DNA from: Cordylochernes scorpioides
Lineage: Eukaryota; Arthropoda; Arachnida; Pseudoscorpiones; Chernetidae
Reading direction: 5' to 3'
Length of the DNA: 64,000 bases
Assembly (NCBI GenBank): GCA_030710605.1
Contig: CP092869.1
Location: forward strand, 7,909,854-7,973,853
The first letter of the stretch is position 1. Every line of letters starts with the position of its first letter. The notes under the pieces are model-generated. The model was not told the DNA's origin. It did not search any database and saw only the letters and a list, made by a program, of their open reading frames with translations. The translations under genes and the position numbers were made by a program. Below are positions 1 to 64,000 of the stretch, piece after piece.

Positions 1-1955
1 AGAGCACACCTCTCTATAAATGGGACAGTTTTCATTTGCAAAATTACCATTTTTACTATTTAGCAACTCTCCGGTAAGAGGACACCTCTCTATAAATGGG
101 ACAGTTTTCATTTGCAAAATTACCATTTTTACTATTTAGCAACTCTCCGGTAAGAGGACACCTCTCTATAAATGGGACAGTTTTCATTTGAAAAATTACC
201 ATTTTTACTATTTAGCAACTCTCTGGTAAGAGCACACCTCTCTATAAATGGGACAGTTTTCATTTGCAAAATTACCATTTTTACTATTTAGCAACTCTCC
301 GGTAAGAGGACACCTCTCTATAAATGGGACAGTTTTCATTTGCAAAATTACCATTTTTACTATTTAGCAACTCTCCGGTAAGAGGACACCTCTCTATAAA
401 TGGGACAGTTTTCATTTGCAAAATTACCATTTTTACTATTTATAAACTTTCTGGTAAGAGGACACCTCTCTATAAACGGGACAGTTTTCATTTGAAAAAT
501 TACCATTTTTACTATTTAGCAACTCTCCTGTAAGAGGACACCTCTCTATAAAGGACAGTTCTCATTTGAAAAATTACCATTTTTAATATTTAGCAACTCT
601 CTGGTAAGGGGACACCTCTCCACAAAGGACAGTTTTTATTTGAAAAAATACCATTTTTACTATTTAGCGGACACCTCTCTAAAAAGGACAGTTTTTATTT
701 GAAAAATTACCATTTTTACTATTTAGCAACTCTCTGGTAAGAGCACACCTCTCTATAAAGGACAGTTTTTATTTGAAAAATTACCATTTTTACTATTTAG
801 CAACTCTCTGGTAAGAGCACACCTCTCTATAAATGGGACAGTTTTCATTTGCAAAATTACCATTTTTACTATTTAGCAACTCTCCGGTAAGAGGACACCT
901 CTCTATAAATGGGACAGTTTTCATTTGCAAAATTACCATTTTTACTATTTATAAACTTTCTGGTAAGAGGACACCTCTCTATAAACGGGACAGTTTTCAT
1001 TTGAAAAATTACCATTTTTACTATTTAGCAACTCTCCTGTAAGAGGACACCTCTCTATAAAGGACAGTTCTCATTTGAAAAATTACCATTTTTAATATTT
1101 AGCAACTCTCTGGTAAGGGGACACCTCTCCACAAAGGACAGTTTTTATTTGAAAAAATACCATTTTTACTATTTAGCGGACACCTCTCTAAAAAGGACAG
1201 TTTTCATTTGAAAAATTACCATATCTACTATTTAGGAACTCTCCTGTAAGAGGGCACCTCTCTATAAATGGGACAGTTTTCATTTGCAAAATTACCATTT
1301 TTACTATTTTGCAACATTTCGCTAGCGGACACCTTTCTATAAAGTACATTTTTCATTTACAAAATTTCCATTTTTACTATTTAGCAACTCTCCGGTAAGA
1401 GGACACCTCTCTATAAATGGGACAGTTTTCATTTGCAAAATTACCATTTTTACTATTTATAAACTTTCTGGTAAGAGGACACCTCTCTATAAACGGGACA
1501 GTTTTCATTTCAAAAATTACCATTTTTAATATTTAGCACCTCTCTGGTAAGAGGACATCTCTCTATAAAGGACAGTTTTAATTTGCAAAATTACCATTTT
1601 TACTATTTAGCAACTCTCTGGTAAGAGGACACCTCTCTATAAATGGGACAGTTTTCATTTGAAAAATTACCATTTTTACTATTTAGCAACTCTCTGGTAA
1701 GAGGACATCTCTCTATAAAGGACAGTTTTAATTTGCAAAATTACCATTTTTACTATTTAGCAACTCTCTGGTAAGAGAACACCTCTCTATAAATGGGACA
1801 GTTTTCATTTGAAAAATTACCATTTTTACTATTTAGCAACTCTCTGGTAAGAAGACACCTTTCTATAAAAGAGACAGTTTCATTTACAAAATTACCATTT
1901 TTACTATTTAGTAACTCCCCGGTAAGAGGACACCTCTCTCAAAAGAAATGTTTGG
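1..1955 (+). repeat. 76-bp tandem array from pogo-like terminal sequence
   Basis: About 25 units of 76 bp, each with ACCTCTCTATAAA, GGACAGTTTTCATTTG, ACCATTTTTACTATTTAG and GGTAAGAG. Variants carry short deletions and GCTAGCGGACACC-type junctions (for example near 1330). The arm B copy (58090-58846) ends in CAGTAGAACCTCC next to TA, which looks like the terminal inverted repeat of a pogo/Tigger-type element, so the array is probably an expanded transposon interior. Short open frames in it are repeats of one another and are not genes. Confidence 0.9.
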
Positions 1956-2398
1956 CTCTGCAATTAGGAGTCCTTTACAAGGAAAGGACAAACAGGGATG
2001 CAGAAAATTCAGAGAATATATAGTCAAAATATAAAATATAGTCAAAAGGCCGCTGATATTCCTAGGTAAATTCTACAAATTTAATAAAGGTCACTGTAAT
2101 ACTTATCAGATTTATGAAGATCATTGGTTGGTTGTAAGTTGTAAAACCTTAGTTTTCTATATTGCAGAGACTATCAAATAATTGGTGTATAGGTTTTAGT
2201 ATCCATTTTGACTGAAAAGATAGTCTTACCTTTTAGATAAGATTTTCCTCTCAGCAAAATTTCCATTTAGGAGGAAGACATGTAATTGAGCTCCTTGGTA
2301 AAAATATAAAATTCCAGATAGGATAGAGAGAATGGTACCCTCTTATATGTCACATAATAGAAATAGTCAATAAATAATAAATCTTAAAAATATATATA
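1956..2398. other. AT-rich DNA flanking the LTR element
   Basis: Single-copy apart from its arm B counterpart (about 57700-58090). It contains an end-of-array segment with TTTGGCTCTGCAATTAGG and a run of short A/T motifs. No gene or signal is seen. The TA-rich tract at 2391-2398 is the insertion site of the LTR element. Confidence 0.6.
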
Positions 2399-3163
2399 TG
2401 ATAATTTAAACCAATAACCCTATATTATGTAATACGTATAACAAAATTGTCATGTTGTATATAGAACTAATTATAAACTATAACAAATTATACGCATAAT
2501 TGACATGTCTCCTGGCATAACCATATTTAATGTACTGAGGATGAATAAATAAAAATATATAATAGATTAAAAACTGAGTTAAGAGCAAGATTGAGCGAAT
2601 CACAAAGTAACTTCTAAAGATAGATGGAAGCCAACAGACTGGTGCCAGTGTCGATTAACGGACACGTGCAGAAAGGCAATACTTCCTGGTCCCCTTCCTG
2701 GTCCAAAAGAGTTGTATAAATAGGACCCCACGTAGCAACAGCCAGTTCAGTTCCCCATCAGCGCGTCGCCGGCTGTCTCCAAGTTCCACCTCATTTCACC
2801 ATGTAGTCAGTAAGAAACGCTACTCCTATCTCCATCTTTGCTTTTGGCTCGCTTTTTATCTATTCAAGGAACTTCCCTTCTACAACGTGTCGCTTCGTTT
2901 TTTGTGTGTGTGGACATTCCCAAGCTTTTTCCACTCTGCCTCGACCACGACTGCCTGTACTTTGTGAGAACTGTTAAAGGTCCTACAAGGTGCAGAGAGG
3001 TACTGGAAAACTCTCCACCCCCTGACTGTCCCTCGCGGTTACTACAGGTTTGACCCTCGGTTACATCACCTTATTACAGAGAGTCGACAGGATCCCTAAT
3101 CACAGATAAGTCGACTCAACACAATATTACAGATAGTCGACAGGATCTCAACAAATTATTACA
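2399..3163 (+). repeat. 5' long terminal repeat
   Basis: It is 765 bp with TG and CA ends. A TATAAATA box lies at 2715-2722, and an initiator-like TCAGTT lies about 32 bp downstream. The 3' end contains repeats of an ATTACAGAGAGTCGACAGG motif. A further copy of that motif straddles the boundary with the interior, so the exact 3' limit rests on comparison with the second copy. Confidence 0.85.
2715..2752 (+). promoter_or_regulatory. LTR core promoter (TATA plus initiator)
   Basis: TATAAATA at 2715-2722 followed by TCAGTT at 2747-2752 has the spacing of an RNA polymerase II core promoter. The same pair is at 6717-6754 in the second LTR. Confidence 0.6.
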
Positions 3164-6100
3164 GAGAGTCGACAGGATTACCACAACGAAGGAGACCACA
3201 ACGAAGAAGGTAAAGACTGTCCAGATAGAAAAGAGCCAAGAAGCAAAGATGGAGGAACAAGCACGCCATTCCAACGAAACGACCAAGCAATCTTCCCCCC
3301 AACGACACAGCCGAACATCCCGCAAAATAAGCCGGTGAGAAGTTACCCACCTTCGACCTTTACAACGCAACCATCCAAACGACATGCCACCATCGCCAAA
3401 CAGAAGTCACAAGCTTCTACAAGCTCTACATGGGACGCCTTCCACGTCATCAGGACAACCACCAAAGACCAAGTCTCCTGACTGAACAATCATAAAAACT
3501 GTGAGTTTTTAAAAAAATCTACTTAACCCTCTCTTCATGCTAACAACTTGATTTTCCCTAAATATAATGTTTATTGTTACTGTAATTATTTTTAAATCAA
3601 ATTTTACCATTTTTATAGCATTTCAATCCAAATTTTAAATATTGTACACCCTCATTTATCAATTTTTACTTTATTTTAAGCAACTTTTAAATTTTAATTC
3701 ATTACTTTCAATTTTACATGGAAAAAACTCATATTATATTTTAATTACTCGAATCCTATTTTCCAAACTTATTTGTGTGTTTCTCTTAATACCTTATTTT
3801 TATACCAAAAACACCAATGTCTTAATTAAATACACAAAACTTTGCAAAAAATCATTGTTATGTTCACTATTTCATGTAAACGCCCCATTCAAATTATAAG
3901 TCACTATCACGCCATTGCCCTTTTACAAGTATAATTTTCGCACTAACATAAGCAACGATTTAAAAAATATATTCAAATTTTAATAAACATAGATGAAACG
4001 CATTTTTTTTTTAATACAAAAATCGAAAGATACACTATCTTCAAAAGCACAACTAGAAATGTAACTGTCCTTCCCCAAAACAAGTTAAAAATTCCAGCAT
4101 AGCTACACTCCCTCGTCCTTTTCTTTTTACATGCATAATTATTAATAATTCACACATCTCTCGGAACGAACTTCAACACATTCCCCCATCACTTTCTCCA
4201 ATTGGCCACCATTTTAACGCGCGATTTAACGACACGTCCAATTTCGAGCCACACGAGCTCCATATCGTCGCGAACACAAAGATTTCACGATAAACATACC
4301 ACCTCTATAACAATCTGAAAATTCTCGATGTGTTTCGTACAACAACCACCCATGACTCATAAATTTGTTATTCATTCGGAAACTAGTTAGATGCTGTACC
4401 CAAAAACGAAAACTTCACGTGACACCTTTCCATACAACACCCACTAGTGTTACACAGCGCACCACAACAATTTTCTCACTTAACAGGCCCAAGACGCCTT
4501 CATGCTTGTGACACCTCACCAAAGCGTGTCTACGTTGAAGTCGCACTTTTATTCACATCTAAGCCTGACATCATTGAATAACATTTTTCAATTAGTCCGC
4601 AACATCGTCGAAACACAACACTTGCGAACACCGAGAAGACTATATTTTCAAACAGGCAAGAGGGGATAACTCAACTCGGGACGTAGGCCAGACATGGGAT
4701 CATGTGACAGTCGGTAACAAAGGGTCGGCAACAAAGGACCGCCTACGAAAATAAACAACCCAGCTATGCCGGTCGGCATCAAAGGATATGGACACCAATT
4801 TCGGCCGCCATGTTGACATCTCCAGTTTCAGTTTACCACAGCCGACTAGCCCAGTCCGCCTGTACTTGAAACTCGTGGTCCAGCTCGCAGAATGGATAGA
4901 TTGCAGCACCTATAATTAATTGACTTACCAATCATTACCCAATTTAACATATTACCATGAACATGTCAGATCACATATTCCCAGTTTCAGAGACATAGAA
5001 ACACCAATGTTTACCAAAAGGGAAATGACCTAGTTACACACCACAGTTGTAACTTTTCTTCCAAAGAGACAATTTTTGTTCCATTTTTCACTACTTAAAA
5101 TTTATCTAATCATTAATAACCTTTAATTATATTATATTTTTTTTTGTATAAAATCTTGAATAATTATTTTTATTTTTATTTTTTTTTTACTTTTCAATTA
5201 TAATCAAATTTTTATTCCAACATTATTTTAACAACTTTATTATAACAAATTTATTTTTCATGATATTATTTTAGTATGGCAAAACATTTAATTCTTTCAA
5301 TAATCATTTTTAATTCATTATTATATCTTTTATATTTTACTAATTCATTATTATATCTTTTATATTTTACTAATTCATTATTATGTCTTTTATATATTAC
5401 ATGTTTGATCTTATCCACTTATACTGTTGTTATCCGCAATCATATTTCTATCTTTTTATTCACTATATTTTTGTTTAAATAACTTTATTATATGACAATG
5501 TTTATTTATCAGCAACTACCGGGCATACAACAATCGTTTTTCAATAAGCCTACTTACTAATCACTTCCCTATACTTTTTTTTCACTACCTATTTCAGCCA
5601 TTGCTCGTAGAAACGACAGTACTGCTTGACAATTTTTCTTTTGATTTCGTAATTCAACAAACTCTTTGAACACAGTTCCCCAGAAGTACAAGTCTCGACT
5701 TTTTTGGTCTGAACACGTTTCAAAAGTTTATTTCAATCATCCGCAGAGCACATCACATCACCAACGCATGCACAAAGCGTTCACTTTTTTCAACTTTCAA
5801 TTTTTTTTTTCAGCTCTAGCGGACCACAATCAACCTTTGATTTCAAGTCAAGTCAGACCACCTACTGTCGCTACAACAATTCTACTTATCGCATGGCTCT
5901 ACCACCCCTTTCAAGCATATTAATTCTTTTCTTCAACATCTTTTCAACCAATAACCCTACAATTGTGACAAAGCACTGTAACTTTATACAGGATCACAGG
6001 TGAAACATTGCCTAGGAAGACGCACAAGTCTATATCCTCGCTTTGCACCTGGATCTCAGTATTTGATTGTCTGTGCAACACTTACAATTGCATATTCTTC

Positions 6101-6400
6101 AACCCCTAACCCTTTCCAACGCCCGCCAACAATCTTTTAGAACATCATTTTTATCATCATTATTTTTTAACAAACAAAGGTTTTATCTACAGTTCTCTTT
6201 TATAATGAATATCATAACTTTTAAATTAAACATAAGTTTTATTTTAATAATTTTCAGATATATCCAAATAAACATCTTGTTATAGCCCTTTTTCCCTCAC
6301 AGTTTTAATTAATTAAAATAAATTCTAATTACTTACCTGTGTTAGAGAGGCTTTACCCGCTTAAACCCGGATAAACCCTTTCACTCACGGGGCCCATCTA
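3164..6400 (+). other. Interior of the LTR element, no coding capacity
   Basis: Every frame is broken by frequent stops, and the longest open frames (about 70-85 codons at 3642-3899, 4700-4909 and 5666-5923) have AT-driven or low-complexity composition. Composition shifts from mixed (3164-3480 and 4050-5000) to very AT-rich. No primer-binding site for a recognised tRNA could be assigned. This fits a large retrotransposon derivative moved in trans. Confidence 0.6.
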
Positions 6401-7165
6401 TGATAATTTAAAACAATAACCCTATATTATGTAATACGTATAACAAAATTGTCATGTTGTATATAGAACTAATTATAAACTATAACAAATTATACGCATA
6501 ATTGACATGTCTCCTGGCATAACCATATGTAATGTACTGAGGATGAATAAATAAAAATATATAATAGATTAAAAACTGAGTTAAGAGCAAGATTGAGCGA
6601 ATCACAAAGTAACTTCTAAAGATAGATGGAAGCCAACAGACTGGTGCCAGTGTCGATTAACGGACACGTGCAGAAAGGCAATACTTCCTGGTCCCCTTCC
6701 TGGTCCAAAAGAGTTGTATAAATAGGACCCCACGTAGCAACAGCCAGTTCAGTTCCCCATCAGCGCGTCGCCGGCTGTCTCCAAGTTCCACCTCATTTCA
6801 CCATGTAGTCAGTAAGAAACGCTACTCCTATCTCCATCTTTGCTTTTGGCTCGCTTTTTATCTATTCAAGGAACTTCCCTTCTACAACGTGTCGCTTCGT
6901 TTTTTGTGTGTGTGGACATTCCCAAGCTTTTTCCACTCTGCCTCGACCACGACTGCCTGTACTTTGTGAGAACTGTTAAAGGTCCTACAAGGTGCAGAGA
7001 GGTACTGGAAAACTCTCCACCCCCTGACTGTCCCTCGCGGTTACTACAGGTTTGACCCTCGGTTACATCATCTTATTACAGAGAGTCGACAGGATCCCTA
7101 ATCACAGATAAGTCGACTCAACACAATATTACAGATAGTCGACAGGATCTCAACACATTATTACA
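6401..7165 (+). repeat. 3' long terminal repeat
   Basis: It is 765 bp and near-identical to 2399-3163, with a C/A change near position 14 and three more substitutions seen. It ends CA at 7164-7165, immediately before the arm A sequence that resumes at TATATTTAATAC. Confidence 0.87.
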
Positions 7166-7399
7166 TATATTTAATACATTTTTATCTTTCATTGCAATAT
7201 TTGAAATATCTCTCCATGGTGATACCCCAATAAATATTTAATATCAAAGAATAGTTTAGAAAATTCCTAGCAACCATTCCGAATTTCGATTATAGTATCT
7301 CCATAACAACCAATACCTTTTTTAAACATATCAAAAAATGAACTGAAAATATTAATATGCCAATTTAGGGTATCCTAGAGTATTCTTCATTATTCCTGA

Positions 7400-8088
7400 C
7401 CTTGTTAACGACTCCAGGGGCTTCATTGCTTCCGGCTTCAGGGGCTTCATTGTTCCTAATTTCAGGGGCTTCATTGTTCTCGGCTTTAGGTGCTTCATTG
7501 TTCCCGTCTTCAGGGGCTCTATTGTTCCCGACTTCAGGGGCTTCATTGTTCCTAACTTCAGGCCTTCATTGTTCCCGGCTTTAGGGGCTTCATTGTTTCC
7601 CGGCTTTAGGAGCTACGTTGTTCCCGGCTTCAGGGGCTTCATTGTTTCCGTCTTTAAGGGCTTCATTGTTCCCGTCTTCCAGGGACTTCATTGTTACCGA
7701 CTTCAGGGGCTTCATTGTTTCCAGCTTCATTGTTCCCGGCTTCAGGGGCTTCATTGTTCTTGGCTTTAGGGGCTTCATTGTTCCCGGCTTTAGGGGCTTC
7801 ATTGTTCCCGGCTTCAGGGATTTCATTGTTCCCGGCTTCAGGGGATTCATTGTTCCTGACTTTAGGGGCTTCATTGTTACCGGCTTTAGAGGCTTCATTG
7901 TTACCGGCTTCAGGGGCTTTATTGTTACCGACTTTAGGGGCTTCATTGTTCCCGACTTTATAAGCTTCATTGTTCCCGACTTTATAAGCTTCATTGTTCC
8001 CGACTTTATAAGCTTCATTGTTCCCGGTTTCAGGGGCTACATTGTTACCGACTTTGGGTTTCATTGTTACCGACTTCAGGGGAAAGAC
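7400..8088 (+). repeat. 24-bp minisatellite, open in several frames
   Basis: About 28 units of GGGGCTTCATTGTTCCCGGC plus TTTA or TTCA. Because 24 is a multiple of three, frames stay open on both strands and produce octapeptide repeats such as FIVPGFRG and KPGTMKPL. The arm B counterpart at 57000-57475 has fewer units and different frame breaks, which argues against a conserved protein. Confidence 0.88.
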
Positions 8089-8636
8089 AATAATTGGCTG
8101 TTTCACATACCTATTAAGGTAACAAGTCAAAGATTCATAAGATTTTCTCTGATCGAATGGTCAATGAGAGCAATGTCTACTTGTATTACCGTTTAACAGT
8201 CCAGTAGAAAATTTAAAATATTGTTACAAAATATAAATTAATATGTCTGGTGTTTGTTGTCTTTCCACCAAGACTGTATGTAGCTATTACATATTTACAT
8301 ATTGATAGTTTTGACTATTGTTTGCCTTTTTTCTTCTTCTTAGAATCCGGGACAAATCTATATATTACGAAATGCCTTAATTACACGCCTTAGGCTGTTG
8401 TTTTAGTGTATCATGAATCAAGTATTTAGCAGAATGTCTGTGTGACATTTTATAGTGGACATTTGAATTCTTGATCGGGACTAACCAGATTTGACTTATT
8501 TATTCTTTTCCTTTTTTTTTCTTTAAGGAACACTGCGGAAACAAATATTTTCTCGATGAAGATTGTCAGGTTTTGCCACCTTGTAAGCTAACTGTTCTGC
8601 AAAATAATCGCTTTGATCTATTAAGGCAGAAATTAT

Positions 8637-8850
8637 AGACACTCATAGACAAAACTTAAGGAAGTTGTTCCTTTTAGCATGTATATAGAGATTCCGTAGA
8701 TAACTTTGAAATATATTTGATACACAGTGACCTTTATTAACGATACACGAGATAACCAAATGTGAACAAAATTGTCTCTGTTTCTTTCAAAAACACAGAC
8801 GACCAACATTAAAGACGCTACTTTTTCAAATTTTGTCCATTAGCTGTGTG
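8637..8850 (+). mobile_element. Mariner-type MITE (family M), arm A copy
   Basis: It begins CACTCATAGACAAAACTTAA and ends with the inverted form TTTTGTCCATTAG. The interior carries TTATTAACGATACACGAGAT and ACAGTGACCTTTATT, which are shared with the satellites at 27.9, 36 and 42.6 kb. There is no transposase, so it is non-autonomous. The arm B copy is at 56225-56442. Confidence 0.75.
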
Positions 8851-8859
8851 TTTCACAGT

Positions 8860-9542
8860 AATATAGAATTTATAAAATGAATCCTATGTTTGTGAATTAA
8901 ATAAAATAGGTAGGTTAATTATACAATATTTCCAACAATTTTCAAAGTGTTATGTTCTAAATCTATGGTTAAAAATAAAATAATAGTGAATGATGAAAAT
9001 AAAATACATGTTTTTTAAAAAATAAAATATTTGCATTTTAGTTTATATAATATATATATATAATACTATGTAAATATATCTTGAGATAGAGGTTGCCTGG
9101 CCGGCATTTATATTTATTTTAAAAAATAGACACTTCGCCAGTTATAGTTTTATTTTTTTCAAAGAATTTTGTTGAAACGTTGATAAAATAAAACTTTAAC
9201 TGGCCTAATTGTCTTTTTTTAAGGAAATATGTAAATATGTATTTATATATGTGTTATAAATGTATGTTTAGGTTATTCAACACCTATTTACCAATAAATA
9301 TAGAATCTAGGGTTAACAACAAGAATTCGTCTGGTATCTTTTCCCTAAGTCACGAAATTCATTAAGCTTCTCTATATAAAGTAAATATTTAATATCTAAA
9401 TAAATAACTAAATTCTTTTTATCTTATCTCATTAATATTGTACAGCGAGGCGTGTTTTATTAATCTTCTGCTTTGAAACTTGTTTAATATATATATACAT
9501 ATTTCCCTTCCAATTATTATTATTTTTTTTTACTTTATATCA

Positions 9543-9579
<37 letters not shown>

Positions 9580-9910
9580 GTGGGTTGTGTTTACAAATTT
9601 AATTAAATTCATTCAATTTAAGATTTTTATTTTATTAGGTTGTATTAAATCGTAAAGGCATCTTTTATATTAGCTTTTAATTTACAATCTTAATGATAAT
9701 TTTATAAGTATTTTTATTATATTTTAGAAAATATTTGAAATAAGTATTTAAATAATAATAAATTGTTTCTAATGATAAGTTTCTTTTTATTAATGTAATC
9801 TCAAAAAAAATCTTATAAATGAAAGATAATAGCCGATATGATAATTCCTAAAATAAAACAAACAGTCAATATGTAAATAAATATAACTGAATAATATAGT
9901 ATAACATAAA
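8860..9910. other. AT-rich intergenic stretch with one hairpin and a TA run
   Basis: No coding signal. A hairpin with ACACTTCGCCAGTTATAG opposite TAACTGGCC lies at about 9118-9222. A pure TA run lies at about 9545-9575. Both have arm B counterparts, the hairpin at about 54195-54300. Confidence 0.65.
9118..9222. repeat. Hairpin element, CCAGTTA arms
   Basis: Imperfect palindrome: GACACTTCGCCAGTTATAGT on the left and ACTTTAACTGGCC then GTCT on the right, around a centre containing TTGTTGAAACG. It is conserved in arm B at about 54195-54300. Confidence 0.6.
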
Positions 9911-10059
9911 GTAATATGCAAATTCTAGCCATATATATATGTATGCAGTATAAAAACCTCCCTTTTCACATGTACCTTGTATTCAACAAAGTCACCTCTC
10001 TCTCTCTCTTCTGGTTGCCTTGGGCCCTCTTTCAAATCCTGATGTACTTATTTCATTTC

Positions 10060-10630
10060 CCTACACCTTATATTACTACATGTATATATTACTACACCTT
10101 ATATTACTACATGTATATATTACTACACCTTATATTACTACATGTATATATTACTACACCTTATATTACTACATGTATATATTACTACACCTTATATTAC
10201 TACATGTATATATTACTACACCTTATATTACTACATGTATATATTACTACACCTTATATTACTACATGTATTTATTACTACACCTTATATTACTACATGT
10301 ATATATTACTACACCTTATATTACTACATGTATATATTACTACACCTTATATTACTACATGTATATATTACTACACCTTATATTACTACATGTATATATT
10401 ACTACATGTATATATTACTACACCTTATATTACTACATGTATATATTACTACACCTTATATTACTACATGTATATATTACTACACCTTATATTACTACAT
10501 GTATATATTACTACACCTTATATTACTACATGTATATATTACTACACCTTATATTACTACATGTATATATTACTACACCTTATATTACTACATGTATATA
10601 TTACTACACCTTATATTACTACATATATAT
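10060..10630 (+). repeat. 31-bp satellite, about 18 units, arm A only
   Basis: The unit contains ACACCTTATATTACTACATG followed by TATATATTACT. One unit has TTTATT in place of TATATT (near 10270), and one half-unit duplication occurs near 10391. Because 31 is not a multiple of three, the long tyrosine/leucine-rich frames here simply cycle through the three phases. Arm B lacks this block. Confidence 0.9.
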
Positions 10631-10645
10631 ATATAACGATCTTTA

Positions 10646-10775
10646 ACAAGTTTTACCGCAAAATATTCCTTAGGATAGGAATAGTCGTTATTTCTCCTTA
10701 AAATAATGTAAATTACAATTTTTCGTTCTGTAAAAAAAGAAATATTTGCGGTAAAACTTGTTAAACATATTTATA
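10646..10775. repeat. Hairpin MITE with TTTAACAAGTTTTACCGC ends
   Basis: Terminal inverted repeats TTTAACAAGTTTTACCGCAA and GCGGTAAAACTTGTTAAA face each other. The interior contains GTTATTTCTCCTTAAAA, shared with the family F elements at 27.3 and 32.3-32.7 kb. The arm B copy is at 53349-53477. Confidence 0.75.
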
Positions 10776-10844
10776 TAATAATAGCCATTCTATATTATAC
10801 TATGATACATTAGCGCGACATCTTTTATCAAAATTCGAAACTAT

Positions 10845-10945
10845 TATAGGACGTATGATTCTTTTTAAAAATAAACAATATTTAAATAACAGGACAGTAG
10901 AATATTTTATTTTTAAAAAGAATCATATGCGCCTATAATAGTTTC
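10845..10945. repeat. Hairpin with TATGATTCTTTTTAAA arms
   Basis: AAACTATTATAGGACGTATG on the left mirrors CATATGCGCCTATAATAGTT on the right. The centre holds ACAGGACAGTAG, a motif also found in family D. The arm B copy is at about 53170-53290. Confidence 0.7.
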
Positions 10946-10949
10946 TAAT

Positions 10950-11600
10950 TTTGATATTATATTATATTTTAATAAATATATATGTATATATATTTAGTAT
11001 ATAATGGAATTTATTATAATTCGTTTTATGTCAAAAACAAGATAATAAATAATAGATAATTCGTTTTAATATAAATATTCGTTTTTATATTCTCCTGTAG
11101 AGGGGCAGAGATGCACGGAAACTTGAGATTACATTAATAAAAATAAACTCCAGAAACCTGTATTTCAATCTATATTGAATAGATTCAAATCAAATATACA
11201 AAATTAATATATTTGATATATAAATATATTTACAGTTATATACATAGACAATTCTAGAATATATTTATAGAATGTAATATTACATTGAGAAACTGAATGA
11301 ATTATATATTATATTCAAATCAATATTGGAATACATAAATGCATATAGGCAGAATTCAATTTACTCCATTCCAATTTCTGTAAAGCCTCATCATATATTT
11401 ATATACATACTGGTTTGGATACTGTAATAATACATGTGATTTGACACATTATATCTCTCTATATTCAATCTATTTTATATATTCTTGTAAAAACATGTTA
11501 GTGGTTAGAATATATAGGCCTAATTTGTTTTTAATATTTAATCTGTGATTACAATTTACTTTTCGATTGGTTTTATAATTAACACAAAGCAATAAATATC
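10950..11600. other. AT-rich stretch without genes
   Basis: Dense TATATA runs and scattered stops in all frames. It is conserved in arm B (about 52560-53160), including GAAACTTGAGATTACATTAA and CAGAAATTGGAATGG or its complement. I see no gene, RNA or clear element here. Confidence 0.6.
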
Positions 11601-11609
11601 TATACATAT

Positions 11610-11867
11610 AAAATGAAAGGATTTAAAAGCACGAATGTTTCTTTTATATATAATACAAACTTCTACTGTCCTTACTGCGATGAAAAAATATATTTTGAGG
11701 GCTTGGTTCATCAGTGGTGAACCTTCCCAGCGGTTTCGCTAATTTAATCCACCAGACCGCTTCTCAGAGCTCGAATACTGTATTGGACGATTCTGCTTAT
11801 ATACGCAGCACTGAAAGATGGAATCTCAGAAATGATTTTCGAGAAAACTATGGACATAAGCCTTTAG
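11610..11867 (+). mobile_element. Family D non-autonomous element
   Basis: It carries CTACTGTCCTTACTGCGATG, GGGCTTGGTTCATCAGTGGT, ACCAGACCGCTTCTCAGAGC and CTATGGACATAAGC in order. The same set recurs at 33371-34385, 38550-38825, 52255-52560 and 62290-62480, and in short hairpin form at 21625-21875, 39200-39360 and 59505-59670. No open frame is conserved. Class unknown. Confidence 0.7.
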
Positions 11868-12474
11868 GTTTAGGACATAAGGATTTATAATTGTTGACTT
11901 CGCTTAGTATTTTTAATGAAACTGATTCTAATAATTATAATCAAACATTATATTTATTGATTTACAAGATAGAGAACAAAATATGAGAGAGATACAAATA
12001 TCATAAAACAAAGGATCTTTTTTTTTCAGTTTGCGCTTATTAACTTGTGATCTTACACACCTACTCTGTGAGAATAATTAATCAATTTAATATATAAATA
12101 CAACAATATCTATGAAATATTTTAAAGTTTAATAAACCTTATTTTTGATACTAAATATAATTTTTATTTTTAAATTTAACAATGTGATATTCCCTTATTC
12201 TTTCAATTTTAATTGAAACGACTCAATATCAATTGAAACCTTTCTATTTTTTTTTTTCTGAAAAAAAGGTGAAATTATCATTAAAAAAAACTTTTTCATA
12301 GAAATAGAAAGATATAATTATTGGAAAATTATTATCATGGTTCTGTCTTTACTTTTTTTCTACAGACCTATCTCTTCGCCTATTCCTTTTTTCTACCCAG
12401 TCCATGACGCGTAACGGCCGAGCTCCGCTGAAGTTTTTTAATATTCTCTATTTTATATAATTTTATTTATAACA

Positions 12475-12835
12475 TACTAGACGGGTGACCCGGGATTGAC
12501 CCGTGTGCATATCTACCCGAGTGATATATATTTAGATAAGATTTTTTTAAATAATTGTTTGTTATTAGCATTATCTATTTGTTTGCATTAGCATAATTTA
12601 ATCGTTGATAGAGGGCGCTGTTCGTGAGCTAAGTAGAATAATTTGAATATATAGTTTTAATAATTGATTTATATATTTTTTAAAATAGCCAAACGTCTTT
12701 CCCTTATTTTATTACCTATGTATGGAAATTTTGGTTTGAATTAGTGAACTACTGCGAATTTGTATACCGGACATACAAACAAACAAACATACAAACATTG
12801 ATTTATATATATATATATATATAAATAATTAAAAA
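12475..12835 (+). mobile_element. Putative Helentron-like terminal element
   Basis: It starts TACTAGACGGGTGACCCGGG with a short GC hairpin, contains AGAGGGCGCTGTTCGTGAGC, and ends with TGTATACCGGACATACAAAC, a CAAA-rich run and a TA run. An inverted copy is at 34893-35240. A GC hairpin at one end and a microsatellite at the other resemble Helitron/Helentron derivatives. An RTE-type LINE tail is the alternative. Confidence 0.5.
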
Positions 12836-13228
12836 TAAACCTCTTATGTTTCAAATTATATAACAAATATTTATAGTTTGAATCCATATCTAATGGTACT
12901 ATTTAATGCAGAATTAACGTGCTATTCTCAAATAATAATTAACCTCTATTTAATATTTTGAAATCTGTGACTCACAATTTATTATATTATATAAATTATA
13001 CTTGAATAATTCTAATATATGTTATATAAAGAAAATATATTTTCTGCTTGTATTTAGATCATGTTGAAGATTATGGTATGGAAATGCGGTCGTGGTTAAA
13101 ATTATTGAAAGAATAAAAATGGTTTTGATCAGTAATATAATTGAGTTAAAGGAATCTACTTATATAATTGCCTTATTCTGTCTGTGTGAAGTTCACTGTC
13201 TGAAGTTCACGGATGGAAATTTTCATAA

Positions 13229-13299
13229 CCATCGGTGGTTCAGTGGTAGAATGCTCGCCTGCCACGCTGGCGGCCCGGGTTCGATTCCCGGCCGATGCA
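13229..13299 (+). tRNA. tRNA-Gly(GCC)-like sequence
   Basis: A 71-nt cloverleaf can be drawn. D-arm TGGTTCAGTGGTAGAA, anticodon loop CTGCCAC (anticodon GCC), T-arm CCCGGGTTCGATTCCCGG and acceptor end CCGATGC plus A. Two flaws are visible: a C:C mismatch at the first acceptor pair and a C:T mismatch in the anticodon stem. A run of six T, the RNA polymerase III terminator, follows at once. A second copy at 40776-40846 (minus) shares the same first-pair flaw and flank, so this is more likely a tRNA-derived repeat than a working gene. Confidence 0.7.
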
Positions 13300-13305
13300 T
13301 TTTTT
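13300..13305 (+). terminator. Pol III oligo-T terminator after the tRNA-Gly-like sequence
   Basis: Six consecutive T residues directly after the discriminator base. Confidence 0.6.
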
Positions 13306-13620
13306 GACGTGACAACGTCTTAAATTAGGTTGCGGCTGGGAGTCACTTATGAAAAAGTGTAACGCCCGGTAACGTTACGATGAGTCACCGAACGAGAGTG
13401 CTGCGCGCGCAGCGCTAGAGAATTAGGCGCATTGAATCGGCGCATGCTTGTCTCTGTCTTTGTCTTTCTCGAACGTTCTTGGCGTTGGAAAAACAAGAAA
13501 GCGTCATAATACAAGTTCACACGTGTGGTTAAAGTATCGTCAGCTGTGTCTGTAGTGAAAATGTGGAGTGCTTAGATTCGTCATTTACAACAACTACAAC
13601 AATAAAGGTAAATAATTATA
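13306..13620 (+). promoter_or_regulatory. CpG-containing transposon 5' region of unknown class
   Basis: GC is clearly above background, with GGGAGTCACTTATGAAAAAG, TAACGCCCGGTAACGTTACG and GTGCTGCGCGCGCAGCGC. No terminal TG/CA pair was found. An AAAGGTAAATA splice-donor-like site ends the stretch at about 13608. It lies about 450 bp upstream of the Rep-endonuclease remnant and could be the leader of that element, or part of an unrelated LTR. Confidence 0.4.
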
Positions 13621-14042
13621 CACTGATATTTCATTATCGTAAACTATGATTGATTGATTAATTGTTAGATTGACACAAAAGTTGAGAAACTGAGTTTATA
13701 GGTTATGTCATACTATTGATAAATGTTGATAGTGTTAAGTAAATTATTAGTTTAAAATTAATTAATTAATTTATTATTATTTTACAAATTTTAAATAGTT
13801 TCAAATTTATTTAGCAAAAATTTGAACCTTCGATCTGAATAAATGTTTTGATTTTCGAATTGATTCTTTAAAATTACAAATATTAAGAAAAAGTGGCAGA
13901 TATAAGAAAACTTTATTTAAACTGTGTTGAGCAAGAATTTTAACATCTAATATAAGTAAATGTTTTAATACAGCCATAATGGCTGTATAATGCAAGAACT
14001 TCAGACTCGGGCGTATATTCAGGCGTATGTTACTCGGATGTT

Positions 14043-14576
14043 ATATTATAAATACACAATAATTTCCTTCGCATTGAGTTTCAACATAGAGGAAGTCCGC
14101 ACGCTCACATTTTACTGTGGTTACACCATGATCCACATGATAATGCCATTGTTAAAGTACTGCAAGTTACTTGCTTCGCCGCTAATACTAGCTTCGAGTT
14201 TATACTCGGTGCTGTATATATTCATCCAGGAGCTAGTATGCAGGATATTGCAATGTTACTATGGCAAAGACTCGGTCCGTACATTCACAACAGCCAGTAC
14301 GTGCCACCGTTCGTGCAAGTTGATTCTAGTATACCGATTCTTCTGTGTGGTGATTTTAACAAAAACGTAAAGCCTGACAACTCGTTTCTTAATTTCATGA
14401 AAAATACGTATAATCTTGATTGCGTATCAAACGTTTCTAAGTCAACTACGTTAAAAGGAACAACTATCGACTTGACTTTCGCAAGACACATTACAGCAGA
14501 AACACTTCCTTTCATTTCATATTTCTCCTATCATCGTCCTATCCTCAACAAAATCACTCAAATAGGAATTAGTTAA
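14043..14576 (+). pseudogene. Helitron/Helentron remnant: Rep motif joined to endonuclease
   Basis: In one frame, after a TAA at 14049-14051, the sequence reads FLRIEFQHRGSPHAH then ILLWL, matching the HUH-type Rep motif of Helitrons (Helitron_like_N). About 30 codons later the same frame continues with FILGAVYIHPGAS, then PILLCGDFN, TTIDLTF and SYFSYHRPI, the signature of the endonuclease/exonuclease/phosphatase domain that Helentrons carry at the C-terminus. The Rep core and the whole helicase, normally over 1000 residues, are missing between them, so this is an internally deleted, dead copy. The frame ends at TAA 14574-14576. Rep would nick and join single strands during rolling-circle transposition. 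Confidence 0.72.
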
Positions 14577-14699
14577 GTTTAAGTTTACATGTACAATGTT
14601 TTAGTAAACAAAATATATTTCTATAGTTAAAATTTGTGCAATTCTTATTTTCATTCAATTCCTTGTTCCTATTGTGCAATTTAATTATATTCATATCAA

Positions 14700-14965
14700 T
14701 AAATATTCTACCGTTGTTTTTTTACAATTTTTAAAACTCATTTATATATTATACAAGAATGACATCTACGGCGCCAATCTACTTATATAATTGCCTTATT
14801 CTGTCTGTGTGAAGTTCACGGATAGAATAATGATAATAATATAGAATAATAATTGAATAATAATAAATTGGATAAAATAAAAAAGGTGTCAAGGGATGGG
14901 AATCGAACCCACGACCTTCCGCTTACCGGGCAGATGCCATGACCACTAGGCTACCCTGGACAATT
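14700..14965 (-). mobile_element. tRNA-Thr-like SINE
   Basis: The minus-strand head (14888-14960) folds as a tRNA with anticodon-stem TCTGC/GCGGA, loop CCGGTAA (anticodon GGT) and B box GGTTCGATTCC. Downstream come a T-rich link and a body with GAACTTCACACAGACAGAAT and GGCAATTATATAAGTAGAT, also found at 39718-39885. Position 33 is C instead of U, so the head is a degenerate promoter relic rather than a decoding tRNA. Confidence 0.7.
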
Positions 14966-14999
14966 TTTTCGGTTCATAAAGTTAATATATGATGCCAAT

Positions 15000-15430
15000 A
15001 TATATAATAATTGTATAAACGAATGCAAGACAAAATCACCGCGAATGTTTCTTTTTTTAAGGCAATTTCTTTTTAAGGTAATTATCGTTTTGCACAATTA
15101 CTTAATCTTTTAAAAAAAATAACAATACTTAAATGAAAATATGTTTCTTTAAATAAAATAAAATAAACTTTTAAATCGGTAACCTTTATGAGAACCTTTA
15201 AATATATATAAGTACCTTTAATCGATAATCTTTATAAGAATAAAATATGTAATTCATTATAAATAGAAATTTAATTTTAGTATCTCATTTATATTTTATA
15301 ACTATGCAGTTTTCTATTTAGTCAATATACCTAAGTTCATGTTGCAAATGTAATTATCTCTATCGATTTAGTAGGTGAAATGCAAAAAAAAAAAAAAATC
15401 GACATGATGAAATCTTTATGAAAATTCACA
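15000..15430. other. AT-rich stretch without recognisable features
   Basis: Homopolymer A and T runs and short repeats of CTTTATGAGAACCTTTAA type. No gene or structured element seen. Confidence 0.5.
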
Positions 15431-15692
15431 TTTTTATTTTTATATTTTCGAGACACACAGTTTGGGGCGGGACGTTTCACAAGAGAGACATCCACGGCGC
15501 CAATTTATAATTGTAACGAATATTATTTTAATTAAAACATTTTAAAAACACACAGTTTGGAACGGGACGTCTCACAAGAGTGACATCCATGGCGCCAATT
15601 TATAATTGTAACGAATAGTATTTGAATTAAAACGTTTTTAAAATATATACGCACTCGGGTAAAACCCGGGCGTTGCCCGGGCCATTCGTCTA
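15430..15692 (-). mobile_element. Helentron-like terminal copies, minus strand
   Basis: Two direct copies of CACAGTTTGG then GGGACGT then CAAGAG, ATCCA and GGCGCCAATTTATAATTGTA are followed by the hairpin ACCCGGGCGTTGCCCGGG and TCTAGTA. The same end, in plus orientation, is at 39360-39480 and 40630-40740, and in minus orientation at 56105-56210. Confidence 0.6.
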
Positions 15693-15734
15693 GTATATAT
15701 ATAAACATAGTTTGATAAAAGTTTACATAATTTA

Positions 15735-15850
15735 CAAAAGATTTGAGCCGGCCATTGGGATAAAACAACAATGAGTTTTTATAGGGGAAGAGTGACCTCT
15801 GGCGGTCGATTTAGCAGAGTATTTGAATCTATGAAATTATAATTTAAATT
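15735..15850 (+). repeat. Dispersed repeat with GAGCCGGCCATTGGG
   Basis: GAGCCGGCCATTGGGATAAA through TGACCTCTGGCGGTCGATTT matches stretches at 61235-61330 and 63510-63590. Confidence 0.6.
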
Positions 15851-16229
15851 AAAATAATATTTTTATATAACATATATATATTAGATTATATGTATTATTA
15901 TATTATCTTTCTATTTTTACCTTTTCGATCCATAAAATTCTTTAATATTTAAAACCCATATGTTTCTCAATTCGTTAAGAATAAACATTCGTTAAATTTG
16001 ACCCGATTCTGAAGAGAGAGCATTTCAAAAATATAATATTAAATAAAATTTAATATATCATGCTGAAATGGTTATCTTACGTGTCAATTCTCTAAAGTGC
16101 GACAATAAAGTCAACACAATATATATAAAATCGAATTATAAATATTATGATTCTATTTAAGGTTTAATTGAGACTCTAGTGGCATAAAATATACTTTACA
16201 CTGGGTTGACCGAATATCAGGGAACAGAC

Positions 16230-16530
16230 TAAATAAATGTTTAGTTGATTTCTGTTCCACCAGATGGCGCTCTGCCTTCTGTAAAGTACATGTGCTCCTG
16301 GTCAGGATATGCCTTTTTTATTTTAAATACATTATTTGGACTGTGGAATAATATGAATAAACAAATAAACAAACTAAAAAATTCCCCATCAAAATTGTAA
16401 ATATACTGCACTTCACAATTTGTCACTAAAACCAATGAATTTTAACTATATATTATATTGGCTGGCAGAATATTTTACTATATCGAAGTATACTCATGGG
16501 AAAAAAAAAATAGAAAGTTGTAGATTTTAA
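16230..16530 (+). repeat. Dispersed repeat with CCACCAGATGGCGCTCTGCC
   Basis: TAGTTGATTTCTGTTCCACC and TGCTCCTGGTCAGGATATGC mark a family also at 25935-26045 (inverted), 55080-55210 (inverted) and the arm B counterpart 51990-52246. Confidence 0.65.
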
Positions 16531-16609
16531 CATGTATATCGGATTTCTGACAATGACTAAAAGAAATTTGAAACACAGTGACCTTTTGTTGGATCGTTTT
16601 TGAAGACAA

Positions 16610-16990
16610 CTCTCAGATTTATAAAATTGATCGCCCCAGAATATTTAAAACAGGCGGATGGACATGCGATATTTGCGGGACAAGAATGGAGCCGGGGCTA
16701 CATCACCATATACTCTCATGTATGGGGCTGAAAGACGAACGAGAAGTGCTCCTCAAAGAAATAGGCCTTGAGGGACTCTCTTTGGAGCTCCTGTTGAATG
16801 AGGTGGTGAGAAACAGAGCTGGAGCGTTTGCGTTGTTCAAATTTTGGAAGACGGCTGATGAGAAAGGGAGGCTATATACATAATCTAATTGATGTAAATA
16901 ATTATATGTAAATAATATTTGTCAGGATTAGAATGACGAATCCTGTATGGGACTTTGATTCCAGTAAAAGGCTTGTTGCTGCTGTTGTAT
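16610..16990 (+). pseudogene. LINE ORF C-terminus and 3' end
   Basis: The frame ending at TAA 16881-16883 reads CDICGTRMEPGLHHHILSCM, a CxxC...H...C zinc knuckle typical of the C-terminal end of non-LTR retrotransposon ORF2. It continues to a short charged tail. Downstream are GAATCCTGTATGGGACTTTG, an AATAAA-like AGTAAAAG and a TTG/CTG-rich tail at about 16968-16990. The element is strongly 5'-truncated, as usual for LINE insertions. Confidence 0.7.
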
Positions 16991-17084
16991 ATAGTCACAG
17001 TGTAGAAAATACTATACTATACCTACTACTTATAGGTTTTTCTCTGTATTCTTAGTTCTCTTCTTTTCAATTACTCTGTAAACT

Positions 17085-17140
17085 GGCGAATCCTTTATAG
17101 GACGAGAGGTCCTCAATAAAGGCTTTTGTTGTTGTTGATT
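17085..17140 (+). mobile_element. LINE 3' tail with TTG repeat
   Basis: TGGCGAATCCTTTATAGGAC, CTCAATAAAGGCTTTTG and a TTGTTGTTG tail. The same ending occurs at 23390-23445, 23838-23890 (minus), 27365-27420 (minus), 54390-54450 (minus) and 59985-60066. Confidence 0.7.
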
Positions 17141-17452
17141 TATAAAATTAATTTATTAAACTTTAAACATTTTTAGATATAGAGAGAGAAACGATTACCT
17201 CGTATTTAAGTCAACAAAATTGTCTACAACATCGTTCTAACCAGATTGAACTTATGCAAAAAAATACATAAGAAAATAAACAAATTAATGGTAGAGGGTA
17301 AGTTCCTATTTTTTGCAAGCTTTCAAACTCAAAGAATTAATCATTTTCTTGCTTCACCTTTATTGAATATACACGAGATAACTAGGTATGAACAGAATTG
17401 CACCTGTCTCCCTAAAATAAGACCACCCGCGACTTTCTTAAGTATATCAGTA

Positions 17453-18442
17453 TGCACCTATTCCCCGATTTACACGGTACTTGTTTTACACGTTTTCGCT
17501 TTTACACGGTTTTCAAAATAAGTTTTTTTTTTTTTTTATCGCACTACTAGCGGATGTACCCGGCTTCGCCCAGGTTTTTCTCGAGGGAATGTTTGTAGTC
17601 TAGTAATAAGAAAATATACTACACCTAAAAACTATCAGAGAAAAGAGAAACCACGGGAGGTGAACAGAAAAATGCTTACAATGGATGTTATGTTTACGAT
17701 ATCAAGTTAAATAAAATCAAAGATAAAATTTGCATATGTTGGTCACTATAAATTTGTATATTTGTTAGGCGAAATTAGAAAAATGATAAAACAATTGGGT
17801 ATTTAAAAACAAATGTAGAAATAAAAGTTGAAGTATAATAAACAATGTTAAAGATTAGTTTTAATTATTAATCAAGATTGTGTGTGAATATGTGAGAAAG
17901 ATGTAATATCGTTGTTGTTTTCTAGGCCGACTGTTTTACATATGGTGTTATCTTAAAATTGCTTGTTTTGAATATTTTTTAGATTGAGATTATTAGCTAG
18001 TATATAAAAAAATTAACTCTGTTGAAATTTAATTTTGTATTTATATATAAATAAAATTAACTCTGTTGATTTTTTTTGTATTTAATCGATAACAGCGAAG
18101 TTACGCATGTTAATGTTAGGAAATATATTTTGATGTTAAGCAAAACCTGCTCCATCTCGTTTTACATAAATGTTGAAAATTTGGTTGAAATTGATGCATT
18201 GTAACGAAAGTTTTTAGTGATGTCCACTTATGAAATTTCCATTTTAGTAATATAGATACTAAATGCTACTGTGATTGAACACATGCGCTGTGTACACATC
18301 TCACGAGGAATCTCGAGCTTATGTGCTGACTTGCTGCACACGCACACTGTGTCTGTATTTCTAATTAAAAAATAATAATAATTTTCGATTTATACACGTT
18401 TTTCTCAGGAACGTATCTACCGTGTAAATCGGGGGTTAGGTG
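17453..18442 (+). mobile_element. MITE with ACACCTAT-type ends, split by a later insertion
   Basis: Left end GCACCTATTCCCCGATTTAC with GGTACTTGTTTTACACG, right end GTAAATCGGGGGTTAGGTGT. The arm B copy at 50951-51234 is uninterrupted (about 284 bp) and shows ACACCTATCCCCCGATTTAC facing GTAAATCCGGGGATAGGTGT. Confidence 0.75.
17547..18256 (+). mobile_element. 710-bp insertion without target duplication (Helitron-like?)
   Basis: It starts CTAGCGGATGTACCCGGCTT and ends TTTAGTAATATAGA. Joining the flanks (GCACTA and TACTAAATGC) regenerates the arm B sequence exactly, so no target site was duplicated. The GC hairpin-like start resembles the other CTAGACG-type ends here. An RTE-like LINE end is the alternative. 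Confidence 0.6.
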
Positions 18443-18613
18443 TAGTTGCAATATTAAGCAAATTTTCCCGATTTCATAAATCTTCTGGTAGAATGTTGTT
18501 ATTGAAGCCGTCCCAGTTCTGATGTAGCCTATAGATCGGAACCATGGTATACTGGTTGTTGAGTTTTCTATGAATTTGCCAAATCTGGCGTTGAGGCACA
18601 TTCTTCAGTATCA

Positions 18614-18923
18614 TTTCATACAATTGTTTTGCCTTCTACATGCTTCGGACAAGCATTTTAAGGCATCACTCATGATTAGGTGTCTCCAAGCGCCCGCCAC
18701 AGTGGAGGGCCAAGGAGAGGGCTGGAGAGGCGCCGGCAGAGCCGTGGGCACCCCGGGGGAGAGGAGGGCGAGTGCGCGCCGATTCTGAGGGAACCAAGGC
18801 AGCACCAAGCACAACTAAAGCGCCGCAGGCTTCAAAAATATTTAAGGGATCATTTCAGGGATCAAGATCAAGCGATCAAGACCCAGAGATCAGAAGGTCT
18901 GGCTTATATCGTCTGGCTTTTTA
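18614..18923. mobile_element. 310-bp GC-rich retroposed insertion with 14-bp target duplication
   Basis: ATTCTTCAGTATCA occurs at 18600-18613 and 18924-18937, and arm B has a single diverged copy, so the piece between was inserted. It is much richer in GC than its surroundings (for example GAGAGGCGCCGGCAGAGCCG). Open frames exist on both strands but none matches a protein I recognise, and no poly(A) is seen. It could be a processed pseudogene, a LINE fragment or a SINE. Confidence 0.65.
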
Positions 18924-19079
18924 ATTCTTCAGTATCACCGTTACGTTCTGTATTGCGATTATGAACCAAAATGTATTGTTTTTATGCATTTTGAAAGGAA
19001 GAGGTGATTGTTTTGTTATATTTTGATCAAATATATAGCTTAATTTAAGGCACAGTTTGAATATATTTATCATCATTTT

Positions 19080-19270
19080 GGCAAATAATCAAGAATGGGT
19101 ATTTGGCCAATTCTGGAATAATTAAAAATTAACGAATTGTGGATATTTATTCCAATAGTACAAGCCATCAGCAACTTTCAGTTACACGATAAAGAGATGC
19201 CTTTTTATAAATTTATCCACCTTATCCCAGTACAATTTCACATTTATACTTTTTTTTTGCATTTTTAAAA
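19080..19270 (+). repeat. Family E dispersed element
   Basis: AATGGGTATTTGGCCAATTC, TTCCAATAG, CATCAGCAACTTTCAGTTAC and TTATCCCAGTACAATTTC occur in order. The family also appears at 29025-29150, 33225-33360, 37045-37200, 38225-38425 and 50465-50650 (arm B copy of this one). Confidence 0.7.
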
Positions 19271-19279
19271 AATAAATAT

Positions 19280-20830
19280 AGTGTTTGAATAATTGCATGA
19301 TTGAGATCTGTGTTGTAAGAGGTATATAAAAATATTATAATAATTTGGAATTAATATCAAACGAATTTTTCGAAAATAATTAATTATTCAGATAATTACT
19401 TTTCAAACAAATAATTATACTATTATGTAATAATAAAAATTGAGATACCTATATTTTTAATATTCTAAGTCTTTATATTCAAAAAAACCTAATTTTTGCC
19501 TTATAATATGTAATATTATATATACATTCTCTGAATTTACATTTAGTTGGATATCTAAAGAAAGAAAATGTGAAATTCCAAAGATACCAAAAGATTATTT
19601 TAAAGGTAATAGCACATAATATCGGATATCCATTAAGCTAATAAAAATTAAGGAAAAAGTTAAAAAGCGAACGAGTATATAGACTTTTTAAATTAGAAAT
19701 AAATTCACATATATTTTAACACAATTCGATTTTCGTTTAAATTTATTTTTCAATGTATAAGAATTTTATTAAATATAGTAATTTGCATAAAGAAACATTA
19801 CAGTAAAATATTAATGCACTAAAATAGCTTTATTAAATGTAATCTTTAGCAATTATTAAATGTAAAAATATATTTAAAAAGTTATTTTTTATAGATCTCG
19901 AAATAAAAGAGCTATTGATAAATACTCGATTTTTATTTAACCAAGTTGAAATTTATTTTCTTTCAACTTAAGCTCTCCATAATTGAATTTGGCAAATTCT
20001 ATTTAAAATAGGCATTAAAACTAAATTTCTAGATATATCGATTTTTTTTAAATAACAAGGGACATTTCAAAGATGGAATAACTTTATTCTCAAATTTTCA
20101 AATTAAAAACTTATCGATATAAAAGCAGACGCTTCTTAATAAAATATTTTCTATGCGATTTCTCAATAATAAATTTTAATGATATAAATAGAATCTTGCA
20201 TGTTAATTTTATATGATCATTTAAGTTAGTGACTATTATTCGAGAAAATAATGAAATATATATGTTATATTAATAAAAAGAATGAGCTTTCTGTTGTATT
20301 ATCAAATATAACATATATGTATTTAAAATTGTAATTCTTTTAAAAATATATTTACTTTAAAGTATTTTTCATTTATATATTTATTTTTATTATCCCCTTG
20401 TATACAATGATTATTGAATCATATTAAAATAATATATTATAGAATATAAAGAAAAAATTATCTATATTCAAAATATATATATATATTTTAAATATATCTC
20501 TTTCTTTTTACTAGTAAAATATTTACGACAAAATCACTTTTCAATTATAATAGAGAATATTTGACATCTTATGCATATTTTATATATGTGATATTTTTGG
20601 TATATAGGTATATATAATTTCTAAAATAAATCATTCAGATTATAATTTTCAGTTAAACATTTTACTATTTTGTTTTCAAAATAAAGAATTTAGGCTAAAT
20701 ATTATATGTATATTTCTTCTTCACATCCTATAAAGGATATATTGATATAAAAAAACATACATTGGACACAATAATGGATAGATCTATTATTGAGAAAGAG
20801 AGAATTGATATATAATCCTTAAATAAATAC
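19280..20830. other. AT-rich stretch, unusually well conserved between arms
   Basis: No coding frame of note and no structured element. By eye, 19880-20060 differs from arm B at only about two positions in 180, far fewer than the outer part of the arms. A pogo-like MITE sits in the arm B counterpart at the position matching about 20450. Confidence 0.6.
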
Positions 20831-20838
20831 CAAAAAAC

Positions 20839-20937
20839 CTATTGTAATTCTTCGCAGACGAACATCCATTGATCGTCTGTCAAGAAAACACTTTCCCTTT
20901 CATCGTCTGACCCTGTTTTGCAGTCCAAACACTTGCC
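20839..20937 (-). CDS. Candidate terminal exon, arm A copy (unknown product)
   Basis: On the minus strand a 33-codon frame runs from a possible AG acceptor to TAG at 20841-20839. It encodes a cysteine- and acid-rich end starting GKCLDCKTGSDDE, then ending QWMFVCEELQ. Its composition is clearly more GC-rich than the surroundings. The stretch is identical, base for base, to 48443-48541 in arm B, while neighbouring DNA shows substitutions. An in-frame TGA lies three codons upstream, so if real it needs splicing from an exon further right; I could not find that exon. No family is recognised. It could instead be a short conserved non-coding or transposon-derived segment. Confidence 0.35.
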   Translation of the reverse strand, partial: GKCLDCKTGSDDERESVFLTDDQWMFVCEELQ

Positions 20938-21191
20938 CTTAGCTTGTCAAATATATTCATTAATTTTATTTTGGGAAATATCCTAATATCCGGTTAAATA
21001 TATTACTATTTTAGCTATATTATTTTTATATTTGGAAAAAATGACTTCCTTTTTGATTATATATACATTTTTGCAATTTTGAGATATTTTCTACTTTAAT
21101 AACAATATTATTTTAAGCGATATTTTCAACGATTTTATTTGAAACATTAACAGTATTTTTTTTTTCAAATTTTTAATTTACACATTTGATA

Positions 21192-21365
21192 AGGCACAAT
21201 TTGGATTATAGATTATAAACACAAGGTAATAGGACCAAATCCAAATAAATAAATAGTGTGTGACGTTTCGATAACAGTGTTGTTACCTATTTCAGACAAA
21301 ACGCTGTTACCGAAACGTCACACATTATTTATTTATTTGGATTTGGTCTTATTACCTTGTGTTTA
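21192..21365. repeat. Long hairpin with AAACACAAGGTAATA ends
   Basis: ACACAAGGTAATAGGACCAA and GTGTGACGTTTCGATAACAG on the left face CTGTTACCGAAACGTCACAC and TTGGTCTTATTACCTTGTGT on the right. The arms are about 75 bp with a short loop near TTGTTACC. Copy in arm B at about 48012-48170. Confidence 0.8.
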
Positions 21366-21624
21366 CACATTTGTTTGAAATGAAATCAGTTTACTTTAGG
21401 GCTGTTTCTTTCGTAAAGGTATTTTTATTTCAAAACGTACATTTTTAAAATTTCAATAAGCACATTTTTTATTTTAATAAAGACGTTTCATTTTCTGTAC
21501 GTATATTAAAGGCTTTACACTCTTGAGCAGCACAATTAAAAGTTAAATAACGACATTTTATAATATAATTAAAATATTTCTTTTAATCGTGTCAAAGATT
21601 AATATTACGATGCACTAGCGCGCC

Positions 21625-21875
21625 ATCTGTTATCAAATTACAAAACTATTTTAGAGGCGTAATATTTTTTTCAAAATAAAACAATTTCTACTGTCCTTAC
21701 TGCAATGAAAAAATTAAAGGGAGGGCCTGGCTCATCGGTTAAACTGGTGAAACCGCTGGGAGGGTTTACCACTGATGAGCCAGGCCCTCCCTTTAATTTT
21801 TTCATTGCAGTAAGGACAGTAGAAATTGTTTTATTTTGAAAAGAATATTACGCCTCTAAAATAGTTTTGTAAAAG
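21625..21875. repeat. Family D hairpin
   Basis: Near-perfect palindrome of about 115-bp arms: AAACTATTTTAGAGGCGTAA, TCTACTGTCCTTACTGCAAT and GGGAGGGCCTGGCTCATCGG, then their reverse complements. The surrounding block 21480-21965 is absent from arm B. Confidence 0.8.
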
Positions 21876-21889
21876 ATTAATATTTTGAA

Positions 21890-22150
21890 TTATAGGTTTT
21901 TAACTTTTAATTTTACAATTTTAATTTATATTTAGACATTTTTCATTTTAATTTAGACACATCGTCTTTTTATAGAAAAGTCGATGTGTTTAAATTTAAA
22001 TGAAAATGTCTAATTTAAAATGAAAATTGTCTAAATTAAAATGAAAAATGTCTAAATTGAAATGAAAATTGTCTAAATAAAAATGAAATTATCTAAATTA
22101 AAATGAAAAATGTCTGAATATAAATTAGAATTGTCTAATTAAAAGTTAAA
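21890..22150. repeat. 21-bp array folded into a palindrome, arm A
   Basis: Units of ATTTAGACATTTTTCATTTT on the left turn to the reverse complement on the right around GTCTTTTTATAGAAAAGTCG. The ends GGTTTTTAACTTTTAATT and AATTAAAAGTTAAAAACC also mirror each other. Arm B (47505-47865) holds one orientation only, with about 16 units. Confidence 0.75.
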
Positions 22151-23380
22151 AACCTATATTTGCTATACTAACAAATATTGAATAATAAAAATAAATTTTC
22201 CATAGAATTCATAGATACATTTTTTTTGCATGAAATTAATTTTAAAAATTGATTCTATATTGTATATTCGTAATTAAAGATATATTTATATGCAATACAT
22301 TTCTACTCAACGTTTAAAATTTTAAAATTCTTATAAAAGGATCTAAAATAATATTTAAAATATGAGATAAAATTATTATATATGATTGAATATATGACCA
22401 AAATACAATGTAAAATAGTCCTGAAAATTGAAAATGTACTTGAATTTCGTGATTATAAAGTTATTAGTATCAAAATGAATATATAACAATTATTTCTGAA
22501 TAATTCTTCAAATTGATATTTGAATAACAAATAATTTGATTTAAAATATGTTTATCTTTTAATAAAATATTTCTCTGACCCCTATAAAAAATATTATTTA
22601 TAAATATACATCTCCAATTCTATGTCTCTGACATGATAATTAATTTTGACGCTAATTATGCTCAATATTTATATTCTTTGAATAGAATTCTTTTGATAAT
22701 TTTAAATAATTAATATGAGAATCTTCTGTCAATGTTTATTAGCATATATTTGATGCGTTTTTAAAATGTATATTTAAATATTAATATCCTTCCATATTTT
22801 GTACGATATCTTATCAGATACATTATGCCCTCATACATATGAATGGATAGGCCCATTATCTCCATGATTATCATGATTTCGATACGCTTGGTTCAACCAA
22901 TCAGATCTTCTGATGTAGAAATATTGGGTTTATCGAATGTTCTCCCTTCCTTATATAAAGATAATCACAGAAGTACAAAGAAATTACCTTTTTAGTTAGA
23001 GAACAGCTTGAAAAATTGAATGCTTTGGAAAGAAATTTTTAAACTGAAATGTCAAATGGGCATATTTAACTTTAGAAAATCTTGAAATTTCTCTGAATGC
23101 ACTATTATTAAAGAGGAACGGAATAAGATCTTAAAGAACATTATCCAAATCTACGTGAAACCAGTTCACCTAATCAGAATAATGTCCGAGAAAAAATATA
23201 TAGCGATAGAATTGTTTAACTTTCATAAAGCGTTAGAGAACAAGGTAATCTCTAAGAACTAAAATTACAGAACAATTTCCATCCATGGTTAATTTGTATA
23301 GTTATGTTGAATACTTTGATTTACTTTTCATTTTCCCTTCTCTCCTTTGTTTATGTTTCTTTATTCCTTTTCTCTATGAA
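22150..23380. other. AT-rich stretch crossing the inner end of arm A
   Basis: No coding signal. Arm homology stops at 22716. CCTTATATAAAGATAATCAC near 22950 resembles a TATA box with an initiator, but nothing coding follows, so it is not called a promoter. Confidence 0.5.
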
Positions 23381-23389
23381 AATGATGTA

Positions 23390-23445
23390 TGGCGAGTCCT
23401 TACAGAACGGAAATGTCCTAATAAAGCTGCTGCTGTTGTTGTTGA
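23390..23445 (+). mobile_element. LINE 3' tail
   Basis: GGCGAGTCCTTACAGAACGG, CCTAATAAAGCTGCTGCTG and a TTG run. This is a diverged copy of the 17085-17140 ending. Confidence 0.6.
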
Positions 23446-23837
23446 ATCGTTACAATTTTTATCATTAATTTAGGAAAATCATGTTGAATTAAATTGAATT
23501 TATATTTCGACACTAATTTTAGTCAGAAAATGAAAAACCCCTACCAGCAATGGTTTCCAACAAATTAACAAAAAGGTATAAGACGTCACAACTATTTTTT
23601 ATCAATTGTATAAAGTAGCTTTAGGACAATCCCTTCCTCAGTAAACTAAAACATATACAAAGGTAAAGGAGAGAGATTATATTGCATTTAAAAGATATAT
23701 CTATGCAAATATAGGACATGAGAATTTAGGAATTTACATAATTGAAAACCTTTAAAGAAAAAACTATGAAAAGGTTTATGAACTCTGTGAATAGAGAAAT
23801 AGATAGATTATAGATTTGAATATTAGTATACATATAC

Positions 23838-24268
23838 AACAACAACAACAAAACCTTTATTAAGAGACTATTGTCTTACAATGGGATTCTCCTAAAAGGT
23901 TATATATGTACATGAGTGAGGAGGAAAAGCAATTTAGAGGGGAGGCGGAGCAATCAGCCGTTGTCTGTGGAGTTGAGCACTTTTTCCCTCATTTTATCAA
24001 TCGCCTTGAAATTTTTAAAATATTTATATACAAATGTTTTATCCAGCAGGAGAGTAGTAAAAATTTTATATACATGTTGTTCATTATAGTAAGTTAGCCC
24101 TGAAATTTCGCAAATTTCCAGTCTCTTTTCCTGTAGAAATGGGCAATGGAATAGATGATGGAGCAAATTGTCTTGGATTAAAGGGTCGCTGTTCCAAAAT
24201 CCCGTGATATCCTCGGGGAAAAATAGCCATAGAATCCTTTGACGGGCTATAAATCGTTTAATTTTCAA
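23838..24268 (-). pseudogene. LINE ORF C-terminus with 3' UTR
   Basis: The minus-strand frame 24268-23954 contains DPLIQDNLLHHLFHCPFLQE, the H...C half of a LINE C-terminal knuckle, then a charged tail. The 3' UTR (CATTGTAAGACAATAGTCTC, AATAAAGG) ends in a TTG run at about 23838. It is a 5'-truncated relative of the plus-strand copy at 16610-16990. Confidence 0.65.
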
Positions 24269-24477
24269 AGGGAGGTTCAGTATAATTATAATTATTTTAT
24301 TTCCAAAGCGCTATATCCCGCAAAGGATATTTACGCCAAACAAGGAGAAAAGTTTATTTACATAAGTTATTTACATTATTCAACGCATGAAAACATTAGA
24401 GATCCAGATTTTGTAGAAAGTTTAGAATGTATTTATAAAATGAATGGAACTTTAAATATGATTTTTTATCTGAAATC

Positions 24478-24760
24478 AAATCGTTAAGTTCACAAAAAAT
24501 AGTTCATTCTTCATTTTATAATCTTGAAATGCTGGGCAATCGATCAGTAGATGTCTTTAGGTTTGTTCCTCAATACCACAAAAGAAACTTGAATCCTCTA
24601 CTGCCTTTAAACATAAACATATAACAGAAGAGTTAGGATTAAGATAGAAGGAGGACATATTGTAGCTGTTTACTTTTGTTGATTGGGTTCTTGATGGTTT
24701 CTATTGCTTCAAAGATAAGTCTTTGGGATTTAGTTGTGGCACTTCTGTGTTTCCGACAAT
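24478..24760 (-). pseudogene. LINE C-terminal zinc-knuckle fragment
   Basis: The minus strand reads FFCGIEEQT, stop, RHLLIDCPAFQDYK and ends at TGA near 24478. This is the C...H...C knuckle seen at the end of jockey/R1/I-type LINE proteins. Upstream, in other frames, RLIFEAIETIKNP suggests more of the same ORF, so stops and frameshifts have accumulated. Confidence 0.6.
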
Positions 24761-24938
24761 GGCAATCATCAGAATGTCAATAATAATTTAATGACCAATT
24801 CAATCATTCAAATCTAGGCCTTATTCTTCTCTAAACCTAACCAATTGGCCATTTCACGAACGATTATGGAATTGTAGAAAGCCGCATTATATTGTAATAT
24901 AAATTACTTTATTTGATATTTACGAACAGAAAAATATG

Positions 24939-24992
24939 TCCAGGGTAGCCTAGTGGACATGGCATCTGCTCGGTAAGCGGAACACTGTGACA
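24939..24992 (+). repeat. Truncated tRNA-Thr-like SINE head
   Basis: TCCAGGGTAGCCTAGTGGAC and CTCGGTAAGCGGAACACTGT match the 5' two thirds of the head at 14888-14960. The T-arm is missing. Confidence 0.65.
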
Positions 24993-25104
24993 ATTTGACA
25001 ATTAAAAATTATTTATTGTCTTCTAGACAATGTTACACATATTCAATCACAGAGAGAGAGAGAGAAATATATTACATATAGCAAGAGGAGGATATATACA
25101 TATA

Positions 25105-25270
25105 TGAAGCAAAAATACTTTACAAGATGATGATGGGGGATGGAGGAAGGAAACCACGTCGCTGAGCGGGTCCTCCACTGCTTCTCCGAGCCCAACCTGG
25201 ACAAAGTAGCGATATATTTGCAACTTTGACGACGCCAGGATGGAAAGGGCGTCGTCTTGATTTGAACATT
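25105..25270 (-). pseudogene. LINE C-terminal peptide, copy 1
   Basis: The minus frame reads DDALSILASSKLQIYRYF then an acidic tail. The copy at 29752-29900 reads TDALAILASAKTRIYRHF, and a weaker match lies on the plus strand near 38085-38150. Amino acids are kept better than bases, which points to descent from a coding C-terminus of one LINE family. Confidence 0.55.
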
Positions 25271-25295
25271 CTTATAATTAGTTCATTGTTAAATA

Positions 25296-25700
25296 CAGGG
25301 TGATACAAAAGTCTTGTTCAAATTTAAAAATTAATAACTCCCCCAATATTTGCGCTAGAGCAATGTGGTAAACACCTTTGTAGTCAGGATGCAATGTGAA
25401 TATTTAGGGAATATAATGAAAAATTCGAAATTGATTTTAGTTACAATTTTATTCGCTAGATGGCGCTCTACCAGAATCAGAGATTAAGCGGCCAAATTGT
25501 TTGATAAATTGAAAAATATAACTGATCGACACGTATTTTTCCTTTTTGAATACCAGGAAAGAACCCTAATAATATCAAATGATACATTAATAAAACACTA
25601 TTTCGCCAAAAGTAGAAGAACTGGTTGACGATTTTTAAATGCAATCCGAGATATGTTAAATAGGAAAATGCAAATTAAAACATGTAGCAAAAATATTTTC
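25296..25700 (+). mobile_element. Mariner-like repeat, copy 1
   Basis: It starts TACAGGGTGATACAAAAGTC, like a mariner terminal repeat next to TA. It then has ATTTGCGCTAGAGCAATG, TTTTATTCGCTAGATGGCGC and TTTGAATACCAGGAAAGAAC. Copy 2 is at 45444-45850, roughly 88-90 percent identical by eye. No transposase with the D,D(34)D triad is visible. Confidence 0.6.
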
Positions 25701-26049
25701 ATTTTAGATGGTGTTTTGTGAAATAGATTGAATGTTTGAAAAACACTTCTGAAATCAATACACGATTTTTTGAAATGTTAATATAGTACCAAAAATTATG
25801 ATGGCACTACTAATAGGATTTCTTGCTATAAGGAATGTGTAGTTTCTTGACTAATTGGCCAAACTTGACCATTTAACTGGATATTTGTCATGATCCAACA
25901 AATGAGATAAAGAGGGGGGTGAAAAAATATATGAGCGCCATCTAGTGGAACAGAAATCAACTAAACGTTAATTTAGCCTGTTCTCTGATATTTAGCTAAC
26001 CCATCTAAAAGGTTAATGTAAGCGTGGTCAGAATATGCCTTTTTTCAAT

Positions 26050-27230
26050 TCTAATACCAACATCTGACCTTTTTATTATTTTATTTTTCATTATTTTTCA
26101 CATATAGATATATTAAGACAGGCCTTGATATGTTTTCTTTTAAAGTAATAGTCTTATTTTATACGTGATTAACATATTATTATCTTGAAATTTTTCTTGA
26201 CCTTGATCAAATAGATACGTTTTATTTACATATATTGTATATCTCTGTCTATATCTTGTTATAATGTCTTTATTCTACACAAATATATTCGGATTTTACT
26301 TCAAATTGAACTATTTTCATTGGAATTATAATATTTTTAAAAAAGCAAAAAATATCTTATATAATTTTAAATCAAACTATCGAATAAAATATGCAGACAT
26401 TGAAAGAATTTTTTCTAACGTTAATATATTTAAAACGAATTGAATCGAAATTTTTTTTAGATCATTTTTATTGATTTTATTTTCATAGAATCTTTTTTTT
26501 TCTAGACAAAGTGCTATAACTAATTTTGAGTATACATAATCATATTTTGATTAATATTTTATAATTGTACGTAATATTGTAGTCATCTAGACACATAGTT
26601 TTATATGCATTGGATAAATACGTTTTTAAATGCAAGATATGACTTCTGGCACATACATAAATATTTTATATCATATAATATAGACACCGTAAAATTGAAT
26701 TTACATAAAACCAAATCCAATTTCATAAAAGCAGTCTCATTTATTCATTCTTATTGATTTTAAAATCACTGAATAAAATAGATTGTTAGCATTAGATATC
26801 CTATATATATTTTTTATCTCAGTCGAAACTATATGTGTTTTTGTTTTTAAAGATGAAATCTTTATATAAGTTTGGAGAGACAAATTTATTTTCGTTTATT
26901 TTCCTTTTTATTGATTTTAAATTCATAGAATAAATTTATTTTTTTTATCTTGTTCTCTCTGTGTGTTTTGTCGGATATTTATTTGTTCAAATTCGTTTTA
27001 TATTTATCGTTTGGCATTTTAACAGTAGAACTATATAGAATCTTTCTCTCTTTATCATATTGTAGTAAAGTGTTTATTAATTTATTAGCAGAGTATGAAT
27101 TTTGATGTTTATATTTTGCTACTCTGTAAGCTTCCCACGTTGCTTAACTTTTGTTTATCATTCATTGTTTGATCTTGCCTTGAATAAATTGCTTTGTTTA
27201 TTTTACCATTTATCATTATTCTTCACAATT
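26050..27230. other. AT-rich stretch with a thrice-repeated short motif
   Basis: TTTTTATTGATTTTA with TTCATAGAAT occurs near 26465, 26748 and 26910. No gene or structured element is seen. Confidence 0.5.
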
Positions 27231-27360
27231 CATCTTCTCATACTTCATCCCTAAGATTAGAAATAATCGTTTTTTTCTCCTTAAAATAAATTTCGAATTT
27301 TCGTTCAAAAGAAACACATGCGGGATAATTTTCAAATGTCATTCTACAATCATAAGCCGC
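27230..27360 (+). repeat. Family F single arm
   Basis: CATACTTCATCCCTAAGATT, TAATCG, CTCCTTAAAATAAATTTCG and CACATGCGGGATAATTTTCA. The same sequence forms both arms of the foldback at 32262-32700. Confidence 0.7.
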
Positions 27361-27364
27361 ATTA

Positions 27365-27420
27365 TATTGTACAACAACAACAACAAAAAGGCTTTTATTA
27401 GGGCCCATGTTTTGTTAATA
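27365..27420 (-). mobile_element. LINE 3' tail
   Basis: CAACAACAACAACAAAAAGG then CTTTTATTAGGGCCCATG is the reverse complement of the TTG-tailed ending. Confidence 0.6.
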
Positions 27421-27647
27421 AAAAGCCACAATAATTATGTACGACATATCGTCATTTTAAATTTCAGAACTATATGTATACAATTTAGCTCGAATAAATT
27501 TTAAGTAGATAATAAAATACGCAGAAAACCAGGAACGGCAAATCTCAGAATGAAATGGAAATTTATTCAATGTGAAAATAAAACCTCGAAGAAAATTAGA
27601 CAATCAAATATTGTGTAGCTAAATATAATTAACAAAACTAATGATAC

Positions 27648-27853
27648 ACTCATTGACAAAACGAGAAGAAGTGGAAAGTATTTGATGTCGCCAGTTATAT
27701 GTTCTTTTTTAAGGAGACAGAGACAATTTTGTTCACACTTGGTTATCTCGTGAAACTTCAATAAAGGTCACTGTAATATATTCCAAAGTTATTGTCTTAA
27801 TCCCGATAAACATGTTCAAATGGTACGACTTCTTTAAGCTTTGTCCATGAGTG
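27648..27853 (+). mobile_element. Mariner-type MITE (family M), complete
   Basis: TA, then CACTCATTGACAAAACGAGA at one end and TTTGTCCATGAGTG then TA at the other, about 205 bp. The interior has CACACTTGGTTATCTCGTG and AATAAAGGTCACTGTAATAT. The 76-bp satellite that follows repeats this element's right-hand end. Confidence 0.8.
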
Positions 27854-28540
27854 TATCTCTCAGAGTTATTGTCTGAATCCCGATATACATAGTAAACGAT
27901 ATAACTTCTTTAAGCTTTGTCCATGAGTGTATCTTTCAGAGTTATTGTCTGAATCCCTATATACATAGTAAACGATATAACTTCTTTAAGCTTTGTCCAT
28001 GAGTGTATCTTTCAGAGTTATTGTCTGAATCCCTATATACATAGTAAACGATATAACTTCTTTAAGCTTTGTCCATGAGTGTATCTTTCAGAGTTATTGT
28101 CTGAATTCCTATATACATAGTAAACGATATAACTTCTTTAAGCTTTGTCCATGAGTGTATCTTTCAGAGTTATTGTCTGAATCCCTATATACATAGTAAA
28201 CGATATAACTTCTTTAAGCTTTGTCCATGAGTGTATCTTTCAGAGTTATTGTCTGAATCCCTATATACATAGTAAACGATATAACTTCTTTAAGCTTTGT
28301 CCATGAGTGTATCTTTCAGAGTTATTGTCTGAATCCCTATATACATAGTAAACGATACAACTTCTTTAAGCTTTGTCCATGAGTGTATCTTTCAGAGTTA
28401 TTGTCTGAATCCCTATATACATAGTAAACGATACAACTTCTTTAAGCTTTGTCCACGAGTGTATCTTTCAGAGTTATTGTCTGAATCCCTATATACATGC
28501 TAAATGTTACAAATCCTCTAAGATTTGTCCATGAGAGTGT
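27854..28540 (+). repeat. 76-bp satellite made of a MITE end (about 9 units)
   Basis: The unit runs from TATCTTTCAGAGTTATTGTC to GCTTTGTCCATGAGTG, so each unit closes exactly with the transposon terminus. The first unit is continuous with the complete MITE at 27648-27853. Units differ by one or two bases; the last is more diverged. Confidence 0.9.
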
Positions 28541-28542
28541 AT

Positions 28543-28805
28543 GTTAATTAAATAATAAGTATTTTGCTATATAGAATTTTCTCTATGTGAGATATGACTA
28601 CCAGCTTGCAATCCTTTTGCTACTGACATGGAGCTGACAGGTTTTTTTTCAAGGATTCCTTCAGAGTCTTGGAAGTTTGCTTCTATTAGTTTGCGTCTTT
28701 TTTCTTGCGGCTTGAAGGACGACTTTGTTATCGTAATGTCTATAGGGACACCGTCATCTCAGAGTGAAGTCTTGGTTTTGACACGTCGGTGGAATCCTGG
28801 AGTCA
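28543..28805 (-). pseudogene. Degenerate coding-like fragment, unknown
   Basis: On the minus strand a frame with one TGA reads RMTPGFHRRVKTKTSL, stop, DDGVPIDITITKSS, then KPQEKRRKLIEANFQDSE, ending in TAG near 28543. The stop could be a CGA to TGA decay. Composition is coding-like. The opposite strand also has a 96-codon open frame, so strand is uncertain. Possibly a transposon ORF piece; no family recognised. Confidence 0.35.
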
Positions 28806-28949
28806 TTCTCGGAAATTATAGTCCACAGCAGTCATGGTCTCATGGTCTACTGGTGTTTTTCAGTTTGTCTTCCTTAACGTACCCAACATCTCTATCAAAA
28901 TATCGCGTAGAATATTAGGAAAGACAAACTTTAGGATGACATGGCAATT

Positions 28950-29150
28950 TATTCAAGCTTGCACCACGCTGAAGAGGGCCAACAGCCCGAAACACATCCG
29001 TATATGTTATCTTTTCTTGATTAATCAAGAATGGGTATTTGGCCAATTCTGGAATAATTAAAAATCAACGAATAGTTAATATTTCTTCCGATAGATGGCG
29101 CAAACCATCATTAACTTTCATTTGCACGATAAGAAGATACCTTTTTTTGC
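28950..29150 (+). repeat. Family E element
   Basis: CACGCTGAAGAGGGCCAACA, GGGTATTTGGCCAATTCTGG, CCGATAGATGGCGCAAACCA and CGATAAGAAGATACC. Confidence 0.7.
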
Positions 29151-29751
29151 CTTTTTAAAAATATTTATTCAATGTAAAAAGAAAATTAACTAAACTTTAA
29201 AAATATCAGAAAGCAATAAAGTCTACAATGTAACAAAATATAAAAAAAATCAAAATTTATTATCTGTTCATAGAATTATTTTCATACAAAATGCAAAATC
29301 AGTTACACGAGCATACGCAACAAGAAGCTAGCATCAAACAAACCTATATCTTGCTTTCCGTGGGGGGAATTTTTTGGAGTATAACCATTGTAAGAATAAC
29401 AATTTCACCCACCCACACACAAAAGCCTTTTTTAGGGACTTACCCCATACAGATTCTTCCAATTGGGTAAGGTAATAATCATCTTGTGTTATTCGGAAGA
29501 ATAACAATTATTTAAACTAATATGAGCTTTTTTATCCAAAAATACTATAAAAGTAGCATGATGATTTGATCTCCATTTGTTTTAAGAAATTTAACCATTT
29601 TTGACACGTCTCTTTCACAAATATTTTATCATTGCAGTCAGTAGACAAATTAAACAATTTTATTGATTCTTTCAATCAAATTTTACAAAGGAGAAAATAT
29701 AAAAGAGTAAATGGGCATATAAAGTGTAGGGGAATATATATACAAATATCT

Positions 29752-29955
29752 TCAGCAAGGAAGGCTTCCCCACCTTGAGAGGGTCCTCCTCCAGACAAGG
29801 TCTTCTTGTACACTCCTCAGTTCCGCGCCGAGGAAGTGCCTATAGATGCGCGTCTTGGCAGACGCCAGGATGGCCAGGGCGTCAGTAGAGATATGTGTTA
29901 TTTTTAAAAGAGGCATACGCGTTAAAAATAGTTTATATTTATATATTATGGACAC
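29752..29955 (-). pseudogene. LINE C-terminal peptide, copy 2
   Basis: The minus frame contains TDALAILASAKTRIYRHF and ends TLSRWGSLPC before TGA. It is homologous to 25105-25270. The short ORF begins inside AT-rich DNA, so the ATG is accidental and only the conserved part is meaningful. Confidence 0.55.
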
Positions 29956-30154
29956 TATTAAATAAACTAGAACTTAACCATTCCAGAAAATATATCTGGA
30001 TTCTTAATATTTGGATTGGTTAAAGGAGGTTTTACTCTGACACGTCATGTATCACATACAACACTCCTCAAAAACAATATAACAATATATCTTTCTTTGA
30101 AAATACTCTATAGACTTAAAATATTCAACACCTGTATATACATTTACATAAACA

Positions 30155-30390
30155 AAACTTAAGGAAGTTTTTGAAAGATATTACAGTGAACTTTATTGAA
30201 ACCACACGAGATAACCAAACTAATGGATAAAACTTAAGGAAGTTGTACCTTTTAGCATGTACAGTTAAACCTGTCTATGGCACCCTATTTTGGTGAGTCC
30301 CATGATGGGGCGCTATAGACAGGTTTAACTGTACTCGTATATCGGGATTCAGACAATAACTCTGAAAGATATTACAGTGACCTTTATAAA
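30155..30390 (-). mobile_element. Family M copies carrying a nested 70-bp pogo-like MITE
   Basis: AACTTAAGGAAGTTGTACCT, TTTAGCATGTA and ATCGGGATTCAGACAATAAC are family M sequence. It is interrupted at a TA by the 30262-30331 insertion. Confidence 0.7.
30262..30331. mobile_element. 70-bp pogo-like MITE
   Basis: CAGTTAAACCTGTCTATGGC faces ATAGACAGGTTTAACTG with TA on both sides. It is related to 30525-30706 and to a fragment at 32038-32100. Confidence 0.8.
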
Positions 30391-30524
30391 TAAGGAATAT
30401 TTTTTGCTTAAAGCATGAAACTTTTTATTTTAGTGTATTAATATAAATTAGTCTAATAACAGACAAATTTGCATATATTGATAACGATATATTAATGATA
30501 TTTCCTATCATAACCATTTAAACT

Positions 30525-30706
30525 ACAGTTAAACCTGTCTATAACGCCCCTCCCCCTCTTGGGACTCACCAAAATAGGGTGCTGTTGAGAGGGAATGCTA
30601 TAGACAGGTCACTTTTAATGTAAAATGTTTACATTTTAATGTTTAAATCGGGCGCTATAGAGAGGTAGGTGCTATTTAGAGGGGGCGCTACTGACAGGTT
30701 TAACTG
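30525..30706. mobile_element. 182-bp pogo-like MITE
   Basis: CAGTTAAACCTGTCTATAAC faces CTGACAGGTTTAACTG, flanked by TA. Same family as 30262-30331. Confidence 0.85.
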
Positions 30707-30945
30707 TATTAATAATAATATAATCACAATCCTTAACAAAATATAGTTTTAGGAATCAATCAACAATTCAAACAGTATTGTACCTTTCTGTTAGTGAACG
30801 ATAAAAACTTATAAAATACAACATAAAGGTAGTTATATACTATATAAAATTTTGAGTGTATCGTTTACCAAAAGGTAGATATATATATATTTAAAAAGTC
30901 TCCCTTGTCAATCATGTTTTGTTATTGATCATCTATAATCGATAG

Positions 30946-31029
30946 GTTTCCATAGCAACGTGGTAGAGAAAGGTCTACCGGCCCTTAACTGTCCGAACAA
31001 AACGTGGGAAACAATGCCCTGGATTATAG
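30946..31029 (+). CDS. Candidate penultimate exon of an unknown gene
   Basis: A short GC-balanced stretch in AT-rich DNA reads NVVEKGLPALNCPNKTW then ETMPWII in a frame open from 30939. It ends at G31029, followed by a GTAGCA donor. An acceptor-like AG lies at 30944-30945 or at 30954-30955, so the left edge is uncertain. The last base is the first base of a codon, and the next candidate exon starts with the matching two bases. Product not recognised. Confidence 0.4.
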
Positions 31030-31662
31030 GTAGCACAATAGAACCAATATTTCCCTATATTTCTTTTACCTTTCTCTTTCTTTTTGTCGTCAAGTCCCTC
31101 TCTCAACAACCTATATATATAAAACAACACAAATATATTTATTTCTACTTCTTTCTATACCTCAGTAAAGTGTGCAATCTTTGTTTATTTTCCTATAAAG
31201 ATATTGCTGAAAATATATCGATAGAAAGCACCTATACGAATTCTTCTTTCAAATTGCCTCCAAAATATTCAAATGAAACTTAGTCATTTTTTTTCTTCTG
31301 CCATAAAATCAAGAAATAATAATAGACAGTGTGACCATACTTTAAAACTAATATAGAATATAAATATCACAGATACTGTTAATAAACAGGTTACCGCTGT
31401 ATTGAACGATAAAAAATATATATTGAGAAAACTTGTGGCTTTTAAACTTTTCATTATATTGTTACTTGTTGGCCATTACTCTGGAAAATTCCTTTATTAT
31501 CTTGTACCTTATAAATGTTAATTTTGTGTTTGCATTAAATAAATTGCTGTGTTATCCTGAACTTTGTCTTTCCTAATTTTCTACGTGATAGTGATAGAAT
31601 AGGGGGTACTTAGATATAAAATAATCAGATATCACCATCTAGATTATCTCTTTCTATCTCAG

Positions 31663-31928
31663 ATGATGCTGACACCTTCCTGACACCCCTATATAAGGGT
31701 TATTACAGGTGCGAAATTGAATTTGCTGTTGAATCCCTAACTAAGAAGGAGGACGTTCTCGAGTATCTCTTGCCCGAGCAGATCTCTGCTCTGAAGAAAT
31801 TCCTTGACAAGGCAATCGCCCATGTCGGGGGCTCCGACCTAGGCAAGATGCTGTCCGACTTCAGGGCAGAATGCGACATTGAACGAGACGACACCCAGTG
31901 GTATTCGTCTGATACAAACGATTTGTAA
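31663..31928 (+). CDS. Candidate terminal exon of the same unknown gene
   Basis: A pyrimidine-rich tract ending CTCTTTCTATCTCAG precedes the exon. The frame reads DADTFLTPLYKGYYRCEIEF, then LPEQISALKKFLDKAIAHVG, and ends QWYSSDTNDL at TAA 31926-31928. Joining G31029 to AT at 31663 keeps the frame and creates GAT. Composition is near 50 percent GC against under 30 percent nearby, with many C-ending codons. The C-terminus is about 88 residues, charged and probably helical, with no membrane segment. A transposon or viral ORF end is the alternative, since LINE fragments here are also GC-rich. No family recognised. Confidence 0.45.
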
Positions 31929-31995
31929 TTATTTTGTTTTATGCATTTTTCCCTCTCTATTTAATTAACCTTATATAATCTTATATGTACATTGT

Positions 31996-32001
31996 AATAA
32001 A
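31996..32001 (+). terminator. Polyadenylation signal AATAAA
   Basis: It lies 68 bp after the stop codon of the candidate terminal exon, a normal distance for a short 3' UTR. A CAATCTC-repeat follows. Confidence 0.5.
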
Positions 32002-32261
32002 CCAGTTTCAATCTCAATCTCTCTCTCAGATTGTTTATGCAGTTAAACCTGTCTATAGCACCCCCTCTTGGGACTCACCAAAATTGAAATTTGGCGCCCA
32101 AACTAAGCCTAACGATGAAAATAAAACTACGGCATCTTCTGCCATAATTTATTTTCTCAAATAAAATTATTTGCATATTGTTATAAGAGGGCTAAAATGA
32201 TTCAATTTGTTCATGAAATATTTAGACCTTGTAATATTAGTTCTGTAATACAATATAATGT

Positions 32262-32700
32262 GGCTTATAATTGTAAAACGTCATTTGAAAATTATCCCGC
32301 ATGTGTTTTTTTTTAACGAAAAATCGAAATTTATTTTTAAGGAGAAATAACGATTATTTCTAACCTCAGGGATGAAGTATGAAAGGATGAATTGTGGAGA
32401 GTAATGATAAACGGAAAAAATAAAAGTGTCCAGGGATGGGAATCGAACCCACAGTGTTCCGCTTACCGGGCAGATTCAATGTCCACTAGGCTACCCTGGA
32501 GCGGAACACTGTGGGTTCGATTCCCATCCCTGGACACTTTTATTTTTTCCGTTTATCATTACCCTTCACAATTCATACTGTCATACTTCATCCCTAAGGT
32601 TAGAAATAATCGTTATTTCTCCTTAAAAATAAATTTCGATTTTTCGTTCAAAAGAAGCGCATGCGGGATGATTTTCAAAAGTCGTTTTACAAAAATAGTT
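32262..32700. mobile_element. Foldback element with a tRNA-Thr-like sequence at its apex
   Basis: Two arms of about 200 bp mirror each other: GAAAATTATCCCGCATGTG, GGAGAAATAACGATTATTTC and AATGATAAACGGAAAAAATA on the left, their complements on the right. The left arm carries a full tRNA-Thr-like sequence on the minus strand (32429-32500), and the right arm repeats only its 3' half (32501-32536). The unpaired loop is therefore the tRNA 5' half. Confidence 0.85.
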
Positions 32701-33370
32701 CTATATTTAAGGCATAGTTCAGTTCACATTCGACACCTACCTTGAAATATACACATCAATGTTACTGCACATCTTCCACACTTAATTAAAAATCTAATTA
32801 TAAGGACACAGAGGGCGCTGTGTTTTAATTATTAAAACGTAATTTCATCTTCTGCTCGCTTAATTATTTCAGAAATGAGCAGATTTAACTTTAAAGATAT
32901 ATATATGTATAGTCTTCGATTCTAAGTTAGAAATACGTTGAATTAAGTTTGACTGACGAATTTTTCTTCACTATTTAATATATGGCTTATTATTATTTTT
33001 AATTATTCCTGAATTGGCAGGATACCACTTTTTTCATTAATCAAGAAAAACTAACAACCTACGCGTTTTGGGCTGTTGGTCCTCATCATCGTGGTGCATG
33101 CTGTATCTGATTAACTAAAAATAACTGGTATTTCAGACATCCTGAAAAATCATGAAATGGGGTATTTAATAGGCCAAAAGGGTATGGGAATGCCAAACAA
33201 TGTGGAAAAAAATAGTACATAAGTTAAATTGTACTGAGATAGGTGGATAAATTAAGAAAAATATATATTCTGATCTTGTAACTAAAAGTGCATCAAGAGA
33301 TACCTTTTTCTTAATGTATCCATCTGTTCCCAGTACAATTTAACTTCTGTACTATTCATAACATTAATAT

Positions 33371-34385
33371 TTTACACAAATAAATTTACTAGCAATGCGT
33401 CTCTTTTAAATATCATCAAATATTATCTCTACAGACCTTACTGCAATTATATGAGTTATTGAATGAGAGGGCTTGGCTCATCAGTAGTGAACCCTCTCAG
33501 CGGTTTCGCCAAATTAATCTCTAGACCGCTCTACTATTGTATTGGATTGGTTTGGAGTATACCCTGTATTTTCTATGGAAGACAGCTTAGGGGTGTTTAG
33601 TGAACTATGGACATAAGATTATAGGTCTGTAGAGGTACATACATATAATTTCAAGGTATTGCATCGAGCAAAGCTCTTCCGCAAAAAAAAAAAATATGTT
33701 TTCATAACCAATATATATTAGTAAATTAAATTTAATTGCCATCTATCGTTAAAATTTTACACAAATAAATTTACTGGCAATGCGTTTCTTTTAAATATCA
33801 TCAAATATTATCTCTACAGAACTTATTGCAATGATATGAGTTATTGAATGAGAGGGCTTGGCTCATCAGTAGTGAACCCTCTCAGCGGTTTCGCCAAATT
33901 AATCTCTAGACCGCTCTACTATTGTATTGGATTGGTTTGGAATATACCCTGTATTTTCTATGGAAGGCAGCTTAGGGGTGTTTAGTGAACTATGGACATA
34001 AGCTTATAGGTCTGTAGAGATAAATACATATAATTTCAAGGTATTGCATCGAGCAAAGTTCTTCCGAAAAATATGTTTTCATAACCAATATATATTAGTA
34101 AATTAAATTTAATTGCAATCTATCGTTAAAATTTTACACAAATAAATTTACTGGCAATGCGCTTCTTTTAAATATCATCAAATAATATCTTTACAGAACT
34201 TACTGCAATGCTATAAGTTATTGAATGAGAGGCTTGGCTCATCAGTAGTGAACCCTCTCAGTGAACCCCCTAATTTGGCGAAACCCCTGAGAGGGTTAAC
34301 TACTGATGAGCCAAGCCCTCTCATTCAATAACTCATATCATTGCAGTAAGTTCTGTAGAGATAATATTTGATGATATTTATAACA
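33371..34385 (+). repeat. Family D: three tandem units closed by an inverted copy
   Basis: Units start at 33371, 33756 and 34133 (spacing 385 and 377 bp), each with TTTACACAAATAAATTTACT and GGGCTTGGCTCATCAGTAGT. The third is cut at about 34260 and turns into its own reverse complement to 34385. Confidence 0.85.
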
Positions 34386-34388
34386 TAT

Positions 34389-34889
34389 TGTTACGAGGAA
34401 TAAAAAGTGCATTCCAGAATAGAATGTTTTTGGAACGTTCTAGAATAATGTAGAACAAATGGAGAGAAGAACTGATTGGTCAATTTAAATCGATTACGCA
34501 AGGCTTAGTGCTGGCTGTTTCTGATTGGCTGACTGACCTTGAGCGTTTTGGAAGGATCTACTCCGGGATATATAGGGATGAAGAGCTCATGCCGAAGAAA
34601 AACGAAGCTATAGTGTGCTTCAAGCAAACGTGAACTGCTATCTCAAGAGGTTATGTTGCTGCTTACCGCATAGGCTGGTGTACTTCGTGGAAGATTCTGG
34701 AATGTTATACCAACTTCTGTCTTCTGTTCTTGTTTACATTTTATGTACTGGAGTTGGTGAGTATTAGATTGCTGTATTTTATTTTCGTTTGCCTTCTTCT
34801 GTAATTCCTTTATTGATAAGACTTAAATAAATTCCTCAAGATCCATTTTTCCCACGGAAATGTTTCTTTCCTCAAGCAACAACGTAACA
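34389..34889 (+). mobile_element. Solo LTR, 501 bp
   Basis: It starts TGTTACGAGG and ends CAACGTAACA, with ATAT on both sides (4-bp target duplication). Inside are a TATATAGGG box near 34569, a transcript-like region, and AATAAA near 34827. No internal region or second LTR is present, so it probably formed by recombination between two LTRs of a Ty3/gypsy-type element. Confidence 0.85.
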
Positions 34890-34892
34890 ATA

Positions 34893-35240
34893 TCTATATA
34901 TATAAAAATCAATGTTTGTATGTTTGTATGTCCGGTATACAAATTCGCAGTAGTTCACTAATTCAAACCAAAATATCCATACATAGGTAAAGAAATACGG
35001 GGAAGACGATAGGCTATTTTTAAAAATATATAAATTAATTATTAAAACTATATATTCAAATTATTCTACTCAGCTCACGAACAGCGCCCTCTATCAACGA
35101 TTAAATTATGCTGATGCAAACAAATAGATAATGCTAATAACAAACAATTATTAAAAAAATCTTATCTAAATATATATCACTCGGGTATATATGCACACGG
35201 GTCAATCTCGGCGCAAAGCCCGGTTCACCCGTCTAGTAGA
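34893..35240 (-). mobile_element. Putative Helentron-like element, inverted copy
   Basis: ATGTTTGTATGTTTGTATGT, CGGTATACAAATTCGCAGTA, CTCACGAACAGCGCCCTCTA and GTTCACCCGTCTAGTA are the complement of 12475-12835. It begins directly after the solo LTR. Confidence 0.55.
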
Positions 35241-35372
35241 AAATAAAAAGGCATATATTTGATTGAATAAAAGTCTTATTTGTCAATATTTCGGTTGGCT
35301 GAACGCCAACCCATATATTGGCGAATATATCTTTTAATCAATCCAATATATGCCTTTTTATTATCTAAAGAT
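35234..35372. repeat. Hairpin MITE with AAAAAGGCATATAT ends
   Basis: AAAATAAAAAGGCATATATT faces CAATATATGCCTTTTTATTA. The centre holds GGTTGGCTGAACGCCAACCC. Related elements are at 60218-60665 and 61402-61497. Confidence 0.75.
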
Positions 35373-35394
35373 TTAAATTTTGATTGCTCTATTT

Positions 35395-35735
35395 TCAGAA
35401 CGGCATATACATTAATAGTGAGAGTGTTCAGTACACGGAGCAGTACAAGAGAGGCGAGTGTCTAGTGTCATCAGACAGAGAAGTGGGTCAAGTTTGTGTA
35501 CAGTCTCAGCCGTCATCAGGGTCATCTTGAAGAAAGCCAGACTTCCTGCCTGCCTACAGCAATTAGCCCCGTCTTGATTTATTGGATCCCTGTCAGTGCC
35601 TCCCACGGGCCCTTCCTTCCACAAATAATCCTCTAAATACTCGTGAAGTTGGGGGTGGCATTTTTTTATGGCTCCTTCTTTTAAAAAAAAATATTTGTAA
35701 AATTGGAGAGTTTTTGGACCTCTTTTTTCACCCAA
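35395..35735 (-). pseudogene. Unrecognised coding-like fragment
   Basis: The minus strand is open for 107 codons with HPQLHEYLEDYLWKEGPVGG in the middle, and composition is richer in GC than the flanks. No domain is recognised. The start lies in a poly-A-rich tract and is not credible as a true N-terminus. Likely a transposon or exon remnant. Confidence 0.3.
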
Positions 35736-35950
35736 TAAGGGATTTGTAAAAGATAAATGTTTGGTGGATTGCGTTTTTTATCTTTTTTTTTTGTTTTATT
35801 TTCCCAACCTATAGAAAGATAGACAGTAACCCTGTCCTCTTGGAGATTTCTTTCTATGGTTAGTCTTTTGATGGTATCGTAGGGTCATCTCTCTGTGTCC
35901 AAAATTGCAATTCTTAACTATACTCTTAAATTGGATTAAAAATGGCAAAA

Positions 35951-36893
35951 TACACACATAGACAAAACTTAAGTAAATGGAAAGTTTTTTATGTCGCCAG
36001 TATTCTTTTATTCTTTTATTTTTTTTCGAAGGAGACAGAGGCAATTTTTTTCACACTTAGTTATCTCGTCTGTCTTCAATAAAGGTAACTGTAATAACTT
36101 TCAGAATTATTTTTCTGAATCCCGATATACATGCTAAAAGGTACAACTTCCTTATGTTTTGTCCATGAGTGTATATTGGTTATCTCGTGTGTCTTCAATA
36201 AACGTTACTGTAATATCTTTCAGAGGTATTGTATGAATCCAGATATACATGGTAAAAGGTACAACTTTCTTAAGTTATGTCCATGAGTGTATATTGGTTA
36301 TCTCGTGTGTCTTCAATAAAGGTCACTGTAATATCTTTCAGAGTTATTGTCTCAATCCCGATATACATGCTAGAAGGTACAACTTCCTTAAGTTTTGTCC
36401 ATGAGTGTATATTGGTTATCTCGTGTGTCTTCAATAAAGGTTACTGTAATATCTTTCAGAGTTATTGTCTGAATCCCGATATACATGCTAAAAGGTACAA
36501 CTTCCTTAAGTTGTGTCCATGAGTGTATATTGGTTATCTCGTGTGTCTTCAATAAAGGTCACTGTAATATCTTTCAGAGTTATTGTCTGAATCCCGATAT
36601 ACATGCTAAAAGGTACAACTTCCTTAAGTTGTGTCCATGAGTGTATATTGGTTATCTCGTGTGTCTTCAATAAAGGTCACTGTAATATCTTTCAGAGTTA
36701 TTGTCTGAATCCCGATATACATGCTAAAAGGTACAACTTCCTTAAGTTTTGTCCACGAGTGTATATTGGTTATCTCATGTGACTTCAATAAAGGTCACTG
36801 TAATATCTTTCAGAGTTATTGTCTGAATCCCGATATACATGCTTAAAAGGTACAACTTTCTTAAGTTTTGTCCATGAGTGTATACGCATATGG
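35951..36893 (+). repeat. 118-bp satellite made of a longer MITE end (about 7 units)
   Basis: A complete family M element (CACACATAGACAAAACTTAA to GTCCATGAGTG, about 35951-36173) is followed by units that start TATATTGGTTATCTCGTGTG and end GTCCATGAGTG. The unit is 118 bp, the same terminus as the 76-bp arrays but with an earlier internal start. Confidence 0.88.
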
Positions 36894-37020
36894 TAATAAT
36901 TTAGATAAGAAAGTAATGATAAAGCCTCAGTATGCCACCGAGTAATACAAATAAATTAATAAAACTCAATAAATAATGTGAAAAGAAAATAGTATAAATG
37001 TGATATTGTATTGGGATAAG

Positions 37021-37200
37021 CTTGAACCACGCTGACCAACAGCCAGAAACGCTTTTTGATTGATCAAAAATGAGTATTTGGCCAATTCTGGAATAATAAA
37101 AAAATCAACGAGAATAGTTGACATTTATTCCGATAGATGGCGCAAGCCATCAGCAACTTTCAGTTTCACGATAAGTAGATGCTCTTTTTTCACCCTCAAT
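37021..37200 (+). repeat. Family E element
   Basis: CTTGAACCACGCTGACCAAC, GAGTATTTGGCCAATTCTGG, CCGATAGATGGCGCAAGCCA and CGATAAGTAGATGC. Confidence 0.7.
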
Positions 37201-37770
37201 GAATAATATTACAATATTTCACCGTCTTTATACATTTATCTTTTTTTAACCACTTTATTTCGTAATCTTTTCACACGTCATCTTTTCTATTATATTCAAA
37301 AAGGAAAATATTTCGCACCTCAGAAGGGGCGTTGAAATTTGATAAATGGCGCACACCATCTTTGGAAGAGAATTGCATGCCAATCACTGTCAGATTAGAC
37401 AGTAAGTAAATGAATTCCTTCTAAAGAAGGACCTTGCGATGTAATAAGTTAGGAGTAAAATATTACCTTTAACGTCTCTAAGCCTAAACTTCTACCATCT
37501 TTACATTTAACTCCGGGTGATTGAATGTACAATGTTTCTTTCCAGACACCTGTATTTATTCCCGATCTTGTATTTATCTTTAGTTTGGTTTCTTGTAGAG
37601 ATTCTTTGTGTGTTTATTGTCAAATGAATCTTTTCTCCCTTTATCTCTGCTTAATATATGTTTTCTCTATTTCTTTTTAGGACTTTTTCTTGATTATTTA
37701 CATTAGGGAATTTTCAGAGAATATAGAGGAAATAGCTAGAGGCATTGACTTAAGGTATTTATATGAAACA
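37200..37770. other. AT-rich stretch without genes
   Basis: Nothing beyond short repeats such as TAGATGGCGCACACCATC-like words. No coding frame with a recognisable domain. Confidence 0.5.
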
Positions 37771-37773
37771 TAG

Positions 37774-38050
37774 GGGTTCGGTGGAAGGATGGTCTAAGCC
37801 GTTGGTTTTCGACCGCTACGACCCGGGTTCGATTCCCGCATTGTGGACACTTTTTTTCTGATTTAAAAAGAAAAATGCTCCAATGGGCCCCGATTCTTAC
37901 AAAAGTCTAACCCCACCAGCGAGTGCAAGTAACCAAACGGGGCTCTGGTACATTTGTAAGTTCAAAGTCGAACTGATTTTCACATGTGTAGACATATGGT
38001 GTACTTACAGTAAAAACAGTTGCCTACTTCTACCCACCATGATTATCATG
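37774..38050 (+). mobile_element. tRNA-derived SINE, copy 1
   Basis: The head has A box TGGTCTAAGCC (37790-37800) and B box GGTTCGATTCCC (to 37837) and ends near 37848. The body contains CCCCACCAGCGAGTGCAAGT and AACCAAACGGGGCTCTGG. The same body is at 40200-40410 and 51700-51830, both on the minus strand. Confidence 0.78.
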
Positions 38051-38224
38051 GCCTGTATCACTACTAGGGATAAGCAAAACAGAAATATACTTCTGAATTT
38101 CTTGGAGCACTCTCTCAAGGTGGGGAGGAGCTTCCTCCATGAGAACAGATGTTTATGTTTTATCGCAAAATTATATAAATAATATCATTTATCTTTAGTT
38201 AATTTCTCATTATTTTTTGTAACA

Positions 38225-38425
38225 ATTTCCTAAGTGAAAAAATAGTACAAATGTGATACTGTACTGGGATAAGGTGCATAAATTATGAAAAAGGCATCTC
38301 CTTATCGTGCAACTGAAAGTTGTTGATGGTTTGCGCTATCTATGATATTTATTCCGATAGAAAGCGCAAACCATCAGCGACTTTCAGTTTCACGATAAGG
38401 AGATGCCTTTTTCATAATTTACTGT
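38225..38425. repeat. Family E hairpin
   Basis: GAAAAAGGCATCTCCTTATC and AACTGAAAGTTGTTGATGGT face ACCATCAGCGACTTTCAGTT and GATAAGGAGATGCCTTTTTC around TATGATATTTATTCCG. Confidence 0.8.
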
Positions 38426-38549
38426 CTTTATATTCTGGACTTTATACAATTTAACAAAATCAACAAGCAGTTCAAGGAAATGTTCTTTAACTATTTTTAT
38501 TTCTCTAGCTTTCGGATCAACATGTCCTTCAAGGCGTGTATAGTTAGTA

Positions 38550-38825
38550 CTTACTGCGATGGAAAATATTGGAAGGGCTTGTCTCATCAGTGGTGTACCT
38601 TTCCAGAGGTATCGTTAATTTAATCTACCAGACCGCTTCTTAGATCTCTAATACTGTATTGGATTGGAGAGAAATAAGGATAACCAAGGCCTCTGGAGCG
38701 CAAGAAACGCCAACTGCCCGGGAAATATTGGACAATTCTGCTTAATATAGACAAAACTGAAGGGTGGAATTATAGAAATGGTATTTAAGCAAAATATGGA
38801 TATAAGCTTTTAGGACAGTAGAATT
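38550..38825 (+). mobile_element. Family D element
   Basis: TTACTGCGATGGAAAATATT, CTCATCAGTGG, ACCAGACCGCTTCTTAGATC and AATATGGATATAAGC, with an extra GCAAGAAACGCCAACTGCCC segment. Confidence 0.65.
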
Positions 38826-39115
38826 ACAACTTGCCCCCACTGCCAAGATGAAGATCAAACCGTAGACCACCTCCTCTTCACTTGCCCAACCTTCCAATAC
38901 CAAAGATTCCAGACAGCCACTCTCCTAGGTATCACCAACATATGTCCAGCATCCCTAGAAAATCTCCCAAGAAAGAAATCTGCCTGGCGACACCTCATTA
39001 ATTGGACTTCCACTGGCATTGTATATAAATCCAAGAAGACTTAGGTCAGAAGGACATCCCGGGTAGTTGGCGACTTCTGTACGCTCCAGGAACCTGGGTT
39101 ACTTAAATAAATAGA
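38826..39115 (+). pseudogene. LINE ORF C-terminus with 3' UTR
   Basis: The frame reads TTCPHCQDEDQTVDHLLFTC, then PRKKSAWRHLINW, ending at TAG 39042-39044. CxxC...H...C is the C-terminal knuckle of LINE ORF2. A short 3' UTR with AAATAAATAG follows. This copy has no stop within about 70 codons, so it is comparatively young. Confidence 0.72.
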
Positions 39116-39199
39116 ATTATATATAAATATTTGCATCGAGTAATGCTCTTCCGTAAACTATAAAGACAAGGCCAGTTAGGTATAAATTAATTATAAGGC

Positions 39200-39360
39200 A
39201 ATAACGCGATATCTACTTATAAGAAATGAAAGTTTTAAGGCGCACGAATATTGCTTTTATACATAAAACAAACCTCTACTGTCTTTATTGCGATGAACAA
39301 TATAGCTGTAGAAGATACATTCGTGCTTTCATTTCTTATTATAGATAGCGCATTATAACT
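39200..39360. repeat. Family D short hairpin
   Basis: ATAAGAAATGAAAG and GCACGAATATTGC face ATTCGTGCTTTCATTTCTTA around CTACTGTCTTTATTGCGATG. Confidence 0.65.
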
Positions 39361-39480
39361 TACTAGACGAATGACCCGGGCAACGCCCGGGTTTTACCCG
39401 ATTAAATGTTTTATTCAAATACTATTTGTTACAATTATAAATTGGCGCCGTGGATGTCACTCTTGTGAAACGTCCCGCTA
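39360..39480 (+). mobile_element. Helentron-like terminus
   Basis: TACTAGACGAATGACCCGGG, then the stem ACCCGGGC facing GCCCGGGT, and GGCGCCGTGGATGTCACTCT. Matches 40630-40740 (plus), 15430-15692 and 56105-56210 (minus). Confidence 0.6.
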
Positions 39481-39714
39481 CAAACTTTACAGTCAGATTA
39501 GTTACGATATAAATCTTCAAATCGAGCGAGCGTCTATAAATATTTCGATTTAGATCAAGTATTCTAATTAGTAAGCGAACTATTATTAATAAAATTTTTA
39601 AAAGATTTCGATTTTAAACCTATTTATAACCTTGATAGAGGGCGCTGTTCGTGAGCTAAGAAGAATAATTTGAATATATAGTTTTAATATTTAATTTATA
39701 TATAATTCATATAT

Positions 39715-39890
39715 AATATATAGCCTAGTGGTCATGGCATCTTCCCGGTAAGCGGGAAGGTCGTGGGTTCGATTCCCATCCCTTGACACTTTTTTATTTT
39801 ATCCATTCTCACCAAAATCTATCCGTGAAATTCACACAGTGAACTTCACACAGACAGAATTGGGCAATTATATAAGTAGATAATTAATAA
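39715..39890 (+). mobile_element. tRNA-Thr-like SINE
   Basis: TAGCCTAGTGGTCATGGCAT, CCGGTAAGCGGGAAGG and TTCGATTCCCATCC form the head. A T run then the GAACTTCACACAGACAGAAT body follow. Confidence 0.7.
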
Positions 39891-40199
39891 AGACCATATT
39901 TACAAAATTAAAAGAAAAGTTGAGACCACAGCCTTTTTCAACTAGGCACCAACGTTAACTTACCCTGGCAACATAAAATTGAGTTAAACTTCTCATAAAC
40001 ACATACAGCTTTATTAAGAACACTGGTCTTATACTGATTCACCGCACGAAGGAAGCATAGATAGAGCTCCTATACTCCTGGCAGTACAGAACCCAACAGC
40101 CTCCAGGTCCGATGTATGTCCAATGGCCATAAATAATCGAATTAAAGTTCAATGTATCTTTAACTTTTTAAAAAGATAATCCCTAGTCCATAGGTACAT

Positions 40200-40487
40200 C
40201 CCTAGTACCATGATAATCATGGCGGGTAGTTAGCCACTGCTTTAACTGTAAGTGCACCACATGTCTATATAGGTGAAAATAGTTTAACTTTGTTCTCATA
40301 TATTTGCCAGAGTCCCGTTTGGTTACTTGCACTCGCTAGTGGGGTTGGACTTTGGCAAGATTCGTGGGCCATTGGAGCATTTTATTTTTCTTAAATCAGA
40401 GAAAAGTGCCCAATGCGAGATTCAATCCCGGGTCGTAGCGGCCGAGAACCAACGGTTTGGACCATCCTTCAACCGACCCTCTACTAA
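40200..40487 (-). mobile_element. tRNA-derived SINE, copy 2
   Basis: The head lies at 40410-40481 on the minus strand. The body has GAGTCCCGTTTGGTTACTTG and CACTCGCTAGTGGGGTTGG on the plus strand, the complement of the core in 37774-38050. Confidence 0.75.
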
Positions 40488-40629
40488 ATATATAAAAGTT
40501 GGAACTAAGATCACACGCCAACGTGTTATAGGCTGCGGAAGACAGACTCATAATCATACGCTGACGTGTGATCGGAAATGAAAAACGTTTATAGTACCAT
40601 TTCTTACTATACCTACGCAATATATTCTT

Positions 40630-40740
40630 ACTAGCCGAATCACCCGGGCAACGCCCGGGTTTTACCCGATTAAATGCTTTTATTCAAATACAATTCGTTA
40701 CAATTATAAATTGGCGCCGTGGATGTCATTCTTGTATAAT
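40630..40740 (+). mobile_element. Helentron-like terminus
   Basis: CACCCGGGCAACGCCCGGGT hairpin followed by TTTACCCGATTAAATG and TTGGCGCCGTGGATGTCATT. Confidence 0.6.
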
Positions 40741-40775
40741 ATATAAATGAGTTTTAAAAATTGTAAAAAAAAATA

Positions 40776-40846
40776 TGTATCGGCCAGGAATCGAATCCGG
40801 GCCGCCCGCGTGGCAGGCGAGTATTCTACCACTGAACCACCGATGG
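40776..40846 (-). tRNA. tRNA-Gly(GCC)-like sequence, copy 2
   Basis: The minus strand repeats the 13229-13299 sequence with the same C at position 1, a repaired anticodon stem (CTCGC with GCGGG) and changes in the T-arm (GGATTCGATTCCTGG). A T run follows. Shared flank (CATAACC before the head) shows that both copies moved as a repeat. Confidence 0.65.
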
Positions 40847-40970
40847 TTATGAGAAATGGCCATATTTGGGTGTTTATTCCATTCACAAAGCCAACGGTGA
40901 CAGAATTGATTAAGAAAGAATTGATTATGACGCTGATAACTGTATATATTAATATTAAGCTATAAGGGGA

Positions 40971-41170
40971 ATGGAGTACACCATACTGACCGGAAAGATG
41001 TCTAGGCGACACATACCTGGACGTCCGCCGACACGCTTCGTGGACCAATTAAAGGAACTCACTGGCTTAAAGGTCGCCGAGATGGTACATTGAGCTCAAG
41101 ACAGAGATGGCTGGAGTCGTGTTTGGGATGTAATACGTACAGTACAACGTTCGATCGCGAATAAAACTAT
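40971..41170 (+). pseudogene. LINE C-terminal fragment (RTE/jockey style)
   Basis: The frame reads KMSRRHIPGRPPTRFVDQLK, then TGA at 41091-41093, then AQDRDGWSRVWDVIRT. This matches the GRPPxRWxD...DRxxW signature near the C-terminus of RTE- and jockey-like reverse transcriptase ORFs. It is broken by one stop. Confidence 0.7.
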
Positions 41171-41430
41171 TATAATAAGCTATAGTATAAAACAAGTGGA
41201 ATAAATGGAAGCTATATGGAGTTTCAGAAAGCACACTGTGAAGCAAAAATTCCATCGACAGAGATGGTTGGCGTCGTATCGTGTTTGTGATGAAATAGGT
41301 ACAGTGGGCCACATCGTTCGATCGCGAATAAAACTATTATAATAAGCTATAGCATAAAACAGGTTAAATAAATGGAAGCTATAGGGAGTTTCAGAGAGCA
41401 CAATGTGAAGCAAAAATTCCATCGATCCTA
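41098..41430 (+). repeat. Tandem duplication of a LINE tail, about 159-bp unit
   Basis: GACAGAGATGGCTGGAGTCG and TCGATCGCGAATAAAACTAT recur about 159 bp later with a few changes. Both units end in GCAAAAATTCCATCGA. Confidence 0.75.
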
Positions 41431-41559
41431 TGAGTTGTGCTGACCTAAACTCAGAAAAGTTTCTCAAGTGCCGATTGGTTTTTAGGTAAAAAGGAAGGAA
41501 AAACATTTCTTTTTGTTCCCATTCGACGAGATCAATAGAGGCCACTCACGGGGTCACAT

Positions 41560-42000
41560 TCCTGTCTTTCCTAATATTTATCTATTTACTTGTAAAGTTT
41601 ATCTCTCGCCGCTTTCATTTCTCTACCTAACGTCTTTTTTGTTCCATACCTCAATTATTTGGTTTATATTTCATAAAACACAAACTTACTGATAAACTTC
41701 GAGATATCTTCCATTCATACATAAGATGTTAGTTTCTTTCCATCTACAAAAAGCAATGCAATTTCATTTTATTATATTTAACAGTTGGGAGAGACACGCC
41801 ATATCCACAATTAGGATAATTGCGTGTATATATTACATTATATACAATTAACACAATTGAACATTAGGAATCATGAAAATTAAACGTTCGATGTCAAATT
41901 TTGCATATAGCATTTAGAAATAGTAGCTTGAAATATGTACAGTCAACACTTTCGCCTTAAAATATACATCCTGCAGAATCTATTAAACTTAATGTTTTGG
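41560..42000. other. AT-rich stretch without genes
   Basis: No recognisable element, RNA or coding frame. Confidence 0.5.
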
Positions 42001-42003
42001 TCT

Positions 42004-42318
42004 TTATTGCAAGCAACTTGTTTTTGTATTAGTCAGGTAAAGTTGGTTTTCTTCCCTTAGATCAGAAGTTAATGGACAGTTTATCAGAAGGTGTTCAGGG
42101 GTTTGTCTTTCGTTTCCACAAGTGCATGCAGGTGAACCAATTTTGCCAATTCTAAACAAATATGTGTTGAAGTCACCATGTCCAGTAAAAAAATTGAACG
42201 TTATAGAAGTTGGGTTGAACATAGTTAGGAATTCTTGAAATATTAATGCAATGTATACATCTTTATTGGTTTTCAAATAATAATTATATATATTAAAACA
42301 AGGGCATTTTTGGATCAA
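42004..42318 (-). pseudogene. LINE ORF2 C-terminus (I/jockey-like)
   Basis: The minus frame contains FFTGHGDFNTYLFRIGKIGS, then CTCGNERQTPEHLLINCP, the TGHG...CxCG...EHLLxxC signature that follows the RNase H or RT domain in I-, R1- and jockey-type LINEs. The frame is open for 104 codons and its N-terminal methionine is not the original start. Confidence 0.8.
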
Positions 42319-42589
42319 ATATATTTATTGATATTCGATATTTCGACATTGCTGTTTGCCTATCTTCTTCTAGAAAAATCAAACACTTTGTAAGCTATTT
42401 ATCGGAGTAATACTTGAGAAGTATATATTATTATATACTATAATACTTAATGCCTTTTTGGGAAGAGGTAAAATACTTATTTGCTTATAAACCGGCGGGT
42501 TATCCATACACGTGAATGCGAACATTTTCCTTTTAAAAGTATATAATGAATATGATAAAATATTATAATAAACAAAAATTATATATACA

Positions 42590-45440
42590 TTCTACAAGGT
42601 ACAACTAAAGTTTTGTCCATGGGTGTATATTGGTTATCTCGTGTGTCTTCAATAAAGGTCTCACTGTAATATCTCCCAGAATTATTGTCTGAATCCCGTT
42701 ATGCATGCTAAAAGGTACAACTTCCTTAAGGTTTGTCCATGAGTGTACTTTCAGAGTTATTGTCTGAATCCCGATATACATGCTAAAAGGTACAACTTCC
42801 TTCATTTTTGTCCATGAGGGTATTTTCAGAATTATTGTCTGAATCCCGATATACATGCTAAAAGGTATAACTTCCTTAAGTTTTGTCCATGAGGGTATCT
42901 TTCAGAGTTATTGTCTGAATCCCGATATACATGATAAAAGATACAACTTCCTTCATTTTTGTTCATGAGGGTATTTTTCAGAGTTATTGTCTGAATCCCG
43001 ATATACATGGTAAAAGGTACAACTTCCTTCATTTTTGTCCATGAGGGTATCTTTCAGAGTTATTGTCTGAATTCCGATATACATGCTAAAAGATACAACT
43101 TCCTTCATTTTTGTCCATGAAGGTATTTTTCAGAGTTATTGTCTGAATCCCGATATACATGGTAAAAGGTACAAATTCCTTCATTTTTGTCCATGAGGGT
43201 ATCTTTCAGAGTTATTGTCTGAATCCCAATATACATGGTAAAAGGTACAACTTCCTTCATTTTTGTCCATTAAGGTATCTTTCAGAGTTATTGTATGAAT
43301 CCCGAATATACATGGTAAAAGGTACAACTTCCTTCATTTTTGTCCATGAGGGTATCTTTCAGAGTTATTGTCTGAATCCCGATATACATGGTAAAAGGTA
43401 CAACTTCCTTCATTTTTGTCCATGAGGGTATCTTTCAGAGTTATTGTCTGAATCCCGATATACATGCTAAAGGATACAACTTCCATCATTTTTGTCCATG
43501 AGGGTATCTTTCAGAGTTATTGTCTGAATCCCGATATACATGCTAAAGGATACAACTTCCATCATTTTTGTCCATGAGGGTATCTTTTATAGTTATTGTA
43601 TGAATCCCGATATACATGCTAAAAGGTACAACTTCCTTACATTTTTGTCCATGAGGGTATCTTTCAGAGTTATTGTTTGAATCCCGATATACATGGTAAA
43701 AGGTACAACTTCCTTTATTTTTGCCCATGAGGGTATCTTTCAGAGTTATTGTCTGAATCCCGATATACATGGTAAAAGGTACAACTTCCTTTATTTTTGC
43801 CCATGAGGGTATCTTTCAGAGTTATTGTCTGAATCCCGATATACATGGTAAAAGGTACAATTTCCTTCATTTTTGTCCATGAGTGTATCTTTCAGAATTA
43901 TTGTCTGAATCCCGATATACATGGTAAAAGGTACAACTTCCTTAAGTTTTGTCCATGAGGGTATCTTTTATAGTTATTGTATGAATCCCGATATACATGC
44001 TAAAAGGTACAACTTCCTTACATTTTTGTCCATGAGGGTATCTTTCAGAGTTATTGTCTGAATCCCGATATACATGGTAAAAGGTACAACTTCCTTTATT
44101 TTTACCCATGAGGGTATCTTTCAGAGTTATTGTCTGAATCCCGATATACATGGTAAAAGGTACAACTTCCTTCATTTTTGTCCATGAGGGTATCTTTCAG
44201 AGTTATTGTCTGAATCCCGATATACATGGTAAAAGGTACAACTTCCTTTATTTTTGCCCATGAGGGTATCTTTCAGAGTTATTGTCTGAATCCCGATATA
44301 CATGGTAAAAGGTACAACTTCCTTCATTTTTGTCCATGAGGGTATCTTTCAGAGTTATTGTCTGAATCCCGATATACATGGTAAAAGGTACAACTTCCTT
44401 CATTTTTGTCCATGAGGGTATCTTTCAGAGTTATTGTCTGAATCCCGATATACATGGTAAAAGGTACAACTTCCTTCATTTTTGTCCATGAGGGTATCTT
44501 TCAGAGTTATTGTCTGAATCCCGATATACATGGTAAAAGGTACAACTTCCTTCATTTTTGTCCATGAGGGTATCTTTCAGAGTTATTGTCTGAATCCCGA
44601 TATACATGGTAAAAGGTACAACTTCCTTCATTTTTGTCCATGAGGGTATCTTTCAGAGTTATTGTCTGAATCCCGATATACATGGTAAAAGGTACAACTT
44701 CCTTCATTTTTGTCTATGAGAGGATATTTCAGAGTTATTGTCTGAATCCCGATATACATGGTAAAAGGTACAATTTCCTTCATTTTTGTCCATGAGAGGA
44801 TATTTCAGAGTTATTGTCTGAATCCCGATATACATGGTAAAAGGTACAACTTCCTTCATTTTTGTCCATGAGAGGATATTTCTGAGTTATTGTCTGAATC
44901 CCGATATACATGGTAAAAGGTACAACTTCCTTCATTTTTGTCCATGAGTGTATCTTTCAGAGTTATTGTCTGAATCCCGATATACATGGTAAAAGGTACA
45001 ACTTCCTTCATTTTTGTCAATGAGTGTATCTTTCAGAGTTATTGTCTGAATCCCGATATACATGGTAAAAGGTACAACTTCCTTCATTTTTGTCCATGAG
45101 TGTATCTTTCAGAGTTATTGTCTGAATCCCGATATACATGGTAAAAGGTACAACTTCCTTCATTTTTGTCAATGAGTGTATCTTTCAGAGTTATTGTCTG
45201 AATCCCGATATACATGGTAAAAGGTACAACTTCCTTCATTTTTGTCCATGAGTGTATCTTTCAGAGTTATTGTCTGAATCCCGATATACATGGTAAAAGG
45301 TACAACTTCCTTCATTTTTGTCAATGAGTGTATCTTTCAGAGTTATTGTCTGAATCCCGATATACATGGTAAAAGGTACAACTTCCTTAAGTTTTGTCCA
45401 TGAGTGTATCTTCCAGAGTTATTGTCTGTATCCCGATATA
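42590..45440 (+). repeat. 76-bp satellite made of a MITE end (about 37 units)
   Basis: Units run TATCTTTCAGAGTTATTGTC ... GTCCATGAGGG (or GAGTG). The first units include the longer 118-bp form with GGTTATCTCGTGTGTCTTC. Blocks of variants (GAGGG, GAGAGGATATT, TCAATGAGTG) occur in runs and alternate near the right end, showing block-wise amplification. Confidence 0.92.
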
Positions 45441-45443
45441 CAG

Positions 45444-45850
45444 GGTGATCCAAAAGTCCCGCACTATTTAAAAAATTAATAACTCCGCGAATATTTGCGC
45501 TAGAGCAATGCGGTAAACACCATTGTGTTCAGGATGCAATGGGATATTTTATGGCAAATAATGAAAATTTCGAAATTGATTTTAGTTACAATTTTATTCG
45601 CCAGATGGCGCACTACCAGAATCAGAAATTCAGCGGCCAAATTGTTCGATAAATTGAAAAATATAACTGATCGATACGTATTTTTCCTTTTTGAATACCA
45701 GGAAAGAATCCTAATAACATCAAATAACAAATTAATAAAACACCACTTCGCCAAAAGTATGAAGAATTGGTTAACAATTTTTAAATACAATCAGAGATAT
45801 GTAAAATAGGTAAATGCAAATTAAAACATGTAGCAAAAAAAAAAATTGAT
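45444..45850 (+). mobile_element. Mariner-like repeat, copy 2
   Basis: TACAGGGTGATCCAAAAGTC follows the satellite immediately, then ATTTGCGCTAGAGCAATG and TTTTATTCGCCAGATGGCGC. It is homologous to 25296-25700. An open frame of 94 codons exists here but not in copy 1. Confidence 0.6.
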
Positions 45851-45992
45851 ATTTTAGATACGGTTTGTGTTTCCGAAGATAATAAATTTCTAATATTTTT
45901 TAAATTCAACTCTCTCTCAGTATCGATTATATTTATTTTAATACATTTGAAAAATATGTATCTATCTCTGATAATTTATTTAACTCTGGAAA

Positions 45993-46790
45993 GCCGTTGT
46001 TGTTGTCGTGTCCAATAAAGAGCCTCAGATGTATCCATGCATCTCCATCACAGCAGCAGCAATGTCCACTATCTTGGGTGTGTAAAGCTGCTGCTCTGGG
46101 TCTATGTCATATTCCTGCAAGGCTGCGGCCATTGCTGGCTATGAGAATATGTGGGTAGGTGTAAGTTCCACACCAGGACAATTGTTGCATGCCCTATAGG
46201 TTATTGTGCCATCTGGATGTATTGTCATTCCTTTATAGTGTTTTGTTCCAAGTCTTGTTATAGTTTTTGTCATTTTTCTCTCAGAGTTTATTTCGCATTT
46301 TGATCTTTTCTTATTTATTGTTTAATTATCTTGTATTTTGACAAAGAATCAGCGTCAAATAATGACATTTGTTCTTTCCTTTGGCTCAATTTTCTGGCTT
46401 CCTTTGCCAATTCAGATGCCATTTCATTACCCCCGATCCCAGCATGGGCAGGGATCCATTGTAGAATGCAGTTATTCTCCAATGGTTCCAGTTGGGTAAG
46501 TAACGAGTGTTTTTTCCGTGTGATTTTAGTATTGCCCTTCTGAATTGCTTCTAGAGCGGATATGGAGCCGCTGTATATTAAATTTCCTTCTGCTTGATGC
46601 AGGGATGGTTGGTTTAAAGCATACATCAAGGGCTTTCCAGATAGCCGTCAGTTCACAAGTGAAGTTTGACGAAATCTGTCCGGCTCCTTCTTTGATTTTG
46701 TTGTGCGTTCCATCTTACAGTATTATGTTAATTCCGGCCCCTCCCATAACTCAGGGTAAGGTCTGAAGATCCATCTGTATATGCTGTTAA
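45993..46790 (-). pseudogene. LINE 3' part: RNase H, zinc knuckle, CAA-tailed 3' end
   Basis: Minus strand, about 46790 to 46025: AYTDGSSD and CELTAIWKALD (RNase H start, several frameshifts), SALEAI, ILQWIPAHAGIGGNEMASEL (RNase H end), then ACNNCPGVELTPTHIFS with a stop where the last knuckle cysteine should be, and QQLYTPKIVDIAAAVMEM before TGA 46027-46025. RNase H helps remove template RNA during target-primed reverse transcription. The middle aspartate motif reads SGS and the final NExAD reads NEMAS, so catalytic acids are lost. A CAACAACAACG tail ends the element. Confidence 0.8.
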
Positions 46791-46844
46791 AGGGGGTGGC
46801 CTAGCATTTTTAATCAAGAATTTGTACTATGAGAACATAGCCGT

Positions 46845-47082
46845 TCAAACACATTAGACCTCGAAGCCCAAGATATCAAAGTCTACCTCAATCAAAACAA
46901 AGCCATCAACATATACAATATGTATCACCCTCCAAACAATAAATTTATTGACGATGGAACAATGGCTCAATTTCTTACAGACAACTCTTATTGTAGGTAA
47001 CCTTAATGCCAAACATCAACTATGGGGATGTTCCACGCCAAACCCAAGAGGCAAAATACTTTCAAACATATTTGACGACAAT
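46845..47082 (+). pseudogene. LINE endonuclease fragment, cut by the gap
   Basis: One frame reads INIYNMYHPPNN, then a frameshift near 46960 leads to LIVGNLNAKHQLWGCSTPNP and RGKILSNIFDDN. These are the YxPPN and GDxNAKHxxWG motifs of the LINE endonuclease/exonuclease/phosphatase domain, with Asn in place of the usual Asp in GDxN. It lies back to back with the RNase H fragment, so the two are in opposite orientation. Confidence 0.75.
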
Positions 47083-47182
47083 NNNNNNNNNNNNNNNNNN
47101 NNNNNNNNNNNNNNNNNNNNNNNNNNNNNNNNNNNNNNNNNNNNNNNNNNNNNNNNNNNNNNNNNNNNNNNNNNNNNNNNNN
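47083..47182. other. Assembly gap, 100 N
   Basis: Exactly 100 N, a conventional filler for a gap of unknown size. Arm B begins on its right edge, and any open frame running through it is meaningless. Confidence 0.99.
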
Positions 47183-47504
47183 TATTAATTTATTTAAAAT
47201 TACCAAAAGAATTCTATTGAAAGAATATTAATATTGAGTATAATTAACGTCAAAATTAATTATCATGTCAGAGAATTGGAGATGTATATTTATAAATAAA
47301 TTTTAAAATTTTAAACGGTGAGTAGAAATGTATTGCATATAAATATATCTTTAATTACGTATATACAATATAGAATCAATTTTTAAAATTAATTTCATGC
47401 AAAAAAAATGTATGAATTCTATGAAATATTTATTTTTATTATTCAATATTTAGAGCATAGCAAATATAGGTTTTTAACTTTCAATTAAACAATTTTAATT
47501 TATA

Positions 47505-47865
47505 TTTAGACATTTTTGATTTTAATTTAGACATTTTTCATTTTAATTTAGACATTTTTCATTTCAATTTAGACATTTTTCATTTCAAATCAGACATTTT
47601 TCATTTTAATTTAGACATTTTTCATTTTAATTTAGACACTTTCATTTTTTATTTAGACATTTTTCATTTTATATTAGACATTTTTCATTTTAATTTAGAC
47701 ATTTTTCATTTTAATTTAGACACATTCAATTTTAATTTAGACATTTTTCATTTTAAATTAGACATTTTCAATTTTGATTTAGACATTTTTCATTTTAAAT
47801 TAGACATTTTTCATTATAATTTAGACATTTTTCATTTTAATTTAGACACATCGACTTTTCTATAA
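47505..47865 (+). repeat. 21-bp array, arm B
   Basis: About 16 units of ATTTAGACATTTTTCATTTT-type sequence, closed by GACACATCGACTTTTCTATA. Counterpart of 21890-22150. Confidence 0.85.
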
Positions 47866-48011
47866 TATTATAATAATAATATAAATTCTAAAATATCTTT
47901 ATTAAAATAAAAAAGGTGCTTATTGAAATAAAAAATGTACGTTTTGATATAAAAAATACCTTTACGAAAGAAACAGCCCTAAAGTAAACTGATTTCATTT
48001 GAAACAAATGT

Positions 48012-48170
48012 GTAAATCCAAGGTAATAAGACCAAATCCAAATAAATAAATAGTGTGTGACGTTTCGGTAACAGTGTTTTGTCTGAAGATGGTAACAACA
48101 CTGTTACCGAAACGACACACATTATTTATTTATTTGGATTTGGTCTTATTACCTTGTGTTTATAATCTAT
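48012..48170. repeat. Long hairpin, arm B copy
   Basis: GGTAATAAGACCAAATCC and GTGTGACGTTTCGGTAACAG face CTGTTACCGAAACGACACAC and GGTCTTATTACCTTGTGT. Counterpart of 21192-21365. Confidence 0.8.
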
Positions 48171-48442
48171 AATCCAAATTGTGCCTTATCAAATGTGTAA
48201 ATTAAAAATTTGAAAAAAAAAAATACTGTTAATGTTTCAAATAAAATCGTTGAAAATATCGCTTAAAATAATATTGTTATTAAAGTGGAAAATATCTCAA
48301 AATTGCAAATATGTATATATAATCAGAAAGGAAGTCATTTTTTCCAAATATAAAAAATAATATAGCTAAAATAGTAATATATTTAACCGGATATTAGGAT
48401 ATTTCCCAAAATGAAATTAATGAATATATTTGACAAGCTAAG

Positions 48443-48541
48443 GGCAAGTGTTTGGACTGCAAAACAGGGTCAGACGATGAAAGGGAAAGTGTTTTCTTGA
48501 CAGACGATCAATGGATGTTCGTCTGCGAAGAATTACAATAG
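48443..48541 (+). CDS. Candidate terminal exon, arm B copy (unknown product)
   Basis: It has the same 33-codon frame as 20839-20937, from GGC to TAG 48539-48541, with three cysteines, an acidic middle and the end QWMFVCEELQ. I see no difference between the two copies, although the flanks differ. The upstream sequence toward the gap is AT-rich, and no partner exon was found between 47183 and 48440. Confidence 0.35.
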   Translation, partial: GKCLDCKTGSDDERESVFLTDDQWMFVCEELQ

Positions 48542-48934
48542 GTTTTTTGGTATTTATTTAAGGATTATATATCAATTCTCTCTTTCTCAATAAGAGATCT
48601 ATCTATTATTGTGCCCAATGTATGTTTTTTATATCAATATATCCTTTATAGGATGTGAAGAAGAAATATACATATAATATATAGCCTAAAATCTTTATTT
48701 TGAAAACGAAAATGTAAAATGTTTAACTGAAAATTATAATCTGAATGATTTATTTTAGAAATTATATATACCTATATACCAAATAATATCACATATATAA
48801 AATATGCATAAGATGTTAAATATTTTCTATTATAATTGAAAAGTGATTTTGTTTTAATATTTTACTAGTAAAAAGAAAAATATATATTTAAAAAATATAG
48901 ATGTATTTTGAATATAGATATTTTTTTCTTAATA

Positions 48935-49275
48935 CAGTGGACCCTCGGTTTGCGAGCATAATCCGTTCCAGAGCCATGCTCGTACTCCAAAACGCTCGTA
49001 GTGCGAAACTAATTTCTTATTTTTAATAATTGAAACTCGGGCAATTCTTCTTGCTACGAATAATTGCACAGTTTCCCACATTTTACATATTTCCCGAATC
49101 TGATCTGAAGGGAGGGATCCCAGTGAATTTTCATCCATCACGATTACGGGCAACCATCACGAGTTGCTCGTAATGCGAAATTTCACTCGTAATCCGAGGT
49201 AAAATTTTTCAAAAAATTTTGCTCGTACTGCGAAAAGCTCGTACTCCAAGGTGCTCGTAAACCGAGGGTCCACTG
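48935..49275. mobile_element. 341-bp pogo/Tigger-like MITE, arm B only
   Basis: CAGTGGACCCTCGGTTTGCG faces CGTAAACCGAGGGTCCACTG. TA lies on both sides, and arm A has a single TA at the matching site (about 20450). The interior repeats the words GCTCGTA and CGTAATCCGAGG. No transposase. Confidence 0.9.
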
Positions 49276-49279
49276 TATT

Positions 49280-50460
49280 CTATAATATATTATATTTTAA
49301 GATTATTCAATAAAATCATTGTATACAACGGGATAATAAAAATAAATATATAAATGAAAAATACTTTAAAGTAAATATATTTTTAAAAGAATTACAATTT
49401 TAAATACATATATGTTATATATATTTAAGAATACAACAGAAATCTCATTCTTTTTATTAATATAACATATATATTTTTATTTTCTCGAATAATAGTCACT
49501 AACTTAAATGATCATAAATAATTAACATGCAAGATTCTATTTATATCATTAAAATTTATTATTGCAAAATCGCATAGAAAATATTTTATTAAGAAGCGTC
49601 TGCTTTTATATCGATAAGTTTTTAATTTGAAAATTTGAGAATAAAGTTATTCCATCTTTGAAATGTCCCTTGTTATTTAAAAAAATCGATATATCTAGAA
49701 ATTTAGTTTTAATGCCTATTTTAAATAGAATTTGCCAAATTCAATTATGGAGAGCTTAAGTTGAAAGAAAATAAATTTCAACTTGGTTAAATAAAAATCG
49801 AGTATTTATCAATAGCTCTTTTATTTCGAGATCTATAAAAAAATAACTTTTAAAATATATTTTTACATTTAATAATTGCTAAAGATTACATTTAATAAAG
49901 CTATTTTAGTGTATTAATATTTTACTGTAATGTTTCTTTTTGCAAATTACTATATTTGATAAAATTCTTATACATTGAAAAATAAAATTAAACGAAAATC
50001 GAATTGTGTTAAAATATATGTGAATTTATTTCTAATTTAAAAAGTCTATATACTCGTTCGCTTTTTAACTTTTTCCTTAATTTTTATTAGCTTAATGGAT
50101 ATCCGATATTATGTGCTATTACCTTTAAAATGATCTTTTGGTATCTTTGGAATTTCACATTTTCTTTCTTTAGATATCTAACTAAATGTAAATTCAGAGA
50201 ATGTATATATAATATTACATATTATAAGGCAAAAATTAGGCTTTTTTGGATATAAAGACTTAGAATATTAAAAATATAGGTATCTCAATTTTTATTATTA
50301 CATAATAGTATAATTATTAGTGTTTGAAAAAAAATAATTATCTGAATAATTAATTATTTTCGAAAAATTCGTTTGATATCAATTCCAAATTATTATAATA
50401 TTTTATATACCTCTTACAACACAGACCTCAATCATGCAATTATTCAAACACTATATTTAT
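49280..50460. other. AT-rich stretch, arm B counterpart of about 19280-20450
   Basis: No gene or structured element. Closely matches arm A. Confidence 0.55.
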
Positions 50461-50464
50461 TTTT

Positions 50465-50650
50465 AAGGTGTAAAAAAAGTACAAATGTGAAATTGTACTT
50501 GGATAAGGTGAATAAATTTATAAAAAATACATATCTTTATCGTGTAACTGAAAGTTGCTGATGGTTTGTACTATCGGAATAAATATCAACTATTCGTTAA
50601 TTTTTAATTATTACAGAATTGGCCAAATACCCATTCTAGATTATTTGCCA
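50465..50650 (-). repeat. Family E element, arm B copy
   Basis: Complement of 19080-19270, with GTAACTGAAAGTTGCTGATG and GAATTGGCCAAATACCCATT. Confidence 0.7.
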
Positions 50651-50950
50651 AAATGATGATAAATATATTCAAACTGTGCCTTAAATTAAGCTATATATTT
50701 GATATAAATATAACAAAACAATCACCTCTTCCTTTCAAAATGCATAAAAACAATGCTCATAGTCGCAATACAGAACGTAAAGGTGATCCTGAAAAATATG
50801 CCTCAACGCCAGATTTGGCAAATTCATAGAAACCCCAACAACCAGTATACCATGATTCCGATCTATAGGCCACATCAGAACTGGGACGGCTTCAATAACA
50901 ACAATCTACGAGAGGATTCATGAAATCGGTAAAATTTGCTTAATATTGCA

Positions 50951-51234
50951 ACTACACCTATCCCCCGATTTACACAGGTAGATACGTTCCTGAGAAAAAC
51001 GTGTATAAATCGAAAATTATTATTTTTTTAATTAGAAATACAGACACAGTGTGCGTGTGCAGCAAGTCAGCACATAAGCTCGGGATTCCTCGTGAGATGT
51101 GTACACAGCGCATGTGTTCAATCACAGTAGCATTTAGTATAGTGCGATAAAAACAAAAAAAAAACTTATTTTGAAAACCGTGTAAAAGCGAAAACGTGTA
51201 AAACAAGTACCGTGTAAATCCGGGGATAGGTGTA
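50951..51234. mobile_element. Intact MITE with ACACCTAT-type ends, arm B
   Basis: ACACCTATCCCCCGATTTAC faces GTAAATCCGGGGATAGGTGT, flanked by T/A. The arm A copy is split by a 710-bp insertion. Confidence 0.8.
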
Positions 51235-51679
51235 TATTGATATACAAAACTTAAGAAAGTCGCGGGTCGTCTTATTTTAGGGAGACAGGTGCAATTCTTT
51301 TCACACCTGGTTATCTCGTGTTTATTCAATAAAGGTGAAGCAAGAAAATGATTAATTCTTTGAGTTTGAAAGCTTGCAAAAAATAGGAACTTACCATTTA
51401 CCATTGATTTGTTTTTTTCTTATGTATATTTTTACACAAGTTGAATCTGGTTAGAACGATGTATGTAAATTAGATGATTGTTGACTTAAATACGAGGTAA
51501 TCGTTTCTATATATATATCTAAAAATGTTTAAAGTTTAATGAATTAATTTTATAAATCTGAGAGTTGTCTTCAAAAACGATCCAACAAAAGGTCACAATG
51601 TTTTAAATTTCTTTTAGTTATTGTCAGAAATCCGATATACATGTTAAAATGTACAACTTTCTATTTTTTACCATGAGTG

Positions 51680-51988
51680 ACTGCTTTTTACTGTAAGTGC
51701 ACTACATGTGCAGTTCGACTTTTGCATTTACAAATATGCCAGAGCCCCGTTTGATTACTTGAACTCGCTGGTGGGGTTGGGCTTTTTCAAGAATCGGGAG
51801 CCAATGAGGCATTTTTAAACTAGAAAAAAAAGTTCCCAATGCGGGATTCGATTCCGAGGAGTAGCGGTCGAAAACCAACGGTTTAGACTGCTCGTCCACT
51901 GACCCGTGTAAAATAAAGTGTCCTGGAATGGGAATCGAACCCACAATGTTCCGCTTACCGGGCAGATGCCATGTCCACTAGGCTACCC
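51680..51988 (-). mobile_element. Two-headed tRNA SINE with 13-bp target duplication, arm B only
   Basis: TTTACCATGAGTG occurs at 51667-51679 and 51989-52001. On the minus strand the insert starts GGGTAGCCTAGTGGACATGG (tRNA-Thr-like head, 51920-51988). It then has a second head with CGTTGGTTTTCGACCGC and B box GGAATCGAATCCC (51838-51903), then the CCCCACCAGCGAG body. Arm A has a single target site near 16500. Confidence 0.85.
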
Positions 51989-52254
51989 TTTACCATGAGT
52001 GTACTTCGATATAGTAAAATATTCTGTCAGCCAATATAATATATAGTTAAAATTCATTGGTTTTAGTGACAAATTGTGAAGTGCAGTATATTTAAAATTT
52101 TGATGGGAATTTTCTAGTTTGTTTATTTGTTTATTTATATTATTCCACAGTCCAAATAATGTATTAAAAATAAAAAAGGCATATCCTGACCAGGAACACA
52201 TGTACTTTACAGAAGGCAGAGCGCCATCTGGTGGAACAGAAATCAACTAAAAGC

Positions 52255-52560
52255 TTATGTCCATAGTCTTCTCGAAAACCACATTTATGAGATTCCACCC
52301 TTCAGTGCTCCGTATATAAGCAGAATCGTCCAATACAGTATTAGAGCTCTAAGAAGCGGTATGGTGGATTAAATTGGCGAAACCTCTGGGAAGGTTCACC
52401 ACTGATGAACCAAGCCCTCCCAATATGATTTTTTCATCGCAGTAAGGACAGTAGAAGTTTGTATTGTATATAAAAGAAACATTTCTTAAATCCTTTCATT
52501 TTATGTGTATAGATGGCGCGTTATTGTTTTGTGTTAATTATAAAACCAATCGAAAAGTAA
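52255..52560 (-). mobile_element. Family D element, arm B copy
   Basis: Complement of 11610-11867 with AGCTTATGTCCATAGTCTTC, GGAAGGTTCACCACTGATGA and CGCAGTAAGGACAGTAGAAG, ending TAGATGGCGCGTTATTG. Confidence 0.7.
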
Positions 52561-53165
52561 ATTGCAATCACAGATTGAATATTAAAAACAAATTAGGCCT
52601 ATATATTCTAACCACTAACATGTTTTTAAAAGAATATATAAAATAGATTGAATATAGAGAGATATAATGTGTCAAATCACATGTATTATTACAGTATCCA
52701 AACCAGTATGTATATAAATATATGATGAGGCTTTACAGAAATTGGAATGGAGTAAATTGAATTCTGCCAATATGCATTTATGTATTCCAATATTGATTTG
52801 AATATAATATATAATTCATTCAGTTTCTCAATGTAATATTACATTCTATAAATATATTCTAGAATTGTGTATGTATATAACTTTAAATATATTTATATAT
52901 CATATATATTAATTTTGTATATTTGATTTGAATCTATTCAATATAGATTGAAATACAGGTTTCTGGAGTTTATTTTTATTATTGTAATCTCAAGTTTTCG
53001 TGCATCTCTGCCCTTCCACAGGAGAACATAAAAACGAATATTTATATTAAAACGAATTATCTATTATTTATTATCTTGTTTTTGACATAAAATGAATAAT
53101 AATAAATTCCATTAGATACTAAATATATATACATATATATTTATTAAATTATAATATAATATAAA
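52560..53165. other. AT-rich stretch, arm B counterpart of about 10950-11600
   Basis: No genes. Matches arm A throughout. Confidence 0.55.
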
Positions 53166-53169
53166 AAAT

Positions 53170-53290
53170 AGAAACTATTATAGACGCATATGATTCTTTT
53201 TAAAAATAAAATAGTTTACTGTCCTGTTATTTAAATATTGTTTATTTTTTAAAAGAATCATACGTGCCTATAATAGTTTCGAATTTTGAT
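53170..53290. repeat. Hairpin, arm B copy of 10845-10945
   Basis: AAACTATTATAGACGCATAT faces ACGTGCCTATAATAGTTTCG. Confidence 0.7.
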
Positions 53291-53348
53291 ATAAGATGGC
53301 GCGCTAATGTAACATAGTATAATATAGAATGGCTATTATAATATAAAT

Positions 53349-53477
53349 ATGTTTAACAAGTTTTACCGCAAATATTTCTTTTTTACAGAACGAAAAATCG
53401 TTATTTTACATTATTTTAAGGAGAAATAACGACTATCCTTTCCTAAGGAAGCATTTTACGGTAAAACTTGTTAAACA
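53349..53477. repeat. Hairpin MITE, arm B copy of 10646-10775
   Basis: GTTTAACAAGTTTTACCGCA faces ACGGTAAAACTTGTTAAAC. Confidence 0.75.
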
Positions 53478-54194
53478 TCGTTGAATATAAATATATGTTT
53501 GGCTAGAATTAGCATATTGCTTGATGTTATACTATACTATTCAGTTATATTTATTTACATATTGACTGTTTGTTTTATTTTAGGAATTATCATATCGGCT
53601 GTTATCTTTCATTTATAAGATTTTTTTTGAGATTACATTAATAAAAATAAACTTATTTTTAGAAACTAGTTGTATTATTTTAATATTTATTCGAATATTT
53701 TCTAAAAATAGAATAAAAATATTTATAAAATTATCATTAAGATTGTAAATTAAAAGCTAATATAAAAGAGAGATGCATTTACGATTTAATACAACCTAAT
53801 AAAATAAAAATCTTAAATTGAATGAATTTAATTAAATTTGTAAACACAACCCACACAAATATATATATATTAATGATATAAAGTAAAAAATATAAATAAT
53901 TGGAAGGGAAATATGTATATATATATTAAACAAGTTTCAAAGCAGAAGATTAATAAAACACGCCTCGCTGTACAATATTAATGAGATAAGATAAAAAGAA
54001 TTTAGTTATTTATTTAGATATTAAATATTTACTTTATATAGAGAAGCTTAATGAATTTCGTGACTTAGGGAAAAGATACCAGACGAATTCTTGTTGTTAA
54101 CCCTAGATTCTATATTTACTGGTAAATAGGCGTTGAATAACCTAAACATACATTTATAACACATATATAAATACATATTTGCATATTTCCTTGA

Positions 54195-54300
54195 AAAAAA
54201 GACACTTAGGCCAGTTAAAGTTTTATTTTATCAACGTTTCAACAAAATTCTTTGAAAAAAATAAAACTATAACTGGCCGAAGTGTCTATTTTTAAAAATA
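54195..54300. repeat. Hairpin, arm B copy of 9118-9222
   Basis: GACACTTAGGCCAGTTAAAG faces CTATAACTGGCCGAAGTGTC. Confidence 0.65.
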
Positions 54301-54389
54301 AATATGAATGCCGGCCAGGCAACCTCTATCTTCAAGATATATTTACATAGTATTATATATATATATATTATAAACTAATATGCAAATAT

Positions 54390-54579
54390 AACATCAACAA
54401 AGCCTTTATTTAGGGCCTCTCGCCCTATACAGGATTCGCCAGTTCACAAGGGATGGGGAGAACACTGTGTGGCCTTTTTCCGGGATATAATCCTGTGGAA
54501 TATCGCCACCGCTATATACCTATTCTTTGATATTTCATTAATTAGTGCCGGAAATGAAGGACAAAGTTGCTCCGTTTTG
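54390..54579 (-). mobile_element. 5'-truncated LINE with 16-bp target duplication, arm B only
   Basis: ACTAATATGCAAATAT is found at 54374-54389 and 54580-54595, and arm A has one diverged copy near 9035. The minus strand ends CTGGCGAATCCTGTATAGGG, CCCTAAATAAAGGCTTTGTT, the TTG-tail family seen elsewhere. Confidence 0.85.
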
Positions 54580-54794
54580 ACTAATATGCAAATATTTTAT
54601 TTAAAAAAAAACATGTATATTATTTTCATCATTGACTATTATTTTATTTTTAACCATAGATTTAGAAAATAACACTTTGAATATATTGTTGTAAATATTG
54701 TATAATTAACATACCTATTTTATTCAATTCACGAATATAGGGGATTCATTTTATAAATTCTATATTACCGTGAAAAATATTTAATGTGTAATTT

Positions 54795-56215
54795 GCATCA
54801 AGTAATTGAAAATAAAAACTACTTGATAAGTAAATAACTATCTTTCCTTTTTCACTAATGCATTTTCAAATCTCTATCTTTCCAACATCAAAACATTAAA
54901 ACTATAATATATATATATAATATATATATATAATATATTACGACGGTTAAACGATAATTGTAGTAATTATACAATTAAAAAGCCTTTATTGATGTCCATT
55001 TACCTATAAGATTCGGTTCCAAAATATCTTTATTAGAGACCGCTCAAAAAGAGCAACCTAGTTTATGATAATTGAAACAATGAATAATATATTAAAAATG
55101 GCATATCCTGACCAGGAGCACATGTGCTTTACAGAAGGCAGAGCGCCATCTGGTGGAACAGAAATCAACTAAACATTGATTTAGCCTGTTCCCTGATATT
55201 TGGCCAACCCAATTTCTTGATAAATCAAGAAAAGCCATCCACGAACGCGTTTCGCGCTTTTGGCGCTCGTCAGCGTGGAGTAGGCTGAACCACTGCGACC
55301 AAAAAATATTTTTTGGTCCCAGTGGCTTCTTGAAAAATCAAGATGAATATTATGTGAAGGTTATTCACATATTAAACAAAATGTTAACGAGGGATTCAAT
55401 CCTGGTTCATGGCTGTCGGGAATCGAGGGTGTTACCCACTTGTCCACCGACTATTTACATATCAGGATACTCATGATTAAAGGAAAGAATTTATAATGTG
55501 GATTTTTGTGATCTTGTGGTGTTCTGTAATTGTAACATTGCCGTTGTATATTTATAGACATTTCATAAAGATATGGTAGAAATTTGTCTTCTCTGTAAAT
55601 TTGGCTCTGAGTGGATATTTTTATGAAAACTTAGTTCTATGATATGTTATTATTTTCAATGATTTGATATATGAAATTTAACTAAATATATTGTTTTAAC
55701 TATTTTTAATTATAAATTTCGCCAAATTATTCAAAGTACCCTAGCTTGTGTTAATTATTTTGAATAATCTTCTTTGATATAATATAAATTCTATATACAG
55801 TTACGAGCGTCATCAATTTTTTTTTCATCTCTGTCACCGTTTGCTTTTTTTTTTTTTTTGGAATGGCGCTGCCCTATTGGTTCGCTACGATCACGCCACC
55901 TTTGCCCCCCCCCCTCCTCCCCCCACTCGCTTTGTTGTTTTTGTAACTATTGTGTTGGAGCGGGTCGCTCCTTAAATAAATGCATATATTAGTTAATAAC
56001 TAAATGGAATCCTCTCTTTCTTTTACCCAGTAAGAGACGCCTACGGAAGCCAACAGTACATAGACAGATAAAGCACATAGGCTATAGTTATTAACTAATA
56101 TATGCATTTATTTAAGGCGCCAATTTATAATAGTAACAAATAGTATTTGAATAAAAACATTCAATCGGGTAAAACACGGGCGTTGCCCGGGTCATTCGGC
56201 TAGTATATATACAAA
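54795..56215. mobile_element. Composite insertion block, arm B only
   Basis: It is absent from arm A, which is continuous near 8855. It includes a CCATCTGGTGG repeat (55080-55210), a tRNA-like minus-strand sequence (about 55400-55462, B box GGATTGAATCC), and a GC-rich stretch with poly-C and TTGGAGCGGGTCGCTCC. A palindrome of ATGCATATATTAGTTAATAA follows at 55975-56110. A Helentron-like terminus closes it at 56105-56210. Confidence 0.6.
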
Positions 56216-56224
56216 CACAACACA

Positions 56225-56442
56225 CACACACAGCTAATGGACAAAACTTGAGAAAGTAGCGTCCTTAATGTTGGTCGTCTGTGTTTTTGAAAGAGACAAA
56301 AGCAATTTTGTTTACACTTGGTTATCTCGTGTATCGTTAATAAAGGTCACTGTGTTTAAAATATATTTCAAAGTTATTTTCGGAATTCCTATATAAATGC
56401 TAAAAGGAATAACTTCCTTAAGGTTTGTCTATGAGTGTCTAT
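56225..56442 (-). mobile_element. Mariner-type MITE (family M), arm B copy
   Basis: CAGCTAATGGACAAAACTTG faces GGTTTGTCTATGAGTG. Counterpart of 8637-8850, about 90 percent identical by eye. Confidence 0.75.
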
Positions 56443-56999
56443 AATTTCTGCCTTAATAGATCAGAGATATTATTTTGCTGAAGAGTTAGCTTACAATGTG
56501 GCAAAACCTGACAATCTGCATCGATAAAATACTTGCCTCCACTTTGTTCCCCTAGTAAGGAAAAAATATATATATTGAAATAATTCAATTCTTATTAGTT
56601 CCGATCAATAATTCAAATGACCACTATAAAATGTCACACAGACAATCTGCTAAGTAATTGATTAATGACATACTGAAACAACAACCAAAGGCGTGTAATT
56701 AAGGCATTTCGTATTATATAGGTTTGTCCGAGATTCTAAGAAGAAGAAAAAAGGCAAACAATTGTCAGAACTATCAATATGTAAATATGTAATAGTTATA
56801 TACAGTCTTGGTTGAAAGATGATAAACACCAGACATATTAATTTATATTTTCCAACGATATTCTAAATTTCCTACTGGACTGTTAAACGGTAGTACAAGT
56901 AGACATAACTCTCATTGGCCATTCGATCAGAGAAAATCTTATGAATATTTTACTTATTACCTTAATAGGTATGTGAAACTGCCAATTATTGTCTTTCCC

Positions 57000-57475
57000 C
57001 TGAAGTCGGTAACAATGAAACCCCTAAAGTCGGTAACAATGAAGCCCCTGAAACCGGGAACAATGAAGCTTCTAAAGTCGGTAACAATGAAGCTTATAAA
57101 GTCGGGAACAATGAAGCCCCTAAAGTCGGTAACAATGAAGCCCTGAAGCCGGGAACAATGAAGCCCCTAAAGTCGGTATCAATGAGGCACCTGAAGCCGG
57201 GAGCAACGAAGCCCTGAAACCGGGAACAATGAAGCCTCTAAAGCCGGGAACAATGAGGTCCTAAAGCCGGGAACAATGAAGTCCTAAAGCCGGAAACAAT
57301 ATAGTCGTAAAGCAGGGAATAATGAAGTCCTAAAGCCGGGAACAATGAAGCCCCTAAAGCCGGAAACAATGAAGCTCCTAAAGCCGATAACAATGAAGCC
57401 CTTGAAGTCAGGAACAATGAAGCCCCTGAAGACGAAAACAATGAAATCCCTGAAGCCGGGAACAATGAAGAATAC
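57000..57475 (-). repeat. 24-bp minisatellite, arm B
   Basis: About 19 units of GGGAACAATGAAGCCCCTAA plus AGCC or GTCG, with several 1-bp losses that break the frames. Counterpart of 7400-8088. Confidence 0.88.
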
Positions 57476-58089
57476 TCTCGGATACCCTAAATTGGCATAT
57501 TAATATTTTCAGTTTATTTTTTGATATGTTTAAAAAGGATATTGGTTGTTATGGAGATACTATAATCGAAATTCGGAATGGTTGCTAGGAATCTTTGATT
57601 TTCTAAACTATTCCTTGATATTAAATATTTATTGGGGTATCACCATGGAGAGATATTTCAAATATTGCAATGAAAGATAAAAATGTATTAAATATATTTT
57701 TAAAGATTTATTTTTTTATTGAGTATTTCTATTATGTGACATATAAGAGGGTACAATTCTCTCTATCCTATCTGATATTTTATATTTTTACCAAGAGAGC
57801 TCAATTACATGTCTTTCTTCTAAATGGAAATTTTGCTGAGAGAAATTTTTCATCTAAAAGGTAAGACTATCTTTTCAGTCAAAATGGATACTAAAACCTA
57901 TGCACCAATTATTTGACAGTCACTGCAATATAGAAAACTAAGGTTTTACAACTTACAACCAACCAATGATCTTCATAACTCTGATAAGTATAACAGTGAC
58001 CTTTATTATATTTTTAGATTTTACCTAGGAATATCAGAGGCCTTTTGACTATATTTTATATTTTGACTATATTCTCTGCATCCCTGTTT

Positions 58090-58846
58090 GTCCTTTCCTT
58101 GTAAAGGACACCTAATTGCAGAGCCAAACATTCCTTTAGAAAGAGGTGTTCTCTTACCGGGGAGTTACGAAATAGTAAAAATGGTCATTTTGACAATGAA
58201 AACTGTCCCATTTATAGAGAGGTGTCCTCTCACCAGAGAGTTGCTAAATAGTAAAAATGGTAATTTTGTAAATGAAAACTGTCCTTTATAGAGAGGTGTC
58301 CTCTTACAGGAGAGTTGCTAAATAGTAAAAATGGTAATTTTGCAAATGAAAACTGTCCTTTATAGAGAGGTTTCCTCCTACAGGAAAGTAGCTAAATAGT
58401 AAAAATGGTAATTTTGCAAATGAAAACTGTCCTTTGTAGAGAGGTGTCCTCCTACAGGAAAGTAGCTAAATAGTAAAAATGGTAATTTTGCAAATGAAAA
58501 CTCTCCTTTGTAGAGAGGTGTCCTCTTACCGGAGAGTAGCTAAATAGTAAAAAATGGTAATTTTGCAAATGAAAACTGTTCCCTTTATAGAGAGATGTTC
58601 TCTTACCAGAGAGTTGCTAAATAGTAAAAATGGTAATTTTTAAAATGAAAACTGTTCCCTTTATAGAGAGGTATTCTCTTACCAGAGAGTTGCTAAATAG
58701 TAAAAATTCTAATTTTGTAAATGAAAACTATCCTTTATAGAGAGGTGTATCCTCTTACCGGAGAGTTGCTAAATAGTGAAAATGGTAATTTTTAAAATGA
58801 AAACTGTACTTTATAGAGAGGTGTCCGCTAACGGGAGGTTCTACTG
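58090..58846 (-). repeat. 76-bp array with pogo-like terminus, arm B
   Basis: About 10 units of the complement of 1-1955, ending GCTAACGGGAGGTTCTACTG followed by TA at 58847-58848. The terminus resembles a pogo/Tigger inverted repeat and marks the outer end of the array. Confidence 0.88.
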
Positions 58847-59149
58847 TATATTAATTATTCAAATTAATAGTTGTACATATAAAAAATTCAGAAATTACAC
58901 AATTCGAATAGATATTAAAGCAATTTATTTTCACATTTTCCTTCCTTCATTCATATGAAGAATTTTTTTTATCTAAACGATTTGAAAAAGAAATCGTTTT
59001 TCCAAGAATTCCATCAACATCATGAAATTTTTAAAATATATATATTTTTTTAAGCAGAAAAATCGTCGAATTTGCGCTTTTTCAAAAAGTATATTTTTAC
59101 TGCACTTGAAATTTTAAACTCTAAAAATGTTTATGAAACATAATATAAA

Positions 59150-59424
59150 AGTAAATACACCAATACCTCGCTTTGCGTCCTTTCGTTTTGCGTCGCTGCT
59201 TAATTTTTACTGATTTTCACTGTGCGTCGTTAGATTTTCGAAGTTGCGTTGTTTTGGATTCGAGTCTTTAATTTTTTTTTTTGAATATTTTTTCCTAAAA
59301 TATAGCAACACCTTTGTTTTTGATTGCGCCTTCACATATTTTCACTTTGTGTCGTTTCAATTTGCGTCGTGTTTTTTTTTTTTTAGAACGTAACCCCGAT
59401 GCAAAGCGAGGTATGGGTGTACTG
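59150..59424. mobile_element. Pogo-like MITE with TACCTCGCTTTGC ends
   Basis: ACACCAATACCTCGCTTTGC faces GCAAAGCGAGGTATGGGTGT then ACTG and TA. The left terminal bases are degraded. The interior has repeated TTTGCGTCG words. Confidence 0.75.
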
Positions 59425-59504
59425 TATATTAATTATAAAGGTGTAGGAAAATTGTTACTGAATTTCAGAAAAAAAAGCACCTTTCCAATTTGAAATCTAT
59501 AAAT

Positions 59505-59670
59505 TATTTTCTACGCGTATGATTCTTTTTTGATTAAAAACTATTTTTTACTGTCTTTACTGCAATGGTAAAATAATGGGAGGGTTCACCAATTATGAGC
59601 CAGGCCCTCCCATCAGTTTATCATTGCAGGAAGGGCAGTGGAAAATTGTCATCAAAAAGGATCATAACGT
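59505..59670. repeat. Family D hairpin
   Basis: ACTGTCTTTACTGCAATGG and GGGAGGG face GGCCCTCCCATC and TCATTGCAGGAAGGGCAGTG. Confidence 0.7.
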
Positions 59671-59984
59671 ATCGAAAATATCTTTAATTCCTTATAACAT
59701 ATGAGACGAGATAATGTATCAATTTACTAAATATGTAAAAATGTTAAAACTGGTACTGTGGCTTAACTTCCATCAATAATTGACAATATGACCCAGAATA
59801 AGTATATTGCTACGGCGTTTTATGGTTTCCACAAGTCCGTATCTCAGAAGAAGGCCAAGTGACACTCACTCCTCACTTTCTTACTGCTACTCTTTTTGTG
59901 TTGTTTTTCTTGCTTCCCTCTTTCACTTTCTTGTTTTTTTTTTCTTTTTCTTCTGTATATATTGTTATTTACTTTGTCTCACTG

Positions 59985-60066
59985 CTTTCTCTTATGTATA
60001 CCTCTGGTGACTCCTGTATAGGGTCAGTGACTCTAAATAAAGGCTTTTTGTTGTTGTTGTTGTTGT
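59985..60066 (+). mobile_element. LINE 3' tail with TTG repeat
   Basis: ACTCCTGTATAGGGTCAGTG, CTAAATAAAGGC and five TTG units. The 59807-59990 stretch upstream is T-rich and has no conserved frame. Confidence 0.65.
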
Positions 60067-60217
60067 AAAACTGTGTGGTGCTGTGGCTTAACAATTGATC
60101 TGAGATTCTTAAAATAAATATATTAAAACATACATTGCCTTGATGTATTTGATAAAACCACTATGTTGTAATCCATCAATTAAAAAGGTAGAGTTATCCT
60201 TTTTTCAAATATATATA

Positions 60218-60665
60218 TTTTAAATAAAAAGGTATATATTGGATCAAAATATCATTTATTTTACCAATACAGTGGTACCTCGACATACGAGCGCCCCAAC
60301 ATACGAGTTTTTCGAGATACGAGCAGACGAGCAAGTGATTTTTTGCTTTGAGTTACGAGCGAAATTCGAGATACGAGTTCGGTTCGGTAGCGTTGAAGAT
60401 ATTAATCTGTGATTTTAAATGGGATTTTTGTATGGGTAAATTTGCTTCGAGATACGAGTAATTCAAGATACGAGCAAGGTTGCGGAACGAATTAAACTCG
60501 TATGTCGAGGTACCACTGTATTTCAGTTGGCTGAACGCCAACCTTTATCAAGCTATTATAACATTTTAAATTGTGTCAACAACAAACTCTTGGCATTCAG
60601 CCAACTGAAATATAGGTAAAATATATGATATTTTGATCCAATATATGCCTTTTTATTTATAGATT
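60218..60665. mobile_element. Hairpin MITE with AAAAAGGTATATATTGG ends, interrupted
   Basis: AAATAAAAAGGTATATATTG and AGTTGGCTGAACGCCAA on the left face TTGGCATTCAGCCAACTG and CAATATATGCCTTTTTATTT on the right. The left arm is split by the MITE at 60270-60518. Confidence 0.8.
60270..60518. mobile_element. 249-bp pogo-like MITE nested in another MITE
   Basis: CAGTGGTACCTCGACATACG faces CGTATGTCGAGGTACCACTG with TA on both sides. The interior has repeated GAGATACGAG words. Confidence 0.9.
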
Positions 60666-61034
60666 TATTTATGGATTGCTCTATTTTCAAAAATATATTT
60701 TTATGAACCCCAAAATGGGCACATCTCCTTTTAAAATTCAATAAAACAACGTATTTTGTTTATAACACCATAAAAGATCCTAATGGCGGAGAAAAGGAAT
60801 GAGCTACAACATCAGTTTGGTCAAATTCAGACAAAATATACTGAAAAAGGTCAAAACCATGGTAAAGAGTTTGTTAGCTTTGGTTCGAATTTGTCAAAAC
60901 TAACATTGATAAGTAAAATGCAGCAAAAGCAAACAATAAGAATTGTTTTGAAGCGTTTTTAAAAGAATTAATCCTTCATTTTATATATATTCATATGTAT
61001 GTTATAAACAAAGATGAATGAGATTTTCTGTTGA

Positions 61035-61330
61035 TTTTAGATCATGTTAAAGATTGTGGTAATGCAGTCGTGGTTAAATCTTTAAAGTATGATAATGAAA
61101 AATATTTTTGATCAGTAATTTAATTGAACTAAAGGAATATATAGAAGAACATAATTTGATAAAAGTAATGCCTTGCTTAAGGCGAGTAGAATAAGGAAAA
61201 CAAAATATTATTTACATAATGTACAAAAGTTTTGAGCCGGCCATCGGGAAAGAACAACAACGAGATTTTATATGGGAAGCATGACCTCTGGCGATCGATT
61301 TAACAAAGTATTTGGATCTATGAAATATAT
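61035..61330 (+). repeat. Dispersed repeat shared with 13040-13150 and 63270-63590
   Basis: TAGATCATGTTAAAGATTGT, TTGATAAAAGTAATGCC and GAGCCGGCCATCGGGAAAGA in order. Confidence 0.65.
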
Positions 61331-61401
61331 ATATTTTCAAATAGAATAATATTTTAATATAAGATATTTATTTTAAAATAAAACACAATCTAAAAATATA
61401 T

Positions 61402-61497
61402 CTTTAATCAAAAAGGCATATAATTGGATCAAAATATAATCAGAATATATTTGTAAAATAAAGTATATTTTGATACAATTAATGCTTTTTTAATTGA
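61402..61497. repeat. Short hairpin MITE with AAAAAGGCATATAATTGG ends
   Basis: ATCAAAAAGGCATATAATTG and ATCAAAATATAAT face ATTTTGATACAATTAATGC. Related to 60218-60665. Confidence 0.65.
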
Positions 61498-61499
61498 AT

Positions 61500-62280
61500 A
61501 TTCATAATTTATTTTTAAAAATACAGAATACTAAATATCAAATTAAAATTCTATAACAAAAAAAAAATAGTTTTACATTTAAGAACCACACAAAATCTAA
61601 AAATAGAGTATTCTTTAAAGAGAATTTAAGGAAAAACTGCATATACATATTTTAAAAATAAATGAGAGGGAATGAAAAAGTTTTCCAAAAAAAAAAAAAA
61701 AAGAAAAATTTGATTGTAAATATGCAATAATGTTTCGGTAGGGTAAATATGGGAATGATTTATCAAAAGGTGATAGGAACACTATTTATTTAGCGTTTAG
61801 GCTTAAAGCGAGATAAATGGTATCGTTTGGCTAAAAAATAAGCGCGTGGTGTACAATTCATGATATTTATAACTATCTGACAGCTATTATAAATAAATTA
61901 TATGACAAATCACTTGGGGAAACATAATGTATTTACATTAGCTTTTGGAGCCTGTTTAAAATACAGCAACCACTTTTTAATACACTTTAGTTTGCTAATA
62001 AAATAACTTTGAAAATAAATTTTAAGAGTTTTATTTTTTTTTATGTTCTATTTTTATCTTCTTTTAAAGTAGTGGAAAATCTTGTTTGAGTGTGTGTTAT
62101 CATATTTGATATTTTCCTATATCAATAAATATCATAAAATATATAAAAATACTTTAGTTTATACTGATAAACATATAAATGATTTTAGTAGAATTATATT
62201 TAAAATGCATTGAGTGATATTTATGTTTGTGAATATATATGTGATGGCAATTAAAGGCAATAATGCGCCATCTAAATATA
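61500..62280. other. AT-rich stretch without genes
   Basis: A-rich and T-rich runs only. No element or coding frame recognised. Confidence 0.5.
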
Positions 62281-62289
62281 GCAAATGAA

Positions 62290-62485
62290 AACATTAAGAA
62301 GCGGAATTTTTCTTCCACACATTAATCAAACTTCTACTGTCCTTACTGTGATGAAAAAAATATTGGGAAGGTTTGATTCATCAGTGGTGAACCCTCTTAG
62401 GAGTTTCGCTAATTTCATCTACCAGACCGCATCTTTAGAGCTCTAATACTGTATTGGATCATTCTGATTATATATGCTGCAGTGA
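62290..62485 (+). mobile_element. Family D element, truncated by a LINE end
   Basis: TTCTACTGTCCTTACTGTGA, TTCATCAGTGGTGAACCCTC and CCAGACCGCATC. It runs straight into the CAA-tailed LINE end at 62490. Confidence 0.7.
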
Positions 62486-62489
62486 ATGG

Positions 62490-62885
62490 TTGTTGTTGAC
62501 GTGTCCAATGAAGAGCCTCAGACGTCTCCATACATCTCTATCACAGCAGTCACAATGTCCTCTATCTTGGGTGTGTAAAGCTGCTGTTTTGGGTCCATGT
62601 CAATTTTCTGTTGTTGTTGTGTCCAATGAAGAGCCTCAGATGTCTCCATACATCTCTATCACAGCAGTCACAATGTCCTCTATCTTGGGTGTGTAAAGAT
62701 GCTGCTCTGGGGAGAAAGGGGGGGGGGGGGGAGAAGTCCGACCACACCTCCCTGCAGTCCCCCCTGGACCCTTGGAATATTTGACCAAATTCTGGTTTGT
62801 TTCCAAGGTGACTAACGTGGCAACGGCACCCATTTTCCAATGAAGAGCAAAACCGATATCTCCAGCAGTGAATAATGAAATCAAT
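62490..62885 (-). pseudogene. LINE ORF C-terminus with a duplicated 3' end
   Basis: The minus frame ends EQHLYTPKIEDIVTAVIEMY before TGA at 62638-62636. A second copy of the same end, QQLYTPKIEDIVTAVIEMYG with TGA at 62520-62518, follows 118 bp on, each with a CAA tail. It is the same LINE family as 45993-46790. A 13-G run interrupts the upstream frame near 62715. Confidence 0.7.
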
Positions 62886-62993
62886 TTAAAACAGAATAGG
62901 ATTTATGGCCTAACGTATTTAAAACAGAATAAGATTTAGGATACACATGCCGTATTTAAAACAAAATACAATTTAGGATCGTAAAATAGTTTC

Positions 62994-64000
62994 CATGGCT
63001 CAATCGAGAATTAACTTTATCTATAATATTAGTGAACCTGACCTTCCTGTTATCTACCAAATCCATCAGTGGCATTGTAGAATACACACACTTGAAGGAG
63101 GAATAAAAGTTAACGGAGAAGAATTTCTTTTATTAATGCTGTAAATTCGGCAAGCTTTCGGACTTTGACGTCCTTCAACAGGCAACTTTCCCCAGAAACT
63201 GAAAGTTAATATTTATATACAGGTAAATATTCACATGTATATATATCATATTTAATAAAGAGAATGATAAGATTTTTGTTGATTTTTGATCATCTTGAGG
63301 ATTATGCTATGGAGTTATTTTTATGGTTCTTTTTAGTACTAAATGGTATTGGTTATTAACGAAAATATATAGTGGGAATATGATAAACAATGTATAAGTT
63401 AATTAAAATATTGAAGATATGAGAAATAGGTAATATAATTTGATAAAAGTAATGCCTGGCTTATAAGGCGAGTAAATAAGGAAAACAAAAGATTATTTAC
63501 ATAATGTACAAAGGTTTTGAGCCGGCCATCGGGATAAAGAAACAACGAGTTTTTATAGGGGAAGAGTGACCTCTGGCGGTCGATTTCTTTCCATGGTCCA
63601 GTAGAGAATTAACTTTATCTATATTACTAGGGAACCTGACCTTCCTGTCATCTTCCAAATCCTTCAGTGGCATTGTAGAATACACACACTTGAAGAAGGA
63701 ATAAAATTTAACGGCGAAGAGTTACTTTTATTAATGCTGTAAATTCGGCAAGTTTTCGGACTTTGACGTTTTTCAACAGGCGATATATATATATATATAT
63801 TTTCCAAGAAACTGAAAGATAATATTTATATACAGGTAAATATTTACATGTATATATTTTATATTTAATAAAAAATGATAAGATTTCTGTTGATTTTTGA
63901 TCATCTTGAGGATTATGCTATGGAGTTATTTTTATGGTTCTTTTTAGTACTAAATGGTATTGGTTATTAACGAAAATATATAGTGGGAATATGATAAACA
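62994..64000 (+). repeat. 598-bp direct repeat, second copy cut by window end
   Basis: CCATGGCTCAATCGAGAATT at 62994 recurs as CCATGGTCCAGTAGAGAATT at 63592, followed by the same ACCTGACCTTCCTGT, ACACACACTTGAAG, AATTCGGCAAG and TTATTAACGAAAATATATAG order. It may be a tandem array or the two ends of an element. Confidence 0.75.

Follow-up and report, generated by a model that had tools for sequence, protein, structure and literature searches.

An apparent giant inverted duplication in the Cordylochernes scorpioides assembly is most likely a false duplication built from a second haplotype

Long inverted copies of a sequence are known as genuine structures from the palindromes of primate Y chromosomes, in which gene conversion operates between the arms and the arms are nearly identical. 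Duplications may also be created by the assembly itself. The marks described for such false duplications are haploid-level depth, gaps between the copies and discordant linked reads, with one-copy k-mers as a further mark of the heterotype kind; in true duplications, gaps between the copies were reportedly not found (PMC9516828). Heterotype duplications are described as arising where the divergence between haplotypes is raised and separate haplotype contigs wrongly enter the primary assembly, and the purging tool in the same account seeks a smaller sequence that aligns fully to a larger contig (PMC8081667). The genomes treated in that account have heterozygosities of 0.1-1.6% (PMC8081667).

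Here we analyse a stretch of 64,000 nt (C7:7909854-7973853, GC 0.31; hereafter the window) of a 2.62-Gb assembly in 24 sequences. The assembly has at least 150 matches to the cuticle-protein domain PF00379 (the 150 scored of 333 candidates), which points to an arthropod; searches with PF14830 and PF02949 gave none, results of little weight. A preliminary description of this window had reported a giant inverted duplication and left the choice between a genuine palindrome and a head-to-head scaffolding of two haplotypes. We find the latter better supported, and the palindrome keeps a lower weight. Judging from the assembled sequence, we put the probability at roughly 0.87 that the apparent duplication is an assembly artefact made from the second haplotype: the diagonal is real in the assembly, but the structure is most likely not real in the organism.

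Comparison of the window with itself gave an extended reverse-complement diagonal, as had been claimed, which is collinear and pairs 1203-22715 with 58867-47183; a tandem satellite extends it from 1203 to base 1. The best in-window chain, of 13 blocks, takes in 8,969 left-arm and 8,906 right-arm bases, and a repeat block of 735 columns (7165-7892 against 57697-56997) is absent from it. Of the roughly 11 kb of collinear inverted homology proposed earlier, the collinearity therefore stands and the length does not, the in-window chain being nearer 9 kb. The gap listed in Table 1 is the sole run of N in the window. Arm B begins its alignment flush with the right edge of this gap, at 47183, whose partner is 22715, in agreement with the exact abutment that had been described. 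The outer anatomy fared differently. The preliminary description had given arms of 22.7 and 11.7 kb with an outer end at 58846, and this is a product of the window edge: at 58846 the partner sequence leaves the window, and the homology continues to window coordinate 75279.

To obtain the full extent, 30 kb of flank was added on each side and C7:7879854-8003853 was compared with itself. The sequence left of the window does align with 58847-64000, a comparison that the preliminary description had proposed, and the homology reaches the next assembly gap and stops there. In total, C7:7896085-7932568 (+) is paired with C7:7957036-7985132 (-) in a chain of 24 blocks and 19,058 aligned columns, with an ungapped identity of 94.1%; its right end, at window coordinate 75279, pairs with sequence back to C7:7896085. 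The second interval corresponds exactly to a single 28,097-bp contig (contig B) with a 100-N gap at either end, the inner one at C7:7956936-7957035 and the outer one, beyond the window, at C7:7985133-7985232. The outer gap coincides exactly with the outer end of the homology. Contig B thus lies inverted in contig A with 0 unaligned bases at each end, since the chain reaches its first and last base, and 18,524 of its 28,097 bases fall in aligned blocks. The paired stretches are unequal (36 kb of A, 28 kb of B). Contig A is free of N from C7:7879854 to 7956935 (77,082 bp, its true start being further left) and runs unbroken past both limits of the homology, so that the breaks are one-sided and occur only at copy B. 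Neither of the two borders of copy B was found within continuous sequence; both are at gaps, inside which a border could still lie.

An earlier chaining with other scores and smaller allowed overlaps yielded 21 blocks with 16,506 of the 28,097 bases and stopped 106 bases short of one end of B; the last block that it missed (22588-22715 against 47304-47183) is present in the self-comparison of the window. Control chains built with the same chaining reached 2,638 columns in direct orientation, 3,363 for contig C against A, and 1,835 and 1,990 for B against contig C in the two orientations. At the outer end of the homology, contig A carries a palindromic stretch (C7:7895897-7896104, matching itself over 187 bases at 91%). 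It spans the point in A where B ends and may have helped to terminate contig B.

Table 1. Features of the window, in window coordinates.
Feature	Position	Strand	Basis or remark
Contig A stretch homologous to contig B, in-window part	1..22715	+	whole stretch is C7:7896085-7932568, starting left of the window
Tandem satellite of about 76 bp, A copy	1..1953	+	runs beyond the left window edge
LTR-retrotransposon-like insertion private to A	2399..7165	+	direct repeats 2394-3163 and 6396-7165
31-bp minisatellite segment private to A	9945..10620	+	comparison of A and B
4.4-kb segment private to A, with Helitron-like/endonuclease fragment and tRNA-like sequences	11868..16239	+	Pfam matches below cut-off
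'Spacer', remainder of contig A to its right end	22716..47082	+	outside the inverted chain
Retroelement stretch at the right end of contig A	46600..47082	+	genome matches, Pfam
Assembly gap between contigs A and B, 100 N	47083..47182	.	N count
Contig B, in-window part	47183..64000	-	aligns inverted, end to end, to part of contig A
1.45-kb segment private to B	54776..56225	-	comparison of A and B
Tandem satellite of about 76 bp, B copy (shorter array)	58132..58867	-	self-comparison

We propose that contig B would be a second version of an interior stretch of contig A, most likely that of the other haplotype. With about 4% substitutions and many insertions, it was presumably too unlike A for merging and was then left unpurged, and scaffolding would have set it, reversed, after the right end of A. 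The 24-kb spacer would be what contig A contains beyond the homologous stretch, and it needs no explanation of its own, because it is the remainder of A up to the right end of that contig. The inner gap likewise has an ordinary possible cause, because the end of contig A falls in a high-copy retroelement that bears an endonuclease. More specifically, the last 483 bases before the gap have at least 40 places in the genome including their own, with 10 others at 99-100% identity among the matches listed, and 46858-47082 matches an endonuclease-reverse transcriptase domain (PF14529) barely above the cut-off (27.8 against 27.4 bits). By eye, no continuation of this retroelement was seen in six frames of the first 1.2 kb of contig C, a result that is neutral on whether A and C would be adjacent after removal of B. 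Had a repeat defeated the assembler, one would expect both copies to be interrupted, not one; the one-sided breaks thus agree more readily with a primary path that has an alternate path alongside it than with such a repeat.

The strongest competing explanation, although we consider it unlikely, is an old and real inverted segmental duplication, in which the arms have drifted apart by about 4-6%, have gained private transposons, and the borders of copy B happen to fall in gaps. Divergence together with private insertions is what is expected of old paralogues, and the tested arm stretches occur near full length only here, twice and close together (best 40 candidates). The borders, however, have to be accounted for: B would need each of its borders to coincide exactly with a gap, whereas the two borders of A are found within a single unbroken contig, and no junction between duplicated and single-copy sequence is present on the B side within C7:7879854-8003853. 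An artefact is favoured because a real duplication would need both copy-B borders to fall by accident in two gaps. We hold it equally improbable if the reading is widened to take in an inverted haplotype that suppressed recombination keeps separate, the arms differing by about 4-6% and carrying different transposons.

The divergence between A and B amounts to 1,102 substitutions in 18,582 compared bases over all 24 blocks (5.93%), and to 4.12% in the 16 blocks that are left when eight tandem-repeat-rich blocks are removed by coordinate, against 0.67% overall in a pair of contigs on C5 described below. Small indels number 183. An unmerged contig that differs by sequencing errors alone was considered for this pair and rejected, since so many substitutions against so few indels point to true divergence. 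For alleles, such divergence appears high yet attainable, and it constitutes the main weakness of the interpretation as a false duplication. The limited share of B that falls in the chain (18,524 of 28,097 bases) and the many private insertions also speak against that interpretation. Heterotype duplications are described as occurring at raised haplotype divergence (PMC8081667), so that contigs left unmerged would be drawn preferentially from the regions of greatest divergence.

Unaligned segments of at least 100 bases separate the blocks in both contigs, the largest measuring 7.3 kb on the A side and 3.0 kb on the B side. The 7.3-kb segment is only partly private to A: it contains a 4.8-kb LTR-like insertion together with satellite and minisatellite sequence that aligns to B outside the chain. 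The 770-bp direct repeats of the insertion are 99.35% identical, and its start was set by eye at TG, the convention for placing the start of LTR-retrotransposon-like insertions. Contig B has an uninterrupted site at the corresponding position, so the insertion postdates the split of the A and B versions. Its two scanned frames gave no Pfam match and it contains no start-to-stop frame of 200 codons; it looks non-autonomous.

Genome searches, each of which scores the best 40 candidates and has good power for long copies but little for short ones, were used to count the copies of this region. Arm queries of 1,523 and 951 bases gave two near-full-length places apiece in the 2.6-Gb assembly, namely the two arms, the second copy being 95 and 96% identical; the remaining matches come from short dispersed repeats that cover the queries partially, and a third near-full-length locus was not found for either query among the best 40 candidates. 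On both sides of the homologous stretch, the sole near-full-length match of contig A is itself (4,975 bases to the right, 6,230 to the left), the longest other matches among the best 40 candidates being repeats of about 640 and 1,300 bases, respectively. These counts bear on a further explanation, according to which B is a paralogue from elsewhere, the version of a second individual in pooled DNA, or a true inversion allele, wrongly set beside A. Such an origin would account for the high divergence without requiring an exceptionally diverse population, but no third near-full-length copy appears and the flanks of A continue nowhere else among the best 40 candidates per search, and we regard it as very unlikely.

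A second head-to-head pair was reached through the shared satellite, and it accordingly gives no unbiased base rate. At C5:99405151-99469558, a contig of 31,723 bp and its neighbour of 32,585 bp mirror each other in reverse orientation across a 100-N gap. The alignment takes in 31,477 of 31,723 and 31,498 of 32,585 bases and is nearly end to end, leaving 275 and 308 bases uncovered at the two ends of the second contig; the edges of the pair are contig ends. Substitutions amount to 0.67% overall; the rate is 0.14% across the outer 14 kb and climbs to 3.3-3.8% in the two blocks that lie innermost, and 157 of the 188 indels are of a single base. Poor polishing would fit this preponderance of single-base indels together with the low substitution rate of the outer 14 kb. 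The pair is probably the same kind of assembly error as that proposed for C7. With contig B, the complete contigs compared are three in number, none of them randomly picked.

Arrays of the satellite of about 76 bp were found by genome search on C1, C3, C5, C6, C9, C10, C15, C19 and C21. The spacer holds a tandem repeat with a 76-bp unit (118 bp in one array) in three arrays (27787-28535, 36060-36884 and 42670-45446), and single pieces related to it lie in both arms, near 8639-8759 and 56318-56442. Start-to-stop frames of 200 codons are absent from the window except for two overlapping ones in the 31-bp minisatellite. A Pfam scan of 10 of the 40 listed stop-to-stop frames gave an RNase H match above the cut-off (46318-46647, minus strand) and weak Helitron-like and endonuclease matches below it (14052-14573), with no match in the other eight frames. 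Five tRNA-family matches are present, of which ARAGORN reports four, two tRNA-Gly(gcc)-like and two tRNA-Thr(ggt)-like (13229-13299, 14885-14961, 32428-32500 and 40776-40846); the tRNA-like sequences are probably the heads of tRNA-derived short interspersed repeats. No sign of a function for the inverted structure was seen in the window content.

The pair of long inverted arms flanking a spacer, the recurrence of the satellite on other chromosomes and mirrored satellite matches on C5 raised the idea of a giant mobile element with very long terminal inverted repeats. This reading was tried and rejected as extremely improbable, since the C5 pair turned out to be two gap-bounded contigs, the two tested arm stretches have no third near-full-length copy among the best 40 candidates, the arms extend beyond the supposed ends, and the spacer has no start-to-stop frame of 200 codons, its scanned frames holding transposon remnants or nothing.

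If the structure on C7 is a false duplication, its biological meaning is most likely none, and it would be a flaw of the assembly with consequences for its users: copy number, inverted repeats, linkage and structural-variant calls in C7:7896085-7985132 would be wrong. The second pair on C5 suggests that further unpurged duplicates are left in the assembly. A real structure would instead be an inverted duplication with diverged arms, and of moderate interest.

Compared with the described systems, the locus resembles the primate Y palindromes in having long inverted arms that flank a spacer. It is unlike them in its 4-6% substitutions, its many private insertions and the lack of a second-copy border in sequence. 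It also departs from the heterotype duplications as they are described in PMC8081667 and PMC9516828, in that the copies here are inverted and measure 36 kb against 28 kb, and the divergence between A and B exceeds the heterozygosity range of the genomes in PMC8081667. With heterotype false duplication it nevertheless shares a gap between the copies on one scaffold, here the inner gap (PMC9516828), a smaller contig that fits end to end in a larger one, here B in A with about two thirds of its bases aligned (PMC8081667), and the placement of the copy beside its partner (PMC8081667, PMC9516828).
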